Of a stretch of 64,000 bases of DNA, positions 1 through 64,000 are shown in pieces. Origin of the DNA: Candolleomyces eurysporus (Eukaryota > Basidiomycota > Agaricomycetes > Agaricales > Psathyrellaceae); contig JANBPK010001213.1 in NCBI GenBank assembly GCA_027579435.1, positions 1 to 64,000 on the forward strand. Direction: 5' to 3'. A program made the position numbers and the translations under genes. Under the pieces are notes generated by a model that was not told the origin of the DNA, ran no database searches, and was given only the letters and a program-made list of their open reading frames with translations. Each line of letters begins with the position of its first letter. Position 1 is the first letter of the stretch.

Positions 1-93
1 GCTGGGAGTCGTGCGGCGAGCAGCAGGCCGGGGAGTCGAGTGGGTATTAGAGTTCAGAGTGCGAGCAGCGATGAGGATGACGATAGTGATTAG
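1..93 (+). CDS. C-terminal end of an incomplete gene, acidic tail
   Basis: One frame is open from the first base to a TAG at 91-93 and ends in an acidic tail reading SSDEDDDSD. The upstream part, rich in Ser, Arg and Gly, looks like a disordered C-terminus. T-rich sequence follows, as expected for a fungal 3' untranslated region. The rest of the gene lies outside the window, so no function can be given. The open frame is only 30 codons, so chance is possible. Confidence 0.45.
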   Translation, partial: AGSRAASSRPGSRVGIRVQSASSDEDDDSD

Positions 94-1947
94 GAAGGCG
101 GTGGAAGGTGTTGACAGTGCTATTTTCTCTTCATGTTTGTCCTCTAGTTCTCTTTTCTCTCCTTTCTCTCTGCTCTGTGTCATATTTGTACAATTTCGCG
201 ATCTTTGTAAATGCGACAGTATCGATAACATTGCTACTCAACATTTCTGTATCAACCGCTCTGCTTCTTTCGCACTTCATGTACATATGTATGCATATCT
301 TGATGTAACCTATTCGTATCGCAGTTCCCGTGGAGGCGTAGATATTTAGGGGAGCCTGCCAGTGGATGGATCCCTCGTCTTGCGCCGTGCTGGTTGCGCA
401 AAGACGAATGCCTGAGAGACGGCTAACTAAAATGAGTCCTTAAGTGGGTGTGTGAGTTCAAGGGTCGGAGAAGGTCAATCAACTGACCGCCAACTCCCAG
501 GTTGAGAGCGGGGAGCCCCTTCAACCCAGACCCCTCCCAGCTTGCAGAAGCTGGTGGAGCGAGGAATCCTGTCAAATAGTTTCGTAGTGGACTCAGTCGC
601 CCCTCCTCCGTTTCGCGCTTTGCTGAACGTCTCTCCTCTATCTACGCCCGGTTGTCTATAATTGCATTGTTCTGTACAGAGGGTATTCGTATACCACAGA
701 GAGAACCTCGTAAGAATATTTAGCTACTACTTTTACGCTCGATTCGATTTGTTATTGGCGGTCGCGCGCGGGTCCAGGAAGCCTAGGTCTCGGCAAGAGC
801 GTAGTGCTTGGGGTTCTGAGATGGGTTAGACAGCTACATAGGACAGAGTTGCGAGGCGACATGGGAGGGCGATCTCGTAGACTCATGACCAGTGCCGCTC
901 TAAGTATGGGGTCGTCCATCCGAAGTCCGAAGGGATGAAAATCCTTCGGATCGATTACCTGCCACACTGGCGATCTCGGCGCCGAATGGGAATAAGCGGA
1001 TGCTCCAGCCAAAACAAGACCCGTAACCTTGTTCGCGATAACGAACCTCAACATCTGTATAGGTCCAGAGGACTTTGGGGTGCCTTCTCTTACCTGCGCA
1101 GATATGCGCCCCATTTGCGAAAATTAATCTGGGATTGCATGCCCTGGACTCATTCAGTCTAGCCCGATTGGTCATCTGCTCGAACTTTTAGGGTACGTCT
1201 CACTGCTTCATCCTGCTCCCGTACGACCTGGAAAAGCCACATCGCCCAAGAAGATCTTGGAAAGCCCTTATATGTCTCTTAAGGGGTCATCTGTTCAGCT
1301 CCAGAGATTTCGAGAATACTTCTTGCTCGGCGGACGTACGTCGCAACGTCACATCCCCCAAGATGACCCCAATAGATGCTCTCCTCAATAGAGTCAGTGT
1401 CACTTGCGTTTTACGGCTTGGAACACTGATACATATCGATCAGGTCGCACCTCATTGATTCATCACGAACGTTCAATGTGAAGAAGCGGGGCAAATATGC
1501 TTCATACAGACATTCAATCTCTCCGACTAAGACGATGAGGCTTCACAGGACGGAACGAGGGAAATTTTGTGGCGAACGTAAGTCTTACATCCTTGGCTCG
1601 ACTTTCGGAATGCTAAAGGATTGCTTTTGCAGAGGGGAGGTGGTTCTAGTCTGGGTTTTACGACGTTGAATCTATTGGTTAGCAAACGAATTCCACAACG
1701 GTCTCAGATCCAGGAATTTGGGGCTTCTTTGAGGGTTAGAATGCCAACTCATGAGAAGTATGGTCGCGATATGGGACGATTGGACGAGGATTGGGTGCTT
1801 TCAGCCTAAACCTCACTCAGGCAATGGGCTCGTGACAGCACAGAGAAGGCACCCTTTCCGCCGTTATGGTGCCCCTCATCACCACATGACATCGCACCAG
1901 TCGCCCTCTATGCATTCCCCACATCCAGGCGCACCGCTCCTCGAGAA
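94..1947. other. intergenic, no gene recognised
   Basis: About 1.85 kb without a convincing coding exon. The first 250 bases are T-rich and fit a 3' untranslated region. The short open frames further on, on both strands, overlap each other, lack a supported splice structure and resemble no family I know. The last few hundred bases should hold the promoter of the oxidoreductase gene. Confidence 0.5.
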
Positions 1948-1955
1948 TATAAATA
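1948..1955 (+). promoter_or_regulatory. TATA box of the GMC oxidoreductase gene
   Basis: TATAAATA lies 37 bases before the chosen ATG at 1992. This is close for a TATA box and implies a short leader of very few bases, or a start codon slightly further downstream. Confidence 0.5.
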
Positions 1956-1991
1956 CCCAGCTTTCCAGGCTTTCCCTCAAATTCAATAACA

Positions 1992-4186
1992 ATGCCTCCG
2001 TCTAATCCTGATCCCCCTATCCCTCTCTCTATCTTTATAAGGAATTTTCACCAACGTGTTGGTGAGCCTCGGCGCCCACCGAACAACGCCTATGGTTTCC
2101 CAACCCCAGGCCCCCAATCCCCGACACCCGCCGCGGCGACTAGCAAACACTATTTCGTCCAAGAGCCAAACTGGCAAGACCTTTTAGGTGAATTTTTGTA
2201 CACTGACCGATACAACAAATTAACATCCATGCTTCAAGATCACGAGGAATATGACGACATTGTTGTCGGGAGCGGTCTATGCGCTCTTGCTTACATCGAT
2301 GAGGCTTTGAGAAAANGACCCGCNATAGGAGGATTCTTGTTCTTGAGCGAGGAGGTGATTGCTGGACTTTCTGCCATGAGCGGATCTTAACACTGACACT
2401 CAACGATAGATTTCTGGCTTCCCGATCATTTTCAAGTAAGCCGATTGTATCGTGTCCCTGTTCTCCCTGATGTTTACATCCGAGTCGATGTAGAATCTCC
2501 CTCTTCCCTTCAAGCTCGTCCTTGGAGGCCCTTCCGAGACCTATCCCTGGACATTGACATCCAAGACCTTCAGGAGCGAAGTCCAGGTTCGTCGTATCTA
2601 TTGATAAATATTGTTGTCATGATTAAAACTTTGCTAGTTTCTGCACGGTTCCTGTCCATTTTTCGGTGGCCGTAGTACCTTTTGGTCAGCTTGGTGCCCT
2701 CGAGCAATCCATGAGGAATGGAACTTGATGAGGGGTTTCCCGAAAGAAGTTGTCGCCCGTTGCGACAATAAATTTTGGGAACGTGCCGAAAAGCTTCTTC
2801 ATGTTACTACCGCCGACAAACTACCTCGGCCCATCTTTGGTGATCTTCAGAAAGAGATCGATAAACGACTCAAGGATGGGATTAAATCCTTCCAGTGGGC
2901 CGACTTTGCCCAATCCGCCCCACTTGCAGTCGCTCGAAAGACTTCCTATTCAGAGGTGACATTCGAGAAGTTTTCTACCCCAGGTCCACTTCTGGCAATT
3001 CGTGCGCGGCAAGAGGAGATGGGCAACCCTCTCAAAATCGCTACCAATACTGTCGTGGAACGTTTCGAACTTGACGTAGATGGCGAAGGTCCTGACCATA
3101 GTGCAGTCGCTCTCCATACATCTCGTGGCACCCTGTGCTTCCCAAGTGGTAAAACCAACATCATCCTTGCGGCGGGGGCGATTCCGGCAACCACCATCCT
3201 TATGAACTCCGTTGGAGAACCCTTGAAGGATCGAGCGGGCTCTCGTCTCAGTGGCCACTTCATATCGCACATCGTCGCTAGGTTTCCACTAAAGCACCTC
3301 GCCTGCGACTTCGGTTCAAGTCTGGAGATCGCAGCGAGCTACGTCGCTGGCAGGCACAAGGAAAGCGACCGCCAGTTCCACATCCAAGTCACCGCTATCC
3401 ATTCGCCCCGTCCTAAAACGGACGCTGAGGACGCAGCTCGTTTGTGCCCGGATTATGCAGCAGCTGCGACCAAGCAGCAGCTAGAGGACTCCGAGGAGCA
3501 TGTCGTCCTAGGTGCTGCCACTTAATTGACATCCGTACCGGTTTCATTAACCTTTTGTTTTTATTAGTGTGTGCAAGCTTGGGTGAACTTTCAGAGGACA
3601 ACAAACATTCTTGGGTTCGTCACAATCCCGATAACCCTGACGTCACGACGAATGTCAGGCTTCAAATCGATCTCGCGCAAACGGACAAGGAACTTTGGGA
3701 GCTCATGGACAAGGCCACGTACGTCGGTTTCGGTTATTCGTTCATTCGATTCTCATTCTCTCGGAGGTATGACGCAATCAATATCATGGCCGGAGATCAA
3801 AGCGACGAGATAGAGTACTGGCACGAGGCGTACGACAACGCAGCAACGGGGTATTGGCTTTCAGATCCAGCTCCGACCAACCAGATACATATCGAAGGCG
3901 TTGTGCATGAGACTTCGACCCTCTACATGAGCAATAATCTGGAGGAAGATCTCACCGCCTCAGTTGGACTTGACTATCGTGCAAGAGGTTGCAAGAACGT
4001 CTACGTGACCGGCGGGGCCTTGTTCCCATCGTCCGGCTCTTGGAATCGTGAGTCATCTTAGAACAATGGTGTCGGTTCACATTTTGATATGAGTGCTATC
4101 TAGCTACCCTCACTATGTGTGGACTCGCCCAGGACCTCGCCACCAGATTGTGTAAGAAAAATAAACAAGGGGAGACAACGGAATAA
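1992..4186 (+). CDS. GMC-family FAD-dependent oxidoreductase
   Basis: Predicted flavoprotein that oxidises an alcohol or sugar and passes electrons to oxygen or another acceptor; the substrate cannot be told. Seven exons (1992-2354, 2410-2435, 2494-2586, 2638-3511, 3568-3718, 3767-4047, 4104-4186) sum to 622 codons plus stop once the two Ns at 2316 and 2324 are dropped. Seen: FAD-binding VVGSGLCALAYIDEAL, then RRILVLERG; a block HGSCPFFGGRSTFWSAWCP typical of the family; and the C-terminal GMC domain with VHETSTLYM and VYVTGGALFPSSGSWNPTLT. The His and Asn there correspond to the catalytic His-Asn pair of choline oxidase and pyranose 2-oxidase. No signal peptide, so probably intracellular. 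The intron at 3719-3766 is only 48 nt and in frame, so retention cannot be excluded. Confidence 0.9.
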
Positions 4187-4437
4187 GCTTAGCGTAAGAC
4201 GAACTATGACAAACCTATTCTACTTTGTATGGCCTGTCGACGAATGCGAATTGAAGTTTGAATAATTCTGCCCCTAGCTGCCGCGCGTAATTTCACAAGT
4301 GTCTCTTGCCGACGACTTTCAAAGCTTCTGCAATCTATTCGCGCTGAGCAAGCGTGATACAACTTCGATCGACAAAGTCATAACCACTACAACTCCATTC
4401 ACGACTCCCCAGCTTAATCGAGCCAATTACGCTCGGC

Positions 4438-5098
4438 TCAATCCAACCCTTCCTCCTCAAGATCCCTGATTCGCAGTTTCTGTCTAATCCAAGCCTTCGC
4501 TCTCTGTAACCGACTCGGACGGGGGCTCGGAGGAGGTGCAGGCGGAGGAGAAGAACTTGAAGAAGAAGACGAAGGACGACCACCATCTTGACTAACAGAT
4601 GAGATCCTAGAATTCGTCTCCGACATGGTTGGGGTCGAGGGTGCGGGCGTGTCTGGGTACCAGGTAGAGGCTTGGGAGTCTGTAGGGCTGCTTGGGTTGC
4701 TTTGCCCCGACCGGCTGCCGGAGGCCATTTGACTACCAGTGCTCCCCGCTCTGCTTGGTGAGCGTGACTTCGGCTTGGGTTTTACTGGGATTTGCGGGCT
4801 TCGTGGCTTTCCTTGGTTCATCTGAGTCTCTGGGCTGCTATGATTCCGCAGTTTACCTTTTCTCCCTTGCTTTTTNAGGCATGGGGTTTCGGGGCTTGCG
4901 AACTTGTCTGCGGACCAACTGAGCATATTCTCTGGCGCAAATAGCGGGCCTGTATGACGATATGGCATTCGAGCGTTCGCCGACTGCTTTGTCGTTGTAA
5001 GCGTCTCTGATGCTGGCAATTGCAATGGGGATGCCTTGAACGGCCTGGCTGCAGAGTGTGAGCGCTGTGTATGCAGCGACGACGGCTGGCAATCGCAT
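4438..5098 (-). CDS. Ser/Pro-rich protein of unknown function with hydrophobic N-terminus
   Basis: Not recognised. Two open frames overlap on this strand and join into one 219-residue protein if the N at 4876, at the edge of a T run, is removed; the shift then falls exactly between PMP and KKQGRKGK. The N-terminus (MRLPAVVAAYTALTLCSQA) looks like a signal peptide or anchor. A basic stretch follows, then a long low-complexity region rich in Ser, Pro and Lys, a run of eight Ser followed by Pro, and a short basic/acidic tail ending DLEEEGLD. An ATG 47 bases upstream is in the wrong frame after the N is removed. It is convergent with the oxidoreductase gene, 251 bases away. Confidence 0.55.
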
Positions 5099-6248
5099 GA
5101 TGGCGGAGTTATGTTGGACTGAGCGCTTGCGATGTGGAAGCTCAAAGGACCAGCCTTTGAGTCTCGAATGAAGGAATCATTAATTGGAACAGGCTAGTGT
5201 GACCAATCTACTTACCTTTATCTGAAGTGGGTGGCCGAGCACTGCAGAATCACAGAAGAACGGAGTGCGTTTTATAGTATTCATCGGTTTTCTCTGCGAG
5301 AACTACGGATGGAAGACGATTTGTCGGCAAAGACCTGTGCTCAAACAGTGATTATGTATCAATTTCATCCACAATCTGCCCTATGATGCAATCGAATCGA
5401 TTCCTTTGATATCATGAAACAGAGAATCACAAACAAACCTGAAAACACGCGCTGATCGATACTATGCGGGCTCCTTATAAGCATTGCCGGGGGGCGTAAT
5501 ACAAAGCACCGTCATTCGAGCTGAGCGCCTCCAGCCGTTACGTGTTCTTCAACCAGAGCTCCTCAACAAGCAAGCCGTGCTCAATTAAACTCAGTCTTTC
5601 CTCCTCAGACGCAACTTCTGCCCCATGTTCACTCTCTGCCGCGAGGGACGTCCCGATCGCAATGATGAGCCGAAATTGCATACTGTAGCTGCATCGAAGG
5701 TGGGGAATGGCTGTTATATTTTTTTNCTATGTGATTCGAAGATCTGCCTCTAAGTTTCAAGTCTGCAATGCCATGCAAAGTTGAAGAGGGGAAAAATCGG
5801 GCTTCGTGCAATCACTAATCGCAAGATATACGGGTGACAGCACTAAGGAACCGAGGAGAACGCAGCGATTCTTTATACCTTTCCAGACCAAGCTGAGTGA
5901 GTTCCTCTCACACCGGGGAATTTGCTGCAAAGCTTGAGAAACGCTGGTATGAACAGCTGGGGCAGGAACCACAAGCATCTACAAAACTATGGACTACACC
6001 GCGTGACTTTTACTCAAGAATACATAATCCGACGTTTGACAAGTCGCGAGCGTTATATAGGAACGCTGCCGTTAGTATCGACATCCCGCCTGCCAGAAGT
6101 CCGTGAGTCTCCCGTCTATAAGTAGACTCAATTCAAATCCGACTTTCTATTGCTGACACCCAACTGACATCTGTTAAAAGGCAGTCGCTGGCACCGATGA
6201 TACCTTTTCCATTCCCTGTTGCCAGTGGCCCGTCGATGTGTGACTTCC
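5099..6248. other. intergenic, no gene recognised
   Basis: Promoter-length region between the minus-strand unknown gene and the plus-strand DUF6533 gene. A single N sits at 5726 after a T run. Short open frames at 5897-6125 begin at GTG or lack a supported splice partner. I see nothing that can be assigned. Confidence 0.5.
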
Positions 6249-7978
6249 ATGGATTCTGCCGCTTTTGTTCCACTAGTGGAGTTGGTGCATGCTCAGCAAG
6301 TCGTTAAGGTAGGTTCTCACCTTCAGGTTGTTATCCTTACGAATAGCTAACCAAGTCGCCTCAGTACACGATTAGTATGTGATAAGCGGTTCTTCGGGAT
6401 TCGCGCACTCATCCGCCTACCCAGCTGCAAGTTTTGTCCTCGTCGTGCGTGAAGATTCTTTTTTGCTTCCATCCCCCATCAGTGACCCTTGGTACCTAGA
6501 CAGTGGATATCTTCGATACTCTGGCTTTGGAGGCAAGCTTCAATTACAAGTTCGTTCAACAAACGTCGACTGAAGCATTCGCAGGTTTCATTGATATGGT
6601 CGAGCAAATGGAGCCTGTTCAAGGTTCTCTACCTGCTGTCCCGATACCTTATAATCGTCGACGCAAGTGCACTAATACATTGCGAGTATTCCTGTTTGCA
6701 ATCGCTCCAGGTAGCTCGAGTTAACTCTCCAGTGTCCATGCAGATAACGTGTCGCCAAATCCATCGTTAGCTGTGAGTCCTAAACCCCATTGCATCACTT
6801 TCTTTTTTCAGAATCTCAAATTCACCAACACTATGGATGTTTCAGGAATGCAGATGGAGGTTGATCGCTAGCGCGGGTGAGCGACAAAAAAGCAGTCCAG
6901 CAATGGTATCCGTGGTCTGATGTCATGTAGTCTTGGCGACCTTGGGTTTAACCATCTCCGAAGGTGCGTTTCTCTTCATGGTTCAGTTGAAAATCCTAGG
7001 TGCCAGATTGAATACAGTTTGATGTCTAGCTATCTTGTTTCTTCGGGTCCACGCACTGTCTGGTCGATGTTTTAGAACCGGCGCGCTCCTGTTCTTGCTA
7101 TTCCTCGTGTGTCGCGATCCACTTTTTTCAGCCATTTGGCTAAACTGATTCTCCTTCCTTCAGAGCGTCCATGTTGCTGCGTTTGTGGCACTCGTGAGAT
7201 TCATCCTTTCAGTGCAATGCAAGCCTCCTATCGTTTGACGAAGCGCAAATATCACTAAACTGTGCATTAGATGTGCCATCTCCGGTCCCAACGCTCATTA
7301 GATGTTTTCCAAAAAGGGCACACAAAGTTATGCTCTCCACCGTATATGCCTTGGTTTTGGGTAGCGAACTCAGTACGTATCCAGGTCTAACCGCTTCAAG
7401 TATCTTCAAACTAAACTTGAAAAATGTGTAGTAATATTAGTGATCACTTTCTGGATCGGTTACAGGAAGTATGCAGGTTTGAGGAGTCAACTCGTATCAA
7501 TGTTCTACCGAGATGGGCTTGCCTATTTCGTCTGCATCACAGGTAAGAACCCTCCTCGTAAAGGTGGACGCTCGATTAATTTACGCCGGGATCAGCCATT
7601 TCAGCTGGAAATATAATCTGCAATCTCGTCGCACCGGTACGCTCCTCACCATCAAGTAGTATGAATAAAATATCGCTCACCCCTTCGACTTTCTAGCCTG
7701 GTTATACCCTCTTGCTCGGACTGTAAGTCACGCGACTCACTCGGTTCACTCAATTCTTACTGTCCCCTCCAACCAGCCCGCAGAGAGTCGTCCATTCTGT
7801 TTTGTCAGCGCGAATGGTTCTTCAATTGCGTGAATTAAACAGAAGGTCTTACGAGACAGCTAGAGACATTCCTCTTACCGCCATCGACTTTCTTACCACA
7901 GGTTTGGGCGTCGAACAGGATGATTTGAACTCGACAAAAGGCTTGACTCCTTCCCATAGAGTACCACTGCATCCATAA
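6249..7978 (+). CDS. DUF6533-type multi-pass membrane protein
   Basis: Many small exons with no long open frame. Start MDSAAFVPLVELVHAQQVVK at 6249, then YTIMDIFDTLALE joined to VSLIWSSKWSLFKVLYLLSRY, the N-terminal DUF6533 signature (short helix, acidic residue, IW-x-x-x-W, then a helix ending in RY). Later exons give VLATLGLTISE, ILFLRVHALSGR, LVITFWIGYRKYAGL, SMFYRDGLAYFVC and PQRVVHSVLSARMVLQLREL, matching the usual order of helices and the conserved YRDG and R-V-x-x-S/N-x-R motifs. The join after residue 33 uses a GC-AG intron (6533-6584). The stop is TAA at 7976-7978. Exons between about 7080 and 7300 could not be joined in one frame, so a missed exon or a small lesion is possible there. 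Function is unknown; the fold resembles seven-helix receptors. A paralogue lies at 53679-55289. Confidence 0.75.
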
Positions 7979-9769
7979 TCTAGATCATATAATGGACGAA
8001 CATAACGACCAATTGGAGCCGCTTTTAAGTTGTTCGGGAATATGGAATCCCCGTCGGATTCAGAGGCTAATCATTGGTTTTTCGCTAACAGCATACAGGG
8101 AAGAACTATGGCCTCGTAATCGTCAGAGGAAAGTTTATGCGACTGATCATATTCGCCCAATATCGAGCTGCATCGACCCAGCCAGGGTCCTCCTACCAGA
8201 AACCCGATCTCTGACATTCTGCCACCAATTGCTATCATTTTGCCTCATTCTCAAGAACCGAGTCTGCTGGTGTGCCCACAGTACGCATATTATCGTGATA
8301 AGTGAATCGGTGGAGTCGGAACGCCTTCCCCCTTGCCCTTTCCCGCATCGACCCCGACTGAGATTTCGATAAGTTTTCTTCTCGGGGAGGATCGCGAAGT
8401 TGAAGGTCCTGACGGCCAATTCTTGGCTCTTGGAAGGAGTTGCTGAATGTCGTTTCCTCCTGCTCGAGATGACCGTCCGGGCCACGCATTCGAGTACATT
8501 GTTCCTCTTCGCTCTGGGTGTAGTCCCGTGTTTTTGCCCAGGCCCCGGGGGTTGTAGGTTACGGCGCGTGGAGTATGTCTCCCTGCGGCATCCAGAGTTG
8601 CCTAATTGGACCTCCATCCTGGCGGGCGGCCGATTGACCGTTCTGGGAATCGAATGATGCGACGGGGTTGACCTGAGCGTGAGCCGATCGATCGAGAACG
8701 TGAACTTCTTGTAGGCACTGCTAGGATTGAGCAACACGGAGATGGTGGCATTCAAGGTCAGCTGCTAACCAAAAAATTTCCGTACTGACGAGCCTTGTCG
8801 ATTCATCTGCTATTATATGAAAATGTCACGATACTATGTGGGGGCAGAGTTCTTGAAGGGAGAGAGACGGGTTGTCCAGAACGGGTTGGCGAATCTCCAT
8901 ATCTGGAACCGAAGGCATCGCGCTGGTCCAAAAACACAAACGCCATCCGCTGAGAAACGTTGAAGAGCTCTGGTTAACTATCGGCACGGCCACAGACACT
9001 TTGAAGCCCTTGCAACCCTTCCCTCCCATAAAAGCAACTCATAGGCCACTCAGCGCTGTTCCACTGACATTGGAAAGGGTGTAGCCGGTCAGGGGCACTA
9101 AGATGAAATCCACAAAACATCGGCGGTAGGCGAGCCCAAATGATCGGTCGCCCAGCATCTAGTAGAAAGCCTATAAACCTCTCTCGCAGTCTCTTTTGCC
9201 CAGGGGTCGTCCCCAGAACCAGGGTGACAATCGTGGTGGTGGTTTGGGTGTAAATTCGCATCGGATCCTTTCACAAGCTCGTTTGCCCTGTTTTCAGGCT
9301 CGGGCTGCTCTTCCAATCTATGTCGCAGGTTTTTCTTGATCCCATCCGGTCTGCGCCCAGGATACCAAGATCTATCTCTCCGTCGTCTTCGGTAGACCCT
9401 ACCGCGCCTGGTCGAGCTTCGCCTCCACTTCAAGCGACTGACTCGGATGCTTTTTCCATTGTCCTTCCGCTGGTCAAAGCTATCGTTCTGAAAGATCCAA
9501 GCGACAATGGTGGGGTGGCGAAGCTATCCTTGTTTGCCATGTGAATCGACATCCGCGACTGTCGTCGACGGTGTCGACTGAGTCTGGTGAGCTTCAACAC
9601 GTCCATTGTAGGTTGTCGTGGCTTTCAAGCACCATAGTTCTCGAGCAATCTGTCCTCAAAGACAATGACCCCCAAGCATTGGTACAAAATGAGGGCACCG
9701 CCTTCGCTGCAGCCCATCTTCGCAAGTATACTCAACATCTTCTCCCCACCCATCTTTACGCGCTCGCAA
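7979..9769. other. region without a resolved gene
   Basis: About 1.8 kb. The minus strand has several overlapping open frames (8147-8755, 8974-9261, 9098-9433) rich in Arg, Ser and Pro, some with coding-like acidic/basic composition, but their apparent starts are mostly not ATG and I could not join them. One candidate exon is listed separately. A gene or the remains of one is likely, but its structure is not visible to me. Confidence 0.4.
8235..8524 (-). CDS. possible terminal exon of an unrecognised gene
   Basis: This frame is open for about 95 codons down to a TGA and has the composition of a disordered protein, for example SEEEQCTRMRGPDGHLEQEE and RDPPREENLSKSQSG. A CAG just before SEEEQ could be the splice acceptor. 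A second frame is also open here, so the choice is uncertain and no upstream exon was identified. Not recognised. Confidence 0.2.
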
Positions 9770-10610
9770 ATGGATTTTCGTCAAGCTCCCCGCGTCGCTC
9801 CTGCCGTCGCTACAAGGAGGCAGGAGGCCTTCAGTAGGATGTGGCAGGCCGCGGCTAATGAGAATCCAGGACAGCCTGAAGAGGTAATTTTGAAGGCGTA
9901 CATTCGCAAAGCGTATACAGCGGCCATGGAGCAATACAACGCGACGAGCGAGGTTTTTACCGGGCCTTACCTCACTGAGCAAGATATTATCGGGATCGTT
10001 AGACAGACCGTACGTTTCTCGTTCCTCTCACTCCTTCTGCTCGTCTCATACGTATTTCTTCTCTCAGAACAACCCAAATCTCAGGCCGCTGATCCTGAAG
10101 AGCACCTCAACGGCTGGTCCTGCGCACTTTCAAAACGGACAAGATGGTTTCGCGTTTATCAATCCACGAGCTGCCGACTTCTTCAACACGACTAAAAGTC
10201 ATCGAATTAACCCCGCTGTTACTTGGAACGATTCTCGCTTTAATATATTGGATTATTTCCGGAAGAACACATTCTTGGTTTTCGTCGAGATCAGAGGACC
10301 GAGCCTGACTCCTGGCTACGCCAATTTCAAGTATATCGGAACTTTTTACGTGAGGACCTATGAGCCTGATATTACGCTGGATCGGTATGCGAACGCTAAG
10401 AATAAGGTTAACGACGATGTGAGTGTTTCTGGGCCTTTTGGTGTGTGAAAATAGATTTGCTGATGAAGGGGTTTGCGTATATAGCACTTGCAAATGGTCC
10501 AGCGAGCTATCAAGGAAGGCCCTCAGCATGTCTGCAAGGCCCCTCTGGTTGTTTTCCAGATTTCGGAGGATTTGCATGGGACTGAGAATCCCTTTAGGGC
10601 ATTTCTCTAA
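9770..10610 (+). CDS. unknown protein, paralogue of the next gene
   Basis: Three exons (9770-10009, 10068-10418, 10485-10610) sum to 238 codons plus stop, with consensus GT-AG borders. An in-frame start at 9665 would add 35 residues; I prefer the ATG opening MDFRQAPRV. Not recognised. The N-terminal third is helical and Ala/Gln-rich. The rest holds NTFLVFVEIRGP, FKYIGTFYVRTYEPD and APLVVFQISED. The same three blocks, in the same order, occur in the protein of 11396-12568 (ATLIFVERPG, YEFIGNFYVRRHDPV, ASLVILQFVED), so the two share a domain of about 120 residues. No signal peptide or membrane helix. The two genes point the same way, 785 bases apart. Confidence 0.75.
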
Positions 10611-11395
10611 TGTACAGTTAGCCCTATCAGTTGTAGCCTCTTTGGTTCCTATGTTTTTCTGCCTTGCGACTCGAGCGTGGAAATACAGTGTGTTCTTGAA
10701 GCTCGAAGGTCAGGATTATTCTCAACGATTCTCGATCGCTTCGTGTTCGCGTTGTGTCGCGATCGGTCACATCACATGTCCGTGACCGTGACATAATTTT
10801 GGCAGCCAGCCCGAATGACCGAAAATCGTTTAGCTCCTCCCTTGTCCTCCTTTGAATCAGGTATTGTTCTCCAGTTATACTGCCAGCTCATCGTTTCAGC
10901 GACAAAATGATATGAAAAACTATTGAAAAGCTAATATCTCATGAAGTTCGAGGTCTATCACCAGTGACCACTGAGACGAGGTGAGGCAAGGAGCCACAGC
11001 GCCTCACGGTTCCGGAATTGGCTCTAAAGTCACTCGGAACGGTTGTTCTCGATTTGACCATTGTGCTCTCTTGATGGGCTTCCATTGTCCTATGCGCAAT
11101 GAATTCTCTCGCCACAGTCACCCTGTCGTCATCCTTTTCGCTTGACCATTGGGTTCGATTGGGGACCATCTGCCTCAGACGGCTTGTTTAAAAGAGGGCC
11201 AATTGACGAGTGGGTGACCACAGGTTCTTTCTTCCTTCCTACCATTTACTCATTCTTCTTGCCAGGCTAGTCCCACTTTTTGCTTCCCTGGCTTGTAATT
11301 TATCCCCGTAGTTCGACCTTCTGCAGTCTGCTGCAATCCAGCGCCTGGACGCCCCATTCCCTCTCTCGACGATTTATTAGATTTATTTCTACGCC
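10611..11395. other. intergenic with a cluster of GTGAC/GTCAC motifs
   Basis: Presumed 3' end of the upstream gene and promoter of the downstream paralogue. At about 10757-10795 several GTGAC or GTCAC pentamers cluster, including an overlapping GTGACCGTGAC. No coding exon is visible. A similar cluster lies before the F-box array. Confidence 0.4.
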
Positions 11396-12568
11396 ATGTC
11401 CACGACCACGACCTCTTCTGCACGATTCAGGGACCCACGATCTCCTCTCCGACCCTGTTTCTCGAGGATGAACAGCAGCGAAGGTCCCGCACCCCTGGTG
11501 CACGTCGCCAGCCGATTATTTAAGCAAGCCGATCCAGACGTTCCTCCGGGCATAGCTTTTTATGAGCCACAGCTCTCTGTAGAGACTGAGCCTACGACCC
11601 CAACTTCCCTCGATGCTCGAGGTCGATCTTACGCGTTGGAAGAAGATTTTATATTGGAAGACCCGAGCAGCGCATATCACCCTCTCACCACTTCGTACGA
11701 AGAATCTGAAGATGGAGAAGGGTCTCCCTTGGGGGACGTATTTCTGGAAGACGACTGGGATGGAAGTTCCCCTGTATCTGAATTTTCCGACGAGTGGGAG
11801 GAAGAAATCGAGTGGCAAGTGGAGGAAGAAGAAGAAGATGACGATGGAGGCGAATGGTACCAAGGCTCCGGAACCATTACGCCTACGACGCCTGCTATCA
11901 TCTCAAAACTTGACGACCTTGCTTCCAACATTCGTTCTCTTTCCGTGTGGGATGCAGACGAAAACGAGAGTTCAGTCGAGGTGGCTCGAGAAGAGGAGGA
12001 CGAGATCTTCACCGCAGAAAAGCGCCAGTTCTACTCAGAATTCGAGATTGTGACCAATCCTGTAAGTATTACGCATCTCTCACTTACTTCAAACCCTCTC
12101 ACTTCACCACAGTCGGTCTTCAAATACAAATACCTGATCATCCCCGAAGCAGCTCTCAATGGCGTACACCACCTCTCCCGCGCCTCACACGGCTTCTTCA
12201 ACCTAAAACCCTACACCTCCCTCCTCGACACTCTCCACGTCTCAGACCCAGAATCCTGGAAACTCTGGCTTAAACTCCAAGACTACTCCATCGACAGCGA
12301 AGACTGGGCCGACCCTATCCTCGAACACCCTTCATTTTTCAACCAATACGCGACGTTGATATTCGTCGAAAGGCCCGGGATGTTTTCGAAGGGTGGAGAC
12401 CCGATTTATGAATTTATTGGTAATTTTTATGTGAGAAGGCATGATCCTGTGCTGGCGAAGGGGAATCGGCCAAGACCTGGCTCCTTTGAGAGGGTGCTAG
12501 CTGATTCGCCTTATCTTTCGGCCTCCCTTGTCATCCTTCAATTTGTGGAAGATCCATTCATTCAGTAG
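11396..12568 (+). CDS. unknown protein with acidic N-terminal half, paralogue of 9770-10610
   Basis: Open for 390 codons. A perfect donor GTAAGT at 12062 and an acceptor at 12111-12112 define a 51-nt in-frame intron; if spliced the protein has 373 residues, and the joined text FEIVTNP-SVFKYKYL reads better than the retained form. Residues 1-220 are disordered, acidic and Ser-rich. The C-terminal domain contains YLIIPEAALNG, ATLIFVERPG, YEFIGNFYVRRHDPV and ASLVILQFVED, matching the neighbouring paralogue. Not recognised as a named family. The paralogue lacks the acidic extension, so this copy gained it or the other lost it. Confidence 0.75.
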   Translation: MSTTTTSSARFRDPRSPLRPCFSRMNSSEGPAPLVHVASRLFKQADPDVPPGIAFYEPQLSVETEPTTPTSLDARGRSYALEEDFILEDPSSAYHPLTTSYEESEDGEGSPLGDVFLEDDWDGSSPVSEFSDEWEEEIEWQVEEEEEDDDGGEWYQGSGTITPTTPAIISKLDDLASNIRSLSVWDADENESSVEVAREEEDEIFTAEKRQFYSEFEIVTNPVSITHLSLTSNPLTSPQSVFKYKYLIIPEAALNGVHHLSRASHGFFNLKPYTSLLDTLHVSDPESWKLWLKLQDYSIDSEDWADPILEHPSFFNQYATLIFVERPGMFSKGGDPIYEFIGNFYVRRHDPVLAKGNRPRPGSFERVLADSPYLSASLVILQFVEDPFIQ

Positions 12569-13114
12569 ATATTTATTCAAATGTAGCCATAGTTTCGTCC
12601 ATGTATTATGCTTTCATCCTATGCATATGCCCCTGTAAAAAAAAANGCGTTCAGCACATCCCCCGTCGAGGTGAAATGTAGTGCCAATTGAGGCAAAAGG
12701 TTTACGGGCGACACGTCCCACTGCGCGACTGACGACATGCCCTGATCTCCGAAGACTAACTCGGCGAGCCCTGCTAGTTGCGGAATTGCTTCCCTGGCTA
12801 GTCAAGGACGGATTATTCCAAGACCGGGTCACGCCTTAAGGTGCGAGGGTCTGTGGAAACCAAGTTTTCTGGAGGGGACAGTCTTGAACCAGCGCACTGA
12901 TGGAATGGATTCGCTGAGAGAAAGCACCCGCATTCCCGACTGGCGGCCACTACAGCCGTTGAACCAAATGGTCATTCTGAGTCTATGTTGTAATTATGCT
13001 GTCATGATGATATCACACCGCCCATATGGCTGTTGACGAAAGGCTCGAGCTGTGCTCTTCAACCCTCCCCGTTAACCACAACTTGAGTGGGGATTTACGC
13101 CCTTTCACGAACTC
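12569..13114. other. intergenic, no gene recognised
   Basis: Short spacer with an A run ending in an N at 12646, probably near a polyadenylation site. Nothing coding was identified. Confidence 0.5.
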
Positions 13115-14259
13115 ATGGCCAGCCTCTTTGTCTCACCAGTCATCGAAATTTTTCGATGGAGCCTCCAACCAGTGGCTCCATTCACCTGGTTTGGATTTCC
13201 TATCAGCACACTCGACGTGGTGGCCACCTTTCGACTATGCATTGTGCTACGGCAAGTGCGAGAATTAATGCAGGCCGCTCACATTGCCAAGAAGTCTAAA
13301 GGGGAGGTCGAGGAACATTCCTTTGCCAAGCGTTTAGCAACGACGCTTCTGGTCGTGTATGGAGGAGAGGCGATTACTGGTACGTACTATTCGGTGCAAA
13401 TACGCAACTATCCTCCTAGGATTCACCTTTAATAATGTACACAGCTCCAATGCTCGGGATTCCACCATCGTTCATGGTCTCTGGAATTGTGCCTGCTTTG
13501 TACGCAGCTGTACAGGCCATCGTGGATAACCTACCGTCCGTCCCGGCGCCCTCGGCGGAGACTGAGCTGCCCCTTTCGATCTTGGATGGCATTACTCGTG
13601 CTTATTTGCTCTGCAACCTCATCCCCCCGGCTGTGACCACCAATACCTCTTCACTCATCGCCTCCTCTCCGTGGACATTGCTCCTCACCTCCTTGGTAAG
13701 TCATCCCACATCAGCGCAGCCGTTACGTTTACCTGCCTCTTACACCGACCCAACCTAATACGGCACTGACCATCCTTTTTTGCTTGATTTCAGATCACGG
13801 CCAACGCGGGCTTCTTCTTCGTAAACCTCTTCTCCTTCCTCAACCCAACCTCTCTATCAGTCCAAACGCCAGCTGAACTCCAACCCTACGGATGGACAGC
13901 GACCGACCTCTGGTGTGCGCCCGCTGTGACCGCGATTTACGCGCTTTTAACGCATGCTCAACCTTTCTGGGCTGAATTGCATACCGTCATTTACGAATCA
14001 ATCTCTGGCTCCCAGGCCCAGGCACAAGGAAAGCCTGCGGTGGAACCTTTGGACCCCGAACTGGCCAGAGCGATCTGCGCTGTCCTTTTGTCGGGTTTGT
14101 TCCTTGGGAAGACTGCGAAGAACTTTGGGCTGTTGCCTAACCCCACGGCTAAGGCTCCGAAGATAGGTACGCTGTGATTCTCTTCTTCACGTAACTCGTC
14201 TTTTGCTGATTTTGCGAATCACCGACGTCATCTTTACAGCCAAGAAGAAGACCCAGTGA
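13115..14259 (+). CDS. multi-pass membrane protein with C-terminal dilysine motif
   Basis: Four exons (13115-13379, 13445-13695, 13794-14166, 14240-14259) sum to 302 codons plus stop with consensus borders; the last exon encodes only seven codons. Family not recognised. Several hydrophobic stretches are visible, for example FIWSL/WFGFPISTLDVVATF near the N-terminus, LATTLLVVYGGEAITG, SGIVPALYAAVQAIV, ITANAGFFFVNLFSFL and AICAVLLSGLFLG. The protein ends KKTQ, which fits the KKXX signal that returns membrane proteins from Golgi to ER when the tail faces the cytosol. ER residence is therefore inferred, not shown. It is convergent with the secreted-protein gene that follows. Confidence 0.75.
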
Positions 14260-14553
14260 ACGTCAACGGCTCGTTGTACGGCCTTTTCGACGATGTTTAT
14301 GCGAGTCCACGGACCTGTTCGAATACTAGAGCTCCCAAGTGCCTGTTATTTCCGACGCGCTCGTTCTTAATTCGATATAGACACGTTTCGTTTGACTGAA
14401 GCACGTTCTTGGGAAATCCTTTACTCAGGAAACACGAAAACCGTATCATTACGTGCAAAACCGGTACAAATTGCACAAAGGAACGCTCGAGTCAATACAG
14501 GGATCATTCTCAGCTGACGTTGACAAGCTGCGCCTCCAAACCCAAACAGACAC

Positions 14554-15428
14554 CTAAGCGCTCTTGCAATATCCATCGCTGTTTCGAATGAAGTTGATGC
14601 TCCCATCCGGCTGGGTCTGTCCGCCAGTATTGGTCGCATCCGCGATGGTGTGGCACCTGCTGTACAACGAGCAAGTCAGCTGGGTGCTTCCATCTTTCCC
14701 GTTCACGTCGTTGTAAGCTGAACACCGATTCATGAGTATTAATGCTCATCGTCAGAAAGTAGCAGGGTAGCTATTACGCACTGTTGACAAAGTTGCACCC
14801 TTCGACGGTGTTGCACATAGCCGTGCAGTCTGCAAAACAAATGCTATTATCAGCCACCACACTTCATAATAACGACGTCGTAATCAAGGGTATCGAAGCA
14901 TGAACGAACCTTCGATCGTGTCAACCAACCCAAAAGTCAGATAGTCATCTGCCTGGGTCGCGCCGGTGGCGTTCGTAAACGTCGCGGTGTACCCAGGAGG
15001 AGCAGGAGGCAGCGTAGGGGTCGGAGACGGGGTCACACTCCGAGTCTTCGTGGTCGTCGGTTTCGGAGGAGGAGGCCTGGGGCACTGGATGTACTTCGGA
15101 TGCTTCTTCAAGATTTTGCAAATGGGCTGCGAGTAACGAACAGTGCAGAGGTTAGGCGCGTCGCCTCACATCTAGGCCGATAGAGAAACAGGAAGGAGCT
15201 ACTCACCCCAGACAAGCAAGGAAGCCTTGGGTGCTTGTGAGGATTTTTGCCGTAGTACCAGCCAGGCTTGGCTCCGGGTCGTCCAGGATGCTGAGGGGCA
15301 CCGAAGTGGTTACCACGACTGAGTGCATCGACGTTGAACGCGTTGATGTTAGTGGTATGAGAGGGTTCTGCGATGGCCCCAGTAATCACGAGAGAGAGAA
15401 GGGTGGTCAAAGTGGCGGCGAATTTCAT
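14554..15428 (-). CDS. secreted protein with Pro/Thr linker and Cys-rich PAN/apple-like end
   Basis: Four exons (15428-15207, 15126-14910, 14829-14782, 14717-14554) sum to 216 codons plus stop. A clear signal peptide opens it (MKFAATLTTLLSLVITGAIA). Then come a short region with the block PGAKPGWYYG, a Pro/Thr-rich linker (PRPPPPKPTTTKT), and a C-terminal domain with DYLTFGLVDTIEDCTAMC, GCNFVN, LTCSLYSRCHT and a final GYC. The regular Cys spacing in DCxxMCN..GCxF..C resembles PAN/apple folds, which bind protein or carbohydrate. Similar mushroom proteins are, from memory, often called fruit-body-specific; I cannot verify that here. It is extracellular by inference. A tandem paralogue lies upstream at 16174-17051 on the same strand. 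Confidence 0.85.
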
Positions 15429-15529
15429 CGTGAGGGGTGGTACTGTCGCGGTAAGTGTGCTCGAACAGGGCGTCAAAGAAAATCAAGAGAGCCCAGTAAG
15501 CTGAAGAATAAGCGCAGGCAGTACGAGCA

Positions 15530-15536
15530 TTTTATA
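15530..15536 (-). promoter_or_regulatory. TATA box of the secreted-protein gene
   Basis: TATAAAA read on the minus strand, about 102 bases before the ATG at 15428; a usual fungal distance. Confidence 0.5.
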
Positions 15537-16173
15537 CCGTCTCTTCGGAGGCTTTTTCACCCACGAAGAAGGGGTCGGTGGAAAAGATTTAAAGTTAGAG
15601 AGCGAAAAAGAAGTAAAATCATCATCAACGTCGGTCCAGGTCTTCTTTGACATCTTTTGTGAAATAGTGCATGTACGTCCTGAGATCTTTTGTTGGCTAA
15701 GTCCGGCAAAGCGTAAGGGCGCGCTTCAAGTTTACACACGTCTATCGCGCCTTTTTGTCACGTCCGGTCGGAATGATAGGAACCGGAATGCGCGATGTAA
15801 AGTATACAGCACGGTGCCGTAAAGCGTACGGCGAGCATTCAGACGAAGCGTAATTTCACCTAGAATTGGAACAAGGAGCAAAGAGGATATTATTTTGACG
15901 CGTTTCTAAGAACCACAGGCACATGAAGCTTGACTCACCATTTCGCCTAGCTATAGACTACGCGTACGGTAGGAGGAGATTCATTAANAAATGTCAATGT
16001 ATTGGAATAGAAGGGGAGACAAAGGCTGCATACGACGGGTATATACAACGTTATAGTTTATAGATGAAATTATCGTAGCTTCGCAAAGTCTAGGGGGAAA
16101 ATCTGAGAAAGGAGGGCCCAAATCATAGTTCGCTTGTTCCGAAAGGATCAGAAAGAAGGGCTAAACCAGGGGA
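15537..16173. other. spacer between two tandem secreted-protein genes
   Basis: No coding exon seen. It holds the promoter of the downstream copy and the 3' end of the upstream copy, with a single N at 15988 in an A-rich stretch. Confidence 0.5.
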
Positions 16174-17051
16174 TTATTTCTTCTTGCACCATCCATTACT
16201 GTCCCTGATGTAATTGACACTGCCGTTGGGTTGCGTCTGCCCACCAGTATTGGTCGCAGTCTCCGCGGTATGACACCCCTTGTACAGGGAGCAAGTCAAC
16301 AAGGGACTTCCGTCCTTGCCGTTGACATCGTAATACGCTGTAACATACGTATTAGGAACCAGAAAAACTGAACTAGAACAGTCTAAAGCTTACTATTAGC
16401 AAAGCCGCATTCAGGGATGGAGTTACACATTTCCTTGCAATCTGCATCGCCATGTTAGCAAAAGATCCTGATATCTTCTTAAGTAGGAACTTACCTGCAA
16501 CTGTGTCGACCAGACCGAAGGTCAAGTAGTCCCCACCTTGGGTAGCGCCAGTGAGGTTCTTGAACGTCTGTGTATAGCCATCCCCAACAGGTGGCTTTGG
16601 AGGAGGAGGGGGTGGGGGAGGATGAGGAGGCCAAGACGGTGGAGGGGGCCATTGAGGGGGAGGGGGAGGCCAAGTGGGGCCATCCCGGAAAGACCGGGGG
16701 GCTTAGGCGGGGGGCTTCGGGCACTGAATGACCCAAGGGAACCATGGAAGAACCGAGCAAATAGGCTGTGCAGTCCAGGGTCAGTTATGAGATTCCTAAT
16801 CAGAGATGAATATTCAGACTTACACCATGCAAGCAAGGAAGCCAGGGGAAGAGCCAGGGGAAGTTACCGTAATACCAGCCAGGTTTTGCACCAGGCTGCC
16901 ACGGCCTGACAGGCGCTCCATAGAAGTTCTTAGCGCTCATGTCCACTCCGCCGAAGATGGACAGAGGATCGGCATTGATTGTCGAAGGTGCAGCAGCAAC
17001 AGAGGCAGCACCAGCTGCAATTGCAGTGGTGATGAGGGCGCTGAGTTTCAT
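16174..17051 (-). pseudogene. tandem paralogue of the secreted protein with an in-frame stop
   Basis: Same plan as its neighbour: signal peptide (MKLSALITTAIAAGAASVAA), PGAKPGWYYG block, Pro-rich linker, then DYLTFGLVDTV, DCKEMCNSIPECGFAN, LLTCSLYKGCHT and final GWCKKK. Exon borders match the paralogue. In the linker, after VIQCPKPPA, a TAA at 16703-16705 interrupts the frame, while the sequence on both sides stays in the same frame. It lies in C-rich runs where a base-count error is easy, but no single indel repairs it because both flanks are already in frame. It is either a genuine nonsense mutation, a compensated pair of errors, or an unrecognised splice. The domain on either side is otherwise well kept, so loss would be recent. 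Confidence 0.65.
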
Positions 17052-17113
17052 AGCTGGGAGGTAGAGAGAAGAGATGGGTTTTCTCTGGCGGTATAGAATA
17101 ACGATAAGACCGC

Positions 17114-17119
17114 TTTATA
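17114..17119 (-). promoter_or_regulatory. TATA box of the second secreted-protein gene
   Basis: TATAAA on the minus strand, 62 bases before the ATG at 17051. Its presence in both paralogues suggests the promoter was duplicated with the gene. Confidence 0.5.
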
Positions 17120-17821
17120 TGTCGGCAGAGGGTATTCCTATAATTAAGGAGAGCTCGGACACACTTCAGTGTCGGCGATCCGAGATCAGGGCGTGCATTT
17201 CCCTTTGACATATCGAAGACATTCGTGTGCCCTATCAAAGAAGTTGGCGGGGTATGGAACGCAATAGAACCCTATTCACCATGATCTGCATAGTACGCAC
17301 AATCCAGAGTTTATGAAAAAGCATCACACCAGCCAGGTAATCTCGTCGTCAGATTTTGAGCGTAAACCAGGCCAACCTGTGGAGAAAACCCCTTCAGAGA
17401 ACGATATACAAAAATACCGCATTTCCCCACAGAGCTGCCAGTCTGAAAATCAATATCAGACGTTAACGTTTGAGCTGTTGTACTCCGGGGCCAGAACAGA
17501 AGCTCACTTTCACCCACTCAACCTCCCGCCCGAAGCTTGATGCAAAACTAAGCACTTGACAGATCCTGGGGAGCCGACAAGATAATCCTCTTTCAGGAGT
17601 TCCTGGAACACAAGGGCCTTATTCCACACGCATCCAGCGCAGACGACGTTGAGGCGCCCTTTGGAGTTCGTTGGCAAGCTTGAACGCGTCGCGACGCGTG
17701 AACTGCGCCAGCAAACGCGTTCGGAAAAGACTTCTCACGATGTTGTTTGCCGAGCCGTTTGCCGACATAACCCAGGGTTTGCTTTGACGGACGGTGTCAT
17801 TCTTTTCTTCATACCGCCACG
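17120..17821. other. divergent promoter region
   Basis: Lies between the minus-strand secreted-protein copy and the plus-strand MCP1-like gene. The open frames here are short, overlapping and unlike any family. No further motif supported. Confidence 0.5.
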
Positions 17822-18613
17822 ATGGAAGGCAAGCCCAACAAGTTTGTTGAACGAATTCTAACGACACTTGCACACGGTTCGGCTCCCTTTATCACCACCT
17901 TCGTGTTGGTCCATCTATCTGCACCAATCCTAGCCAATGTTGGCGGTTCTTCGATGGCTTCGAGTACAATGGCAAGTTCCACCGAAATTCTGGTGTTGAA
18001 AGCCTTGATGATTGACCTCTATCACCTATTCAATCAGCTCTTAGGACGGGAATACTACCAAACAGATTTCGGAGAAAAGGCTCTGGTACTAGCGCCAATC
18101 ACGGTCCACATTCTCAGTGCGACGTTGAAACGGCTTCTTGCCTCTAAGCCTGGGGAGGAACCACGTCGATGGTCGAGCCCGTTAACTGTAACAGGCTACG
18201 CAGTTGGATTTCTGTTCTTCCCAATCCACTATCTCACGCACCGAGTCCATCCAGCTGAAGACGTAGCACCCATATTCGCTGTCGGTCCTGCAGAACTCGA
18301 TTACGAATTCGTCAAAGTCGGACTGCAAAAATGGCCGATTCGAAGCTGGATTCTGTACGGGGGCCTCACGGTACTTACGACACTCCACCTCACAGGCGGT
18401 GGAACGATCCTATGGAATCGGTGGATGAAAGGTCTTCTTCCCAATTTGCCAGTTCTCAGCCGGAAGACGAGAAATCGACTTGCCTTGGGCTGCCTGGCCC
18501 TTCCTACTCTAACAGGGCTTTATTTCTTGTCGAAAGAACCTTTGATGACATTTTCGTCGACAATAGAACGATATACAGCAGCTTTCATGACTTCTTCAGT
18601 ATATCGTTTATAA
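17822..18613 (+). CDS. MCP1: MCP1-like mitochondrial membrane protein (DUF1691 type)
   Basis: Single exon, 263 codons. About five hydrophobic helices: around residues 22-42 (APFITTFVLVHLSAPILA), 88-108, 121-140, 175-198 and 218-236. The blocks VHLSAP, GYAVGFLFFPIHYLTHR..P and LHLTGG, with His and Arg inside membrane segments, fit the repeated DUF1691 unit of yeast Mcp1. Mcp1 is a mitochondrial outer-membrane protein that, with Vps13, supports lipid supply between organelles and can suppress loss of the ER-mitochondria tether. That role is carried over by homology only. Its stop is 31 bases from the stop chosen for the convergent ATPase gene, so the two 3' untranslated regions probably overlap. 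Confidence 0.75.
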   Translation: MEGKPNKFVERILTTLAHGSAPFITTFVLVHLSAPILANVGGSSMASSTMASSTEILVLKALMIDLYHLFNQLLGREYYQTDFGEKALVLAPITVHILSATLKRLLASKPGEEPRRWSSPLTVTGYAVGFLFFPIHYLTHRVHPAEDVAPIFAVGPAELDYEFVKVGLQKWPIRSWILYGGLTVLTTLHLTGGGTILWNRWMKGLLPNLPVLSRKTRNRLALGCLALPTLTGLYFLSKEPLMTFSSTIERYTAAFMTSSVYRL

Positions 18614-18644
18614 TACATCGTGGGCAATGACCATATTTACACCT

Positions 18645-21600
18645 CTAATCACCATTGGGAGAACACCATCCAGCCTTCGATTCGATCACTATCACGGGTA
18701 AAGCTTGACGTTCGAATGTTATTGCCTCGAGCCCCGAGACCGCATGCTCAACGTTCGCATTGTCGGGACTAGAAGAGAAGACTTGTCAACCAGCTTCTCC
18801 CACTGTCACAGTTAGGCATAACTTACACATCATTAACCCCTTGATATCGCGGACCCTCAAATGTTCCACAGAGCTACGGAGAATAACGACACGGAGGGAA
18901 GCCCAGGCTAAGATCAAAACTCCGAAGCCCATCGGAATGAGCCAGTAGAGCGGGGACAAGTGGTAAGATCCATTGAACACGACATGCAGGGGAGGTGTGT
19001 AAACGATGAACATGCCGAGGCACGCGCCTGCCAGAATGCCAAAGAAGTTCCACTTGTTCATGATCACTCTTCTTCCGAACGGGAAACTGAGCCGTGCCTT
19101 GACCGCGAAGACCTGTAGGGATGAGAAAGTGGCAGAGTTTCAGCACTTAGGAGATGTTCGTCTGGAATTGCGCGTACATTGAAGCACTGAAGGATGAAAA
19201 TAGACAGATATACTGTTTTGCATGGGATTAGGGGTCAGTGGGATCAAGAAGCATGGACGATGATCGTGCAGCAAACAGACCTATAGATTGAGCTTGCGCG
19301 AAGGCATCAGCCTGGTGCGGTCCGTCGAGGATTCTTCCGGCATAATTTACGAAGTCGGGGCTGTCCTTCTTGAAATGCACTAAGCAATAGAAATCAGAAC
19401 TGGAAGATCTGTGTCAGAGAAGCAAGTGCCGTGCCTCCTTACCTCCGAGTTTTTGCGCCCTCTGAAGGTCGTTTGGGCTGAAGCCGTTCCTGTAGAACAC
19501 GACAAAGTATCCGACCAAGCTATGTACAACAGGTGTGGTTAGCAACACAGCTGAAAAGAATCAAAACGGAGAGTATGACTGACCAGCCGATAGCCTCTAT
19601 CATCCCAACTTCCAAGTATGCGTAGCTCAGGAGCTTAGCGTCCACCAAAGTCTCGTCATCAGTAGGTTCCAGAAGGTCTTCCCAGAAGACCCTGGTGAAA
19701 GGCTTCCGGAAAGTCGTGAACGCGCGAGAGATTCGGCTGGGCTGGATGACTTCGCCAGTTTCTGGGTCATGGGCAAGCGTCCTCAGCCTTCTCAACCCCT
19801 TCCTCTTTCGTGAATGAATAGAACGCTCAGTCACTAAGATGGAGCTTAAGCACGTGTGCACAGCATGAGACGTATGGACTGCCTACCTGGTTTACGAGGC
19901 TTGAGTCGCATCAACCCATCTGCAGTCTCGGGAACATCCCATGCGAAAGAAAGCTGGTGTCCACCGGCGTCAGCCCCATATATTGAGAATTAGAAAGACG
20001 CGTACCGCGATGAGGAGCTCAAACCCAAGATCTATGTCAGAATCCATGAGTGCCTATGTTTAATGTAGCGGAAGGAATCCATTTACCAGTCACGAGAATG
20101 AGGATAGCTGACAACGGGAGTGGAATGGGAACGACGACGTCTAATCGAGAAAGGTTGAGCGGGTTTTCAAGACCGTGAGTTGACTTGACCACGTACAAAG
20201 CAATTGAGGAATAACCTCCGGGGAACTGTGCGAGATCGTGTATCTGTTTGGGTTCGCTCAACGCATTTTCCCTCAAGTCACGGGGAACAACGTACTGAAT
20301 CGACCTCTTGAGGTTAACGAATATCTGACGACCTTCAGCCACACCCTCTGTGTCAAGTAGTTCAGCCATGGGTCCCATACTAAGACGAGGACTTCAACTA
20401 CACTTACTGACAACAGAAGCAAAGTTATCATCTAATCGCGGTTCAGCAACTGAGTGTGAGCAGTAAAAGGTGGCTGACGGGGAGACAGACCTAATAGAAT
20501 CATATTCGCAGCTTCCTTAGAGACGTCAGAGCCCGACATATTCATCGCGATTCCGAGGTCGGCCTTTTTCAAAGCTGGGGAATCGTTAACACCGTCTCCT
20601 GTCACTCCAACGATGTGGCCCAAGGCTTGAGCGCGTTTGACTGAAGAAAAGAGTTAGCCTTGACTTGCGAGAGACTGTGAATGGTGCATAGGTATCCTAC
20701 CAATTTCGAGTTTATGCTTCGGCGAAGTCCTCGCGAAAACGATCTCGTCTTTGCTGAAGACTAAGATAACAAAGAAATCGACACGTCAACATTTATCAAC
20801 CTAGGAAAACAACGAGGGAGGACGAACTTTGATCCCACTGCCACCCCTGCAACTCATCAATATCGTCTCCGTGAACGACCACGGCCGACACTTCGTCATC
20901 GTAGACATCTTCAATCGCACGATTGGTTTTCTTAGCTAGAGTTTCCCTCGTATCTCCAAGAACGAGGTTGATCTTTCGCGCGATGGCTTCTGCTGTCTTC
21001 GGGTGGTCGCCTACAGGAGGGGGAATCATGAGTTAAGGAGGTAGAATAACGGAGAAGAGGCGAGAAATATGGGTTTAGAACTAGACTGACCAGTAACCAT
21101 CATAACCTTGATACCCGCCAACCGAAGTGTTCCAATGGCCTCTCTGACACCATGTTTAGGAGGATCTTCTAACGAAACTAGTCCAATGAAGCAGTAAGAC
21201 TTGGTTGGGTACTTGTCATCTGTCTTGGAAAATGCGTAGTCCGGTGGGTATTCGTCCCCGCTAAGCAAGAGTTGGGCGCAAGCAATCACACGGTGGCCTC
21301 GAGATGCCATGTACTGATAAACAGTAACCAACGGTAGATAGTACGGACGGTGAGCATAGGGTGTTATAACAGTCCAAGACACGGAGACCTACGTCATATG
21401 CTTCGTCGTATTCTTCCTTGAACGCGTCTGTGATGGGCTCGATGGTTCCGTCTTTCAAGTAGGTAGAGCATTTGGCTAGGACTCGTTCAGGTGCACCTTT
21501 GATGTAAAGGGTCAGCTCTCCGCTGTCGTGTGGTTTATGGGCCTGCTCAACGCATCAGTGGATAGTCCTTTAATAGTCGAAGGCAGGAAACCCACGATCG

Positions 21601-23963
21601 ACAAGGCCCATTTGTTGGTAGAATTGAAAGGCACTATCATAGGCCCACGGTCAGTCCAAGCAATCGAGGATAAACTTGAACAGAACAATACCTTCGAAAA
21701 CTTTGGGATACTGGGCAGTATAGGCTTCATAGTCCTGCGGCAGCTGTCTCCCAGCAAACCTAATGAGACCAGTCTCCGTAGCATCTCCCAGAATAGTCCT
21801 CTGGTCGAACGGTACGTCGGTCCTATCGAACTTGATCCGGGAGTTTAGCGCTGCAACGTCAACGACCTCTTTCATACCCGGGGCGCTCAAAGAGAATGGA
21901 AGGGTAGTCTGGTCGTCGTTGTTGGACTATGCATCGTGCGAAGAGTGTGGGATGCGACGATAAGTACAACAGTGACACAGAGAGCAGAGTAAACGAACCT
22001 GGAATGCTGAATACATCTCGCCGCTCCATATGTTCGTGACCTGGAACAAACGGGACTGAACATCGAAACGGTTGATTAGGAGAGGAGAGCCGAGTACTAA
22101 CCGTCATCTGGTTTCGGGTCAAGGTCCCAGTTTTGTCGGTCGCCAATAAAGTGAGCTAGCGAAAGAAATAGTCATAAGCTGTCTGCATACGCAAGATAGA
22201 GTACGAAAAGGTATATTCACCGATCCTAAAACCAGCTGTGATTAATCATCCTTCCCAAAGATTAGATAAAAAATCATTCGTGCACACACCTAAAGTCTCA
22301 ACACCCTGCAAATCTTTCACAAGGACATTCTGCTTGGCCATCCTCTTCGCCGCGATAGAAAGCAGCAACATAACAGTCGAGGGCAGACCTTCGGGTACGA
22401 ACGCTACCAAGACCGAGATGGCGAACGTGAAGGTTTGTCCAACCTTGCCTTTGTAGATGTTGGTGATGCCGACGGTAAAGAAGACGAGGGCGAAGAGAAT
22501 TGCGACGCATGAGATCATTACGACGAATTGGCCACTGTAGTAGGTACAGGGATTAGCGGGGGAAGGTGAAAGTGGAAGTGTAGAACACGGACATTTCGAT
22601 AGACAGGTGGCTTTCGCTGCCGGTTTCTTCACCGGTTAGTCTGGCAATCTGGCCTGTGGAAATCATTGTAAGATGAGAATGAAAGGTTTGTTCAAGGCGA
22701 CGGTTGTACTTACCGATGAACGTGTGGTCTCCCGTCCGAACGACGACTGCCCGAATTAAATGTCAATCACCAAACCTTGGCCAACTCATGGAGAACACCT
22801 ACCTCCCCAGCCTTCACCGTTGACAATAAGCGTACTGTTGAAGACCTGTATTGCACATCCGTCAGCTATCCATGCATGTACATCCAAATCCAAACGAAGG
22901 ACATACTAGATTCTCAGCTTCAACCGCCCGACCCTGGGCACCTTTCAATTGAGGTTTCCGTTCTTGCGGTTCAGACTCCCCCGTCAAACTGCTATTGTCG
23001 ACTTTGAGATCGTTCGCGGAAAAAAGAACGGTATCTGCTGGTGTCTTATCGCCCATACGCTGTCAAGTGTGTCAGTGAGCGCCAATCAAATTATAGCAAC
23101 ACGCTTACAAGCAAGACAATATCTCCTTTGACGAGTTCAGCCGCTGGAATAGTCTGCAGCTTCCCATCCCTGACCGCTCTGCAGGACGGTGGTATCATCG
23201 CCAGAAACGAAGCGAGGATGGCTTCGGATTTCTGGATTTGATAGTAGTCGATGCCGGCATTGACAAACGCGACGGCGATGAGGATGGCGCCTAGGTAGGT
23301 GTTTTGGAAGTTTTCCTACATAATAGTAAGGTCAACGAAAACTCGATATATAAGATGGTAAAACGAACCTTGAATTGAACGCCAAGTAAGATGTAGACGA
23401 GGACACCGGCTACCATGAGCAGGATATTGAACATCGTAAAGAGACGTTCGAGGAACTACAGTCGAATATTAACAATCAACACACGAACTTCAACGTCGAA
23501 ACCAAAAAGCGTAGAGATAACGTACCTTGCGAAGCCCGCTCTTCTTCTTCGGAGGCGTCAAGACATTCGGACCATCTCTACCCAGTCTCGCCTTCGCCTC
23601 TTCCAGGGAAAGACCCATCGACCGGGCAGGGTCCTTAACATCAAAAGACACCCCCATTTCCTGTCGTAAGAGTTCAACGGGGAGTTTGTGTTCATGAATC
23701 TCTTTATGGGCGTTCTCGTCTTCCGCTTTCTGCCCTTTAGTTTGCTGGTGAAGGTGCCCGTAGCCGGCATCAGCCAGGTCTCGTTCCTCTTGCGTGAGGG
23801 TTCTCTTCATCTCGACACCGCCTTTCGGAATGGGCTTGTGTTTCTCGTCGTGGACGTGTACGGTGTCAGGAAAGGCAACTGTTCTGCCGGCTATGGCCTC
23901 TTCGTCGTGAGGCGTTGCCGCGGCATGAGGAGAAATCTTCTCCTCGACGACGTGGGGTTCCAT
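18645..23963 (-). CDS. type IIC (Na+/K+-ATPase-like) P-type cation ATPase
   Basis: Large multi-exon gene. Start ATG at 23963 ([13 protein letters not shown]); an upstream frame extension begins at GTG and is not used. Order of motifs: cation-ATPase N-terminal region ([20 protein letters not shown]), actuator domain with [12 protein letters not shown], membrane segment with [12 protein letters not shown], phosphorylation site DKTGTLT at 22137-22117, nucleotide-binding [11 protein letters not shown] near 21500, [18 protein letters not shown], then [20 protein letters not shown] at about 20605-20550 and the C-terminal helices. The phrase VETLG before DKTGTLT and the RNQMTV after it fit group IIC (animal Na+/K+-ATPase) and not the fungal Na+ pump group IID. 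Fungal IIC pumps are little studied; Na+ or K+ transport is inferred. The last exon, after a donor in GLMM, ends at 18645; an alternative end near 18786 is possible. Confidence 0.85.
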
Positions 23964-25121
23964 GATTGAGACAGATAATGGGAGCGTTTTTGGCTGCACA
24001 GCGAAGGAGATTCAGAAAGAGACAGAGATGAAGCAGAAGAACCACCAAATGAGATGGTGGGTTGAAATGAAATAAGTCCTTGAGACGAGTCGCTTTATCT
24101 TGAGGGATTTTACGGTGAAAGGGGAAAGAAGTTGGGTTTGGCCTCGACAAGTATGGTTTGCGCGCTCCGATGGAAAGGAAATATAACCGCGACAAGCTCT
24201 GTATGGGGACAGAATGGTCAGTCAAATATATTCCGCCATGATCCTGTGGGCTTTTCCAGGCGCCACGGTTGTTGCTCTGGCCAACGGCCAAAAACCCTCA
24301 AGGGAGAGAACGTTCGATTGAGTGGATGGGATATGATTTTTGGCGAATGCCAACATCAAATCGTTATTGTATTTTTGGAGATGAGTCGCTATTAATAGAG
24401 ATGCGTTGGTTTTGCTAGCGAGGGCGCGAGAATGAAGGGGCCACGGTCAGCAGCCTGGAAGTGAGGTAAGTACATGTCGAGGAGGTGGAGACTCTGAGCG
24501 CACCAGACATAAAATTCCTGGTAATGTAACGGAAGTCGGCAGTGAGTAACCCGTTGGAAACGAGCGGACTTGGGCCAAGGCTGGAAGATAAGAGACCGTA
24601 TTGAGCTGAAATAGACCACACAGAGTTTGGAACTTCATGCAACGAGACCAGAACCCGAAACGGAATATATCCGAGCTTCTCCTCCGCACAGTCTCCAAGA
24701 AGACTTGAACGGTGAGTGTGATAGCAAGCCCAGGCCAGCTGTCGAGGTGAAGCACGAGTGGTACGGGAGGAGGGCCCTGCGGGAAGGAAGCATGCATGAC
24801 AAATATAGGTTTCAATAGGCATCACCAACGTCCGACAGATATACCACCCTCGTGACATCATCTGTCTATATAGCGCCTCGAAGAGTCCATCGCGGTGAAG
24901 ACGCTGTGAAAGTGCGGCCGAATTGAATGTGCCAATGTTTGTGCCCAGAAGCCATTGCGAACAAAGACGACATACCGTGCTGACCAACCATCATCTAGGC
25001 TAGACCGGGCGACAGTGCTGCAAGGTAGTGAAGAGCGGTGGTTAGACTGTGTGGAGACCATTATTTTACATATTAAAGTAATCTTCTAGTAGGTGCGTTC
25101 TAAACGACGATATCTTGCTGT
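23964..25121. other. ATPase promoter and unassigned sequence
   Basis: The first 300-400 bases are the likely promoter and leader of the ATPase gene. A minus-strand frame of 190 codons at 24415-24987 begins at TTG, has unremarkable composition and resembles nothing I know. A second frame starting at a true ATG (24858-25061) codes 67 residues. Neither is strong enough to call a gene. Confidence 0.4.
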
Positions 25122-25469
25122 CTATACTTTGAAACCGTAGCTGCGCATGCAAGCGAGGTGCTTCAGTACCTCTTCTTTGCACTTTTCTGGGGCCACGGAT
25201 GCGTCGTACTGCAGGAAGCAATCGTCTCGGGGTCGTTTGGTGTCCGGACATGCGCAGCAGCTATTGCGGTGTCAGACAGATTTAGACCGAGAAGATATAG
25301 AAACCTACGGCTTCAAACCCTTGGGATTCAATGGGTTCTGTTTGGGGTCAGTTGGGTCATACGGTGCGCTCTCAATCTGGGGCTTTGGCCCTGACCACCA
25401 AGAAGAAATCTGCCCTAGAGTCAGCAGTAGCTTCAGATCTAGTGAATTGGGACATACCGAGCTGAACAT
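25122..25469 (-). CDS. COX17: cytochrome c oxidase copper chaperone Cox17
   Basis: Three exons (25469-25458, 25409-25309, 25260-25122) sum to 83 codons plus stop; the first has only four codons (MFSS). Cox17 carries Cu(I) in the mitochondrial intermembrane space and hands it to Sco1 and Cox11 for cytochrome c oxidase assembly. Seen: LKPCCACPDTKRPRDDC, which matches the copper-binding KPCC-x-C block followed by RD-x-C, then EKCKEEVLKHLACMRSYGFKV, giving the second half of the twin Cx9C (CHCH) helical hairpin and the usual YGF-x-V end. All six conserved Cys are present. Length is near the family norm. The N-terminal region before LKP is Pro-rich and variable, as in other fungi. It shares a 254-base divergent promoter with the ABC transporter gene. 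Confidence 0.95.
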
Positions 25470-25723
25470 GACCGTCTTGCTACGAGGGATGAAGGCGGAA
25501 ACGAAAAGGCTTTCCGAGCGCCCCGAACACTGTCAGTGGACATGCATTACGTCAGCAAGCCGAAAACGCCTCGAACGACTTTGCCAGATGGAGATGGTCC
25601 TCTCCCTAAAAGCTTGTCCACAGCTCGCCCAAGCCCATTACTTGTGCTTATACCCCGGGAGGTGTATATCCTGGATGCTGAGGCCATAGGCTCTTATACC
25701 CCACCATCCTCAAGGCCAGCGCC

Positions 25724-28700
25724 ATGAGATACCTTCTCTCGGCAATTCTTATACCTCTCCTCCCCCTGGTTTATGGCCAAACTTGCGAGAACTATGGGAC
25801 GGCCAACGGGAACGAATGCTCGTGTCCAACGGGCTTTGGAGGTCCAACATGCTCATTACCAGGGTGCCACGGGACAATATTCGACGGGACGCAACGCCAG
25901 TTTCCACAAACCACCGGGTCAGCACCAGCGAATCTAACAGCAGCGGGGTGTGGGTGTGAAGGAGGATGGGGCGGGACAGGCTGTAACGTCTGCCAGACCG
26001 CGAACGCGTGTCAGACGGCGTATGCAGCGACGGTTTCTGGAACTCCGGACATTGGGACCACGCCCTCCGACGTGCAGAATAGCACTATGGTCTGCAACAC
26101 CGCTCCAAGAGTATGGGCTGCGGGGCAGATGAGTTGCCAAGTCATCGTACGTCCTTCATTCAATCTTTCGGATCCCGATATTTACATATGTACATCTAGA
26201 ACCCTACACTGCAAGCCCTTTTTGCAGGACAATCGACTCTCAACATCGAGCGAACCCTCGATCCAAACCTATCTCCTGCCCCCGGGAAAACATCGTTCGG
26301 TGCTTCAGGAAGCGTCTTCGCGCAACTCTTCTACGATGGAGTGGAGCAGTTCTACTGTCAAGCCAACAGCTGCGTCCAGAACTTCCAAAACAACACTAAT
26401 TGGAAGTGTCAGAACCTCCAATGCACCTGCCGACCCGGCACGACCTTCTGTGGGGGCATCCCCGCGAGTAATCTCACAGGCGCTATCAATGGCCTAGCGG
26501 GCACCTTGGAAATCGATTGCGGAGCTATAGACCCTTCAAGAGGTACCGCCACATGCTATTTCGTCCAGTCCACCCTCCAGAGTTTGTTCGGGAGCTCCGG
26601 GCTCGGGCTTGACGGGTGCAGCTTCGGAGAGTGTGTCCGTCAAAGCGTGATTGACACTGGTGGAGGAAGCTCAACGGGAACCGAGGAGACGACGGAGAGC
26701 AATACGCTGAGTGGTGGTGTCATTGCAGGTCTGGTCGTTGTGGGGGTCCTGGTCCTTCTCGCATTGTCGCTCCTTGCGTTTGGGTTCTGGAGGCAGAGGG
26801 CGGCGAGGCGGAATGGGTACCACGACATTGGCAAAGCGAGGGTCTCGGTGTCGTGGAATAACCTCAGCTATACCGTCCCGAGCGGGAGCAAACGCTCAGC
26901 CCTGGGTCTATTCCGAAACCGAAAGAAGGACGGCAGTGGCGCGAGCGAGGATAAGGCAATTCTCGATAACATCACTGGGACAGTCCGTGCAGGACAGATG
27001 ATGGCTATTTTGGGCCCTAGCGGTATGTAAATTTGGATTCTCTCACAGAGCCTCGTTCTGACCAAGCCTTCAGGTGCCGGGAAGACGACACTAGTCGAGA
27101 TTCTAGCTGGAAAGAGCAAAATAGGAGTGACGGCAGGCAGCGTGACATTCCCACTCCAAAGCTCAGAAGGCCGCACATCTCCTCGAATTGGGTTTGTGCC
27201 ACAGCAAGACATCCTTCCTGCGACGTTGACAGTGTTCGAGACCCTGCTATTCGCTGCTCGTTTACGGCTCCCTGAGAACGTCCCGGATACTGAGAAACAC
27301 CAGCGTGTGCTCGACCTTCTCCAGAAACTCGGCATCGATCATATCAAGGATACTAGGATTGGTGATGTGACTGGTGGAAAGGCCCGGGGAATTAGTGGTG
27401 GTGAGATGAGAAGGGTGACTATTGGCTTGGAGCTTATTTCTGAGCCTGATGTTTTGCTCCTCGACGAGCCTACGTCCGGTAAGAACCTTCAATCTCATTT
27501 CTTCACGTAGATCCATCATGCTCATTGCGACAAATGCTAGGTCTGGACTCTGTATCTGCGGCTCGTATTGCTAATGTGCTCCATGCAATCGCGCACGATC
27601 CTGTCAATCCTGTCCCCGTCATTGCCTCGATTCACCAGCCAAGGTATGCCGTAATTTCTNCTTTTTCTTCCCCCTGTCTAAATTTTTTTTTGACTGACTG
27701 GCCCTCTTGATTCTTAGCTCTCTCTTGTACCAGAAATTCGACCTCATCCTCCTCCTTTCTCATGGCCGAGCACTGTACTCAGGACCTGGCGGGTTCGAAC
27801 CTGTCCACCATTTCAAGAGAACAGGCGACGGAACCGTGCCAGAGTATCAAGAAGGGTACAACGTCGCCGAATACCTGTTGGACGTTGCTAGCGACCCGCC
27901 TGTTAGCCTGTTCCCCATGGGCGAACATACCTCTAGCACAATTGCAGTTGCAAGTTCTGCCACGGAGAAGGTGCCTGGCAGTGACCCGCATGCTAGTCAC
28001 GTTCGTGAGAGCCTCGGCGAGAAGCAGGGTGCGAACGAGAATGGCACGATGGTGCCGGAGGTCACGGCGAAGCCTCAGACAAATTCTGTGTATGCGACGA
28101 CGTTCTTGACGCAGTTGCAGTATTTGTGTGGGAGGGAGTGGAAGACGCTGAAGAGAGATAAGACGTTGTTCCTTACGCATGTTCTGACCTCTGCGGTGCT
28201 TGGTGTGTTTTGCGGTAAGTTCTACATAGGTTTCCTTTGTGCGTGACCAGATAATTGACTTGAAGGTGGTGCATGCCAGGTGGTCTGTACTTTGACACTG
28301 GAATTACGATCTCTGGGTTCCAATCGCGGGTTGGGTGCCTGTTCTTCCTGGTGCGTTCATACACTGTTATTTCTTGACGACGGAACTCAACTCGGGACAC
28401 TAGGGTGCCCTTATTGCTTTCTCATCGCTGAGCGCCCTATACAATATGGTGGAGATTCGACCACTCTTCTTGCGAGAAAGGTCGAGCTCGTACTACAGGT
28501 AAGCAACCTCCCGGAGCTGCACTAAGGGATGTATTGTCTGAACGCCGGCTCTCAGTCCTACAGCGTGGCTGCTTTCGCGGTTCTTCTTCGATATGATACC
28601 ACTCCGGTTGATTCCCACTATCATCGTGTCTACCATGTAAGAGAGCATTTTCCTGGCGAAATCATTCGACAAGGTGCTGAAAGAGTTGTTTGTTGTAAAG

Positions 28701-29298
28701 CACGTATTGGATGGCTGGGTTGGCTCCTGATGCCGCACGGTTCTTCAAGTTCTTGTTCATCCTTATCCTCTACAGTCTTGGGATGACACTATTCGTACGT
28801 CTGCGGTGCTCTTCATGTGTTTTTGTCTCCTGACCACTCCCAACAGAACTTCTTACTTGGAACCTTATTCCAAAACGGCGGCATCGCCATCCTCCTCTCA
28901 GCCCTCTCCGCACTGTACCAAATGACCTTTGCAGGCTTCTTCGTCAACTTGAGCAACATCCCGCCTGTATTGAGGTGGCTTCAGTGGATATGTCCATTGA
29001 AGTACACTTTGGAGGCGTTGTCTGTGAATGAGGTGGGGAGCGGGTTGATGATTGAGGATACGTTGCAGGGCGTGCCGGTTAGTGTGTCTGCGGCGCTCAT
29101 TATGCAGTTGGTGAGTCTCTTTCTCTCTCTCCTATAAAGGGTGCAGGTTGGATTGAATGCTAATCGACTCGTTTATAGCTGTTTGGATTTGGGTTGAACA
29201 ATTACTACAGAGACGTTCTCGTCCTGTTTGGGTTCATCGCCGGGTTTGGAGTTGGTGTTATCGGTGTTGTTTGGTTCCTGGTGAGGGAACGGAGGTGA
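25724..29298 (+). CDS. ABCG-family transporter with EGF-like N-terminal region (ADP1-like)
   Basis: Half-size ABCG transporter, nucleotide-binding domain before membrane domain. Signal peptide MRYLLSAILIPLLPLVYG, then Cys-rich EGF-like repeats (CSCPTGFGGPTC; CGCEGGWGGTGC) outside the cell or in a lumen, a first membrane helix (GLVVVGVLVLLALSLLAFGF) near 26730-26790, then the ATPase domain: Walker A GPSG-AGKTT split by an intron, FVPQQDILPATLTVFETL, signature ISGGEMRR, Walker B VLLLDEPTSG, and ASIHQPS. The C-terminal half shows six helices, ending VIGVVWFLVRERR. This layout matches yeast Adp1, whose substrate is unknown. Nine or more exons; the N at 27660 lies inside an intron and is harmless. 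Most introns are about 50-60 nt. Confidence 0.9.
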
Positions 29299-29671
29299 TG
29301 AGTCGCTTTGAAGAAGAGAAGGAAGAAAATGGAAAAGGGGGTGCCCTGGATGTTCTGCCGGATTATGATATACCTACCATTCATTCGTTAAATTAACGTA
29401 CACTACTAGCCGCTGGGACGTTTTTATTACTAGTTACTTTGTAGCTCGCTTTTTCTCTTTCTCGTGGATTCGGATTGTAACTTATTTGTTGTCTATACCT
29501 CCCTGGAATTGACTTCATTTCGACGCTGGGAGACTGCCCATCTTTCTGAGCATCTGCCCCTGTGTCACGCAGTCACGATCACGCTTCTGTGACCGACGTG
29601 ACCTGTGACACTCATTAAGGCTCGGATCCGGCCAAGGAAAACCGAGACTTCGTTTCAGCGGAACGACCACG
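29299..29671. other. spacer before the F-box array, GTGAC motif cluster
   Basis: 3' end of the transporter gene and promoter of F-box gene A. Between about 29572 and 29612 GTCAC occurs twice and GTGAC three times within 40 bases. No coding exon seen. Confidence 0.45.
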
Positions 29672-31912
29672 ATGGACGACACTGAGTGGAAACGTATGGA
29701 TCGGGAGGGTGCAGTCGCTGGGACCCAAGTCGATAGGCTTTCAGAGGTACCTCTAGAGATCTTCTGCGAGGTACTGTTTCGATCTCGTTTAGATTTCTTT
29801 CATCCATACTGATGGTGCCGAATAGATCGCCAGCTGGGTGCATCCTATGGACCTCTTGCGTTTATCACAGACGTCTAAACAACTTAGACGGGTATTGATG
29901 AACCGACAGAATAGAGCTATCTGGACACAAACTATGGAGGCTCTCGAGGACTTTCCACCATGCCCCGAGGACTTGTCCGAACCTCGGTATACATATATAA
30001 TGTTTTCGAGGCATTGTCATGTACGTGCGCAGCCATGGTGGTTTAAATTTACTCAGAAGACGAAATCTGACTTCAATTTGCCCTCTTCAGCAATGCCTGG
30101 CGGATGAGGAACTTGTAAACCGAGGCGGCGTCGCTTTCCTGCGTATGGAGCTACGTGCTCGTCTGTGTGATAAATGTTGCACCGCTAGGTACTGTAGCTT
30201 TTCTTCGATTAATTCTTGGGGTGAGTGACTCATGATTTTGTATCCAGGCGCCAAGATTGGGACTACCTCCCGAAGAAAGTAGATAAAGCTCTGAAACCGC
30301 TAGTCCCCTCCGGCATGTGCGGTAAGTATGTGTCTTCCGTGGCTAAAAGATGAAGAACGTTATCCCCTCCTCAGGGCACGATGTCGAGACGGCCTTGGCG
30401 TTGCACGACCAGTACGACAAGCTCCAAGACCCTGCCGAGAAAGGGGTCTGGCTCAAGAACCAAACCGAGATTTGGGAGAATATAGTCAAGGTACACACAC
30501 CCCTTACAGTTCTACAGTCTGCTTCGCTAACGTCAAATTACAGCACTCAGATGCTTGTGGAAGATTTTTGGAGGCAGAAATCAAGAGAGAACAGGAGCGT
30601 GTAATATCACTTCAAAATAAGCGTAGAGCACAGTAAGATCTCATTGTTTCATTTGTGGACTTTGCGCTGATTAAGCCGCGAAGGGTTGCAGAGAAGCTGA
30701 AGGCCCTTGGTAAGATTTCGTGCTGACAACGACTTTGACAAGCGCTCGCCTTTCATTACATTTTGAAGGTTGGGCTGAGGAAATCGACATTCATTTGGGA
30801 GGCGCCAGGTTCTTATACCATCGATTGCTTTATGTGGGGGAAGAACTCAATGATACAGGTAACCCACCTTGACTCATGATCGTCCTCGCTACCGACTCAG
30901 ATTTGAAATAGATTGGGAGGAGATGCGACCCGTACTCGTCGCAGTCCTCACCAGGAGAAGGCAAGGCCGAATAAACAGGGAGAATGACTCAAAAATCCGA
31001 AAACGCGTCGGAAGTTGGTTGATGCTAGCCTACGATACTTTCGTCGCGTCACAACCCCCTTCAGCATGCCCCCCTCCACTTCTAGATGTCAGTTTCATTC
31101 CAGAGGTCATTTCCGCCTTGTGCTTTACGCCTCTTGATGAGCCTCTGCCGAAAGAGCTGACCGAAGCAGCTATCGCGCGTTTTCCTTCCTACGCTAAGGA
31201 GTGGAAGAGGGAGCGGGATCAAGAACTACTCGACATTGTTCGTCGAGCCTCTCCTTATGCGAACCAAGATGTTTCCGAAGACGTACTCCATCTCGCTTCT
31301 ACAATGTTCTTGTGCGAAGACTGCCACAAGTTTATCAGGTATCCATCTGTTATCAACCATCCATGTAACTTCGTCTCTAGCCTCAGGGTCGAGGTTCGAG
31401 CCCCAGGGATGAAGAGGCCTTGCGATTCTAAAACCAAGTCTTCAAGCGCCAAGTATTCTGTAAGAATTATCGAAGTCGAGAACGATTTAGCACGATATAT
31501 TGGAGACGGTATACGCTTGCAACGTTATGGCTCAGTGATTTGGGGTGGCTTTCACCACACTGTTTTCGACGAAATTAGGTACAAACATATAGTCAACACG
31601 CTTGACGCCCTCCAGTGGAGCCGCACGACGCTGTTGCAATTGTCGAATATGGAGGAAAAGGACCCGTATGTGGACCGCCTCCAGTGTCAGTGCTTTTCTC
31701 GTATGAACGGGAATTGGTCAGGAGGGAAAATAGCTTTGAAATGGAAGGAAGCCGTGAGTTTCTAGATACGTCTCCCACTCATCTCATCTGACAATTGTTT
31801 ACAGGTTCAGAGCTGTGGCGTGCATCGAGGGAAAAGGTCTGGAGCGCAATTCTTTGCGAAGCCAGAGTTTTCTGAAAATGAAGACATGGGTCCCACTGTA
31901 AGAAAAGGCTGA
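29672..31912 (+). CDS. F-box protein A (short form, without C-terminal C2H2 finger)
   Basis: About nine exons with consensus borders. The F-box is split by an intron after LSEVPLEIFCE and continues IASWVHPMDLLRLSQTSKQL; F-boxes bind Skp1 and recruit substrates to SCF ubiquitin ligases. Then PPCPEDLSEPRYTYIMFSRH, a Cys pair in LCDKCCTAR, a charged helical middle part with EREQ-rich text, and the conserved C-terminal half (INRENDSKIRKRV; CFTPLDEPLP) with a CxxC...HxC zinc-binding motif (FLCEDCHKFIRYPSVINHPC). The last exon reads VQSCGVHRGKRSGAQFFAK and stops at 31910-31912, where the minus-strand relatives continue into a zinc finger. Closest to gene B. Substrate unknown. Confidence 0.8.
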
Positions 31913-32177
31913 GTATCCGAACACAGGCCGCAGTAGTTTGATTTATTGGCGAAGTTGTGTTCAAATTTTATAGCTATAGAAGATATAATCTCGTCTCATT
32001 GACTTCCCTTCTGCTCTCAAAAACTGTGACTGTGAATTTAAAGCTGCTTCAACCAATTTGCCTCCGAGTCCGAGTCGAACCCAAAGTAACGGGCGCTTTG
32101 TCTCACGCCACGGGACGTGTCATAATCGGAACCGCGCGTGTGATCGCTCCAATATTGGTTCCAACTGAACTATCACC

Positions 32178-34464
32178 ATGGGCAAGCGAAACGGTCCTAC
32201 CAACAATGCTGGTTCTCGAGGATCCAAGAGGAAGCGCGTAAATTTGGAGGGAAAAGCCACTGAAACCCTGTCTACAGTCGAAATGCTGTCCGAATTACCT
32301 TTGGACATCTTCTGCGAGGTAATGGATTTGCTTTGGCTCAGATGCGTTTGAATCATACTGAGAGCTCGATAGATAGCCAGCTGGTTGCATCCTATGGATT
32401 TGCTGCACCTAGCGCAGACATCCAAGCTACTTAGACGGGTCATGTTGAGCCGAACTAACAGAGTCATTTGGACACGAAGCATGAAGGCTTTTGAAGACTT
32501 GCCGCCATGCCCTGAAGATTTAGCAGAGCCTCGATATGCGTACTTGATGTTCTCAAGGCATTGTCATGTAAGTGCCTCTGCGAAGACATGGCAATCGACT
32601 TTAGGATTGACACTGGGTTTCCGCGTTACAGGAATGTCTAGCTGATGAGCCAGTAACGACTATAGACCGATATGGCGAGACTTTCCTGCGCATGGAACTA
32701 CGCACTCGGCTGTGTCATCAATGTCGCACTGCTAGGTACAGTGCGCTTCCCTCGACCTACAAATAAGCAGCCAGTGACATGCTATGTTCAGGCACAAAAC
32801 ATGGAAAGATCTTCCGAAGAACGTAGATGAAGCACTCAAGCCGTTGGTCCCTCACTACGACGACCGCCAACGATGTGAGTATACATTGTCACTTACTACA
32901 TGGCTAGAGTAAGAACGTCATGTTTCTTCCCCAGATATAGGCATAAAGTGTGCTGTGCTGTATGATGTCGAGACCGCCTTGGCGTTGGACGCTCAGTACG
33001 ACCAGCTCCATAGCCCTTGCGACAAAGAGGCTTGGTTGCAGCGTCAAACCGAGATTCATGGGATGGCAGTCAAGGTGCATATATCTAACCTGCATTTCTC
33101 GAATCTGCCAATCTCACCCGCTCAAAGCACTCAAGCGCCTGCCAAAGATTCGTCGAGAATGAGTTGTACAAAGAGCAGCAATGTTTGATACGGCTTCGAG
33201 AGAAACGTAGAGAGCAGTAAGATACACTGTTTCATTTTTCTGAACTCTGGCTTACTCAAACGACTTCAGGGTTGCCGAGAAACTAAAGGCTCTGGGTGAG
33301 GTTCCTTGTTGATGATTACCCTGACAAGTGCATGCCGCTCATTACATGTCGTAGGCTGGACGAAAGAACTTGATTTCCTTGGAGGTATCAAGTCCCTATA
33401 CCATCCAGATCCGTTGCTTTCCGTTGCAGAAGAACTAAACGATCAAGGTACGCCCGCTCCAATCTACATGCGTACTTACCATTAATTCAAAATAGATTGG
33501 AATGAACTGCGACCCAAACTTGTTGCTCAGCTACGTCGCGCAAGAAAGGATGTGATCAACCAAGAGAATGAAACCCACATCCGAAACCGTGTTGAGCTCT
33601 GGCTCATACCAGCTTACAATGCCTTACTCGCTTCACATCCACCACAAGCATGTCTCCCCTCGCTCCTCGATGTTGGTCTTATTCCCGAGTTTCGTTCCGC
33701 CTTGTGCTCCACGCCTCTTGATCAACCCATGCCCACGGAGCTAACCAAAGCGGCCGTCGAGCGGCTTCCTTCCTATGCTCTAGAGTGGAAGAGCGAACGG
33801 GATCAGGAACTACTCGGTATCCTTCGCCAAGCCTCTCCTTATACGAACCAGGACGTTTCTGAAGACGCGCTTCACCTCGTTTCTACCATTTTCATGTGCG
33901 ACAGATGCTGCAAAGTGAACACGTATCCATCTGTTATCTCCCATTCATGCAATTTTACCTCCAACTTCTGGGTCGAGGTTCGAGCTCCGGGCGTGAAACG
34001 ACCCCGCGTTTATAAAGACATTGGATCTTCGTTCTCAACGAGCTCACACCCTGTCAAGGTTCAAGTCGAGGACGATCTAGCGCGGCACATCGGGGCAGCT
34101 GTATACAAAGCTAATCATGGCTCAAGACTTTGGTGTGGCTTTCGATACATCGTCTTCGATGAAGATAGGTATGAGCATATAGTCAACATGCTTGGCACTC
34201 TTCAGTGGAGTCGCAAGACGCTTTTGTCGGAGATGGAGGAAAGAAACCCGTATGTGGAATGCCTCTGCCAATGCTTTTCTCGTACGCAGGCGCATCGATC
34301 CGGACAGCAGGTGATCATGCAATGGAAGAGTGCGGTAAGTGTGTGTATCCTTCTTTTATTCCATGTTCTAACTGCAAATCTGCACGCAGGTCGAAAGCTG
34401 TAGGAGGCACAGAGGGGAAAGGTCGGGAGCACAATTCTTCGCCAAAGCAGAGGGTCCGAATTAG
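32178..34464 (+). CDS. F-box protein B (short form)
   Basis: Same exon plan as A, 265 bases downstream and in the same direction. It opens with a basic stretch (MGKRNGPTNNAGSRGSKRKR), then LSELPLDIFCE joined to IASWLHPMDLLHLAQTSKLL (F-box), PPCPEDLAEPRYAYLMFSRH, a Cys pair near LCHQCRTAR, the conserved C-terminal half and a CxxC...HxC motif (FMCDRCCKVNTYPSVISHSC). The last exon VESCRRHRGERSGAQFFAKA ends at 34462-34464. It is convergent with gene C, 123 bases away. Part of its last intron and last exon were copied to 38935 in a tandem duplication. A putative nuclear signal (KRKR) is visible; substrate unknown. Confidence 0.8.
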
Positions 34465-37400
34465 ATCACACGTCACGCGAAGGCAAAGGCACTTTGGTAC
34501 GGACTTGGCTCAGAGACAGTTATACAAGAGATGTACTTGTCGAGAGATACTATTACAGTGTGCACTACGGGGTCGATTCGTCCAGGCCTACGAGCTATCG
34601 TCTTCAAGGTCAACGTACCGCTCCCCCGAAGGCATATAATTCTTCCAAAGGTTCAACCCATTCACGTATGCCTTCAATCCATTCATGCCATCTGGATGCT
34701 CGACTCTGTGCCTGTGGTTACAAAAATTGTCAGCACCGTAAGAGTGACTGGCAGGGACGAGGTTATAGCAGTAATAGTAGTAATACTCACTCCAATGACA
34801 GATGGTGCTCCAAGGCATCTCGACTGAACCCTCCTTGAGCCATGCACATGAAGCAATCGAGGCGCATCATCCAAGCTGGCGGTTGCCTCGCTTGTTCGAC
34901 GGTCGTCGCTAGGACGAGGTTCTGCCCTTCGAGTTTTGCGAAGCATTCTGGGTGAGGTTCAGAGCGTTTGTGGCTCCCACATGATTGGATCTATACGAAA
35001 GCATCGTAAGCCACGAATCGCACAAAGCTAAAGAGAGGCGACGCGTACAGCTTTCATCCACCTAGCAGCCTTCCTCTTCTTCGTTACCACCATTTCCACT
35101 GGACGAATAGCCACCAGCTTCTTCCGAGTCTTCTTGCTCGAGCTACTACGAGTAATCGACCTCGTGATAGCACGAGGCTGGTTGGCCTGGACCCCAGTCT
35201 TAGCTGTAACCTCCTCGAAACACCGGCAAAGACACTCCACGTAAGGCTGCTTCTCTTCCATCTCCTCGACTGTAGTACTCGAACTCCACCCAAGCGCATC
35301 TAGCATAGCCAACATGTGTTGATGCGCCTTATCGTCAAACTTGACGCGTTTCATGCCCCTCCAAGTCCCCACAGAGTACTTCGTAAGCAACACGAGGGAA
35401 AAGTCGTCAGTGATACTTGGAACGTCTGGAATCTCGATTTCCTGCGGCACGATAGGTGTGGGCATATCATGAACAAAATCCTGGGGTTTGGGCTGCCATG
35501 ATTCGGCAAACAGACATCGGTGCACGAGGATGGAGGGGTAAGTGATTTTTTGGTTGCAATCGGCACAGTGGAAGATCGTAGAAGCGAGTGGAAGGACGGT
35601 GTCGGCCGATAGGTCACTTGCGGGAGTGGCCTTGTATGCAGAGGATTTCCGAACCACGCCGAGAACCTGATCTATCCTGTTCTTCCTCCATTCCTCCGCG
35701 AACGCAGGCAGTTGTGCGATGGCGTTTTCGAAGAGATCGACTGAGAGGTCTTGGTCGAGGGGGAGAGTGCACAGCGGTGTGCGGAAGGCTTCGGTGAGAC
35801 AGACTTGGTGGATCGATGGGAGGATAGTGTTGGGCGGTTGAGAAAAGAAGAAGGACGTGTACGCTGGTTTCACCCAAGTGTTTACGCGATTTATCATCGA
35901 GGTTCTGATTATATTTTTGAGCCGGACTTCTCTGGCCTTCTCCATCGAGACGATCATCCCCTTCTCTATTCCTTCCCATTCTACTCAGCATCGCTTGAGA
36001 AAAGCAGAATCTTGCGGGCACAGATAGATAGAGAGACGCACCTTCTTCAGTCAGCTCTTTCGCCGGGAATCCCCAGCTATATGCGTCGTAAGGGAGCTGC
36101 CCTTGAGTTATGTCGAGTTCTTCGCCCCAGCCTGCCAAGACCCCTTGTGTCAATACCGAAGAGATGATACACGTCAGGAAATGTCGCTCAGCTCACCCAA
36201 GCCTCTCAATTTTACTCTGATCCTGATACAAAAGTCAGCTAGCGGCTTCAAACACCCAGGAAGGCGAAGGAGTGCCTACTGTTCTCTGCGTTTCTCTCTC
36301 AGTGCTTCATTGTGTTGAGCTTCCCTTTCTCGGACTTTGGAGAAGTAGCGTTCGCAAGCAACGGCGTGCTATGTAGGCAAAATCAGTTAGGAACGCGAGC
36401 ATGAAATTCGGATTGCTCAGATAGACATACCTCTTCTTTCGCAAGCCAGACCTTTCGCTGCTCTTTCTTCCAAGCCTTCTTCGCTTCAGCTCCTTTGGTT
36501 TTCTTGTAGCATGCGTACAGCGAGACGGCCGTGTTCACATGGAATCTGGTACGCTTGTCTTTGACATGCTGAGGCTCTGTGAAAATGCGCTGTGGTCAAC
36601 CAAACAGCCAAATGCGATTCGAAAAATGAACGGGACTACCACGACGGCGCTTAAAGAATGATTGTGCCAGTTCGGCTTTCGTCAACCGATTCGTCGTTGC
36701 TGGAACGAACTCGGCGAGCGCGAGGGTGACCTTTTCGGGCAGTTCCTGCCAAAGTTTGAAACTGCGTTCCGTTTTGTCATCGGACTCGGATTGGGACAAT
36801 ATACGACACGCAATACGCACTTTTCAAGGCTACAAGCTCTGCATAACTGAGTTCGTGCTTCCAGGTAAAGGAGCAATGTCTCGTCCTCCCCGAGTTGTGA
36901 GAGTGTTCGAAGGCATTCCTGTATCGCGGCCCATTAGGCCCCAAGGCCTGACGTTGGTACTAAGGCATAATACTTACGTGGCAGTGGTTTGTGAACATCA
37001 AGTATGCATACTGAGGCTCCGAAAGATCGGTAGGGCACGGTGGGAGGTCCTCCACAGCCGACAGGGCATGAGTCCAGATGGACCTCGAAGCCCGGTTCAT
37101 TAGAAACTTTCTGAAAGACTTTGCAGTGCGTGCAAGCTGGAGCAAGTCAAGTGGAGGTAGGAGCTTGAACATCTGTGTAGTACCATGTTAGAGCGCGGGA
37201 GAGTATCTGAGATGGAGATACTGCAAGACCGAATCAGTACCTCGCAAAGGATGTCAAGAGGTAGGTCAACGAGCACGTCATGTTTGAGAGCGCTCCGAGA
37301 AGCACCTCGTATATCTTTATCCCTCGAACCACTCGGGTGGTCCTTTGGTGGGTTGAGCTTGCGAGTCTTTCGAGAAGACCCTTTCGCCATGGTGGTTGAA

Positions 37401-38934
37401 AGAAGAGTTTGTTATCACTCTCCGCAGACGGCTGGTCTGCTAATGACCCCGAGACTGTTATGACTGAATCCGAGTCCGTTCAACCCGACAGCAATGCCGG
37501 CACCGGAATCCACATGTGACCACAATCTGTGTAAGTCATGGAATCAATCAAGATGAGCTTTGTTGCTACTTATTCAGGTCAGGCAAACTAATACTACAAT
37601 GGAGGCGGTTAAGGCTTCACAAGTACGTACTACGGATTTGGCTCCAAGGTCTCGTTCGTGTCCTTCTTTAGTACCAGTAGTATGGTTTCCATTTTGAGTA
37701 TTGCTCTCAAGTCCAGATCGATTGTAGCTCCACTCCAGTAAAGACAATTTTCCAGGTTCTCCAAGTTCAACATACGGTTCTCGTTGATAGAAGTAGTTCC
37801 TCTGTAGTTTCACCTCGTTGACATAGGCCCTCAGCCCATTGATCCCATCCGGATGATCGACTTTGTGGCAATCGTCGAGTTCGTCAGTCAGCACAGTTTT
37901 GGAGTTGAGAATTGGGCAAGAGAAACGTGCACTCACTCCTGTATAAGGCGGTTTCCGGGACTCCAGCTACGGAAGCGGACGCGCATGCACATGAAAAATA
38001 CGGGGCCTGTTGAATAAGTCTGAACCTGACTCAACATTTTTTCTTTTTCCGTCTTGGCGAGAACGAGGTCTTGACCTTCGAGTTGTGGGAAGCTTTCTGG
38101 GTGAGGCTCTGAGTATTTGTGTTTCTTACACATCTAGATCTGTCGGATGGCCATGTCGTAAGCCACCAGTTGTGTTTCGTTAGGAGAAAGCTGGTGCTTA
38201 CCGCTTTGATCCACCTCGCAGTCTTCCTCTTCCGTGGAACCGATTCATCGGGAGTCGTGTTTTGTACTTGGGTCCTCCTCGTTGCCCTCTTGGACTTGAC
38301 AAGAGGTTTCTTAGCTCCGGGTTCGCAAAAGCATTGACAAACACATTCCACATAGGGCTGCTGTTCTTCCATCTCATCCACAGTGGTCTTCGTACGACTC
38401 AGACCAAGCGCATCTAGCATCGATAAAACATGCTGGTGCGCTTCATTGTCAAACTTGACACTCTCCAAACCCTTCCATATCGAGATATAATCCGATATTG
38501 AAAGGAAAATGAGTAAACTGTCGTTGGTAATGCTGGGCAGGTTAGGAATTTCAATTTCCTGGGGTGTTATCAGCATTGGCATGGCGTGGACGAAATCCTC
38601 GATTTTGGGCCGCCATAGTTCGGCAAACATGCATCGGTGTACAAGGACCAGAGTACGTCATTCTTTCGTTGCAGTTGCCGCAGTGGAAGACCGTAGAAGC
38701 AAGCGGGGAACTGTATCAGCTGTACTGTCACCTGCGGGAATGGCCTTGTCTGTGGGGGAATTTCGAACCAAGGTGAGGACTTGCTCGATCCTGTGGCTTC
38801 TCAATTCTTCTGCAATCACTGGCAGCTGTGCGATGGCGCTTTCGAAGAGATCGGCTGAAAGATCTTGGTCGACGGGTAGAGTGCAAAGCGTGCGGAAGGC
38901 ATCTGTCAGACAGACTTTGTGGAGCGTTGGAATG
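34372..38934. repeat. tandem duplication, copy 1 (4,563 bp)
   Basis: Begins in the last intron of gene B and runs through gene C into gene D. Copy 2 starts at 38935 with the same text (CTGCAAAT...GCACGCAG). The distance between matching points is 4,563 at the left edge and stays between 4,563 and 4,570 through the C/E pair. Confidence 0.85.
34588..37390 (-). CDS. F-box protein C (long form, C2H2 finger)
   Basis: Opens MAKGSSRKTRKLNPPKDH, then VLVDLPLDILCE joined to IFKLLPPLDLLQLARTAKSF (F-box split by an intron), PPCPTDLSEPQYAYLMF, a Cys-rich exon (LCRACSLEKC), PEKVTLALAEFVPATTNRL, a charged helical part with EREAQHNEALREKRREQ, WGEELDITQGQLPYDAYSWG, then a long exon with INRVNTWVKPAYTSFFFSQ and LCTLPLDQDL, a CxxC...HxC motif (FHCADCNQKITYPSILVHRC), PYVECLCRCF, a basic Arg/Ser region, IQSCGSHKRSEPHPECFAKL and a C2H2 finger (CFMC...H...H) whose last His lies beyond an intron (HRVEHPDGMNG). 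Stop at 34588 after LEDDSS. Near-identical to gene E. It likely serves as a Skp1 adaptor; the fingers suggest nucleic acid or protein binding. Confidence 0.8.
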
Positions 38935-38936
38935 CT
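37574..38936 (-). pseudogene. F-box gene D, 5'-truncated and frameshifted
   Basis: Only the C-terminal half of a long-form F-box gene, closest to gene F. It begins abruptly at 38934 within the text preceding IPTLHKVCLTDAF, where copy 2 of the 4,563-bp duplication is joined. The reading frame then breaks near 38650 (between TAATATKE and MFAELWRPKIEDF), a codon is missing in FRT-LCTLPV, and a deletion of about 115 bases near 37757 removes the normal end so the frame runs on to 37574. The zinc finger is also altered (FFMC in place of CFMC). It has no promoter or F-box of its own. Confidence 0.8.
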
Positions 38937-39135
38937 GCAAATTTGCACGCAGGTTGAAAGCTGTAGGAGGCACCGAGGGGAAAGGTCGAGAGCACAATTC
39001 TTCGCCAAAGCAGAGGGCCCGAATTAGATCACACGTCACGCGAAGGTAATGGCACCTTGGTACGGACTTGGCCCAGAGATAGTTATACAAGAGGTGTACT
39101 TGTCGAGAGATACTATTGCAGTGTGTACTACGGGG

Positions 39136-41954
39136 TCAATTCGTCCAGGCCCACGAGCCATCGTCTTCAAGATCAACATACCGCTCCCCCGAAGGCATAT
39201 AATTCCTCCAAAGGTTCAACCCATTCACGTATGCCTTCAATCCATTCATGCCATCTGGATGCTCGACTCTGTGCCTGTGGTTTCAAAGGTTGTCAGCACC
39301 GTAACAGTAACTCATAAGAGACAGGGACGAGGATATAACGGTAATCGTAGTAATACTCACTCCAATGACAAATGGCGCTCCAAGGCATCTCGACTGAACC
39401 CTCCTTGAGCCATGCACATAAAGCAATCGAGGCGCATCATCCAAGCTGGCGGTCGCCTCGCTTGTTCGACGGTCGTCGCTAGGACGAGGTTCTGCCCTTC
39501 GAGTTTTGCGAAGCATTCTGGGTGAGGTTCAGAGCGTTTGTGGCTCCCACATGATTGGATCTATACGAAAGCATCGTAAGCCACGAATCGCACAAAGCTA
39601 ATGAGAGGAAACACGTACAGCTTTCATCCACCTAGCAGCCTTCCTCTTTTTCGTTGCCACCATTTCTACTGGACGAATAGCCGCCGGCTTCTTCCGAGTC
39701 GTCTTGGTCGAGCTACGAGTAATCGACCTCGTAATCGCACGAGGCTGGTTGGCCTGGACCCCAGTCTTGACTGTAACCTCCTCAAAACACTGACAAAGAC
39801 ACTCCACGTAAGGCTGCTTCTCCTCCATCTCCTCGACTGTAGTGCTCGAACTCCACCCAAGCACATCTAGCATAGCCAACATATGTTTATGCGCTTTATC
39901 GTCAAACTTGACGCGTTTCATGCCCTTCCAAGTCCTCACAGAGTACTTCGTAGCGAATAAGAGGGAAAAGTCGTCAGTGATACTCGGAACGTCTGGAATC
40001 TCGATTTCCTGCGGTACGATAGATGTGGGCATATCATGAACAAAATCCTGGGGTTTGGGCTGCCATGATTCGGCGAACAGACATCGGTGCACGAGGATGG
40101 AGGGGTAAGTGATTTTTTGGTTGCAATCGGCACAGTGGAAGATCGTAGAAGCGAGTGGAAGGACGGTGTCGGCCGATACGTCACTTGCAGGAGTGGCCTT
40201 GTATGCAGAGGATTTCCGAACCACGCTGAGAACCTGCTCTATCCTGTTGTTCTTCCATTCCTCTGCGAACGCAGGCAGTTGTGCGATGGCGTTTTCGAAG
40301 AGATCGGCTGAGAGGTCTTGGTCGAGGGGGAGAGTACACAACGGTGTGCGGAAGGCTTCCGTGAGACAGACTTCGTGGATCGATGGGAGGATAGTGTTGG
40401 GCGGTTGAGAGAAGACGAAGGACGTGTATGCTGGTTTCGCCCAAGTGTTGATGCGATTTATCATCGACATTGTGATTATATTTTTGAGCCGGACTTCTCT
40501 GGTCTTCTCCATCGAGACGATCATCCCCTTCTCCATTTCTCCCCATTCTACTCATCATCACTTGAGAAAAGCAGAATCTTGCGGGCACAGATAGATATAG
40601 AAACGCACCTTCTTCAGTCAGCTCTTTCGCCGGGAATCCCCAGCTATATGCATCGTAAGGGAGCTGCCCTTGGGTTATGTCGAGTTCTTCGCCCCAGCCT
40701 GCCAAGACCCCTTGTGTCAATATCGAAGAGATGATACACGTCAGGAAATGTCGCTCAGCTCACCCAAGCCTCTCAATTTTACTCTGATCCTGATACAAAA
40801 GTCAGCTAGCGGCTTCAAACACCCAGGAAGGCGAAGGAGTGCCTACTGTTCTCTGCGTTTCTCTCTCAGTGCTTCATTGTGTTGAGCTTCCCTTTCTCGG
40901 ACTCTGGAGAAGTAGAGTTCGCAAGCAAAGGCGTGCTATGTAGGCAGAGTCAGTTGGGAACGCGAGCATAGAATTCGGATTGCCCAGACCGACATACCTC
41001 TTCTTTCGCAAGCCAGACCTTTCGCTGCTCTTCCTTCCAAGCCTTCTTCGCTTCAACTCCTTTGGTTTTCTTGTAGCATGCGTACAGTGAGAGGGCCGTG
41101 TTCACATGGAATCTGGTACGCTTGTCTTTAACATGCTGAGGCTCTATGAAAATGCGCTGTGGTCAACCAAACAGCCAAATGCGATTCGAGAGATGAACGG
41201 GACTACCACGGCGCTTAAAGTATGGTTGTGCCAGTTCGGCTTTCGTCAACCGATTCGTCGTTGCTGGAACGAACTCGGCGAGCGCGAGGGTGACCTTTTC
41301 GGGCAGTTCTTGCCAGCGTTTGAAACTGCGTTCCGTTTTGTCATCGGACTCGGACCTGGACGATATATGACACGCAATACGCACTGTTCAAGGCTACAAG
41401 CTCTGCACAACTGAGTTCGTGCTTCCAGGTAAAGGAGCAACGTCTCGTCCCCCCCGAGTTGTGAGAGTGGTCGAAGGCATTCCTGTATCGCGGCCCATTA
41501 GGCCCCAAGGCCTGACGCTGGTACCAAGGCATGATACTTACGTGGCAGTGGTTTGTGAATATCAAATATGCATACTGAGGCTCCGAAAGATCGGCAGGGC
41601 AGGGTGGGAGGTCCTCCACAGCGGATAGGGCATGAGTCCAGATGGACTTTGAAGCCCGGTTCATTAGAAACTTTCTGAAAGGCTTGGCAGTGCGGGCAAG
41701 CTGGAGCAAGTCAAGTGGAGGTAGGAGCTTGAACATCTGTGTAGCACCATGTTAGAGCGCTGGAGAGTATCTGGGGTGGAGATATTGCAAGACCGAATCA
41801 GTACCTCGCAAAGGATGTCAAGAGGTAGGTCAATGAGCACGTCATGTTTGAGAGCGCTCCGAGAAGCGCCTCGCGTATCTTTATCTCTCGAACCACTCGG
41901 GTGGTTCTTTGGTGGGTTGAGTTTGCGAGTCTTTCGAGAGGACCCTTTCACCAT
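39136..41954 (-). CDS. F-box protein E (long form), twin of C
   Basis: Same exons and motifs as gene C throughout: MAKGSSRKTRKLNPPKNH start (the ORF begins MVKG because the first codons read ATG-GTG), F-box LIDLPLDILCE / IFKLLPPLDLLQLARTAKPF, FHCADCNQKITYPSILVHRC, and the split C2H2 finger (CFMC..GGFSRDALERHL, then HRVEHPDG). The terminal codon differs: where C has LEDDSS and a TAG stop, E reads GSWAWTN and stops at 39136-39138, five residues later, by a TAG to TGG change. Several in-frame differences from C are conservative, so both copies look functional. Confidence 0.8.
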
Positions 41955-42452
41955 GGTGGTTGAAAGAAGAGTTTGTTATCACTCTCCGCAGACGGCTGGT
42001 TTGTTAATGACCCCGAGACGTTATGACTGAATCCGAGTCCGTTGAGCCCGACAGCAATGCCGGCACCGGAATCCACATGTGACCACAATCTGTGATCATA
42101 ACCTCAACGCCCTGTAAGTCATGGAATCAATCAAGATGAGCTCCGTTGCTACTTATTCAGGTCAGGAAAACTGATATTACAATGGATGCGGTTAAGCCTT
42201 CACAAGTACGTACTACGAATTTGGCTCCAAGGTCTCGTTCACGTCCTTCTTGAGTACCAGTAGCATGGTTTCAATTTTGAGCATTACTCTCAAGTCCAGA
42301 TCGTTTGTAGCTCCACTCCAGTAAAGACAATTTTCAAGGTTCGGTCCCGGTGAGACAGGCCGGACAGATCAGCGTTCGTCAGCACACGGCGTCGCAGGAT
42401 TCAGCGTAAGGATGCACAATTTGGAATCTAAGACCCAGGGTGCAGTGTCCAT
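41955..42452. other. spacer between F-box genes E and F
   Basis: Upstream side holds the promoter of E. From about 42170 it carries the spacer cassette shared by the array (TTGGCTCCAAGGTCTCG..., CTCCACTCCAGTAAA). About 115 bases after 42335 are present here but missing from the matching place in D. No gene. Confidence 0.6.
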
Positions 42453-45248
42453 TCAAGCTCCATCTCCAAGTTCGACATACGGCTCTCTCTGGTGGAAGTA
42501 GTTCCTCTGTAGTTTCACCTCGTTGACATAGTCTCTCAGCCCATTGATCCCATCCGGATGATCGACTTTGTGGCTATCGTCGAGTTCGTCAGTCAGCACA
42601 ATTTCGGAGATTAGAATTGGGCAAGAGAAACGTGCACTCACTCCTGTATAAGGTGGTTTTCGAGACTCCAGCTACGGAAGTGGACATTCATGCACATAAA
42701 ACATACGGGGCCTGTTGAATGAGTCTGAACCTGACCCAAGATTTTTTCTTTTTCCGTCTTGGCGAGAACGAGGTCTTGACCTTCGAGTTTTGCGAAGCAT
42801 TCTGGGTGAGGCTCTGAGTATTTGTGTTTTTTNACACATCTGGATCTGTCGGACGGCCATGTCGTAAGCCACCAGTTGTGTTTCGCTGAGGGAAAGATGG
42901 TGCTTACCGCTTTGATCCACCTCGCAGCCTTCCTCTTCCGTGGAACCGATTCGTCAGGAGTTGGGTTTTGTGCTTGGGTCCTCCTGGTTGACCTCTTAGA
43001 CTGGACAAGAGGTTTCCTAGCTCCAGGTTCCCAAAAGCATTGACAAACACATTCCACATAGGGCTGCTGTCCTTCCATCTCATCCACGGTTGTTTCCGTA
43101 CGACTCAAACCAAGCGCATCTAGCATCGATAAAACATGCTGGTGCGCTTCATTGTCAAACTTGACACTCCCCAAACCCTTCCATATCGAACCATAATCCG
43201 ACATTGAAAGGAAGAAGAGCAAAACGTCGTTGGTAATGCTGGGCACGTTAGGAATTTCAATTTCCTGGGGTGTTATCGGCGTTGGCATCGCGTGGACGAA
43301 ATCCTCGATTTTGGGCCGCCATGGTCCGACAAACAAACATCGGTGTACAAGGACCGAGGGGTATGTGATCCTTTCGTTGCAGTTGCTGCAGTGGAAGACC
43401 GTAGAAGCGAGCGGGAGGACTGTATCAGCCGTAACGTCGCCCGCGGGAATGGCCTTGTATGTTGGGGAATTTCGAACCAAGGTGAGGACTTGCTCGATCC
43501 TATGGCTTCTCCATTCCTCTGCAATCGCTGGCAGCTGTGCGATGGCACTTTCGAAGAGATCGGCTGAAAGCTCTTGATCGACGGGTAGAGTGCATAGCGG
43601 CGTGCGGAAGGCTTCTGTCAGACAGACTTCGTGGAGCGTCGGGATTATGGTGCTGGGCGGTTGGGAGAAGAAAAAGGACACGTATGCTGGCTTGACCCAA
43701 GTATCGATGCGATGTTTCAGCTGCCTTTGGATCTCAAATTTGAGGCGGACCTCCCTGGATCTCTCCATTGCACCGACCATTTCATCCTTCACTGATTCCC
43801 AATCTTCCCGAAGTTTGCCTAAATCAATGATCTCGTATTACTACGGAGAGAGGGAACGCACCCTCATCGGTCAGCTCCTTTGCTGGGGATTCTGAATCGT
43901 ACGACCAGTCATACACCTCGTAAGGGAGCTCTCCTTCAGAAAGATCGAGTTCCTCGGCCCACCCTGACGACATTGAATAAGAACCAACAATAGCTATGTG
44001 AAACAAGCGACCTATATTTCACCCAACCCTATTAATTTTTCTCGGATCCTGATACCAAAGTCAGTATATCAGTCCAGATCTCATCAATAGGATTGAGGAG
44101 ACCCTTACTGCTCCACACGCTGTTCTCTCAGCTCTTCCTCGCGTTCTTCTTCTCTTTCTTCTACTTTGATGAAATAGACTTCACAAGCATTGACGTGCTG
44201 CACAGAGAAAGTCAATCGTGATCAGATAGAGAAGATGGCGGACGATAAAGCTATCGCTTGTGAGCACACCTTCTCTTTTGCGACCCAGAGCTTCCTCTGG
44301 TTCTCCATCCAAGCGTTCTTTGCCTGCTTCCCTTTAATTTTCTTGTATTCCGAATGCAATGCCAGAGCCGTGTTGACGTGAAACCTGGTTCGCTTCTCCT
44401 TGGCTTGCTGAGGTTCTAAAAGGGCGCGATCGTCAGCTGGAAACCCAAACACCAAGATAGATAAAGTCAAGCTCACCCCTGCGTTTGCAGTGGTAAAAGG
44501 TTGACCCTTCCACTTCATCTTTCGTCAAACGGTGTGTCGTTGCGGGGACGAACTCAGTCAGCAAGAGTGCAACTTTCTCAGGAAGTTCTTTCCAGCGTTT
44601 GAAACTGCGTATCATTGCAAAAAAGCTAATAAGAATCAATGCATCCAACAAGGGACCCGACGTTGAGATACGCACTGTTTGAGACTGCATCCTCTACATA
44701 ACTGGGTCCGTGCTTCGAGATAGAGGAGCAACACCTCATTGTCCTTCAGGAGGTCCGACAGTGGTCGAAGACAGTCCTTGACAGGACAAGCAGGATTAAC
44801 GAAATTGCACCCGGCACTTGCTTTGAACCCATACTTACATGGCAACTATTAGAGAGTAAAAGATAGGCATATTGGGGCTCTGATAGGTCGTTCGGACAGG
44901 GTGGGAGGTCTTCGACAGCGGATAAGACGTGGGTCCAAATGGACTTTGAAGCACGATTCATCAGGAACTTTCTGAACGACCTGGCTGTCCATGCAAGTTG
45001 GAGCAAGTCAAGCGGGGTCAAGAGCTTGAATATCTGTCCGACATGTTAGAGAGTTCAAGAATCTCTGAGATGGAGGTACTGCATGACCGAGTCAGTACCT
45101 CGCAAAGGATGTCCAGAGGTAGGTCGATGAGCAGGTCATGCTTGAGAGTGCGATCAGACGCGACCGGAGTATCTTTATCTCTCGAATTCTTCGGTTGGTT
45201 CTTTGGCGGGTTGAGTTTGCGAAACTTTCGAGAAGACCCTTTCGCCAT
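42453..45248 (-). CDS. F-box protein F (long form)
   Basis: Opens MAKGSSRKFRKLNPPKNQ, F-box LLIDLPLDILCE / IFKLLTPLDLLQLAWTARSF, LPPCPNDLSEPQYAYLLLSN, LCRGCSLKQC, PEKVALLLTEFVPATTHRL, coiled-coil-like charged segment, then the long exon (KHRIDTWVKPAYVSFFFSQ; LCTLPVDQEL), C2HC motif FHCSNCNERITYPSVLVHRC, PYVECVCQCF, KRKAARWIKA, and after an intron IQMCKKHKYSEPHPECF and the C2H2 finger CFMCMNVHFRSWSLENHLIQ with its last His in the final exon (HKVDHPDGING). The N at 42833 sits in a run of A; without it the exon reads CKKHKY as in D. Stop at 42453 after VELGDGA. Confidence 0.8.
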
Positions 45249-45815
45249 AGTGGTTGAAAGGAGAGTTTGTTATCACTTTCCGCAGACCCGAGACTGTTAT
45301 GACTCAATCATGACTATGAGTCCCAGTCCGTTGAACCCGAGGCAATGGGAATTGTGGCTGTGCACCGAAATTCACCAGGCAAGGCGATCAGTCCACAGAT
45401 CTGGACAGCAGAGACGACGTACACCTCGAGAGCTGGGACCGCACTGACATCTTCTGGCTGTACGCCAATCGAAATTTGCAAGAAGAATCGACGGGAAAGG
45501 TCTCGTGCACAATTTTCTGCTAAAGCTGGAGATATCAAAATGGATTACGCTGCGAGAGGGATTCACAAGAGCGGATTTAGCTCCAAGGTCTTGTGCTTGT
45601 ACTTCTTCAGTATCAGCGCTCAGCATAGTTTAAATTCCGAGCATTGCTCTGAAGCTCAAATTGTCCGTAGCTCCACTCCAGTAAAACGATTTTTGAGATT
45701 TGATCGCAGTGGGACTTGACAACTCACATAGATCAGCCGTCAGCACATGGTATGCTTGTAAGGTTCAACGTAAAGATGCGCAAAACTTGAATCTAAACCG
45801 CGATATGGTAACATT
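45249..45815. other. spacer between F-box genes F and G
   Basis: Contains the promoter of F, a fossil A/B-type terminal exon in + orientation (listed separately) and the common spacer cassette ending CTCCACTCCAGTAAAACGA. No intact gene. Confidence 0.6.
45466..45540 (+). pseudogene. fossil terminal exon of an A/B-type F-box gene
   Basis: The + strand reads EICKKNRRERSRAQFSAKA, against VESCRRHRGERSGAQFFAKA in the last exon of gene B. The stop is lost and no other exon of that gene remains beside it. Confidence 0.7.
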
Positions 45816-48584
45816 TCAAGCCCTATCTCCGAGTTCAACATACGGCTCTCGCTGATGGAAGTAGAGCCCCTGTAGTTTCGCGGCACTGACATAGTCTCTC
45901 ACCCCATCGGCCCCATCCGGATGATCGACTTCGTGGCTATAGTCGAGTTTGTCGATCAGCACAGTTTCGGGGATTTGAAGTGGGGGAGGCAAATGTACAC
46001 TCACTCTTGTATAAGGTGGCTTTCGAGACTCAGGTTATGGAAGCGGGTACGCATGCACATAAAACAAACAGGGCCTGTCGACCAANGTNCTCGCCCGACA
46101 TTTTTTCTTTTTCTGCTGTAGCGAGAANCAAGGTCTTGGCCTTCAAGTTTTGCGAAGCATTCCGGGTGAGGCTCCGGGTATTTGTGTTTCCGACACACCT
46201 GGATCTGTCGGAAATGGCTCGTTAGCAATGGGTTGCGTTTCGTAGGAGGAGGATAGTCCTCACCGATTTGATCCACCTCGCAGCCTTCCTCTTCTGGGAA
46301 ACAACTTTCTCGGAAGTTGTGTTTTGTCTTTGAGTGCTCCTGGTCATCCTCTCAGGATGGACGGGAGGCTTCTTAGCTCCAGGTTCCCAAAAGCATTGAC
46401 AAACACATTCCACATAGGGCTGCTGTCCTTCCATCTCATCCACTGTGGTCTTCGTACGACTTACGCCAAGCGCATCTAGCATCAATAGAACATGTTTGTG
46501 CGCTTCATCGTCAAACTTCACGCTCGCCAAACCCTTCCATATCGAAACATAATTCGATATCGAAAGGAAAAAGAGCAAAACGTCGTTGGTAATGCTGGGC
46601 ACGTTGGGAATTGCAATTTCCTGGGGTGTTATCGGTGTTGGCATGGCGTAGACGAAATCTTCGATCTTGGGGAGCCATAATTCAGCAAAAAGACATCGGT
46701 GTACAAGGACCGAAGGGTATGTGATTGTCTCATTGCAGTTGCCGCAGTGGAAGACCGTAGAAGCAAGTGGGAGGAATGTGTCAGCCGTAATGTCGTCGGC
46801 GGGAACAGCCTTGTATGTGGAGGACCTCCGGACTAAACTGAGGACTTGCTCAGTCCTGTAGTTTCTCCATTCCTCTGCGAACGCTGGCAGTTGCGCGATG
46901 GCGCTTTCGAAGAGATCAGCTGAAAGGTCTTGGTCTACAGGTAGAGTGCATAGCGGTGTGCGGAAGGCATCTATCAGGCAGACTTCGTGGAGCGTTGGGA
47001 TGATGGTGCTGGGTGGTTGGGAGAAGAAGAAGGACGTGTACGCTGGCTTTACCCAGGTGTCGATTCGATGGTTCAGCTGCTTTCGGATATCGATTTTGAG
47101 GCGCGCCTCCCTAGATCTCTCCATTAAGCTGACTATGTGATCTTTCACTAATTCCCATTCTGCCCAAAGTTTACCTAAATCAATGATTCGTATGACCGTC
47201 GGAGAGGGGACGCACCTTCATCGGTCAGCGGCTTTGCTGGAGATGTTTGGAACCAGTGATACAGCTCAAAAGGGAGCTGTCCTCCAGAGAAACTGAGTTC
47301 CTCGGCCCACCCTGACGACGTCGAATAAGAACCGACAATATCTCTGACAAACGCCCGATATCTTACCCAAGCCTACTAATTTTTCTCGGGCCCTAATAGC
47401 AAAGTCAGCATATTCATACCGGTCTCCTCAGTGGCATTGGGGGGACCCTTACTGCTCCATACGCTGCACTCTCAATTCTCCTTCACGCATTCGTGCTCTT
47501 TTCTCGATCTTGCCAAAATAGACTTCACAAGCATTGACATGCTACACAGAAAAAGACAGTCGTAATCAAGTCAGAAGATGGCGGATGATGGATCTATCGT
47601 TTGTGAGCACACCTCTTCTTTTGCAACCCAGAGCTTCCTCTGGTTCTCCATCCAAGCGTTCTTCGCTTTGTTCCCTTTGATTTTCTTGTGTTCTTCATGT
47701 AATGCCAGAGCCGTGTTGACGTGAAATCTGGTTCGCTTGTCTTCCAATTGCTGAGGTTCTAAAAGGCGCGATCGTTCACCGGAATCCCGAGTACACAGAG
47801 AGACAAGTCAAACCCACCTCTGAATTTCCGATGATATTTAGATGAACTTTTCACTTCATCTTTCGTCAAACGGTTTGTTGTTGCCGGTACAAATTCTACC
47901 AGCGAGAGTGAAACCTTCTCAGGGAGTTCTTTCCAGCGATTGAAACTGCAGCGAAGGTTATGAGTATAAAGACATCCAACAACAGGTGCAATGCTGATGT
48001 ACGCACTGTTTGAGACTACACGCCCTGCATAACTGGGCTCGTGCTTCGAGATAGAGGAGCAACGCCTCGTCGTCCTTAACGAGTTCCGACAACGGTCGAA
48101 GACAGTCCTTGATGGAACGAATTGGATTAGCGAAATTTCAGCCGGCACTTTGCTTGAATGCATACGTACATGGCAATTGTTAGAGAACATAAGATAGGCA
48201 TACTGGGGCTCTGATAGGTCGTCAGGGCAAGGTGGGAGGTCCTCCACAGCGGATAGGACGTCAGTCCAGATGGACTTTGAAGCCCGATCCATCAGAAACT
48301 TTCTGAATGACTTCGTCGTGCGTGCAAGCTGGAGCAAGTCAAGAGGGGGCAAGAGCTTGAATATCTATGTGACACGTTAGAGCCCTCAAGGATCTTTGAG
48401 ATGGAGGACCGCAAGACCGAGTCAGTACCTCGCAAAGGATGTCCAGAGGTAGGTCGATGAGCAGGTCATGCTTGAGAGTGCGACCAGAAGCGCTCGGGGT
48501 ATCCAAATGTTTATCTCTCGAATCATCCGGGCGGTCCTTTAGCGGGTTGAGTTTGCGAGTCTTTCGAGAAGACCCTTTCGCCAT
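45816..48584 (-). CDS. F-box protein G (long form)
   Basis: Opens MAKGSSRKTRKLNPLKDR, F-box LLIDLPLDILCE / IFKLLPPLDLLQLARTTKSF, LPPCPDDLSEPQYAYLMFSN, PEKVSLSLVEFVPATTNRL, then the long exon (NHRIDTWVKPAYTSFFFSQ; LCTLPVDQDL), C2HC motif FHCGNCNETITYPSVLVHRC, PYVECVCQCF, KRKAARWIKS, a Cys/His segment (CRKHKYPEPHPECFAKLEGQ) and the split C2H2 finger (CFMCMRTRFHNLSLESHL, then HEVDHPDG). Ns at 46086, 46089 and 46128 break the finger exon; deleting all three gives DLVLATAEKEKMSGETWSTG, in frame with the rest. Stop at 45816 after VELGDRA. Confidence 0.8.
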
Positions 48585-49103
48585 GGTGGTTGAAAGAAGA
48601 GTTTATTATCACTCTCACGGAAGACTTGCCTTTAATGACCCTGAGACTGAGACTCTGTACCCGTTGAACCCGGCGGCGATGCCGGAATTGGGGCTGTACA
48701 CGTTGGCTATGCCAAGGCGACGGGTCCACAGATCTAGAAAGCAGAGACGGGGAACACACTGACATCTTCTAGCTGTACTTATGCAAATCAAAAGCTGTGG
48801 GAAGCACCCAGGGGAAGGCTATATAACATTTTGTGAAAATAACAGAAGGATCACACGCGAGGGTAAGGATTCACAAGAGCGGATTCGGCTCCATGGTCTG
48901 CTTGTTCTCGTACTTCTTCAGTGTCAGCAGCGTTCAGCATTGCTCTAAAGCTCGAATTCCTCATCGCTCCACTCCAGTAAAACCATTCTTGAGGTCCAAT
49001 CCCAGGGACTTGCGAACTCACATAGATCAGCATCCGTCAACACATGTGCCCGTGGAATTCAGCGTAAAGATCTACAATATTTGAATCTAAGACTGCGGTA
49101 CTT
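48585..49103. other. spacer between F-box genes G and H
   Basis: Promoter of G, a fossil A/B-type exon near 48787-48825 and the shared spacer cassette. No intact gene. Confidence 0.6.
48787..48825 (+). pseudogene. fossil terminal exon of an A/B-type F-box gene
   Basis: AAAAGCTGTGGGAAGCACCC followed by AGGGGAA matches GAAAGCTGTAGGAGGCACAG plus AGGGGAA in gene B; the rest has decayed. Confidence 0.55.
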
Positions 49104-51896
49104 TCAAGCCCCATCTCCAAGTTCAACATACTGTTCCCACTCGGACAAGTGAACTCTCCGTAGTTTCGCCGCATTGACATAGTCTCTTAACCCATCGATC
49201 CCATCCGGATGATTGACTCTGTGGCTATTGTGAAGTGTATCAATTAGCACAATTCCGGGGATTAGAAGTGGGGGAGACAAATGCACACTCACTCGTGCAT
49301 AAGGTGGTTTTCCAGACCCTGGCGACGGAAGCTGGATTGCATGCACATAAAACAAACAGGGCGTGTCGATGAAGTCTCGCTCGCCGTTCTTTCTTTGGCT
49401 TCCATGGCGAGAACAAGGTCTTGACCTTCGAGTTTCGCAAAGTATTCTGGGCGAGGCTCTGGGAGTTTGTGTTTCTGACACTTCTGGAGCTGTTGGACAA
49501 CCACATCGTAAGCCATGGGTGGTGTTCCGTTAGGAGGAAGGCGGCCCTTACCGCTCTGAGCCAACTCGCGGCAGGCCTCTTCGGGGGAACGAATGCTGGT
49601 TGTAATTGGACCGGAGCTGGATTTGGTGTCCGACCGCTCCTGGTCAACATCCTGGTAGGCACGAAAGCGGGTCTCTTGGGCGGGGGTCGCCAAAAACATT
49701 GACAAAGACATTCTACATAGGGCTGGTTTGCTTCCATCTCGGCCACCGTGGTCTTGGTACGACTCAAGTCAAGTGCATCTAGCATTAACAAAGCATGTTG
49801 GTGCGCTTCATCGTCGAACTTGACAGTCCCCAAACCCTTGAAGATCGAAAGATAACTTAATGAATAGAGAAGGAGCGAAACATCGTTCGTGATGCTAGGC
49901 ACGTTGGGAATGTGGATTTCCTGAGGTGTTATCGGCGTTGGCATGTCGTAGACAAAATCTTCCATCTTGGGCTGCGACATTCCGACAAACAGACATTGGT
50001 GCACAAGGACCGAAGGGTACACGAGTCTTGCTTTGCAGCTGCCACAGTGGAAGACCGTAGAAGCGAGAGGGAGGACTGTATCAGCCGTGATGTCGTTCGC
50101 AGGAATGTCCTTATATGTAAGGGAGTTTCGAACTAAGGTGAGGACTTGCTCGATCCTACAGTTTCTCCATTCTTCTGCGAACGCTGGCAGTTGCGCGATG
50201 GCGCTTTCGAAGAGACCGGCTGAGAGGTCTCGGTCGAGGGGGAGNAGTGCATAGCGGTGTGCGGAAGGCATCTGTCAGACAGACTTCGGGGAGCGTTGGA
50301 ATGATGGTGTTGGGCGGTTGGGAGAAGAAGAAGGACGTGTATGCTGGCTTGACCCAAGTGTCGATGCGTTTGTTGAGTTGACTTCGGATATAGATTCTGA
50401 GACGGGACTCCCTCAGTCTCTCCATTAAGCCGACCACTTGATCCTTAATCGATTCCCATTCTGCCGAAGGTTTACCTAAATAAGTTATTTCGTATGACAA
50501 TGGGAAGAGGGGACGCACCCTCATCGGTCAATTCTACTGGAGATGAATAGGACCAGTGATTCATCTCATAAGGGAGTCGTCCTCCAATAAAATTGAGCTC
50601 CTCGGCCCACTCTGACAACGTTGAATGTGAACCGACAATGACTCTGTCGAGAAAACGACCGATATCGTACCCAAGTCTATTAATCTTTCTCGAATCCTGA
50701 CAACAAAGTCAGCATATCAATCCCCTCAGCAGCGTTGGGGACACCCTTACTGATCCATGCGCTTCACTCTCAGCTCCGCAACACGTATCTGTTCTCTTTG
50801 CTCTGTCTTTTCAAAATAATCTTCGCAAGCATTGGCGTGCTACACACAGAAAGACAGTCGTGATCAAGTGAGAAGATGGCGGATGGTATATCTATCGTTT
50901 GTGAGCACACCTCTTCTTTTGCGACCCAGAGCTTCCTCTGGTTCTCTATCCAAGCGTTCTTCGCTTTTTTCCCTTTGATTTTCTTGTGTTCTGCATGTAA
51001 TGCTAGAGCCGTGTTGACGTGAAATCTAGTTCGCTTGTCTTCCACCCGCTGAGGTTCTAAAAAGGCGCGATCGTTAACGGGAAACCCAAGTACACATGCA
51101 TATAGACAAGTCAAACCCACCCCTGCGTTTCCAACTATATTTTAATGAATTTTCCACTTCATTCTTTGTCAAATGATATGTTGTTGCCGGTACAAATTCT
51201 ACCAGCGAGAGTGAAACTTTCTCAGGGAGTTCATTCCAGCGATTGAAACTGCAACGAAGGTTGTAAGAATTAAGTCATCCGACAAGCGACACGATGCTGA
51301 AGTACGCACTGTTTGAGACTACACGCTCTGCATAACCGGGTTCGTGCTTCGAGATAGGGGAGCAACGCCTCGTCATCCTTCAGGAGTTCCGACAACGGTC
51401 GAAGACAGTCCTTGACAAGACAAGTGGGATTAGCGAAATTGCAGCCCGGCATTTTGCTTTCAATTCAACTCACATGGCAATTATCACAGAATATAAGATA
51501 GGCATACTGGGGCCCTGATAGGTCGTCAGGGCAGGGTGGGAGGTCCTCCACAGTGGATAGGACGGCGGTCCAGATAGAATTTGAAGCTCGGTTCATTAGA
51601 AACTTTCTGAACGACTTCGCAGTGCGCGCAAGCTGGAGCAAATCAAGCGGGGATAAGAGCCCGAATATCTGTGTGACATGTCAGAACACACAAGAAACTC
51701 TTGGGATGCGGATGCTGCAAGCCTGAGTCAGTACCTCGCAAAGGATGTCCAGAGGTTGGTTAACGAGCACGTTCGGGTCATGCCTAAGAGTGCTCTGGGA
51801 AGCGCCCGGGGTATCGTTATTTTTCGCATCACTTGGGTGGCCATGGTTCTTTGGTGGGTCGAGTTTGCGAGTCTTTCGAGAAGACCCTTTCGCCAT
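49104..51896 (-). CDS. F-box protein H (long form), near twin of I
   Basis: Opens MAKGSSRKTRKLDPPKNHGH, F-box VLVNQPLDILCE / IFGLLSPLDLLQLARTAKSF, LPPCPDDLSGPQYAYLIF, LCRACSLKQC, PEKVSLSLVEFVPATTYHL, then KRIDTWVKPAYTSFFFSQ, LCTLPLDRDL, C2HC motif FHCGSCKARLVYPSVLVHQC, PYVECLCQCF, a Pro/Arg-rich linker, CQKHKLPEPRPEYFAKLEGQ and the split C2H2 finger (CFMCMQSSFRRQGLENHL, then HRVNHPDG). The F-box has Gln where the others have Leu (VNQPLDI). The N at 50245 interrupts TPLCT-LPLDRD; deleting it restores the frame. Stop at 49104 after VELGDGA. Confidence 0.8.
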
Positions 51897-52303
51897 GGTC
51901 GTTGTAAGAAGAGTTTATTATCACTCTCCACGGAAAGACTTGCCTGTTACATCTGTATCTGTTGAACCCGGCAGCGATGCCGGAATTGGGGCTGTACACG
52001 TTGACTATGCCCTGGTTAGCAAGGCAACGGGCCCACAGATCTAGAAAGCAGAGACGATCGGACATACATCTCGAGAGCTGGTAACACACTGACATCTTCT
52101 AGCTGTACTTATGCAAATCGAAAGCTGTAGGAAGCGCCGAGGGGAAAGCTATGGTGTACAAATTCTGTGAAAATAACACAAGAACCACACGAGAGGGTAA
52201 GGATTCACAAGGGCGGATTCAGCTCCATGGTCTGCTTGTTCTCGTACTTCCTCAGTATCAGCAGCGTTCAGCGTAGATTGCTCTAAAGCTCGAATTCCTC
52301 GTC
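51865..52303. repeat. 439-bp direct repeat, left copy, flanking the island
   Basis: Starts in exon 1 of gene H (text for KGSSRKTRK) and runs through its promoter and the upstream spacer. The right copy is 56433-56871. Both ends are offset by exactly 4,568 bases, so the copies have the same length. The few differences seen are single-base. Confidence 0.85.
52118..52160 (+). pseudogene. fossil terminal exon of an A/B-type F-box gene
   Basis: GAAAGCTGTAGGAAGCGCCG followed by AGGGGAAA matches the start of gene B's last exon; it lies inside the 439-bp repeat. Confidence 0.55.
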
Positions 52304-52515
52304 CACAACGGTGACAATACTTAGGCTCGACGCTGTCGGCATGAAGTATTGACAATGTACATAGCACCGTATATCTCTCGACATCATAAACAGTGTCGTA
52401 GAGTCACCTTCATGACGATCTCCAGTCATAATTGGGGAACGTCACTTATAGCACACGATGGAAAAGGACTCGTAAGTAAGCATGTTACAAGGTTCGAAAG
52501 CCCTCGAAGCTCAGG

Positions 52516-53250
52516 TCAATCATAAGTATCAGGATGAATATTCATCCACGCGTCAGCTCTACACTCATCGATACCAGTCAAGATGTCAACCTTCTCGAAG
52601 AAATGTTCGATAAACTCAAGCAAGGGGTGCGCATGTTCGGATACCTCTTGAAGCTTACCTTCAGCTGTTCCTGAAGTCCAAAGCAGATGCATGCACCCGC
52701 ATTTTCCGGGCGTCGAGTGAGGAATGGTGGTCAAGACCAACCCCGAGATGCCGCATGACGTCGAGCAGTGAATTACAGCTTTCGCTCTGCGGGAAGGCAA
52801 GTTGACGATTGGAGCTGACGATCGAGCATTCTCGAGGATGATTTTCTGAGCGCTGGCTCAGGCTCAATGCCCTAGCTTGGATTCTAGGTTGAATCATGCT
52901 GCATGGTTGCAAAACGCTGAGTTTGCAAGCAGCACATTTGGTCAATTGAAACTTCTGATAGGCTCCCAACGCAACGGTTCATCTTCTGACCTAAATGGCT
53001 TACCTTGCGGGTATCGCCAATCAAAGAAGTCCAATGCGAGGAAGTCAGAGAGGTAGCGAGCTTCGTTTAGTGTGTACCGCCGTCTTTCGCACACTCACGT
53101 TTGGACCGTGTTGCCATGACGGAGATGATATCCTTGACTTTAAGCCATTCATGATTTAGTACGACTGGAACAGGGTTGCGGGATATATTTTCTCTGCAAG
53201 ATGAGTTCGAAGTGCCGATAGATAGTATCACACCGAATATGTATGCCAAC
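52516..53250 (-). CDS. unrecognised gene in the island, probably spliced
   Basis: The last exon is open for about 115 codons, from an AG acceptor near 52855 through IILENARSSAPIVNLPSRRA, HCSTSCGISGLVLTTIPH and LLEFIEHFFEKVDILTGIDE to a TGA at 52516-52518. Upstream on the same strand YTLNEARYLSDFLALDFFDW is open before a good GTAAGC donor. Composition is coding-like in both. I do not recognise the family; no signal peptide, zinc motif or membrane helix is evident. The middle exons could not be joined, so it may be damaged. Confidence 0.4.
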
Positions 53251-53367
53251 GTATCACTGATTCTAGAAGTGAAAGAAGGATCATTTAAGCTTTGGTAGCG
53301 AGAGTCAAGCTTTGAACGAGAGAGGATATCAGATTTTTATCGCACCTGGCTTCCAAAGATGAAGAAG

Positions 53368-53637
53368 TCAGAACCCTGTTATCCCTCTCCACGAAGTGCC
53401 CAAATACCCGCCTGTCAGTTTAACGATCGTTGGCGGGACCCGGCCTTCCAAAGCTGATGATTTGAAGCAAAGATCTTTCAGGCAGCATGCCAAACACATT
53501 GTTATGGCACCGTCACGGGAGAAGATCCCATAAATTCCAAAATTCCGTTTCTTCAGATACCGAAAACCATCTAAATATAGTACAATGAGGCGAACGAAAG
53601 GAAGGCTGAGACAAACTTGAACACAAGGAATCGACAC
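53368..53637 (-). pseudogene. possible decayed DUF6533-type fragment
   Basis: The frame contains FRYLKKRNFGIYGIFSRDGA, which resembles the helix end and YRDG motif of the DUF6533 genes (FWIGYRKYAG...FYRDGLAY; KHRHTRS...FYRDGLVF). The rest of the frame shows no further family motif, and it lies directly downstream of the intact copy. Chance resemblance remains possible. Confidence 0.3.
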
Positions 53638-53678
53638 ACAAGCTCGCCAAGTGCACGGTCAGGAACTACGACAAGGTC

Positions 53679-55289
53679 TCATCGTTTGGAAGACATGTCC
53701 CGCAGGTCAAAGAATGAGGTATTGTGTCCATTCGTGGATGGCCTTCGTCCTTGAAATGACATAGACGTGTGTGCAAACAGTGCGTAGCCTGTCGTATACC
53801 GCTCGTCAAAGCTGTGTCCGTGTTCTTGAGTGTACGACTCTTGTCGTAGGTGGAGAATCATTCGACTCGCGAGCATCGAATGAATGACACGCTGGGGTCT
53901 GGGAAGACGCCATCAGTCAATTTCGAACCAGGGTAGCATGGTCAACTCACATCGCGAACAACGTCCTATTAGCAGGCTGTCGTTGAAACTTTGTCAGCGA
54001 CCGTGGAGCTCTCACAGGAATTAGAAGCACGCACGGGAAGAGATGCGAGCATCGCAATGTTGACCACAGACGACGCTATGTACGGTGTAAGTGACCGTCA
54101 CTGCGCAGAAACACGAAACTCACCAGTGAGGAACAGGAAGAAAACCAACCCATCTCGATAGAAAATCTTCACAAGAGGGCTCCGTGTATGCCGATGCTTC
54201 ATAAAACCAATATAGAGCATCACGAGCGTGATCACTAGTACCCTAGATGAGCGAAACCCGCGCAAAAAAGGAGATTTGATTCGCTCACAGGTTTCGTTCG
54301 CCATCAGTAAAGCGAAGGAAATAGCTGCATATAGGGGGTTTGCGGCCACTGGTACACAAGCCACGTATTGAGGGACGGGTGAGGGTGCCCCTGGGGAACG
54401 TTCTATAGTGAGATCTCCGATCCATTCACAGCGTATTGTCGTCACTCACATCGGAATGAGGCTAGGAAAGGTCCAATGAGGGCAAAAATGGTGAGTTGTA
54501 CGGCGAAGAACTGTACTATGAGCCACCAGCGGAAGAAAGTGCTCTGTCTTGATAAGGCGTAGAGGCGAATGAAAATGACAGCTAAACCAAGCAGAGGTAA
54601 GTTCGATTATGATAAGTGAGCTGCTGAGTAACCTGCGTGCCTTCTGACATTCCGAGCGATATGATAAGGCCCACTAGTGTGCGTCGAGCGTAAGAAAGCG
54701 ACGCTAATGATATCTGGCCCACAAACCTGAGCTACCAAAGTATGAGATCCGACACGTCTACGAAGGGAGTAGTTTCGAAGTTAGACGCAGTGGGCCAAGT
54801 CAGAGTGAAGCTTCTAGGGCAAACCTCAACGTCGGGAACCTCAATGTCTGTTGACGTTGTGTTAATGGAGCGTCTTACATCTTAAACATGAAAAGACTCA
54901 CACATGTAGCTGAATATGATGTCGATTGGGAAGTACCGACTGAAGAGGTAGAGGAACTTGACCAGGTTCCATTGAGCTGGCCAGATTACCTCCACTTCAA
55001 AAGGTAGGGTATGTAGCCAATCTGCGATCTACCGAACATCGTTAACTGAACAAGACACACTCTCCTCCAAGAGGTGCTCATAACTTACCCATGTAGTGAC
55101 TACAATGTCTAGTGGAAGTCATGGCTGATTCAAAAAAGGTTTCCTTAGCACAGGTGTCAGCGCATGCTCACTGTGAGCGTGCTGCGTAGCGACAAAATGA
55201 GTGAGCAGGTAAGGAGCAGCTGGGCAACAACGACGTACTCTAGCTATGATCTTGTTTCTGGTTGAGCTGATGAAAACCTCAACATCCAT
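53679..55289 (-). CDS. DUF6533-type multi-pass membrane protein, second copy
   Basis: Start ATG at 55289 (MDVEVFISSTRNKIIA). Small exons follow: DIVVTTW, DWLHTLPFEVEVIWPAQWN, LVKFLYLFSRYFPIDIIFSY (the DUF6533 signature), then further helices, SFALLMANET, VLVITLVMLYIGFMKHRHTR, KIFYRDGLVFFLFLT, VVNIAMLASLP, and PQRVIHSMLASRMILHLRQE. The order and motifs match the gene at 6249-7978, although the two proteins are clearly diverged. The tail after LRQE is polar and ends at 53679. It lies in the island inside the F-box array. Membrane location is inferred from the helices; function is unknown. Confidence 0.75.
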
Positions 55290-56432
55290 GGTCTCTGAAC
55301 CCTGTCTGAGATCGTACGGGGATGTGTCCCCNTCTGGAATGGCAGAGCACAGGTAAAGAGTCAGTAAGAACCAAGCATTCCGTCAGATATGATAGCTCCT
55401 CGCCCGTTAAGTACGCCTTAGTACTTTGTCCCACCAATAGCAGTTTTCGAATCCTCACAACGTGGATTATACTGGTAAGCATTTGGTCCGTATTGATCAT
55501 CATAAGCACACTGACGTGATGGCGACGTGGAATCGTGCAGAACGGGGCCCATGGGTGACGGAGGGAAGGCTCTTCGAAGTCTTCTCGTTGGTGAATCCAA
55601 GGGTTATCATGTGATGGTTTTCCGCTATTTAATGAAGAGATGCAAACCAGCCTACATCTTGGGACACCTTTGATGAAAATTTGATGAAACAAACGCAATC
55701 TCTCATCCGGCGTCATTCTACTCGGGTATCTCCTAGGTAGATCTCCTTCCCCTGATGACCATCAGTAACTCCATCTGTGGTCATGTTTCCGCGGTGACCT
55801 CGAGACGAGCACACGATCAATTCAATAGAAGCAATTTAAATGTAGGACACAACAACCGAGCCCGTCGAAGTCAAAATTCCAGAAGCGGTGAGGAACGTTA
55901 TCTCAAAACTTATTCATCTGATTCTCAAGAATATCATCATCATCCTTCCGCTCTCACCAAGTCAGGAGACCAGCTGGCCAGTTGAGCGTAATGGGGGGGG
56001 GACTAGGAACCTTACACAAGCTGTACAACGACGTATGTACCTAAAATGCCACAGCTTCCTAATCATTTGTCTACATCGTCCACAGCTCAGGCTTTTCCTG
56101 TGGAACATTGCTACATTTGAGAGGTGATAGTTGAGCCTACAGGTATTCACCGATACACGGGATGGCTTCTCTCCCCTCATGGAAAAGAGCACCTCGTATT
56201 CGTGCCACCTGATGCAAATTTGTCCAACCCTCGAGACATTCTTACCATACCACGATCCGCCTCCTCCCACATCCACCTCCAGCATGCTGTGTTTGGGGTC
56301 TAATGGAAAAGTGCAACTCACCGTAGCCCGTTAGTTTCCGTGTATGTCTTTGTTCCCGGGACGAAGAGTATCACCCCGCTCCTGTAAAATTCTGATCACA
56401 CTAGAGATAACTCTATCTTATTGCCCTCTTCT
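55290..56432. other. right part of the island, unresolved coding remains
   Basis: A minus-strand frame of 145 codons (55279-55716, with an N at 55332) starts at an ATG but matches nothing I know. On the + strand near 56150-56290 the text GWLLSPHGKEHLVFVPPDAN, LSNPRDILTIPRS and LQHAVFG recalls the tail block common in agaric NACHT/WD40 proteins, which have W-I-P-P-like text in this position. The frame breaks right after AVFG, and no NACHT or WD40 unit is visible, so at most it is a fragment. Confidence 0.3.
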
Positions 56433-56871
56433 TTGCGAGTCTTTCTAGAAGACCCTTTCTCCATGGTGGATGAAAGAAGAGTTTATTATCACTCTCCACG
56501 GAATGACTTGCCTGTTACATCTATATCTATTGAACCCGACAGCGATGCCGGAATTGGGGCTGTACACGTTGACTATGCCCTGGTTAGCAAGACGACGGGC
56601 CCACAGATCTAGAAAGCAGAGACGATCGGACATACATCTCAAGAGCTGGTAATAAACTGACATCTTCTAGCTGTACTTGTGCAAATCGAAAGCTGTAGGA
56701 AGCGCCGAGGGGAAAGCTATGGCGTACAAATTCTGTGAAGATAACAGAAGAACCACACGAGAGGGTAAGGATTCACAACGGCGGATTCGGCTCCTTGGTC
56801 TGCTTGTTCTCGTACTTCCTCAGTAACACCAGCGTTCAGCGTAGATTGCTCTAAAGCTCGGATTCCTCGTC
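56433..56871. repeat. 439-bp direct repeat, right copy, flanking the island
   Basis: Matches 51865-52303 at both ends with one constant offset. It contains a headless piece of F-box exon 1 (minus strand, ending at an intact CCATGG), a promoter and the spacer with a fossil exon. After 56871 the text continues as a normal array spacer (GCTCCACTCCAGTAAAACC), which the left copy lacks. Confidence 0.85.
56686..56730 (+). pseudogene. fossil terminal exon of an A/B-type F-box gene
   Basis: Same text as at 52118-52160, carried in the right copy of the 439-bp repeat. Confidence 0.55.
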
Positions 56872-57016
56872 GCTCCACTCCAGTAAAACCATTTTTCAGG
56901 ACCAATCCCAGGGACTTGCCAACTCACATATATCAGCATCCGTCGACACATGTGCCCGTAAAATCCAGCGTAAAGATCTACAAAATTTGAATCTAAGACT
57001 GGTCACCGCGGTACTC

Positions 57017-59799
57017 CTAAGCCCCATCTCCGAGTTCAACATACTGTTCCCACTCGGACAAGTAGACTCTCCGTAGTTTCGCTGCATTAACATAGTCTCT
57101 CAACCCATCAATCCCATCCGGATGATTGACTCCGTGGCTATTGTTAAGTGTATCAATTAGCACAGTTCCGGTGATTAGAAGTGGGGGAGACAAATGCACA
57201 CTCACTCGTACAGAAGGTGGTTTTCTAGACCCTGGCGACGGAAGCTGTAATGCATGCACATCAAACAAACAGGGCGTGTCGACGAAGTCTCTCCCGACGC
57301 TTTTTCCTTGGCTTCCATAGCGAGAACAAGGTCTTGGCCTTCGAGTTTCGCAAAGCATTCTGGGCGAGGCTCTGGGAGTTTGTGTTTCTGACACTTCTGG
57401 AGCTGTTGGATAGCCACGTCGTAAGCCATGGGCAGTGTTCCGTTAGGAGGAAAGGCGGTCCTTACCGCTCTGAGCCAACTCGCGGCAGGCCTCTTCGGGG
57501 GAACGAATGCTGGTGGTAATTGGACCGGAGCTGGATTTGGTGCCCGACCGCTCCTGGTCAACATCCTGGTAGGCACGAAAGCGGGTCTCTTGGCCGCGGG
57601 TGACCAAAAACATTGACAAAGACATTCTACATAGGGCTGGTTTGCTTCCATCTCGGCCACCGTGGTCTTGGTACGACTCAAGTCAAGTGCATCTAGCATC
57701 AGCAAAGCATGTTGGTGCGCTTCATCGTCAAACTTGACAGTTCCCAAACCCTTGAATATCGAAAAATAACCTATTGAATGGATAAGGAGCGAAACATCGT
57801 TTGTGATGCTAGGCACGTTGGGAATGTGGATTTCCTGAGGTGTTATCGGTGTTGGCATGTCGTAGGCAAAATCTTTGATTTTGGGGCCCGATGCTCCCAT
57901 AAACAGACATTGGTGCACAAGAACCGAAGGGTACGCGAGTCTTTCTTTGCAGTTGCCGCAGCGGAAGACCGTCGAAGCGAGCGGGAGGACTGTGTCAGCC
58001 GTAATGTCGTTCGCAGGAATGTCCTTATATGTGGGGGAGTTTCGAACTAAGGTGAGGACTTGCTCGATCCTACAGTTTCTCCATTCCTCTGCGAACGCTG
58101 GCAGTTGCGCGATGGCGGTTTCGAAGAGATCGGCTGAGAGGTCTTGGTCGAGGGGTAGAGTGCATAACGGTGTGCGGAAGGCTTCTGTTAGACAGACTTC
58201 GGGGAGCGTTGGAATGATGGTGTTGGGCGGTTGGGAGAAGAAGAAGGACGCGTATGCTGGCTTGACCCAAGTGTCGATGCGTTGGTTGAGTCGCTTTGGA
58301 ATACAGTTTTTGAGGCGGGACTCCCTGAATCTCTCCATTAAGCCGACCGCTTGATCCTTAATCGATTCCCATTCTGCCGAACGTTTACCTAAATAAGTTA
58401 TTTCGTATGACAATGGGAAGAGGGGACGCACCCTCATCGGTCATTTCTCCTGGAGATGAATAGGACCAGTGATTCATCTCATAAGGGAGCCGTCCTCCAA
58501 GAAAATTGAGCTCCTCGGCCCACCCTGACAACGTTGAATGTGAACCGACAATGACTCTGTCGAGAAAACCACCGATATCGTACCCGAGTCTATTAATCTA
58601 TCCCGAATCCTGACAACAAAGTCAGCATATCGGTCCCCTCAGCAGCGTTGGGAACATCCTTACTGATCCATGCGCTGCACTCTCAGCTCTGCATCACGTA
58701 TTTGTGCTCTTTGCTCTGTCTTTTTAAAATAGTCTTCGCAAGCATTGGCATGCTACACAGAGAATGACAGTCGTGATCAAGTGAGAAGATGGCGGATGAT
58801 AAATCTATCGTTTGTGAGCACACCTCTTCTTTTGCGACCCAGAGCTTCCTCTGGTTCTCCATCCAAGCATTCTTCGCTTTTTTNCCCTTTGATTTTCTTG
58901 TATTCTTCATGTAATGCCAGAGCCGTGTTGACGTGAAATCTAGTTCGTTTGTCTTCCAGCCGCTGAGGTTCTAGAAAGGCGCGATCGTTCACGGGAAACT
59001 CGAGTACACATAGAGACATGTCAAACCCACCACTGTGTTTCCAACTATATTTAAATGAATTTTTCACTTCATTCTTCGTCAAATGATATGTTGCTGCTGG
59101 TACAAATTCTACCAGCGAGAGTGAAACTTTCTCAGGGAGTTCATTCCAGCGATTGAAACTGCAATGAAGGTTGTAAGAATTAAGTCATCCGACAAGCGAC
59201 ACGATGCTGGAGTACGCACTGTTTGAGACTACACGCTCTGCATAACCGGGTTCGTGCTTCGAGATAGGGGAGCAACGCTTCGTCATCCTTCAGGAGTTCC
59301 GACAACGGTCGAAGACAGTCCTTGACAAGACAAGTGGGATTAGCGAAATTGCAGCCCGGCATTTTGCTTTCAATTCAACTCACATGGCAATTATTACAGA
59401 ATATAAGATAGGCATACTGGGGCCCTGATAGGTCGTCAGGGCAGGGTGGGAGGTCCTCCACAGTGGATAGGACGGCGGTCCAGATGGACTTTGAAGCCCG
59501 GTTCATTAGAAACTTTCTGAATGACTTCGCCGTGCGCGCAAGCTGGAGCAAGTCAAGCGGGGATAAGAGCCCGAATATCTGTGTGACATGTCAGGACACT
59601 CGAGAAACTCTGGGATGGGGATACTGCAAGACCGAGTCAGTACCTCGCAAAGGATGTCCAGAGGTAGATCAACGAGCACGTTCGAGTCATGTCTAAAAGT
59701 GCTCTGAGAAGCGCCCGGGGTATCTTTATCTTTCGAATCATTCGGGTCGTTCTTTGGTGGGTCGAGTTTGCGAGTCTTTCGGGAAGACCCTTTCGTCAT
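57017..59799 (-). CDS. F-box protein I (long form), near twin of H
   Basis: Opens MTKGSSRKTRKLDPPKND, F-box VLVDLPLDILCE / IFGLLSPLDLLQLARTAKSF, LPPCPDDLSGPQYAYLIF, LCRACSLKQC, PEKVSLSLVEFVPAATYHL, then NQRIDTWVKPAYASFFFSQ, LCTLPLDQDL, C2HC motif FRCGNCKERLAYPSVLVHQC, PYVECLCQCF, a Pro/Arg-rich linker, CQKHKLPEPRPECFAKLEGQ and the split finger (CLMCMHYSFRRQGLENHL, then HGVNHPDG). The N at 58884, next to a T run, breaks IKGKKAKNAWMENQRK; deleting it restores it. In the finger the second CxxC reads CLMC. Stop at 57017 after VELGDGA. It ends the array. Confidence 0.8.
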
Positions 59800-60540
59800 G
59801 GTCGTTGTAAGAAGAGCCTGACATCACTCTCCGCAGACGACTTGTTGAATAATGACCCCGAGACTGTTACGACCTGAGTCGCTTGAATCCGACAGCAATG
59901 CCGGCACCGGAACACACGTGGTGGCTACAATAGATCTGTGGTTAGCAAGGTGACGACCGACGATTCTACAGAGACAAACGACATAAGAGTCAGGACCACT
60001 TGTGCGGTAGCTTTCGTTCGTGCCTGCCAACACGTGTGGCGCAAGCGAACTCGTCAAAATTGATGCCCAAGAACAGGGAAGGGTTTAGGGCCGTCGGAAA
60101 AGGGTATATATCACGCTAGTGTGCCAGCTGAGCGAGTTGCTTCCTGGACTTTCCCTCCCATGCCGTCAAAGCAATCCCTCCTTCCTTTCTGACATGGCGA
60201 ACGTGCGCACCGCAACCGCGATAATACCTCGGAGGTGATGACAAAGGAGAGAAACGGGAGAATCAGACGTGCTGCCCGGCATGAAACTATTTTGGTGAGT
60301 CTCTGTCCCATCTCTCGTAAGATTTATAGGATAGAACCACTCAAAAGACGCAGTGACTCGACGCCCGCTGTCCAGATGGTGAAACTAGGAGGCAACGACC
60401 CGGATACACCCAGGATGTCGTCCTGGATAAGCAGGAGCCCACGGGGTGCCGTACTCGATGGCTGGGGGCCCTAATGCACCCTATCTCTGGCTGGTGCCTC
60501 GCCCTGGCAGTGGGCATGTCTTACTCGATTCGTCGAGGAA
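59800..60540. other. divergent promoter between F-box gene I and the kinase
   Basis: Contains TATATA at about 60103 on the + strand. A short + frame at 60235-60474 ends before the kinase ATG and could be an upstream open frame or a chance one. No gene called. Confidence 0.45.
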
Positions 60541-63500
60541 ATGCTCCGAAATTTAGATCCGGCAAGCATGACCAAACACGTCACACATTCCTCATCATAT
60601 TCCCAAAAACATTTTGATTTTGACGTCCGTCCTGTCTATCATGCACCTATAGCACAACAACACATGCTCTTGTCCTCGCCCTCATCGTCCTCGATGCGCT
60701 CCTCGTCGTTCTCCATCTTCCCCGACCTGCCCTCCAGGGTGCAGAGCGCCCCGCCGCCCGTCGCCCCGTCGCCTCCGCCGTCGTCCAAGACCCATGCCTT
60801 CTTTACCTCATCCTTCGCCGCGGCATCCCCTCCACCACCCCCACCACCGTCCACCAAGAAGCGCGATAGCGGCGACAGCATTGCGAGCACGTCCAGCACG
60901 ACGAGCGCCACCGGTAGCTCGAGTCAACAGCCCGCGGTTTCTCCTTCTACCCGGAGCATATTCTCGCCCACAAGTCCAGGGTTCCACATTTCTCGGATCT
61001 TTCCCTCGCGGTACACCTCGAGTTCGCGCGACTCGTCCGAGGCGACGGACGTGCAGTCCTCGTTCTCGGTGAATAGACTTCGCCGCAAACCAGAGTTTCT
61101 CCAACTCTCCAGCGAGCCTGATGTCTTCGCTGACTCGATAGAGTCCACGTCCGGCTACAACTACAACAGTTTTTCCAACTACGGGTCCACCTACCACTCT
61201 AGAGACGGTCTATTGGGGCTTACCGATGGGCTCGTATCGCTACCCACTGCACCCGCATATGTGTATGAACGAGATCGTGCGGCTGCCGAGGGTGACGCAC
61301 CGCTGTCATCGGCATCCTCTTCAACATCCTCTTCTTCATCTCATATATCGATAAGATTACCCACTCCACCGCCGCCACCACTTCTTACACCTTCACGGCA
61401 CAACTCTGACGATAACAGCGAGTTCACGCCTCGCCCATCCAGTTACGAACCTGCCCTATCATCCTTCCTTCGGCCTGTCCCGGAACCCATATCTAAAGTT
61501 CCGAGCACCGTGTCGACCGTCTCCACCGCAGCAACTGAGGATAGTCATGACCATGATGAAGCTCAAGAAGCCGGCGACCTACACGAAGGTGACATCATAT
61601 CGTCGTCTTCTTCGGCTGCGTACCCCACATCGCCCTCATCCACTACGTTCTCATCTTCCTCATCGGGGCCAACGTTGCAACTTGTCCAATCCCTCGGTCA
61701 GGGTGCATTCTCGGCTGTATGGCTCGCGGAGGATATGTCGCCGGTACCATTGGCGTTGACTTCGAAAAAGAGCGTGAGAGATCTCAAGCGTCAGGCGAGC
61801 CTGCAGTCCAAGGGAGGGCTCTCTAGAAATGGCAGCTTGAAGAGCAATGCTTCGCGGAGCGGAAGCGTGAAGGGGAGCGGGTGGAGCAATGTCTCGAGAA
61901 ACTCGAGTTTCAGGAAGCTCAAGGCGAGGTTGAAAGGGATGAAGCCTGTGGGTGTTGGGAAGGAGGTGCTGAACGAGCATGACAGCGTGGGTTTGGACGT
62001 GGTGGGCGGCAAGACTTATGTGGATGAACTTGGGCTCGTGCGCCCACTGACGCCGTCGTCGTTGACGTCTGAATGGCTCAAGGTGCACAATAGGCAGGGG
62101 AGTTCTGGGAGTCTGGACGTCAATTGGGTGCCTCCTTCGCTTTCGCGGAATAACTCGACAAAGCTGAAATCGCGGACGGCGTCTACCGGCTCGGTATCGT
62201 CTTCATCATCTTCTTCGCGGCTGGTCGCTGTGAAACTCACGCCAAGGCGGCCGGTTCCCTATTCACCTCAAGCGCAGGAGAGGACCCGGGTTGGCTTCGT
62301 GAGGGAAGTGGAGATCCTGCGGCACATTTCACATCCCAATATCACACCCCTCTTCTCGTTCTTCTCGACTCCTACATATCACGTTTTGGTGCTTCCGTAC
62401 CTACGTGGAGGTGATCTCTTATCGCTCGTGAACGACGATAAGGCCTGGAATGGTTTATCGGAAGGGGTGCTGAGACGGATATGGTGCGAGATTTGTAGGG
62501 GTGTGGGGTGGATGCACAGTGTGGGTTTAGTGCATCGGGATGTCAAGTTGGAGAATGTGTTGATCACCTGGGACGGTTTGAAGGGGTTACAGCAGCAACA
62601 AGAATCGATAGAAGCGCAGCGGGACGACGAGAAGTCTTCTATCGCGGAAGTACCGCTGTGTTGTTCGCCGGAATCCGTTGGGTCGATACATGACCACCAT
62701 CAGCAACGCAAGTCTTATCACCAACATCAACGGCGTGCGCAGGGAAATATCACCGTGGACGACCTTCCAACTCCGCTTATCAAGCTCACCGATTTTGGGT
62801 TGTCGAGGTTTATCGATATTGGGAATGGGGAGAGGGGCCAAGGGGAGCTGTTGACCACGCGTTGTGGGAGTGAGGCGTATGCTGCACCCGAGCTTGTCAT
62901 GGGGACGAGCTCATATTCGTATTCGGTGCCCGCCAACTCGTCGACTCAAGGGCAGTCAACGGCTACGCCGAGCCCACCACCTAGAAAAGGTGTCTATGAT
63001 GCGCGAGAGACGGATGCGTGGGCGTGTGGTGTGGTGTTGTATGCGCTGGTTGCGAGGCAGCTGCCGTTTGGCGAGGGTGTGGGTGTGGATGGTGTTGTGG
63101 GCGCTGGCCGGGCGAGTCGGATAGGTGGCGAACGTGCGTTTGCGGGGATTGGAGGTGGGAAGAAGGTGGTTGCGGAGAGGAGGCAGTGGTTGATGCGGAT
63201 TGCGAAGGGAGACTGGGAGTGGCCTGCTGTCACGTCGGATGCGGAGGTTGAGGAGGGAGAGGAGCTTGTGGGCCCTAGTCTGGTGCGGTGTGAAGGTGCC
63301 AAGGGGATTGTTTCTCGACTTTTGGTGAGAGATCATAGGAAGCGGGCGAGGATTCAGGATTTGTGGGAGGATGAGTGGATGAGGGGTGATGCAGTTGGAA
63401 GAGCGGTGCACGAGGGGCGGCTTGAGTCGAAGAAAGAAGTTACATTTGAAGGCGAGCTGCGTCCTGGTACTGGCGGGAGCATCTTTGGGTATGGCGCAGG

Positions 63501-63694
63501 AGGGGNAAGAAGATGAGGGTCTGGCGGGGCTTGGCGAAGGTGACTGGGAGCCGTTGACGGGAGAGGAAGATATTGGTGACGATGAAGATGACGATATGGA
63601 CGAAATAGACGAAGAAGAGGAAGACGGTGAAGACGAGGGCTGGCTATTGGACGAAGAAGGCATCGCAAGTATCGCAAGACAAGAAGTGGTTTAG
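60541..63694 (+). CDS. Ser/Thr protein kinase with long disordered N-terminus and split N-lobe
   Basis: Single exon; 1,050 codons plus stop once the N at 63506 is removed, which joins GYGAGG to EEDEGLAGLGEGDW. Residues 1-380 are Ser/Pro-rich and disordered. Kinase motifs: glycine loop G386-Q-G-A-F-S-A-V-W, ATP-binding Lys in VAVK (K565), likely helix-C Glu591 (REVEILRH), HRDVKLEN with D667, DFG at 751-753, CGSEAYAAPE ending at E784, and DAWACGVVLYAL. All catalytic residues are present, so it should be active. Between the glycine loop and VAVK there are about 160 extra Ser/Gly-rich residues. Another insert rich in Gln and His lies between HRD and DFG. The C-terminus is very acidic. CGSEAYAAPE recalls the CAMK-like fungal Prr/Ran1 kinases, but I do not assign a subfamily. 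Confidence 0.88.
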
Positions 63695-64000
63695 AACGCC
63701 CTCTCCCCTCAACACACCGTGCCGAGCCGTGGACCCCGCTCCTTGTTGCAGCTCTCTGTTTCATTGGCGGTTTTCCTCTCACTCTCCCGTCTCCACCCCC
63801 CTCCCTATTCTTATTATGTATCATCAATTCGTTCTCGTTATGCTGCTCGTTCTCTATCTATTTATCGCATGCATGTTGTTGTATAAATACTCATCTCCAT
63901 ATATCCGGCCCGTTGCAAAAGCAATAAGTTTATTTCGACTTTTTTTTTGCTCCCTGCCCCTCTTGAATCCCTGTCATCCAATCGATACGTACTTTACGAC
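63695..64000. other. 3' region of the kinase gene
   Basis: T/C-rich trailing sequence with AATAAG at about 63923 that could serve polyadenylation, and a TATAAATA at about 63884 that could belong to a gene beyond the window. Nothing coding. Confidence 0.4.

What the first reader, a model, noticed from the sequence alone, without database searches (positions are those of the whole stretch)
29672..59799. Tandem array of F-box/zinc-finger genes with a ~3.3-kb period
Eight full-length F-box genes and one truncated copy lie side by side. Start codons of the minus-strand genes are spaced E-F 3,294, F-G 3,336, G-H 3,312 and H-I 7,903; the last minus the 4,568-bp island offset gives 3,335. So gene plus spacer was copied as one unit. 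Lineage-specific F-box expansions are known in Agaricomycetes; a single array with two zinc motifs per protein is a good candidate for a rapidly evolving substrate-recognition set, for example in self/non-self or defence. That role is inference.
Basis: partly seen in the sequence, partly recalled or inferred. Interest (0 to 1): 0.8.

Follow-up and report, generated by a model that had tools for sequence, protein, structure and literature searches.

The report
Tandem F-box gene array in mushroom
A mushroom chromosome carries a row of copied genes for proteins that probably choose which cell proteins are destroyed; the row is real, but it looks like an ordinary case of a widely expanded fungal gene family and a similar row exists in a sister species.

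Summary
The array is real and sits where stated. The window is part of an 86,198-bp contig of Candolleomyces eurysporus (Psathyrellaceae). It holds eight full-length F-box genes (A, B on +; C, E, F, G, H, I on -) and one truncated copy (D). The four stated start-codon spacings are exact. Corrections: three more members (J, K, L; to about 73.8 kb) lie past the window end, beyond a conserved protein kinase gene. D is the 3' end of F, carried in a 4.56-kb tandem duplication. A second relic (the start of a lost gene) lies at the island's edge. The C/E-L type proteins have four Cys/His sets that look like zinc sites (one weaker), not two. C. aberdarensis has counterparts of A, C/E, F, G and H/I as consecutively numbered genes on one contig, so most of the array predates that species split; the C/E and H/I pairs look C. 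eurysporus-specific. Codon tests show purifying selection (omega about 0.38), looser toward the C-terminus, without significant positive selection. Most likely these are SCF substrate receptors (inferred; an F-box is supported by profile and predicted structure). I found no support for a self/non-self or defence role. New member of a known kind.

The parts
29672..31867 (+). Gene A: F-box gene, 10 exons in the model (last exon end uncertain), no C-terminal C2H2 site found; orthologue of C. aberdarensis g10281
32178..34464 (+). Gene B: F-box gene, paralogue of A, same as deposited H1R20_g12497; no C. aberdarensis orthologue among the 6 hits
34588..37390 (-). Gene C: F-box/zinc gene, 11 exons, 722 aa; young duplicate of E
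37757..38934 (-). D: truncated F-type copy (from within exon 9 to near the 3' end), frame broken; ends at the duplication junction 38934/38935
34372..38934 (.). Tandem duplication block [B tail - C - D], copy of 38935-43645 [B tail' - E - 3' part of F], 91-94% identical
39136..41954 (-). Gene E: F-box/zinc gene, 11 exons; C and E together are co-orthologous to C. aberdarensis g10282
42453..45248 (-). Gene F: F-box/zinc gene, 11 exons, orthologue of g10283; frame uncertain only at N 42833
45816..48584 (-). Gene G: F-box/zinc gene, 11 exons, deposited in part as H1R20_g12501; probable counterpart of g10284 (unresolved in the tree); mosaic between F-like and H/I-like sequence
49104..51896 (-). 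Gene H: F-box/zinc gene, 11 exons; frame uncertain only at N 50245; young duplicate pair with I
52304..56431 (.). Island between H and I: diverged copy (71-82%) of DNA on contig C1065 and others; no Pfam hit in 4 stretches tried
56432..56871 (-). Relic of a lost H-type gene: its first 33 coding bases (56432-56464) plus upstream spacer, 94.5% identical to 51864-52303
57017..59799 (-). Gene I: F-box/zinc gene, 11 exons; frame uncertain only at N 58884; with H co-orthologous to g10285
60475..63516 (+). Protein kinase gene (PF00069) flanking the array; beyond it the contig continues with F-box genes J, K, L (about 64.6-73.8 kb, outside the window)

Best explanation
This is a tandem array, at least as old as the split of two Candolleomyces species, of a large Agaricomycete F-box family. 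Each C/E-L type gene encodes a protein of about 720 residues: a short basic N-terminal tail, an F-box, a C4 set directly behind it, a long helical middle part, a C2HC set, a CxC...CxxH set and a C-terminal C2H2 set. Most likely the F-box docks the protein on Skp1 of an SCF (Skp1-Cul1) ubiquitin ligase and the helical/zinc part holds the substrate, so the array is a set of substrate receptors with related specificities. It grew by unequal exchange between gene-plus-spacer units (E/C with the F end, H/I), with gene loss and probably some gene conversion (G), and is kept under purifying selection. Shown: gene structure, F-box by profile and predicted fold, Cys/His conservation, duplication blocks, counterparts in C. 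aberdarensis, omega below 1. Inferred: Skp1 binding, ubiquitin-ligase activity, metal binding, substrate role of the C-terminal half, any physiological role.
For: F-box by profile, by PDB sequence profile (FBXO31, E 0.0012, residues 45-95 of the profile) and by predicted structure against Skp1-bound F-boxes. Skp1-family matches at 2 places and cullin matches on 4 contigs in the same genome. All four residues of sets 1 and 2 in 10 of 10 contig genes compared, set 4 in 8 of 8 C/E-L type genes; in the 42-row homologue alignment, which includes five of these same genes, the two set-4 histidines in 33 of 33 rows with a letter. Same exon phases. C. aberdarensis g10281-g10286 on one contig. Duplication junction and spacer homology. 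omega 0.376.
Confidence: 0.82

Rival explanations
1. The array is a rapidly diversifying recognition set (self/non-self, mycovirus or transposon defence): copies are held because new C-terminal specificities are favoured, as proposed for nematode F-box families.
For: Copy-number turnover relative to C. aberdarensis (C/D, H/I, lost relic, g10286 without a one-to-one counterpart). Mean omega by 30-residue block 0.55-0.89 over 571-722 against 0.25-0.33 over 31-150. Mosaic gene G. The neighbouring kinase is 96% identical to its C. aberdarensis relative over the 58% of the query aligned, the array genes only 75-86% in their best stretches.
Against: M1a against M2a not significant, no site above 0.8. 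A higher C-terminal omega is also what relaxed constraint gives. Most members have counterparts in the other species. One kinase is a poor rate baseline.
Confidence: 0.12
2. Neutral copy-number drift: tandem F-box genes gained and lost without a selected function beyond the ancestral one, with several copies on the way to pseudogenes. (Not exclusive of the SCF role.)
For: D and the 56432 relic are dead copies. Plant F-box genes are described as under genomic drift (PMC7829749, abstract start in listing); nematode ones as tandemly expanding with some loss (PMC8665587, passages).
Against: All six minus-strand full-length genes keep the 11-exon structure, the Cys/His sets and, Ns apart, open frames; pairwise omega is 0.21-0.50 over ten pairs, 0.36 and 0.43 in the young pairs.
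Confidence: 0.2
3. The proteins act mainly as nuclear C2H2 zinc-finger regulators that use the F-box outside the SCF.
For: Conserved C-terminal C2H2 set, basic N-terminal tail (sequence), weak PDB profile hits of that stretch to zinc-finger proteins (E 0.015-0.17). A fungal F-box protein acting as a transcriptional coactivator is in print (PMC11750091, title and abstract start in listing).
Against: A single C2H2 finger rarely binds DNA alone (recalled); none was found in A and B.
Confidence: 0.1

Closest known systems
Deposited Candolleomyces proteins: EST38_g10281 to g10286 (C. aberdarensis) and H1R20_g12497, g12498, g12501, g12503, g12505, g12506 (C. eurysporus)
   Same: Same family; the C. 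eurysporus records are genes B, C, G, I, K and L themselves
   Different: Deposited as 'hypothetical protein'; several models are partial or mis-spliced; C. aberdarensis shows one C/E-type gene and an extra member (g10286) where C. eurysporus has C+E and H+I
Large F-box complement of Agaricomycetes (210 annotated F-box genes in Flammulina filiformis, 80 developmentally expressed; PMC7567395, passages)
   Same: Class-wide numerous F-box genes; distant homologues of this family in other Agaricomycetes
   Different: No array or such Cys/His architecture is described in the passages I read
Tandemly expanded F-box families of Caenorhabditis (PMC8665587, passages)
   Same: Tandem duplication, purifying selection on the F-box, looser C-terminal half
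   Different: Different C-terminal domains (FBA2, FTH) in the passages read; the worm study reports C-terminal dN/dS peaks above 1.5, here the site test is not significant

Membership tests
F-box protein (SCF substrate receptor) | F-box domain by profile | tested here: met
   3 of 5 proteins above the PF00646 cut-off (H, A, B), 2 just below (F, E); deposited P0001 (gene G), P0008 (L) and P0009 (K) carry PF00646 and PF12937
F-box protein (SCF substrate receptor) | F-box fold as in Skp1 complexes | tested here: met
F-box protein (SCF substrate receptor) | binds Skp1 and Cul1, ubiquitinates a substrate | not testable with these tools
   Skp1-family and cullin matches are present in the genome
Tandem gene array | head-to-tail paralogues with copied spacers | tested here: met
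   the spacer upstream of I is an exception
C2H2 zinc-finger protein | C-x2-C-x12-H-x4-H | tested here: met
   the four residues in 8 of 8 C/E-L type genes; not found downstream of A and B. Metal binding not tested
Positively selected recognition family | class of codons with omega>1 | tested here: not met
   M2a over M1a 2dlnL 4.55, p about 0.10; low power with 8 sequences, and mosaicism can mislead it either way

The most novel reading that the evidence does not exclude
The array is a recombining bank of SCF receptors: unequal exchange and gene conversion between 3.3-kb units (as in mosaic gene G) keep producing new C-terminal combinations, giving each mushroom strain its own set of degradation targets, with an allorecognition or anti-element role.
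Probability: 0.08. Interest if true: 0.65.

Novelty: new member of a known kind. Interest (0 to 1): 0.3.

Why it matters
Mushroom-forming fungi have large numbers of F-box genes whose substrates are mostly unknown (recalled). This locus is a compact case with one-to-one counterparts in a sister species and species-specific duplicates side by side, which makes it a convenient place to ask which part of such a receptor diverges after duplication.

Tried and rejected
Recent species-specific burst of the whole array: rejected, because the tree places A, C+E, F+D and H+I each with a C. aberdarensis gene. G and g10284 are unresolved there, and the C/E pair itself has support 91/86, below the tree tool's mark; its duplication block is the better evidence.

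Positive selection: tested by pairwise NG86 and site classes written by me; not significant. The codon set used 8 genes (C, E, F, G, H, I, K, L); A, B, J and D were left out as too distant or broken, and 693 gap-free codon columns were kept. Of the regional pairwise values (5 pairs by 8 regions) three pass 1: F/G 1.46 and G/H 1.06 in the N-terminal tail and G/H 1.03 at the C-terminus, resting on 2, 4 and 15 synonymous differences; I do not read them as selection. The three-class model M3 fits a class with omega 1.46 (17% of sites), but it is not a test for positive selection.

Second haplotype of the array: a DNA search with window 8000-13000 found itself and only short pieces at 68-80%; contig stretch 74001-83000 matched C124 at 93% over 6 kb and C494 in pieces at 76-93%. 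Whether C494 (two L-type genes) is an allele or a paralogous place is unresolved; its best stretches are 90-94% identical but not collinear.

Island content: four stretches (three from related copies, one from the window) had no Pfam match.

Literature: 8 searches; no title or abstract start shown describes this array. Passages only were seen of PMC7567395, PMC8893723, PMC12786890, PMC8665587, PMC3602538 and PMC12881547; other papers as search listings only.
Full report
What it is. The window is the first 64,000 bases of an 86,198-bp contig. A deposited protein, H1R20_g12501 of Candolleomyces eurysporus on a contig of the same length, is 99% identical over 97% of my gene G query, and further deposited proteins of that contig are array members; C. 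eurysporus belongs to the Psathyrellaceae, Agaricales.

Check of the observation. A self-comparison shows blocks of 3-4 kb repeated through 34.4-59.9 kb. I built spliced gene models with a splice-aware aligner of my own, which allows only GT or GC donors and AG acceptors. C, E, F, G, H, I have 11 exons of nearly constant size (about 150, 195, 100, 125, 146, 89, 26, 93, 920, 200, 118 bases) and, with the single N in F, H and I set aside, the same phases; K and L beyond the window have the same structure; A and B share the nine intron phases but end early in my models. The stated spacings are exact. The only frame breaks in F, H and I lie at or within 5 bases of a single N, so I treat these genes as probably intact.

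Extent. The large exon of G finds 56 matches in the assembly, which I merged by hand to 52 places on 19 contigs, 10 of the contigs with two or more; the tool calls such counts lower bounds, some places are fragments, and some may be second haplotypes. On this contig there are 12 places: A to I in the window, and J, K, L at about 64.6-73.8 kb behind a protein kinase gene. J is a distant relative whose 3' part I could not model cleanly. A genome scan with the F-box profile itself listed 85 places, none of them on this contig: an intron cuts the F-box of these genes.

How the array grew. 34372-38934 is a tandem copy of 38935-43645 (93.6% and 91% identical in its two parts): it carries the tail of B, a whole gene (C, copy of E) and the end of F, which is D. 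The broken exon of D abuts the B tail at 38934/38935. H and I are a second young pair. Left of I, 56432-56871 is 94.5% identical to the start and upstream region of H; the simplest reading is that a third H-type gene once began there and its body is gone, with the island 52304-56431 in its place. An insertion flanked by a 440-bp duplication would leave the same pattern. The island has diverged copies on C1065, C1142 and C1098 and no Pfam match in the four stretches tried. Spacers of F, G, H and the relic are homologous over their length (69-95%); the one upstream of I is not. Gene G is mosaic: of 450 informative sites, 33% in the first part (to about base 1124 of the unit) agree with F against 55% in the rest, a contrast not reached in 1000 permutations, which ignore linkage; this suggests old conversion or exchange.

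Age. In a protein tree of 25 rows (17 of 22 inner branches pass the tool's support mark), A pairs with C. aberdarensis g10281, C+E with g10282, F+D with g10283, H+I with g10285; g10286 is sister to H+I+g10285; G and g10284 lie unresolved beside the F group. The C. aberdarensis genes are numbered 10281-10286 and lie on one 34,655-bp contig; I saw no coordinates or strands, so 'same order' rests on the numbering. A kinase (g3623, 96% identical over the 58% of the query aligned) and an L-type gene (g3621) lie together on another of its contigs; whether the two contigs adjoin is unknown. So most of the array is at least as old as the split of these two species. Best-stretch identity of array genes to their counterparts is 75-86%; E against g10282 gives 72% over a deposited model that lacks part of the gene, and g10286 gives 69-71% to H and I.

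Selection. Pairwise dN/dS is 0.21-0.50 over ten pairs. With eight genes and 693 codons, one omega is 0.376; M2a over M1a gains 2dlnL 4.55 (p about 0.10) and no site has posterior above 0.8; mean omega (M3) by 30-residue blocks is 0.25-0.33 over residues 31-150, 0.26-0.62 over 151-570 and 0.55-0.89 over 571-722. This is constraint that loosens toward the C-terminus, not demonstrated adaptive change.

Interpretation. The best reading is a family of SCF substrate receptors amplified in tandem, one of several clusters in this genome. F-box genes are numerous in Agaricomycetes and many change during fruiting (210 annotated, 80 developmentally expressed in Flammulina filiformis, PMC7567395, passages); [quoted passage not shown] Tandem expansion with looser C-termini is also the pattern in Caenorhabditis (PMC8665587, passages). 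I found nothing that ties this array to self/non-self recognition or defence. The finding is sound, and its kind is known.

Noticed in passing
52304-56431: Island between H and I: 71-82% copies on C1065 (at least two), C1142 and C1098, conserved protein-like pieces on the minus strand, no frame over 160 codons and no Pfam match in 4 stretches; perhaps a decayed multi-copy gene or element.
   Followed up: partly
60475-63516: Protein kinase gene, 96% identical over the aligned 58% to C. aberdarensis g3623; a Coprinopsis cinerea relative is named CAMK/CAMKL/GIN4. Conserved anchor inside the F-box cluster.
   Followed up: yes
L031 (contig stretch 74001-84000): Part of this stretch matches contig C124 at 93% over 6 kb, so the assembly may hold a second haplotype in places; C494 carries two L-type F-box genes, about 91% identical to each other.
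   Followed up: partly
42833, 50245, 58884: The window has 15 single Ns. Of the six I looked at in context, these three lie at the only frame breaks of F, H and I, two of them beside T runs; gene models from this assembly need care at Ns.
   Followed up: partly
46086, 46089, 46128 (gene G): Three Ns fall in exon 10 of gene G, so its residues there are unsure; the deposited protein P0001 stops before this exon.
   Followed up: no
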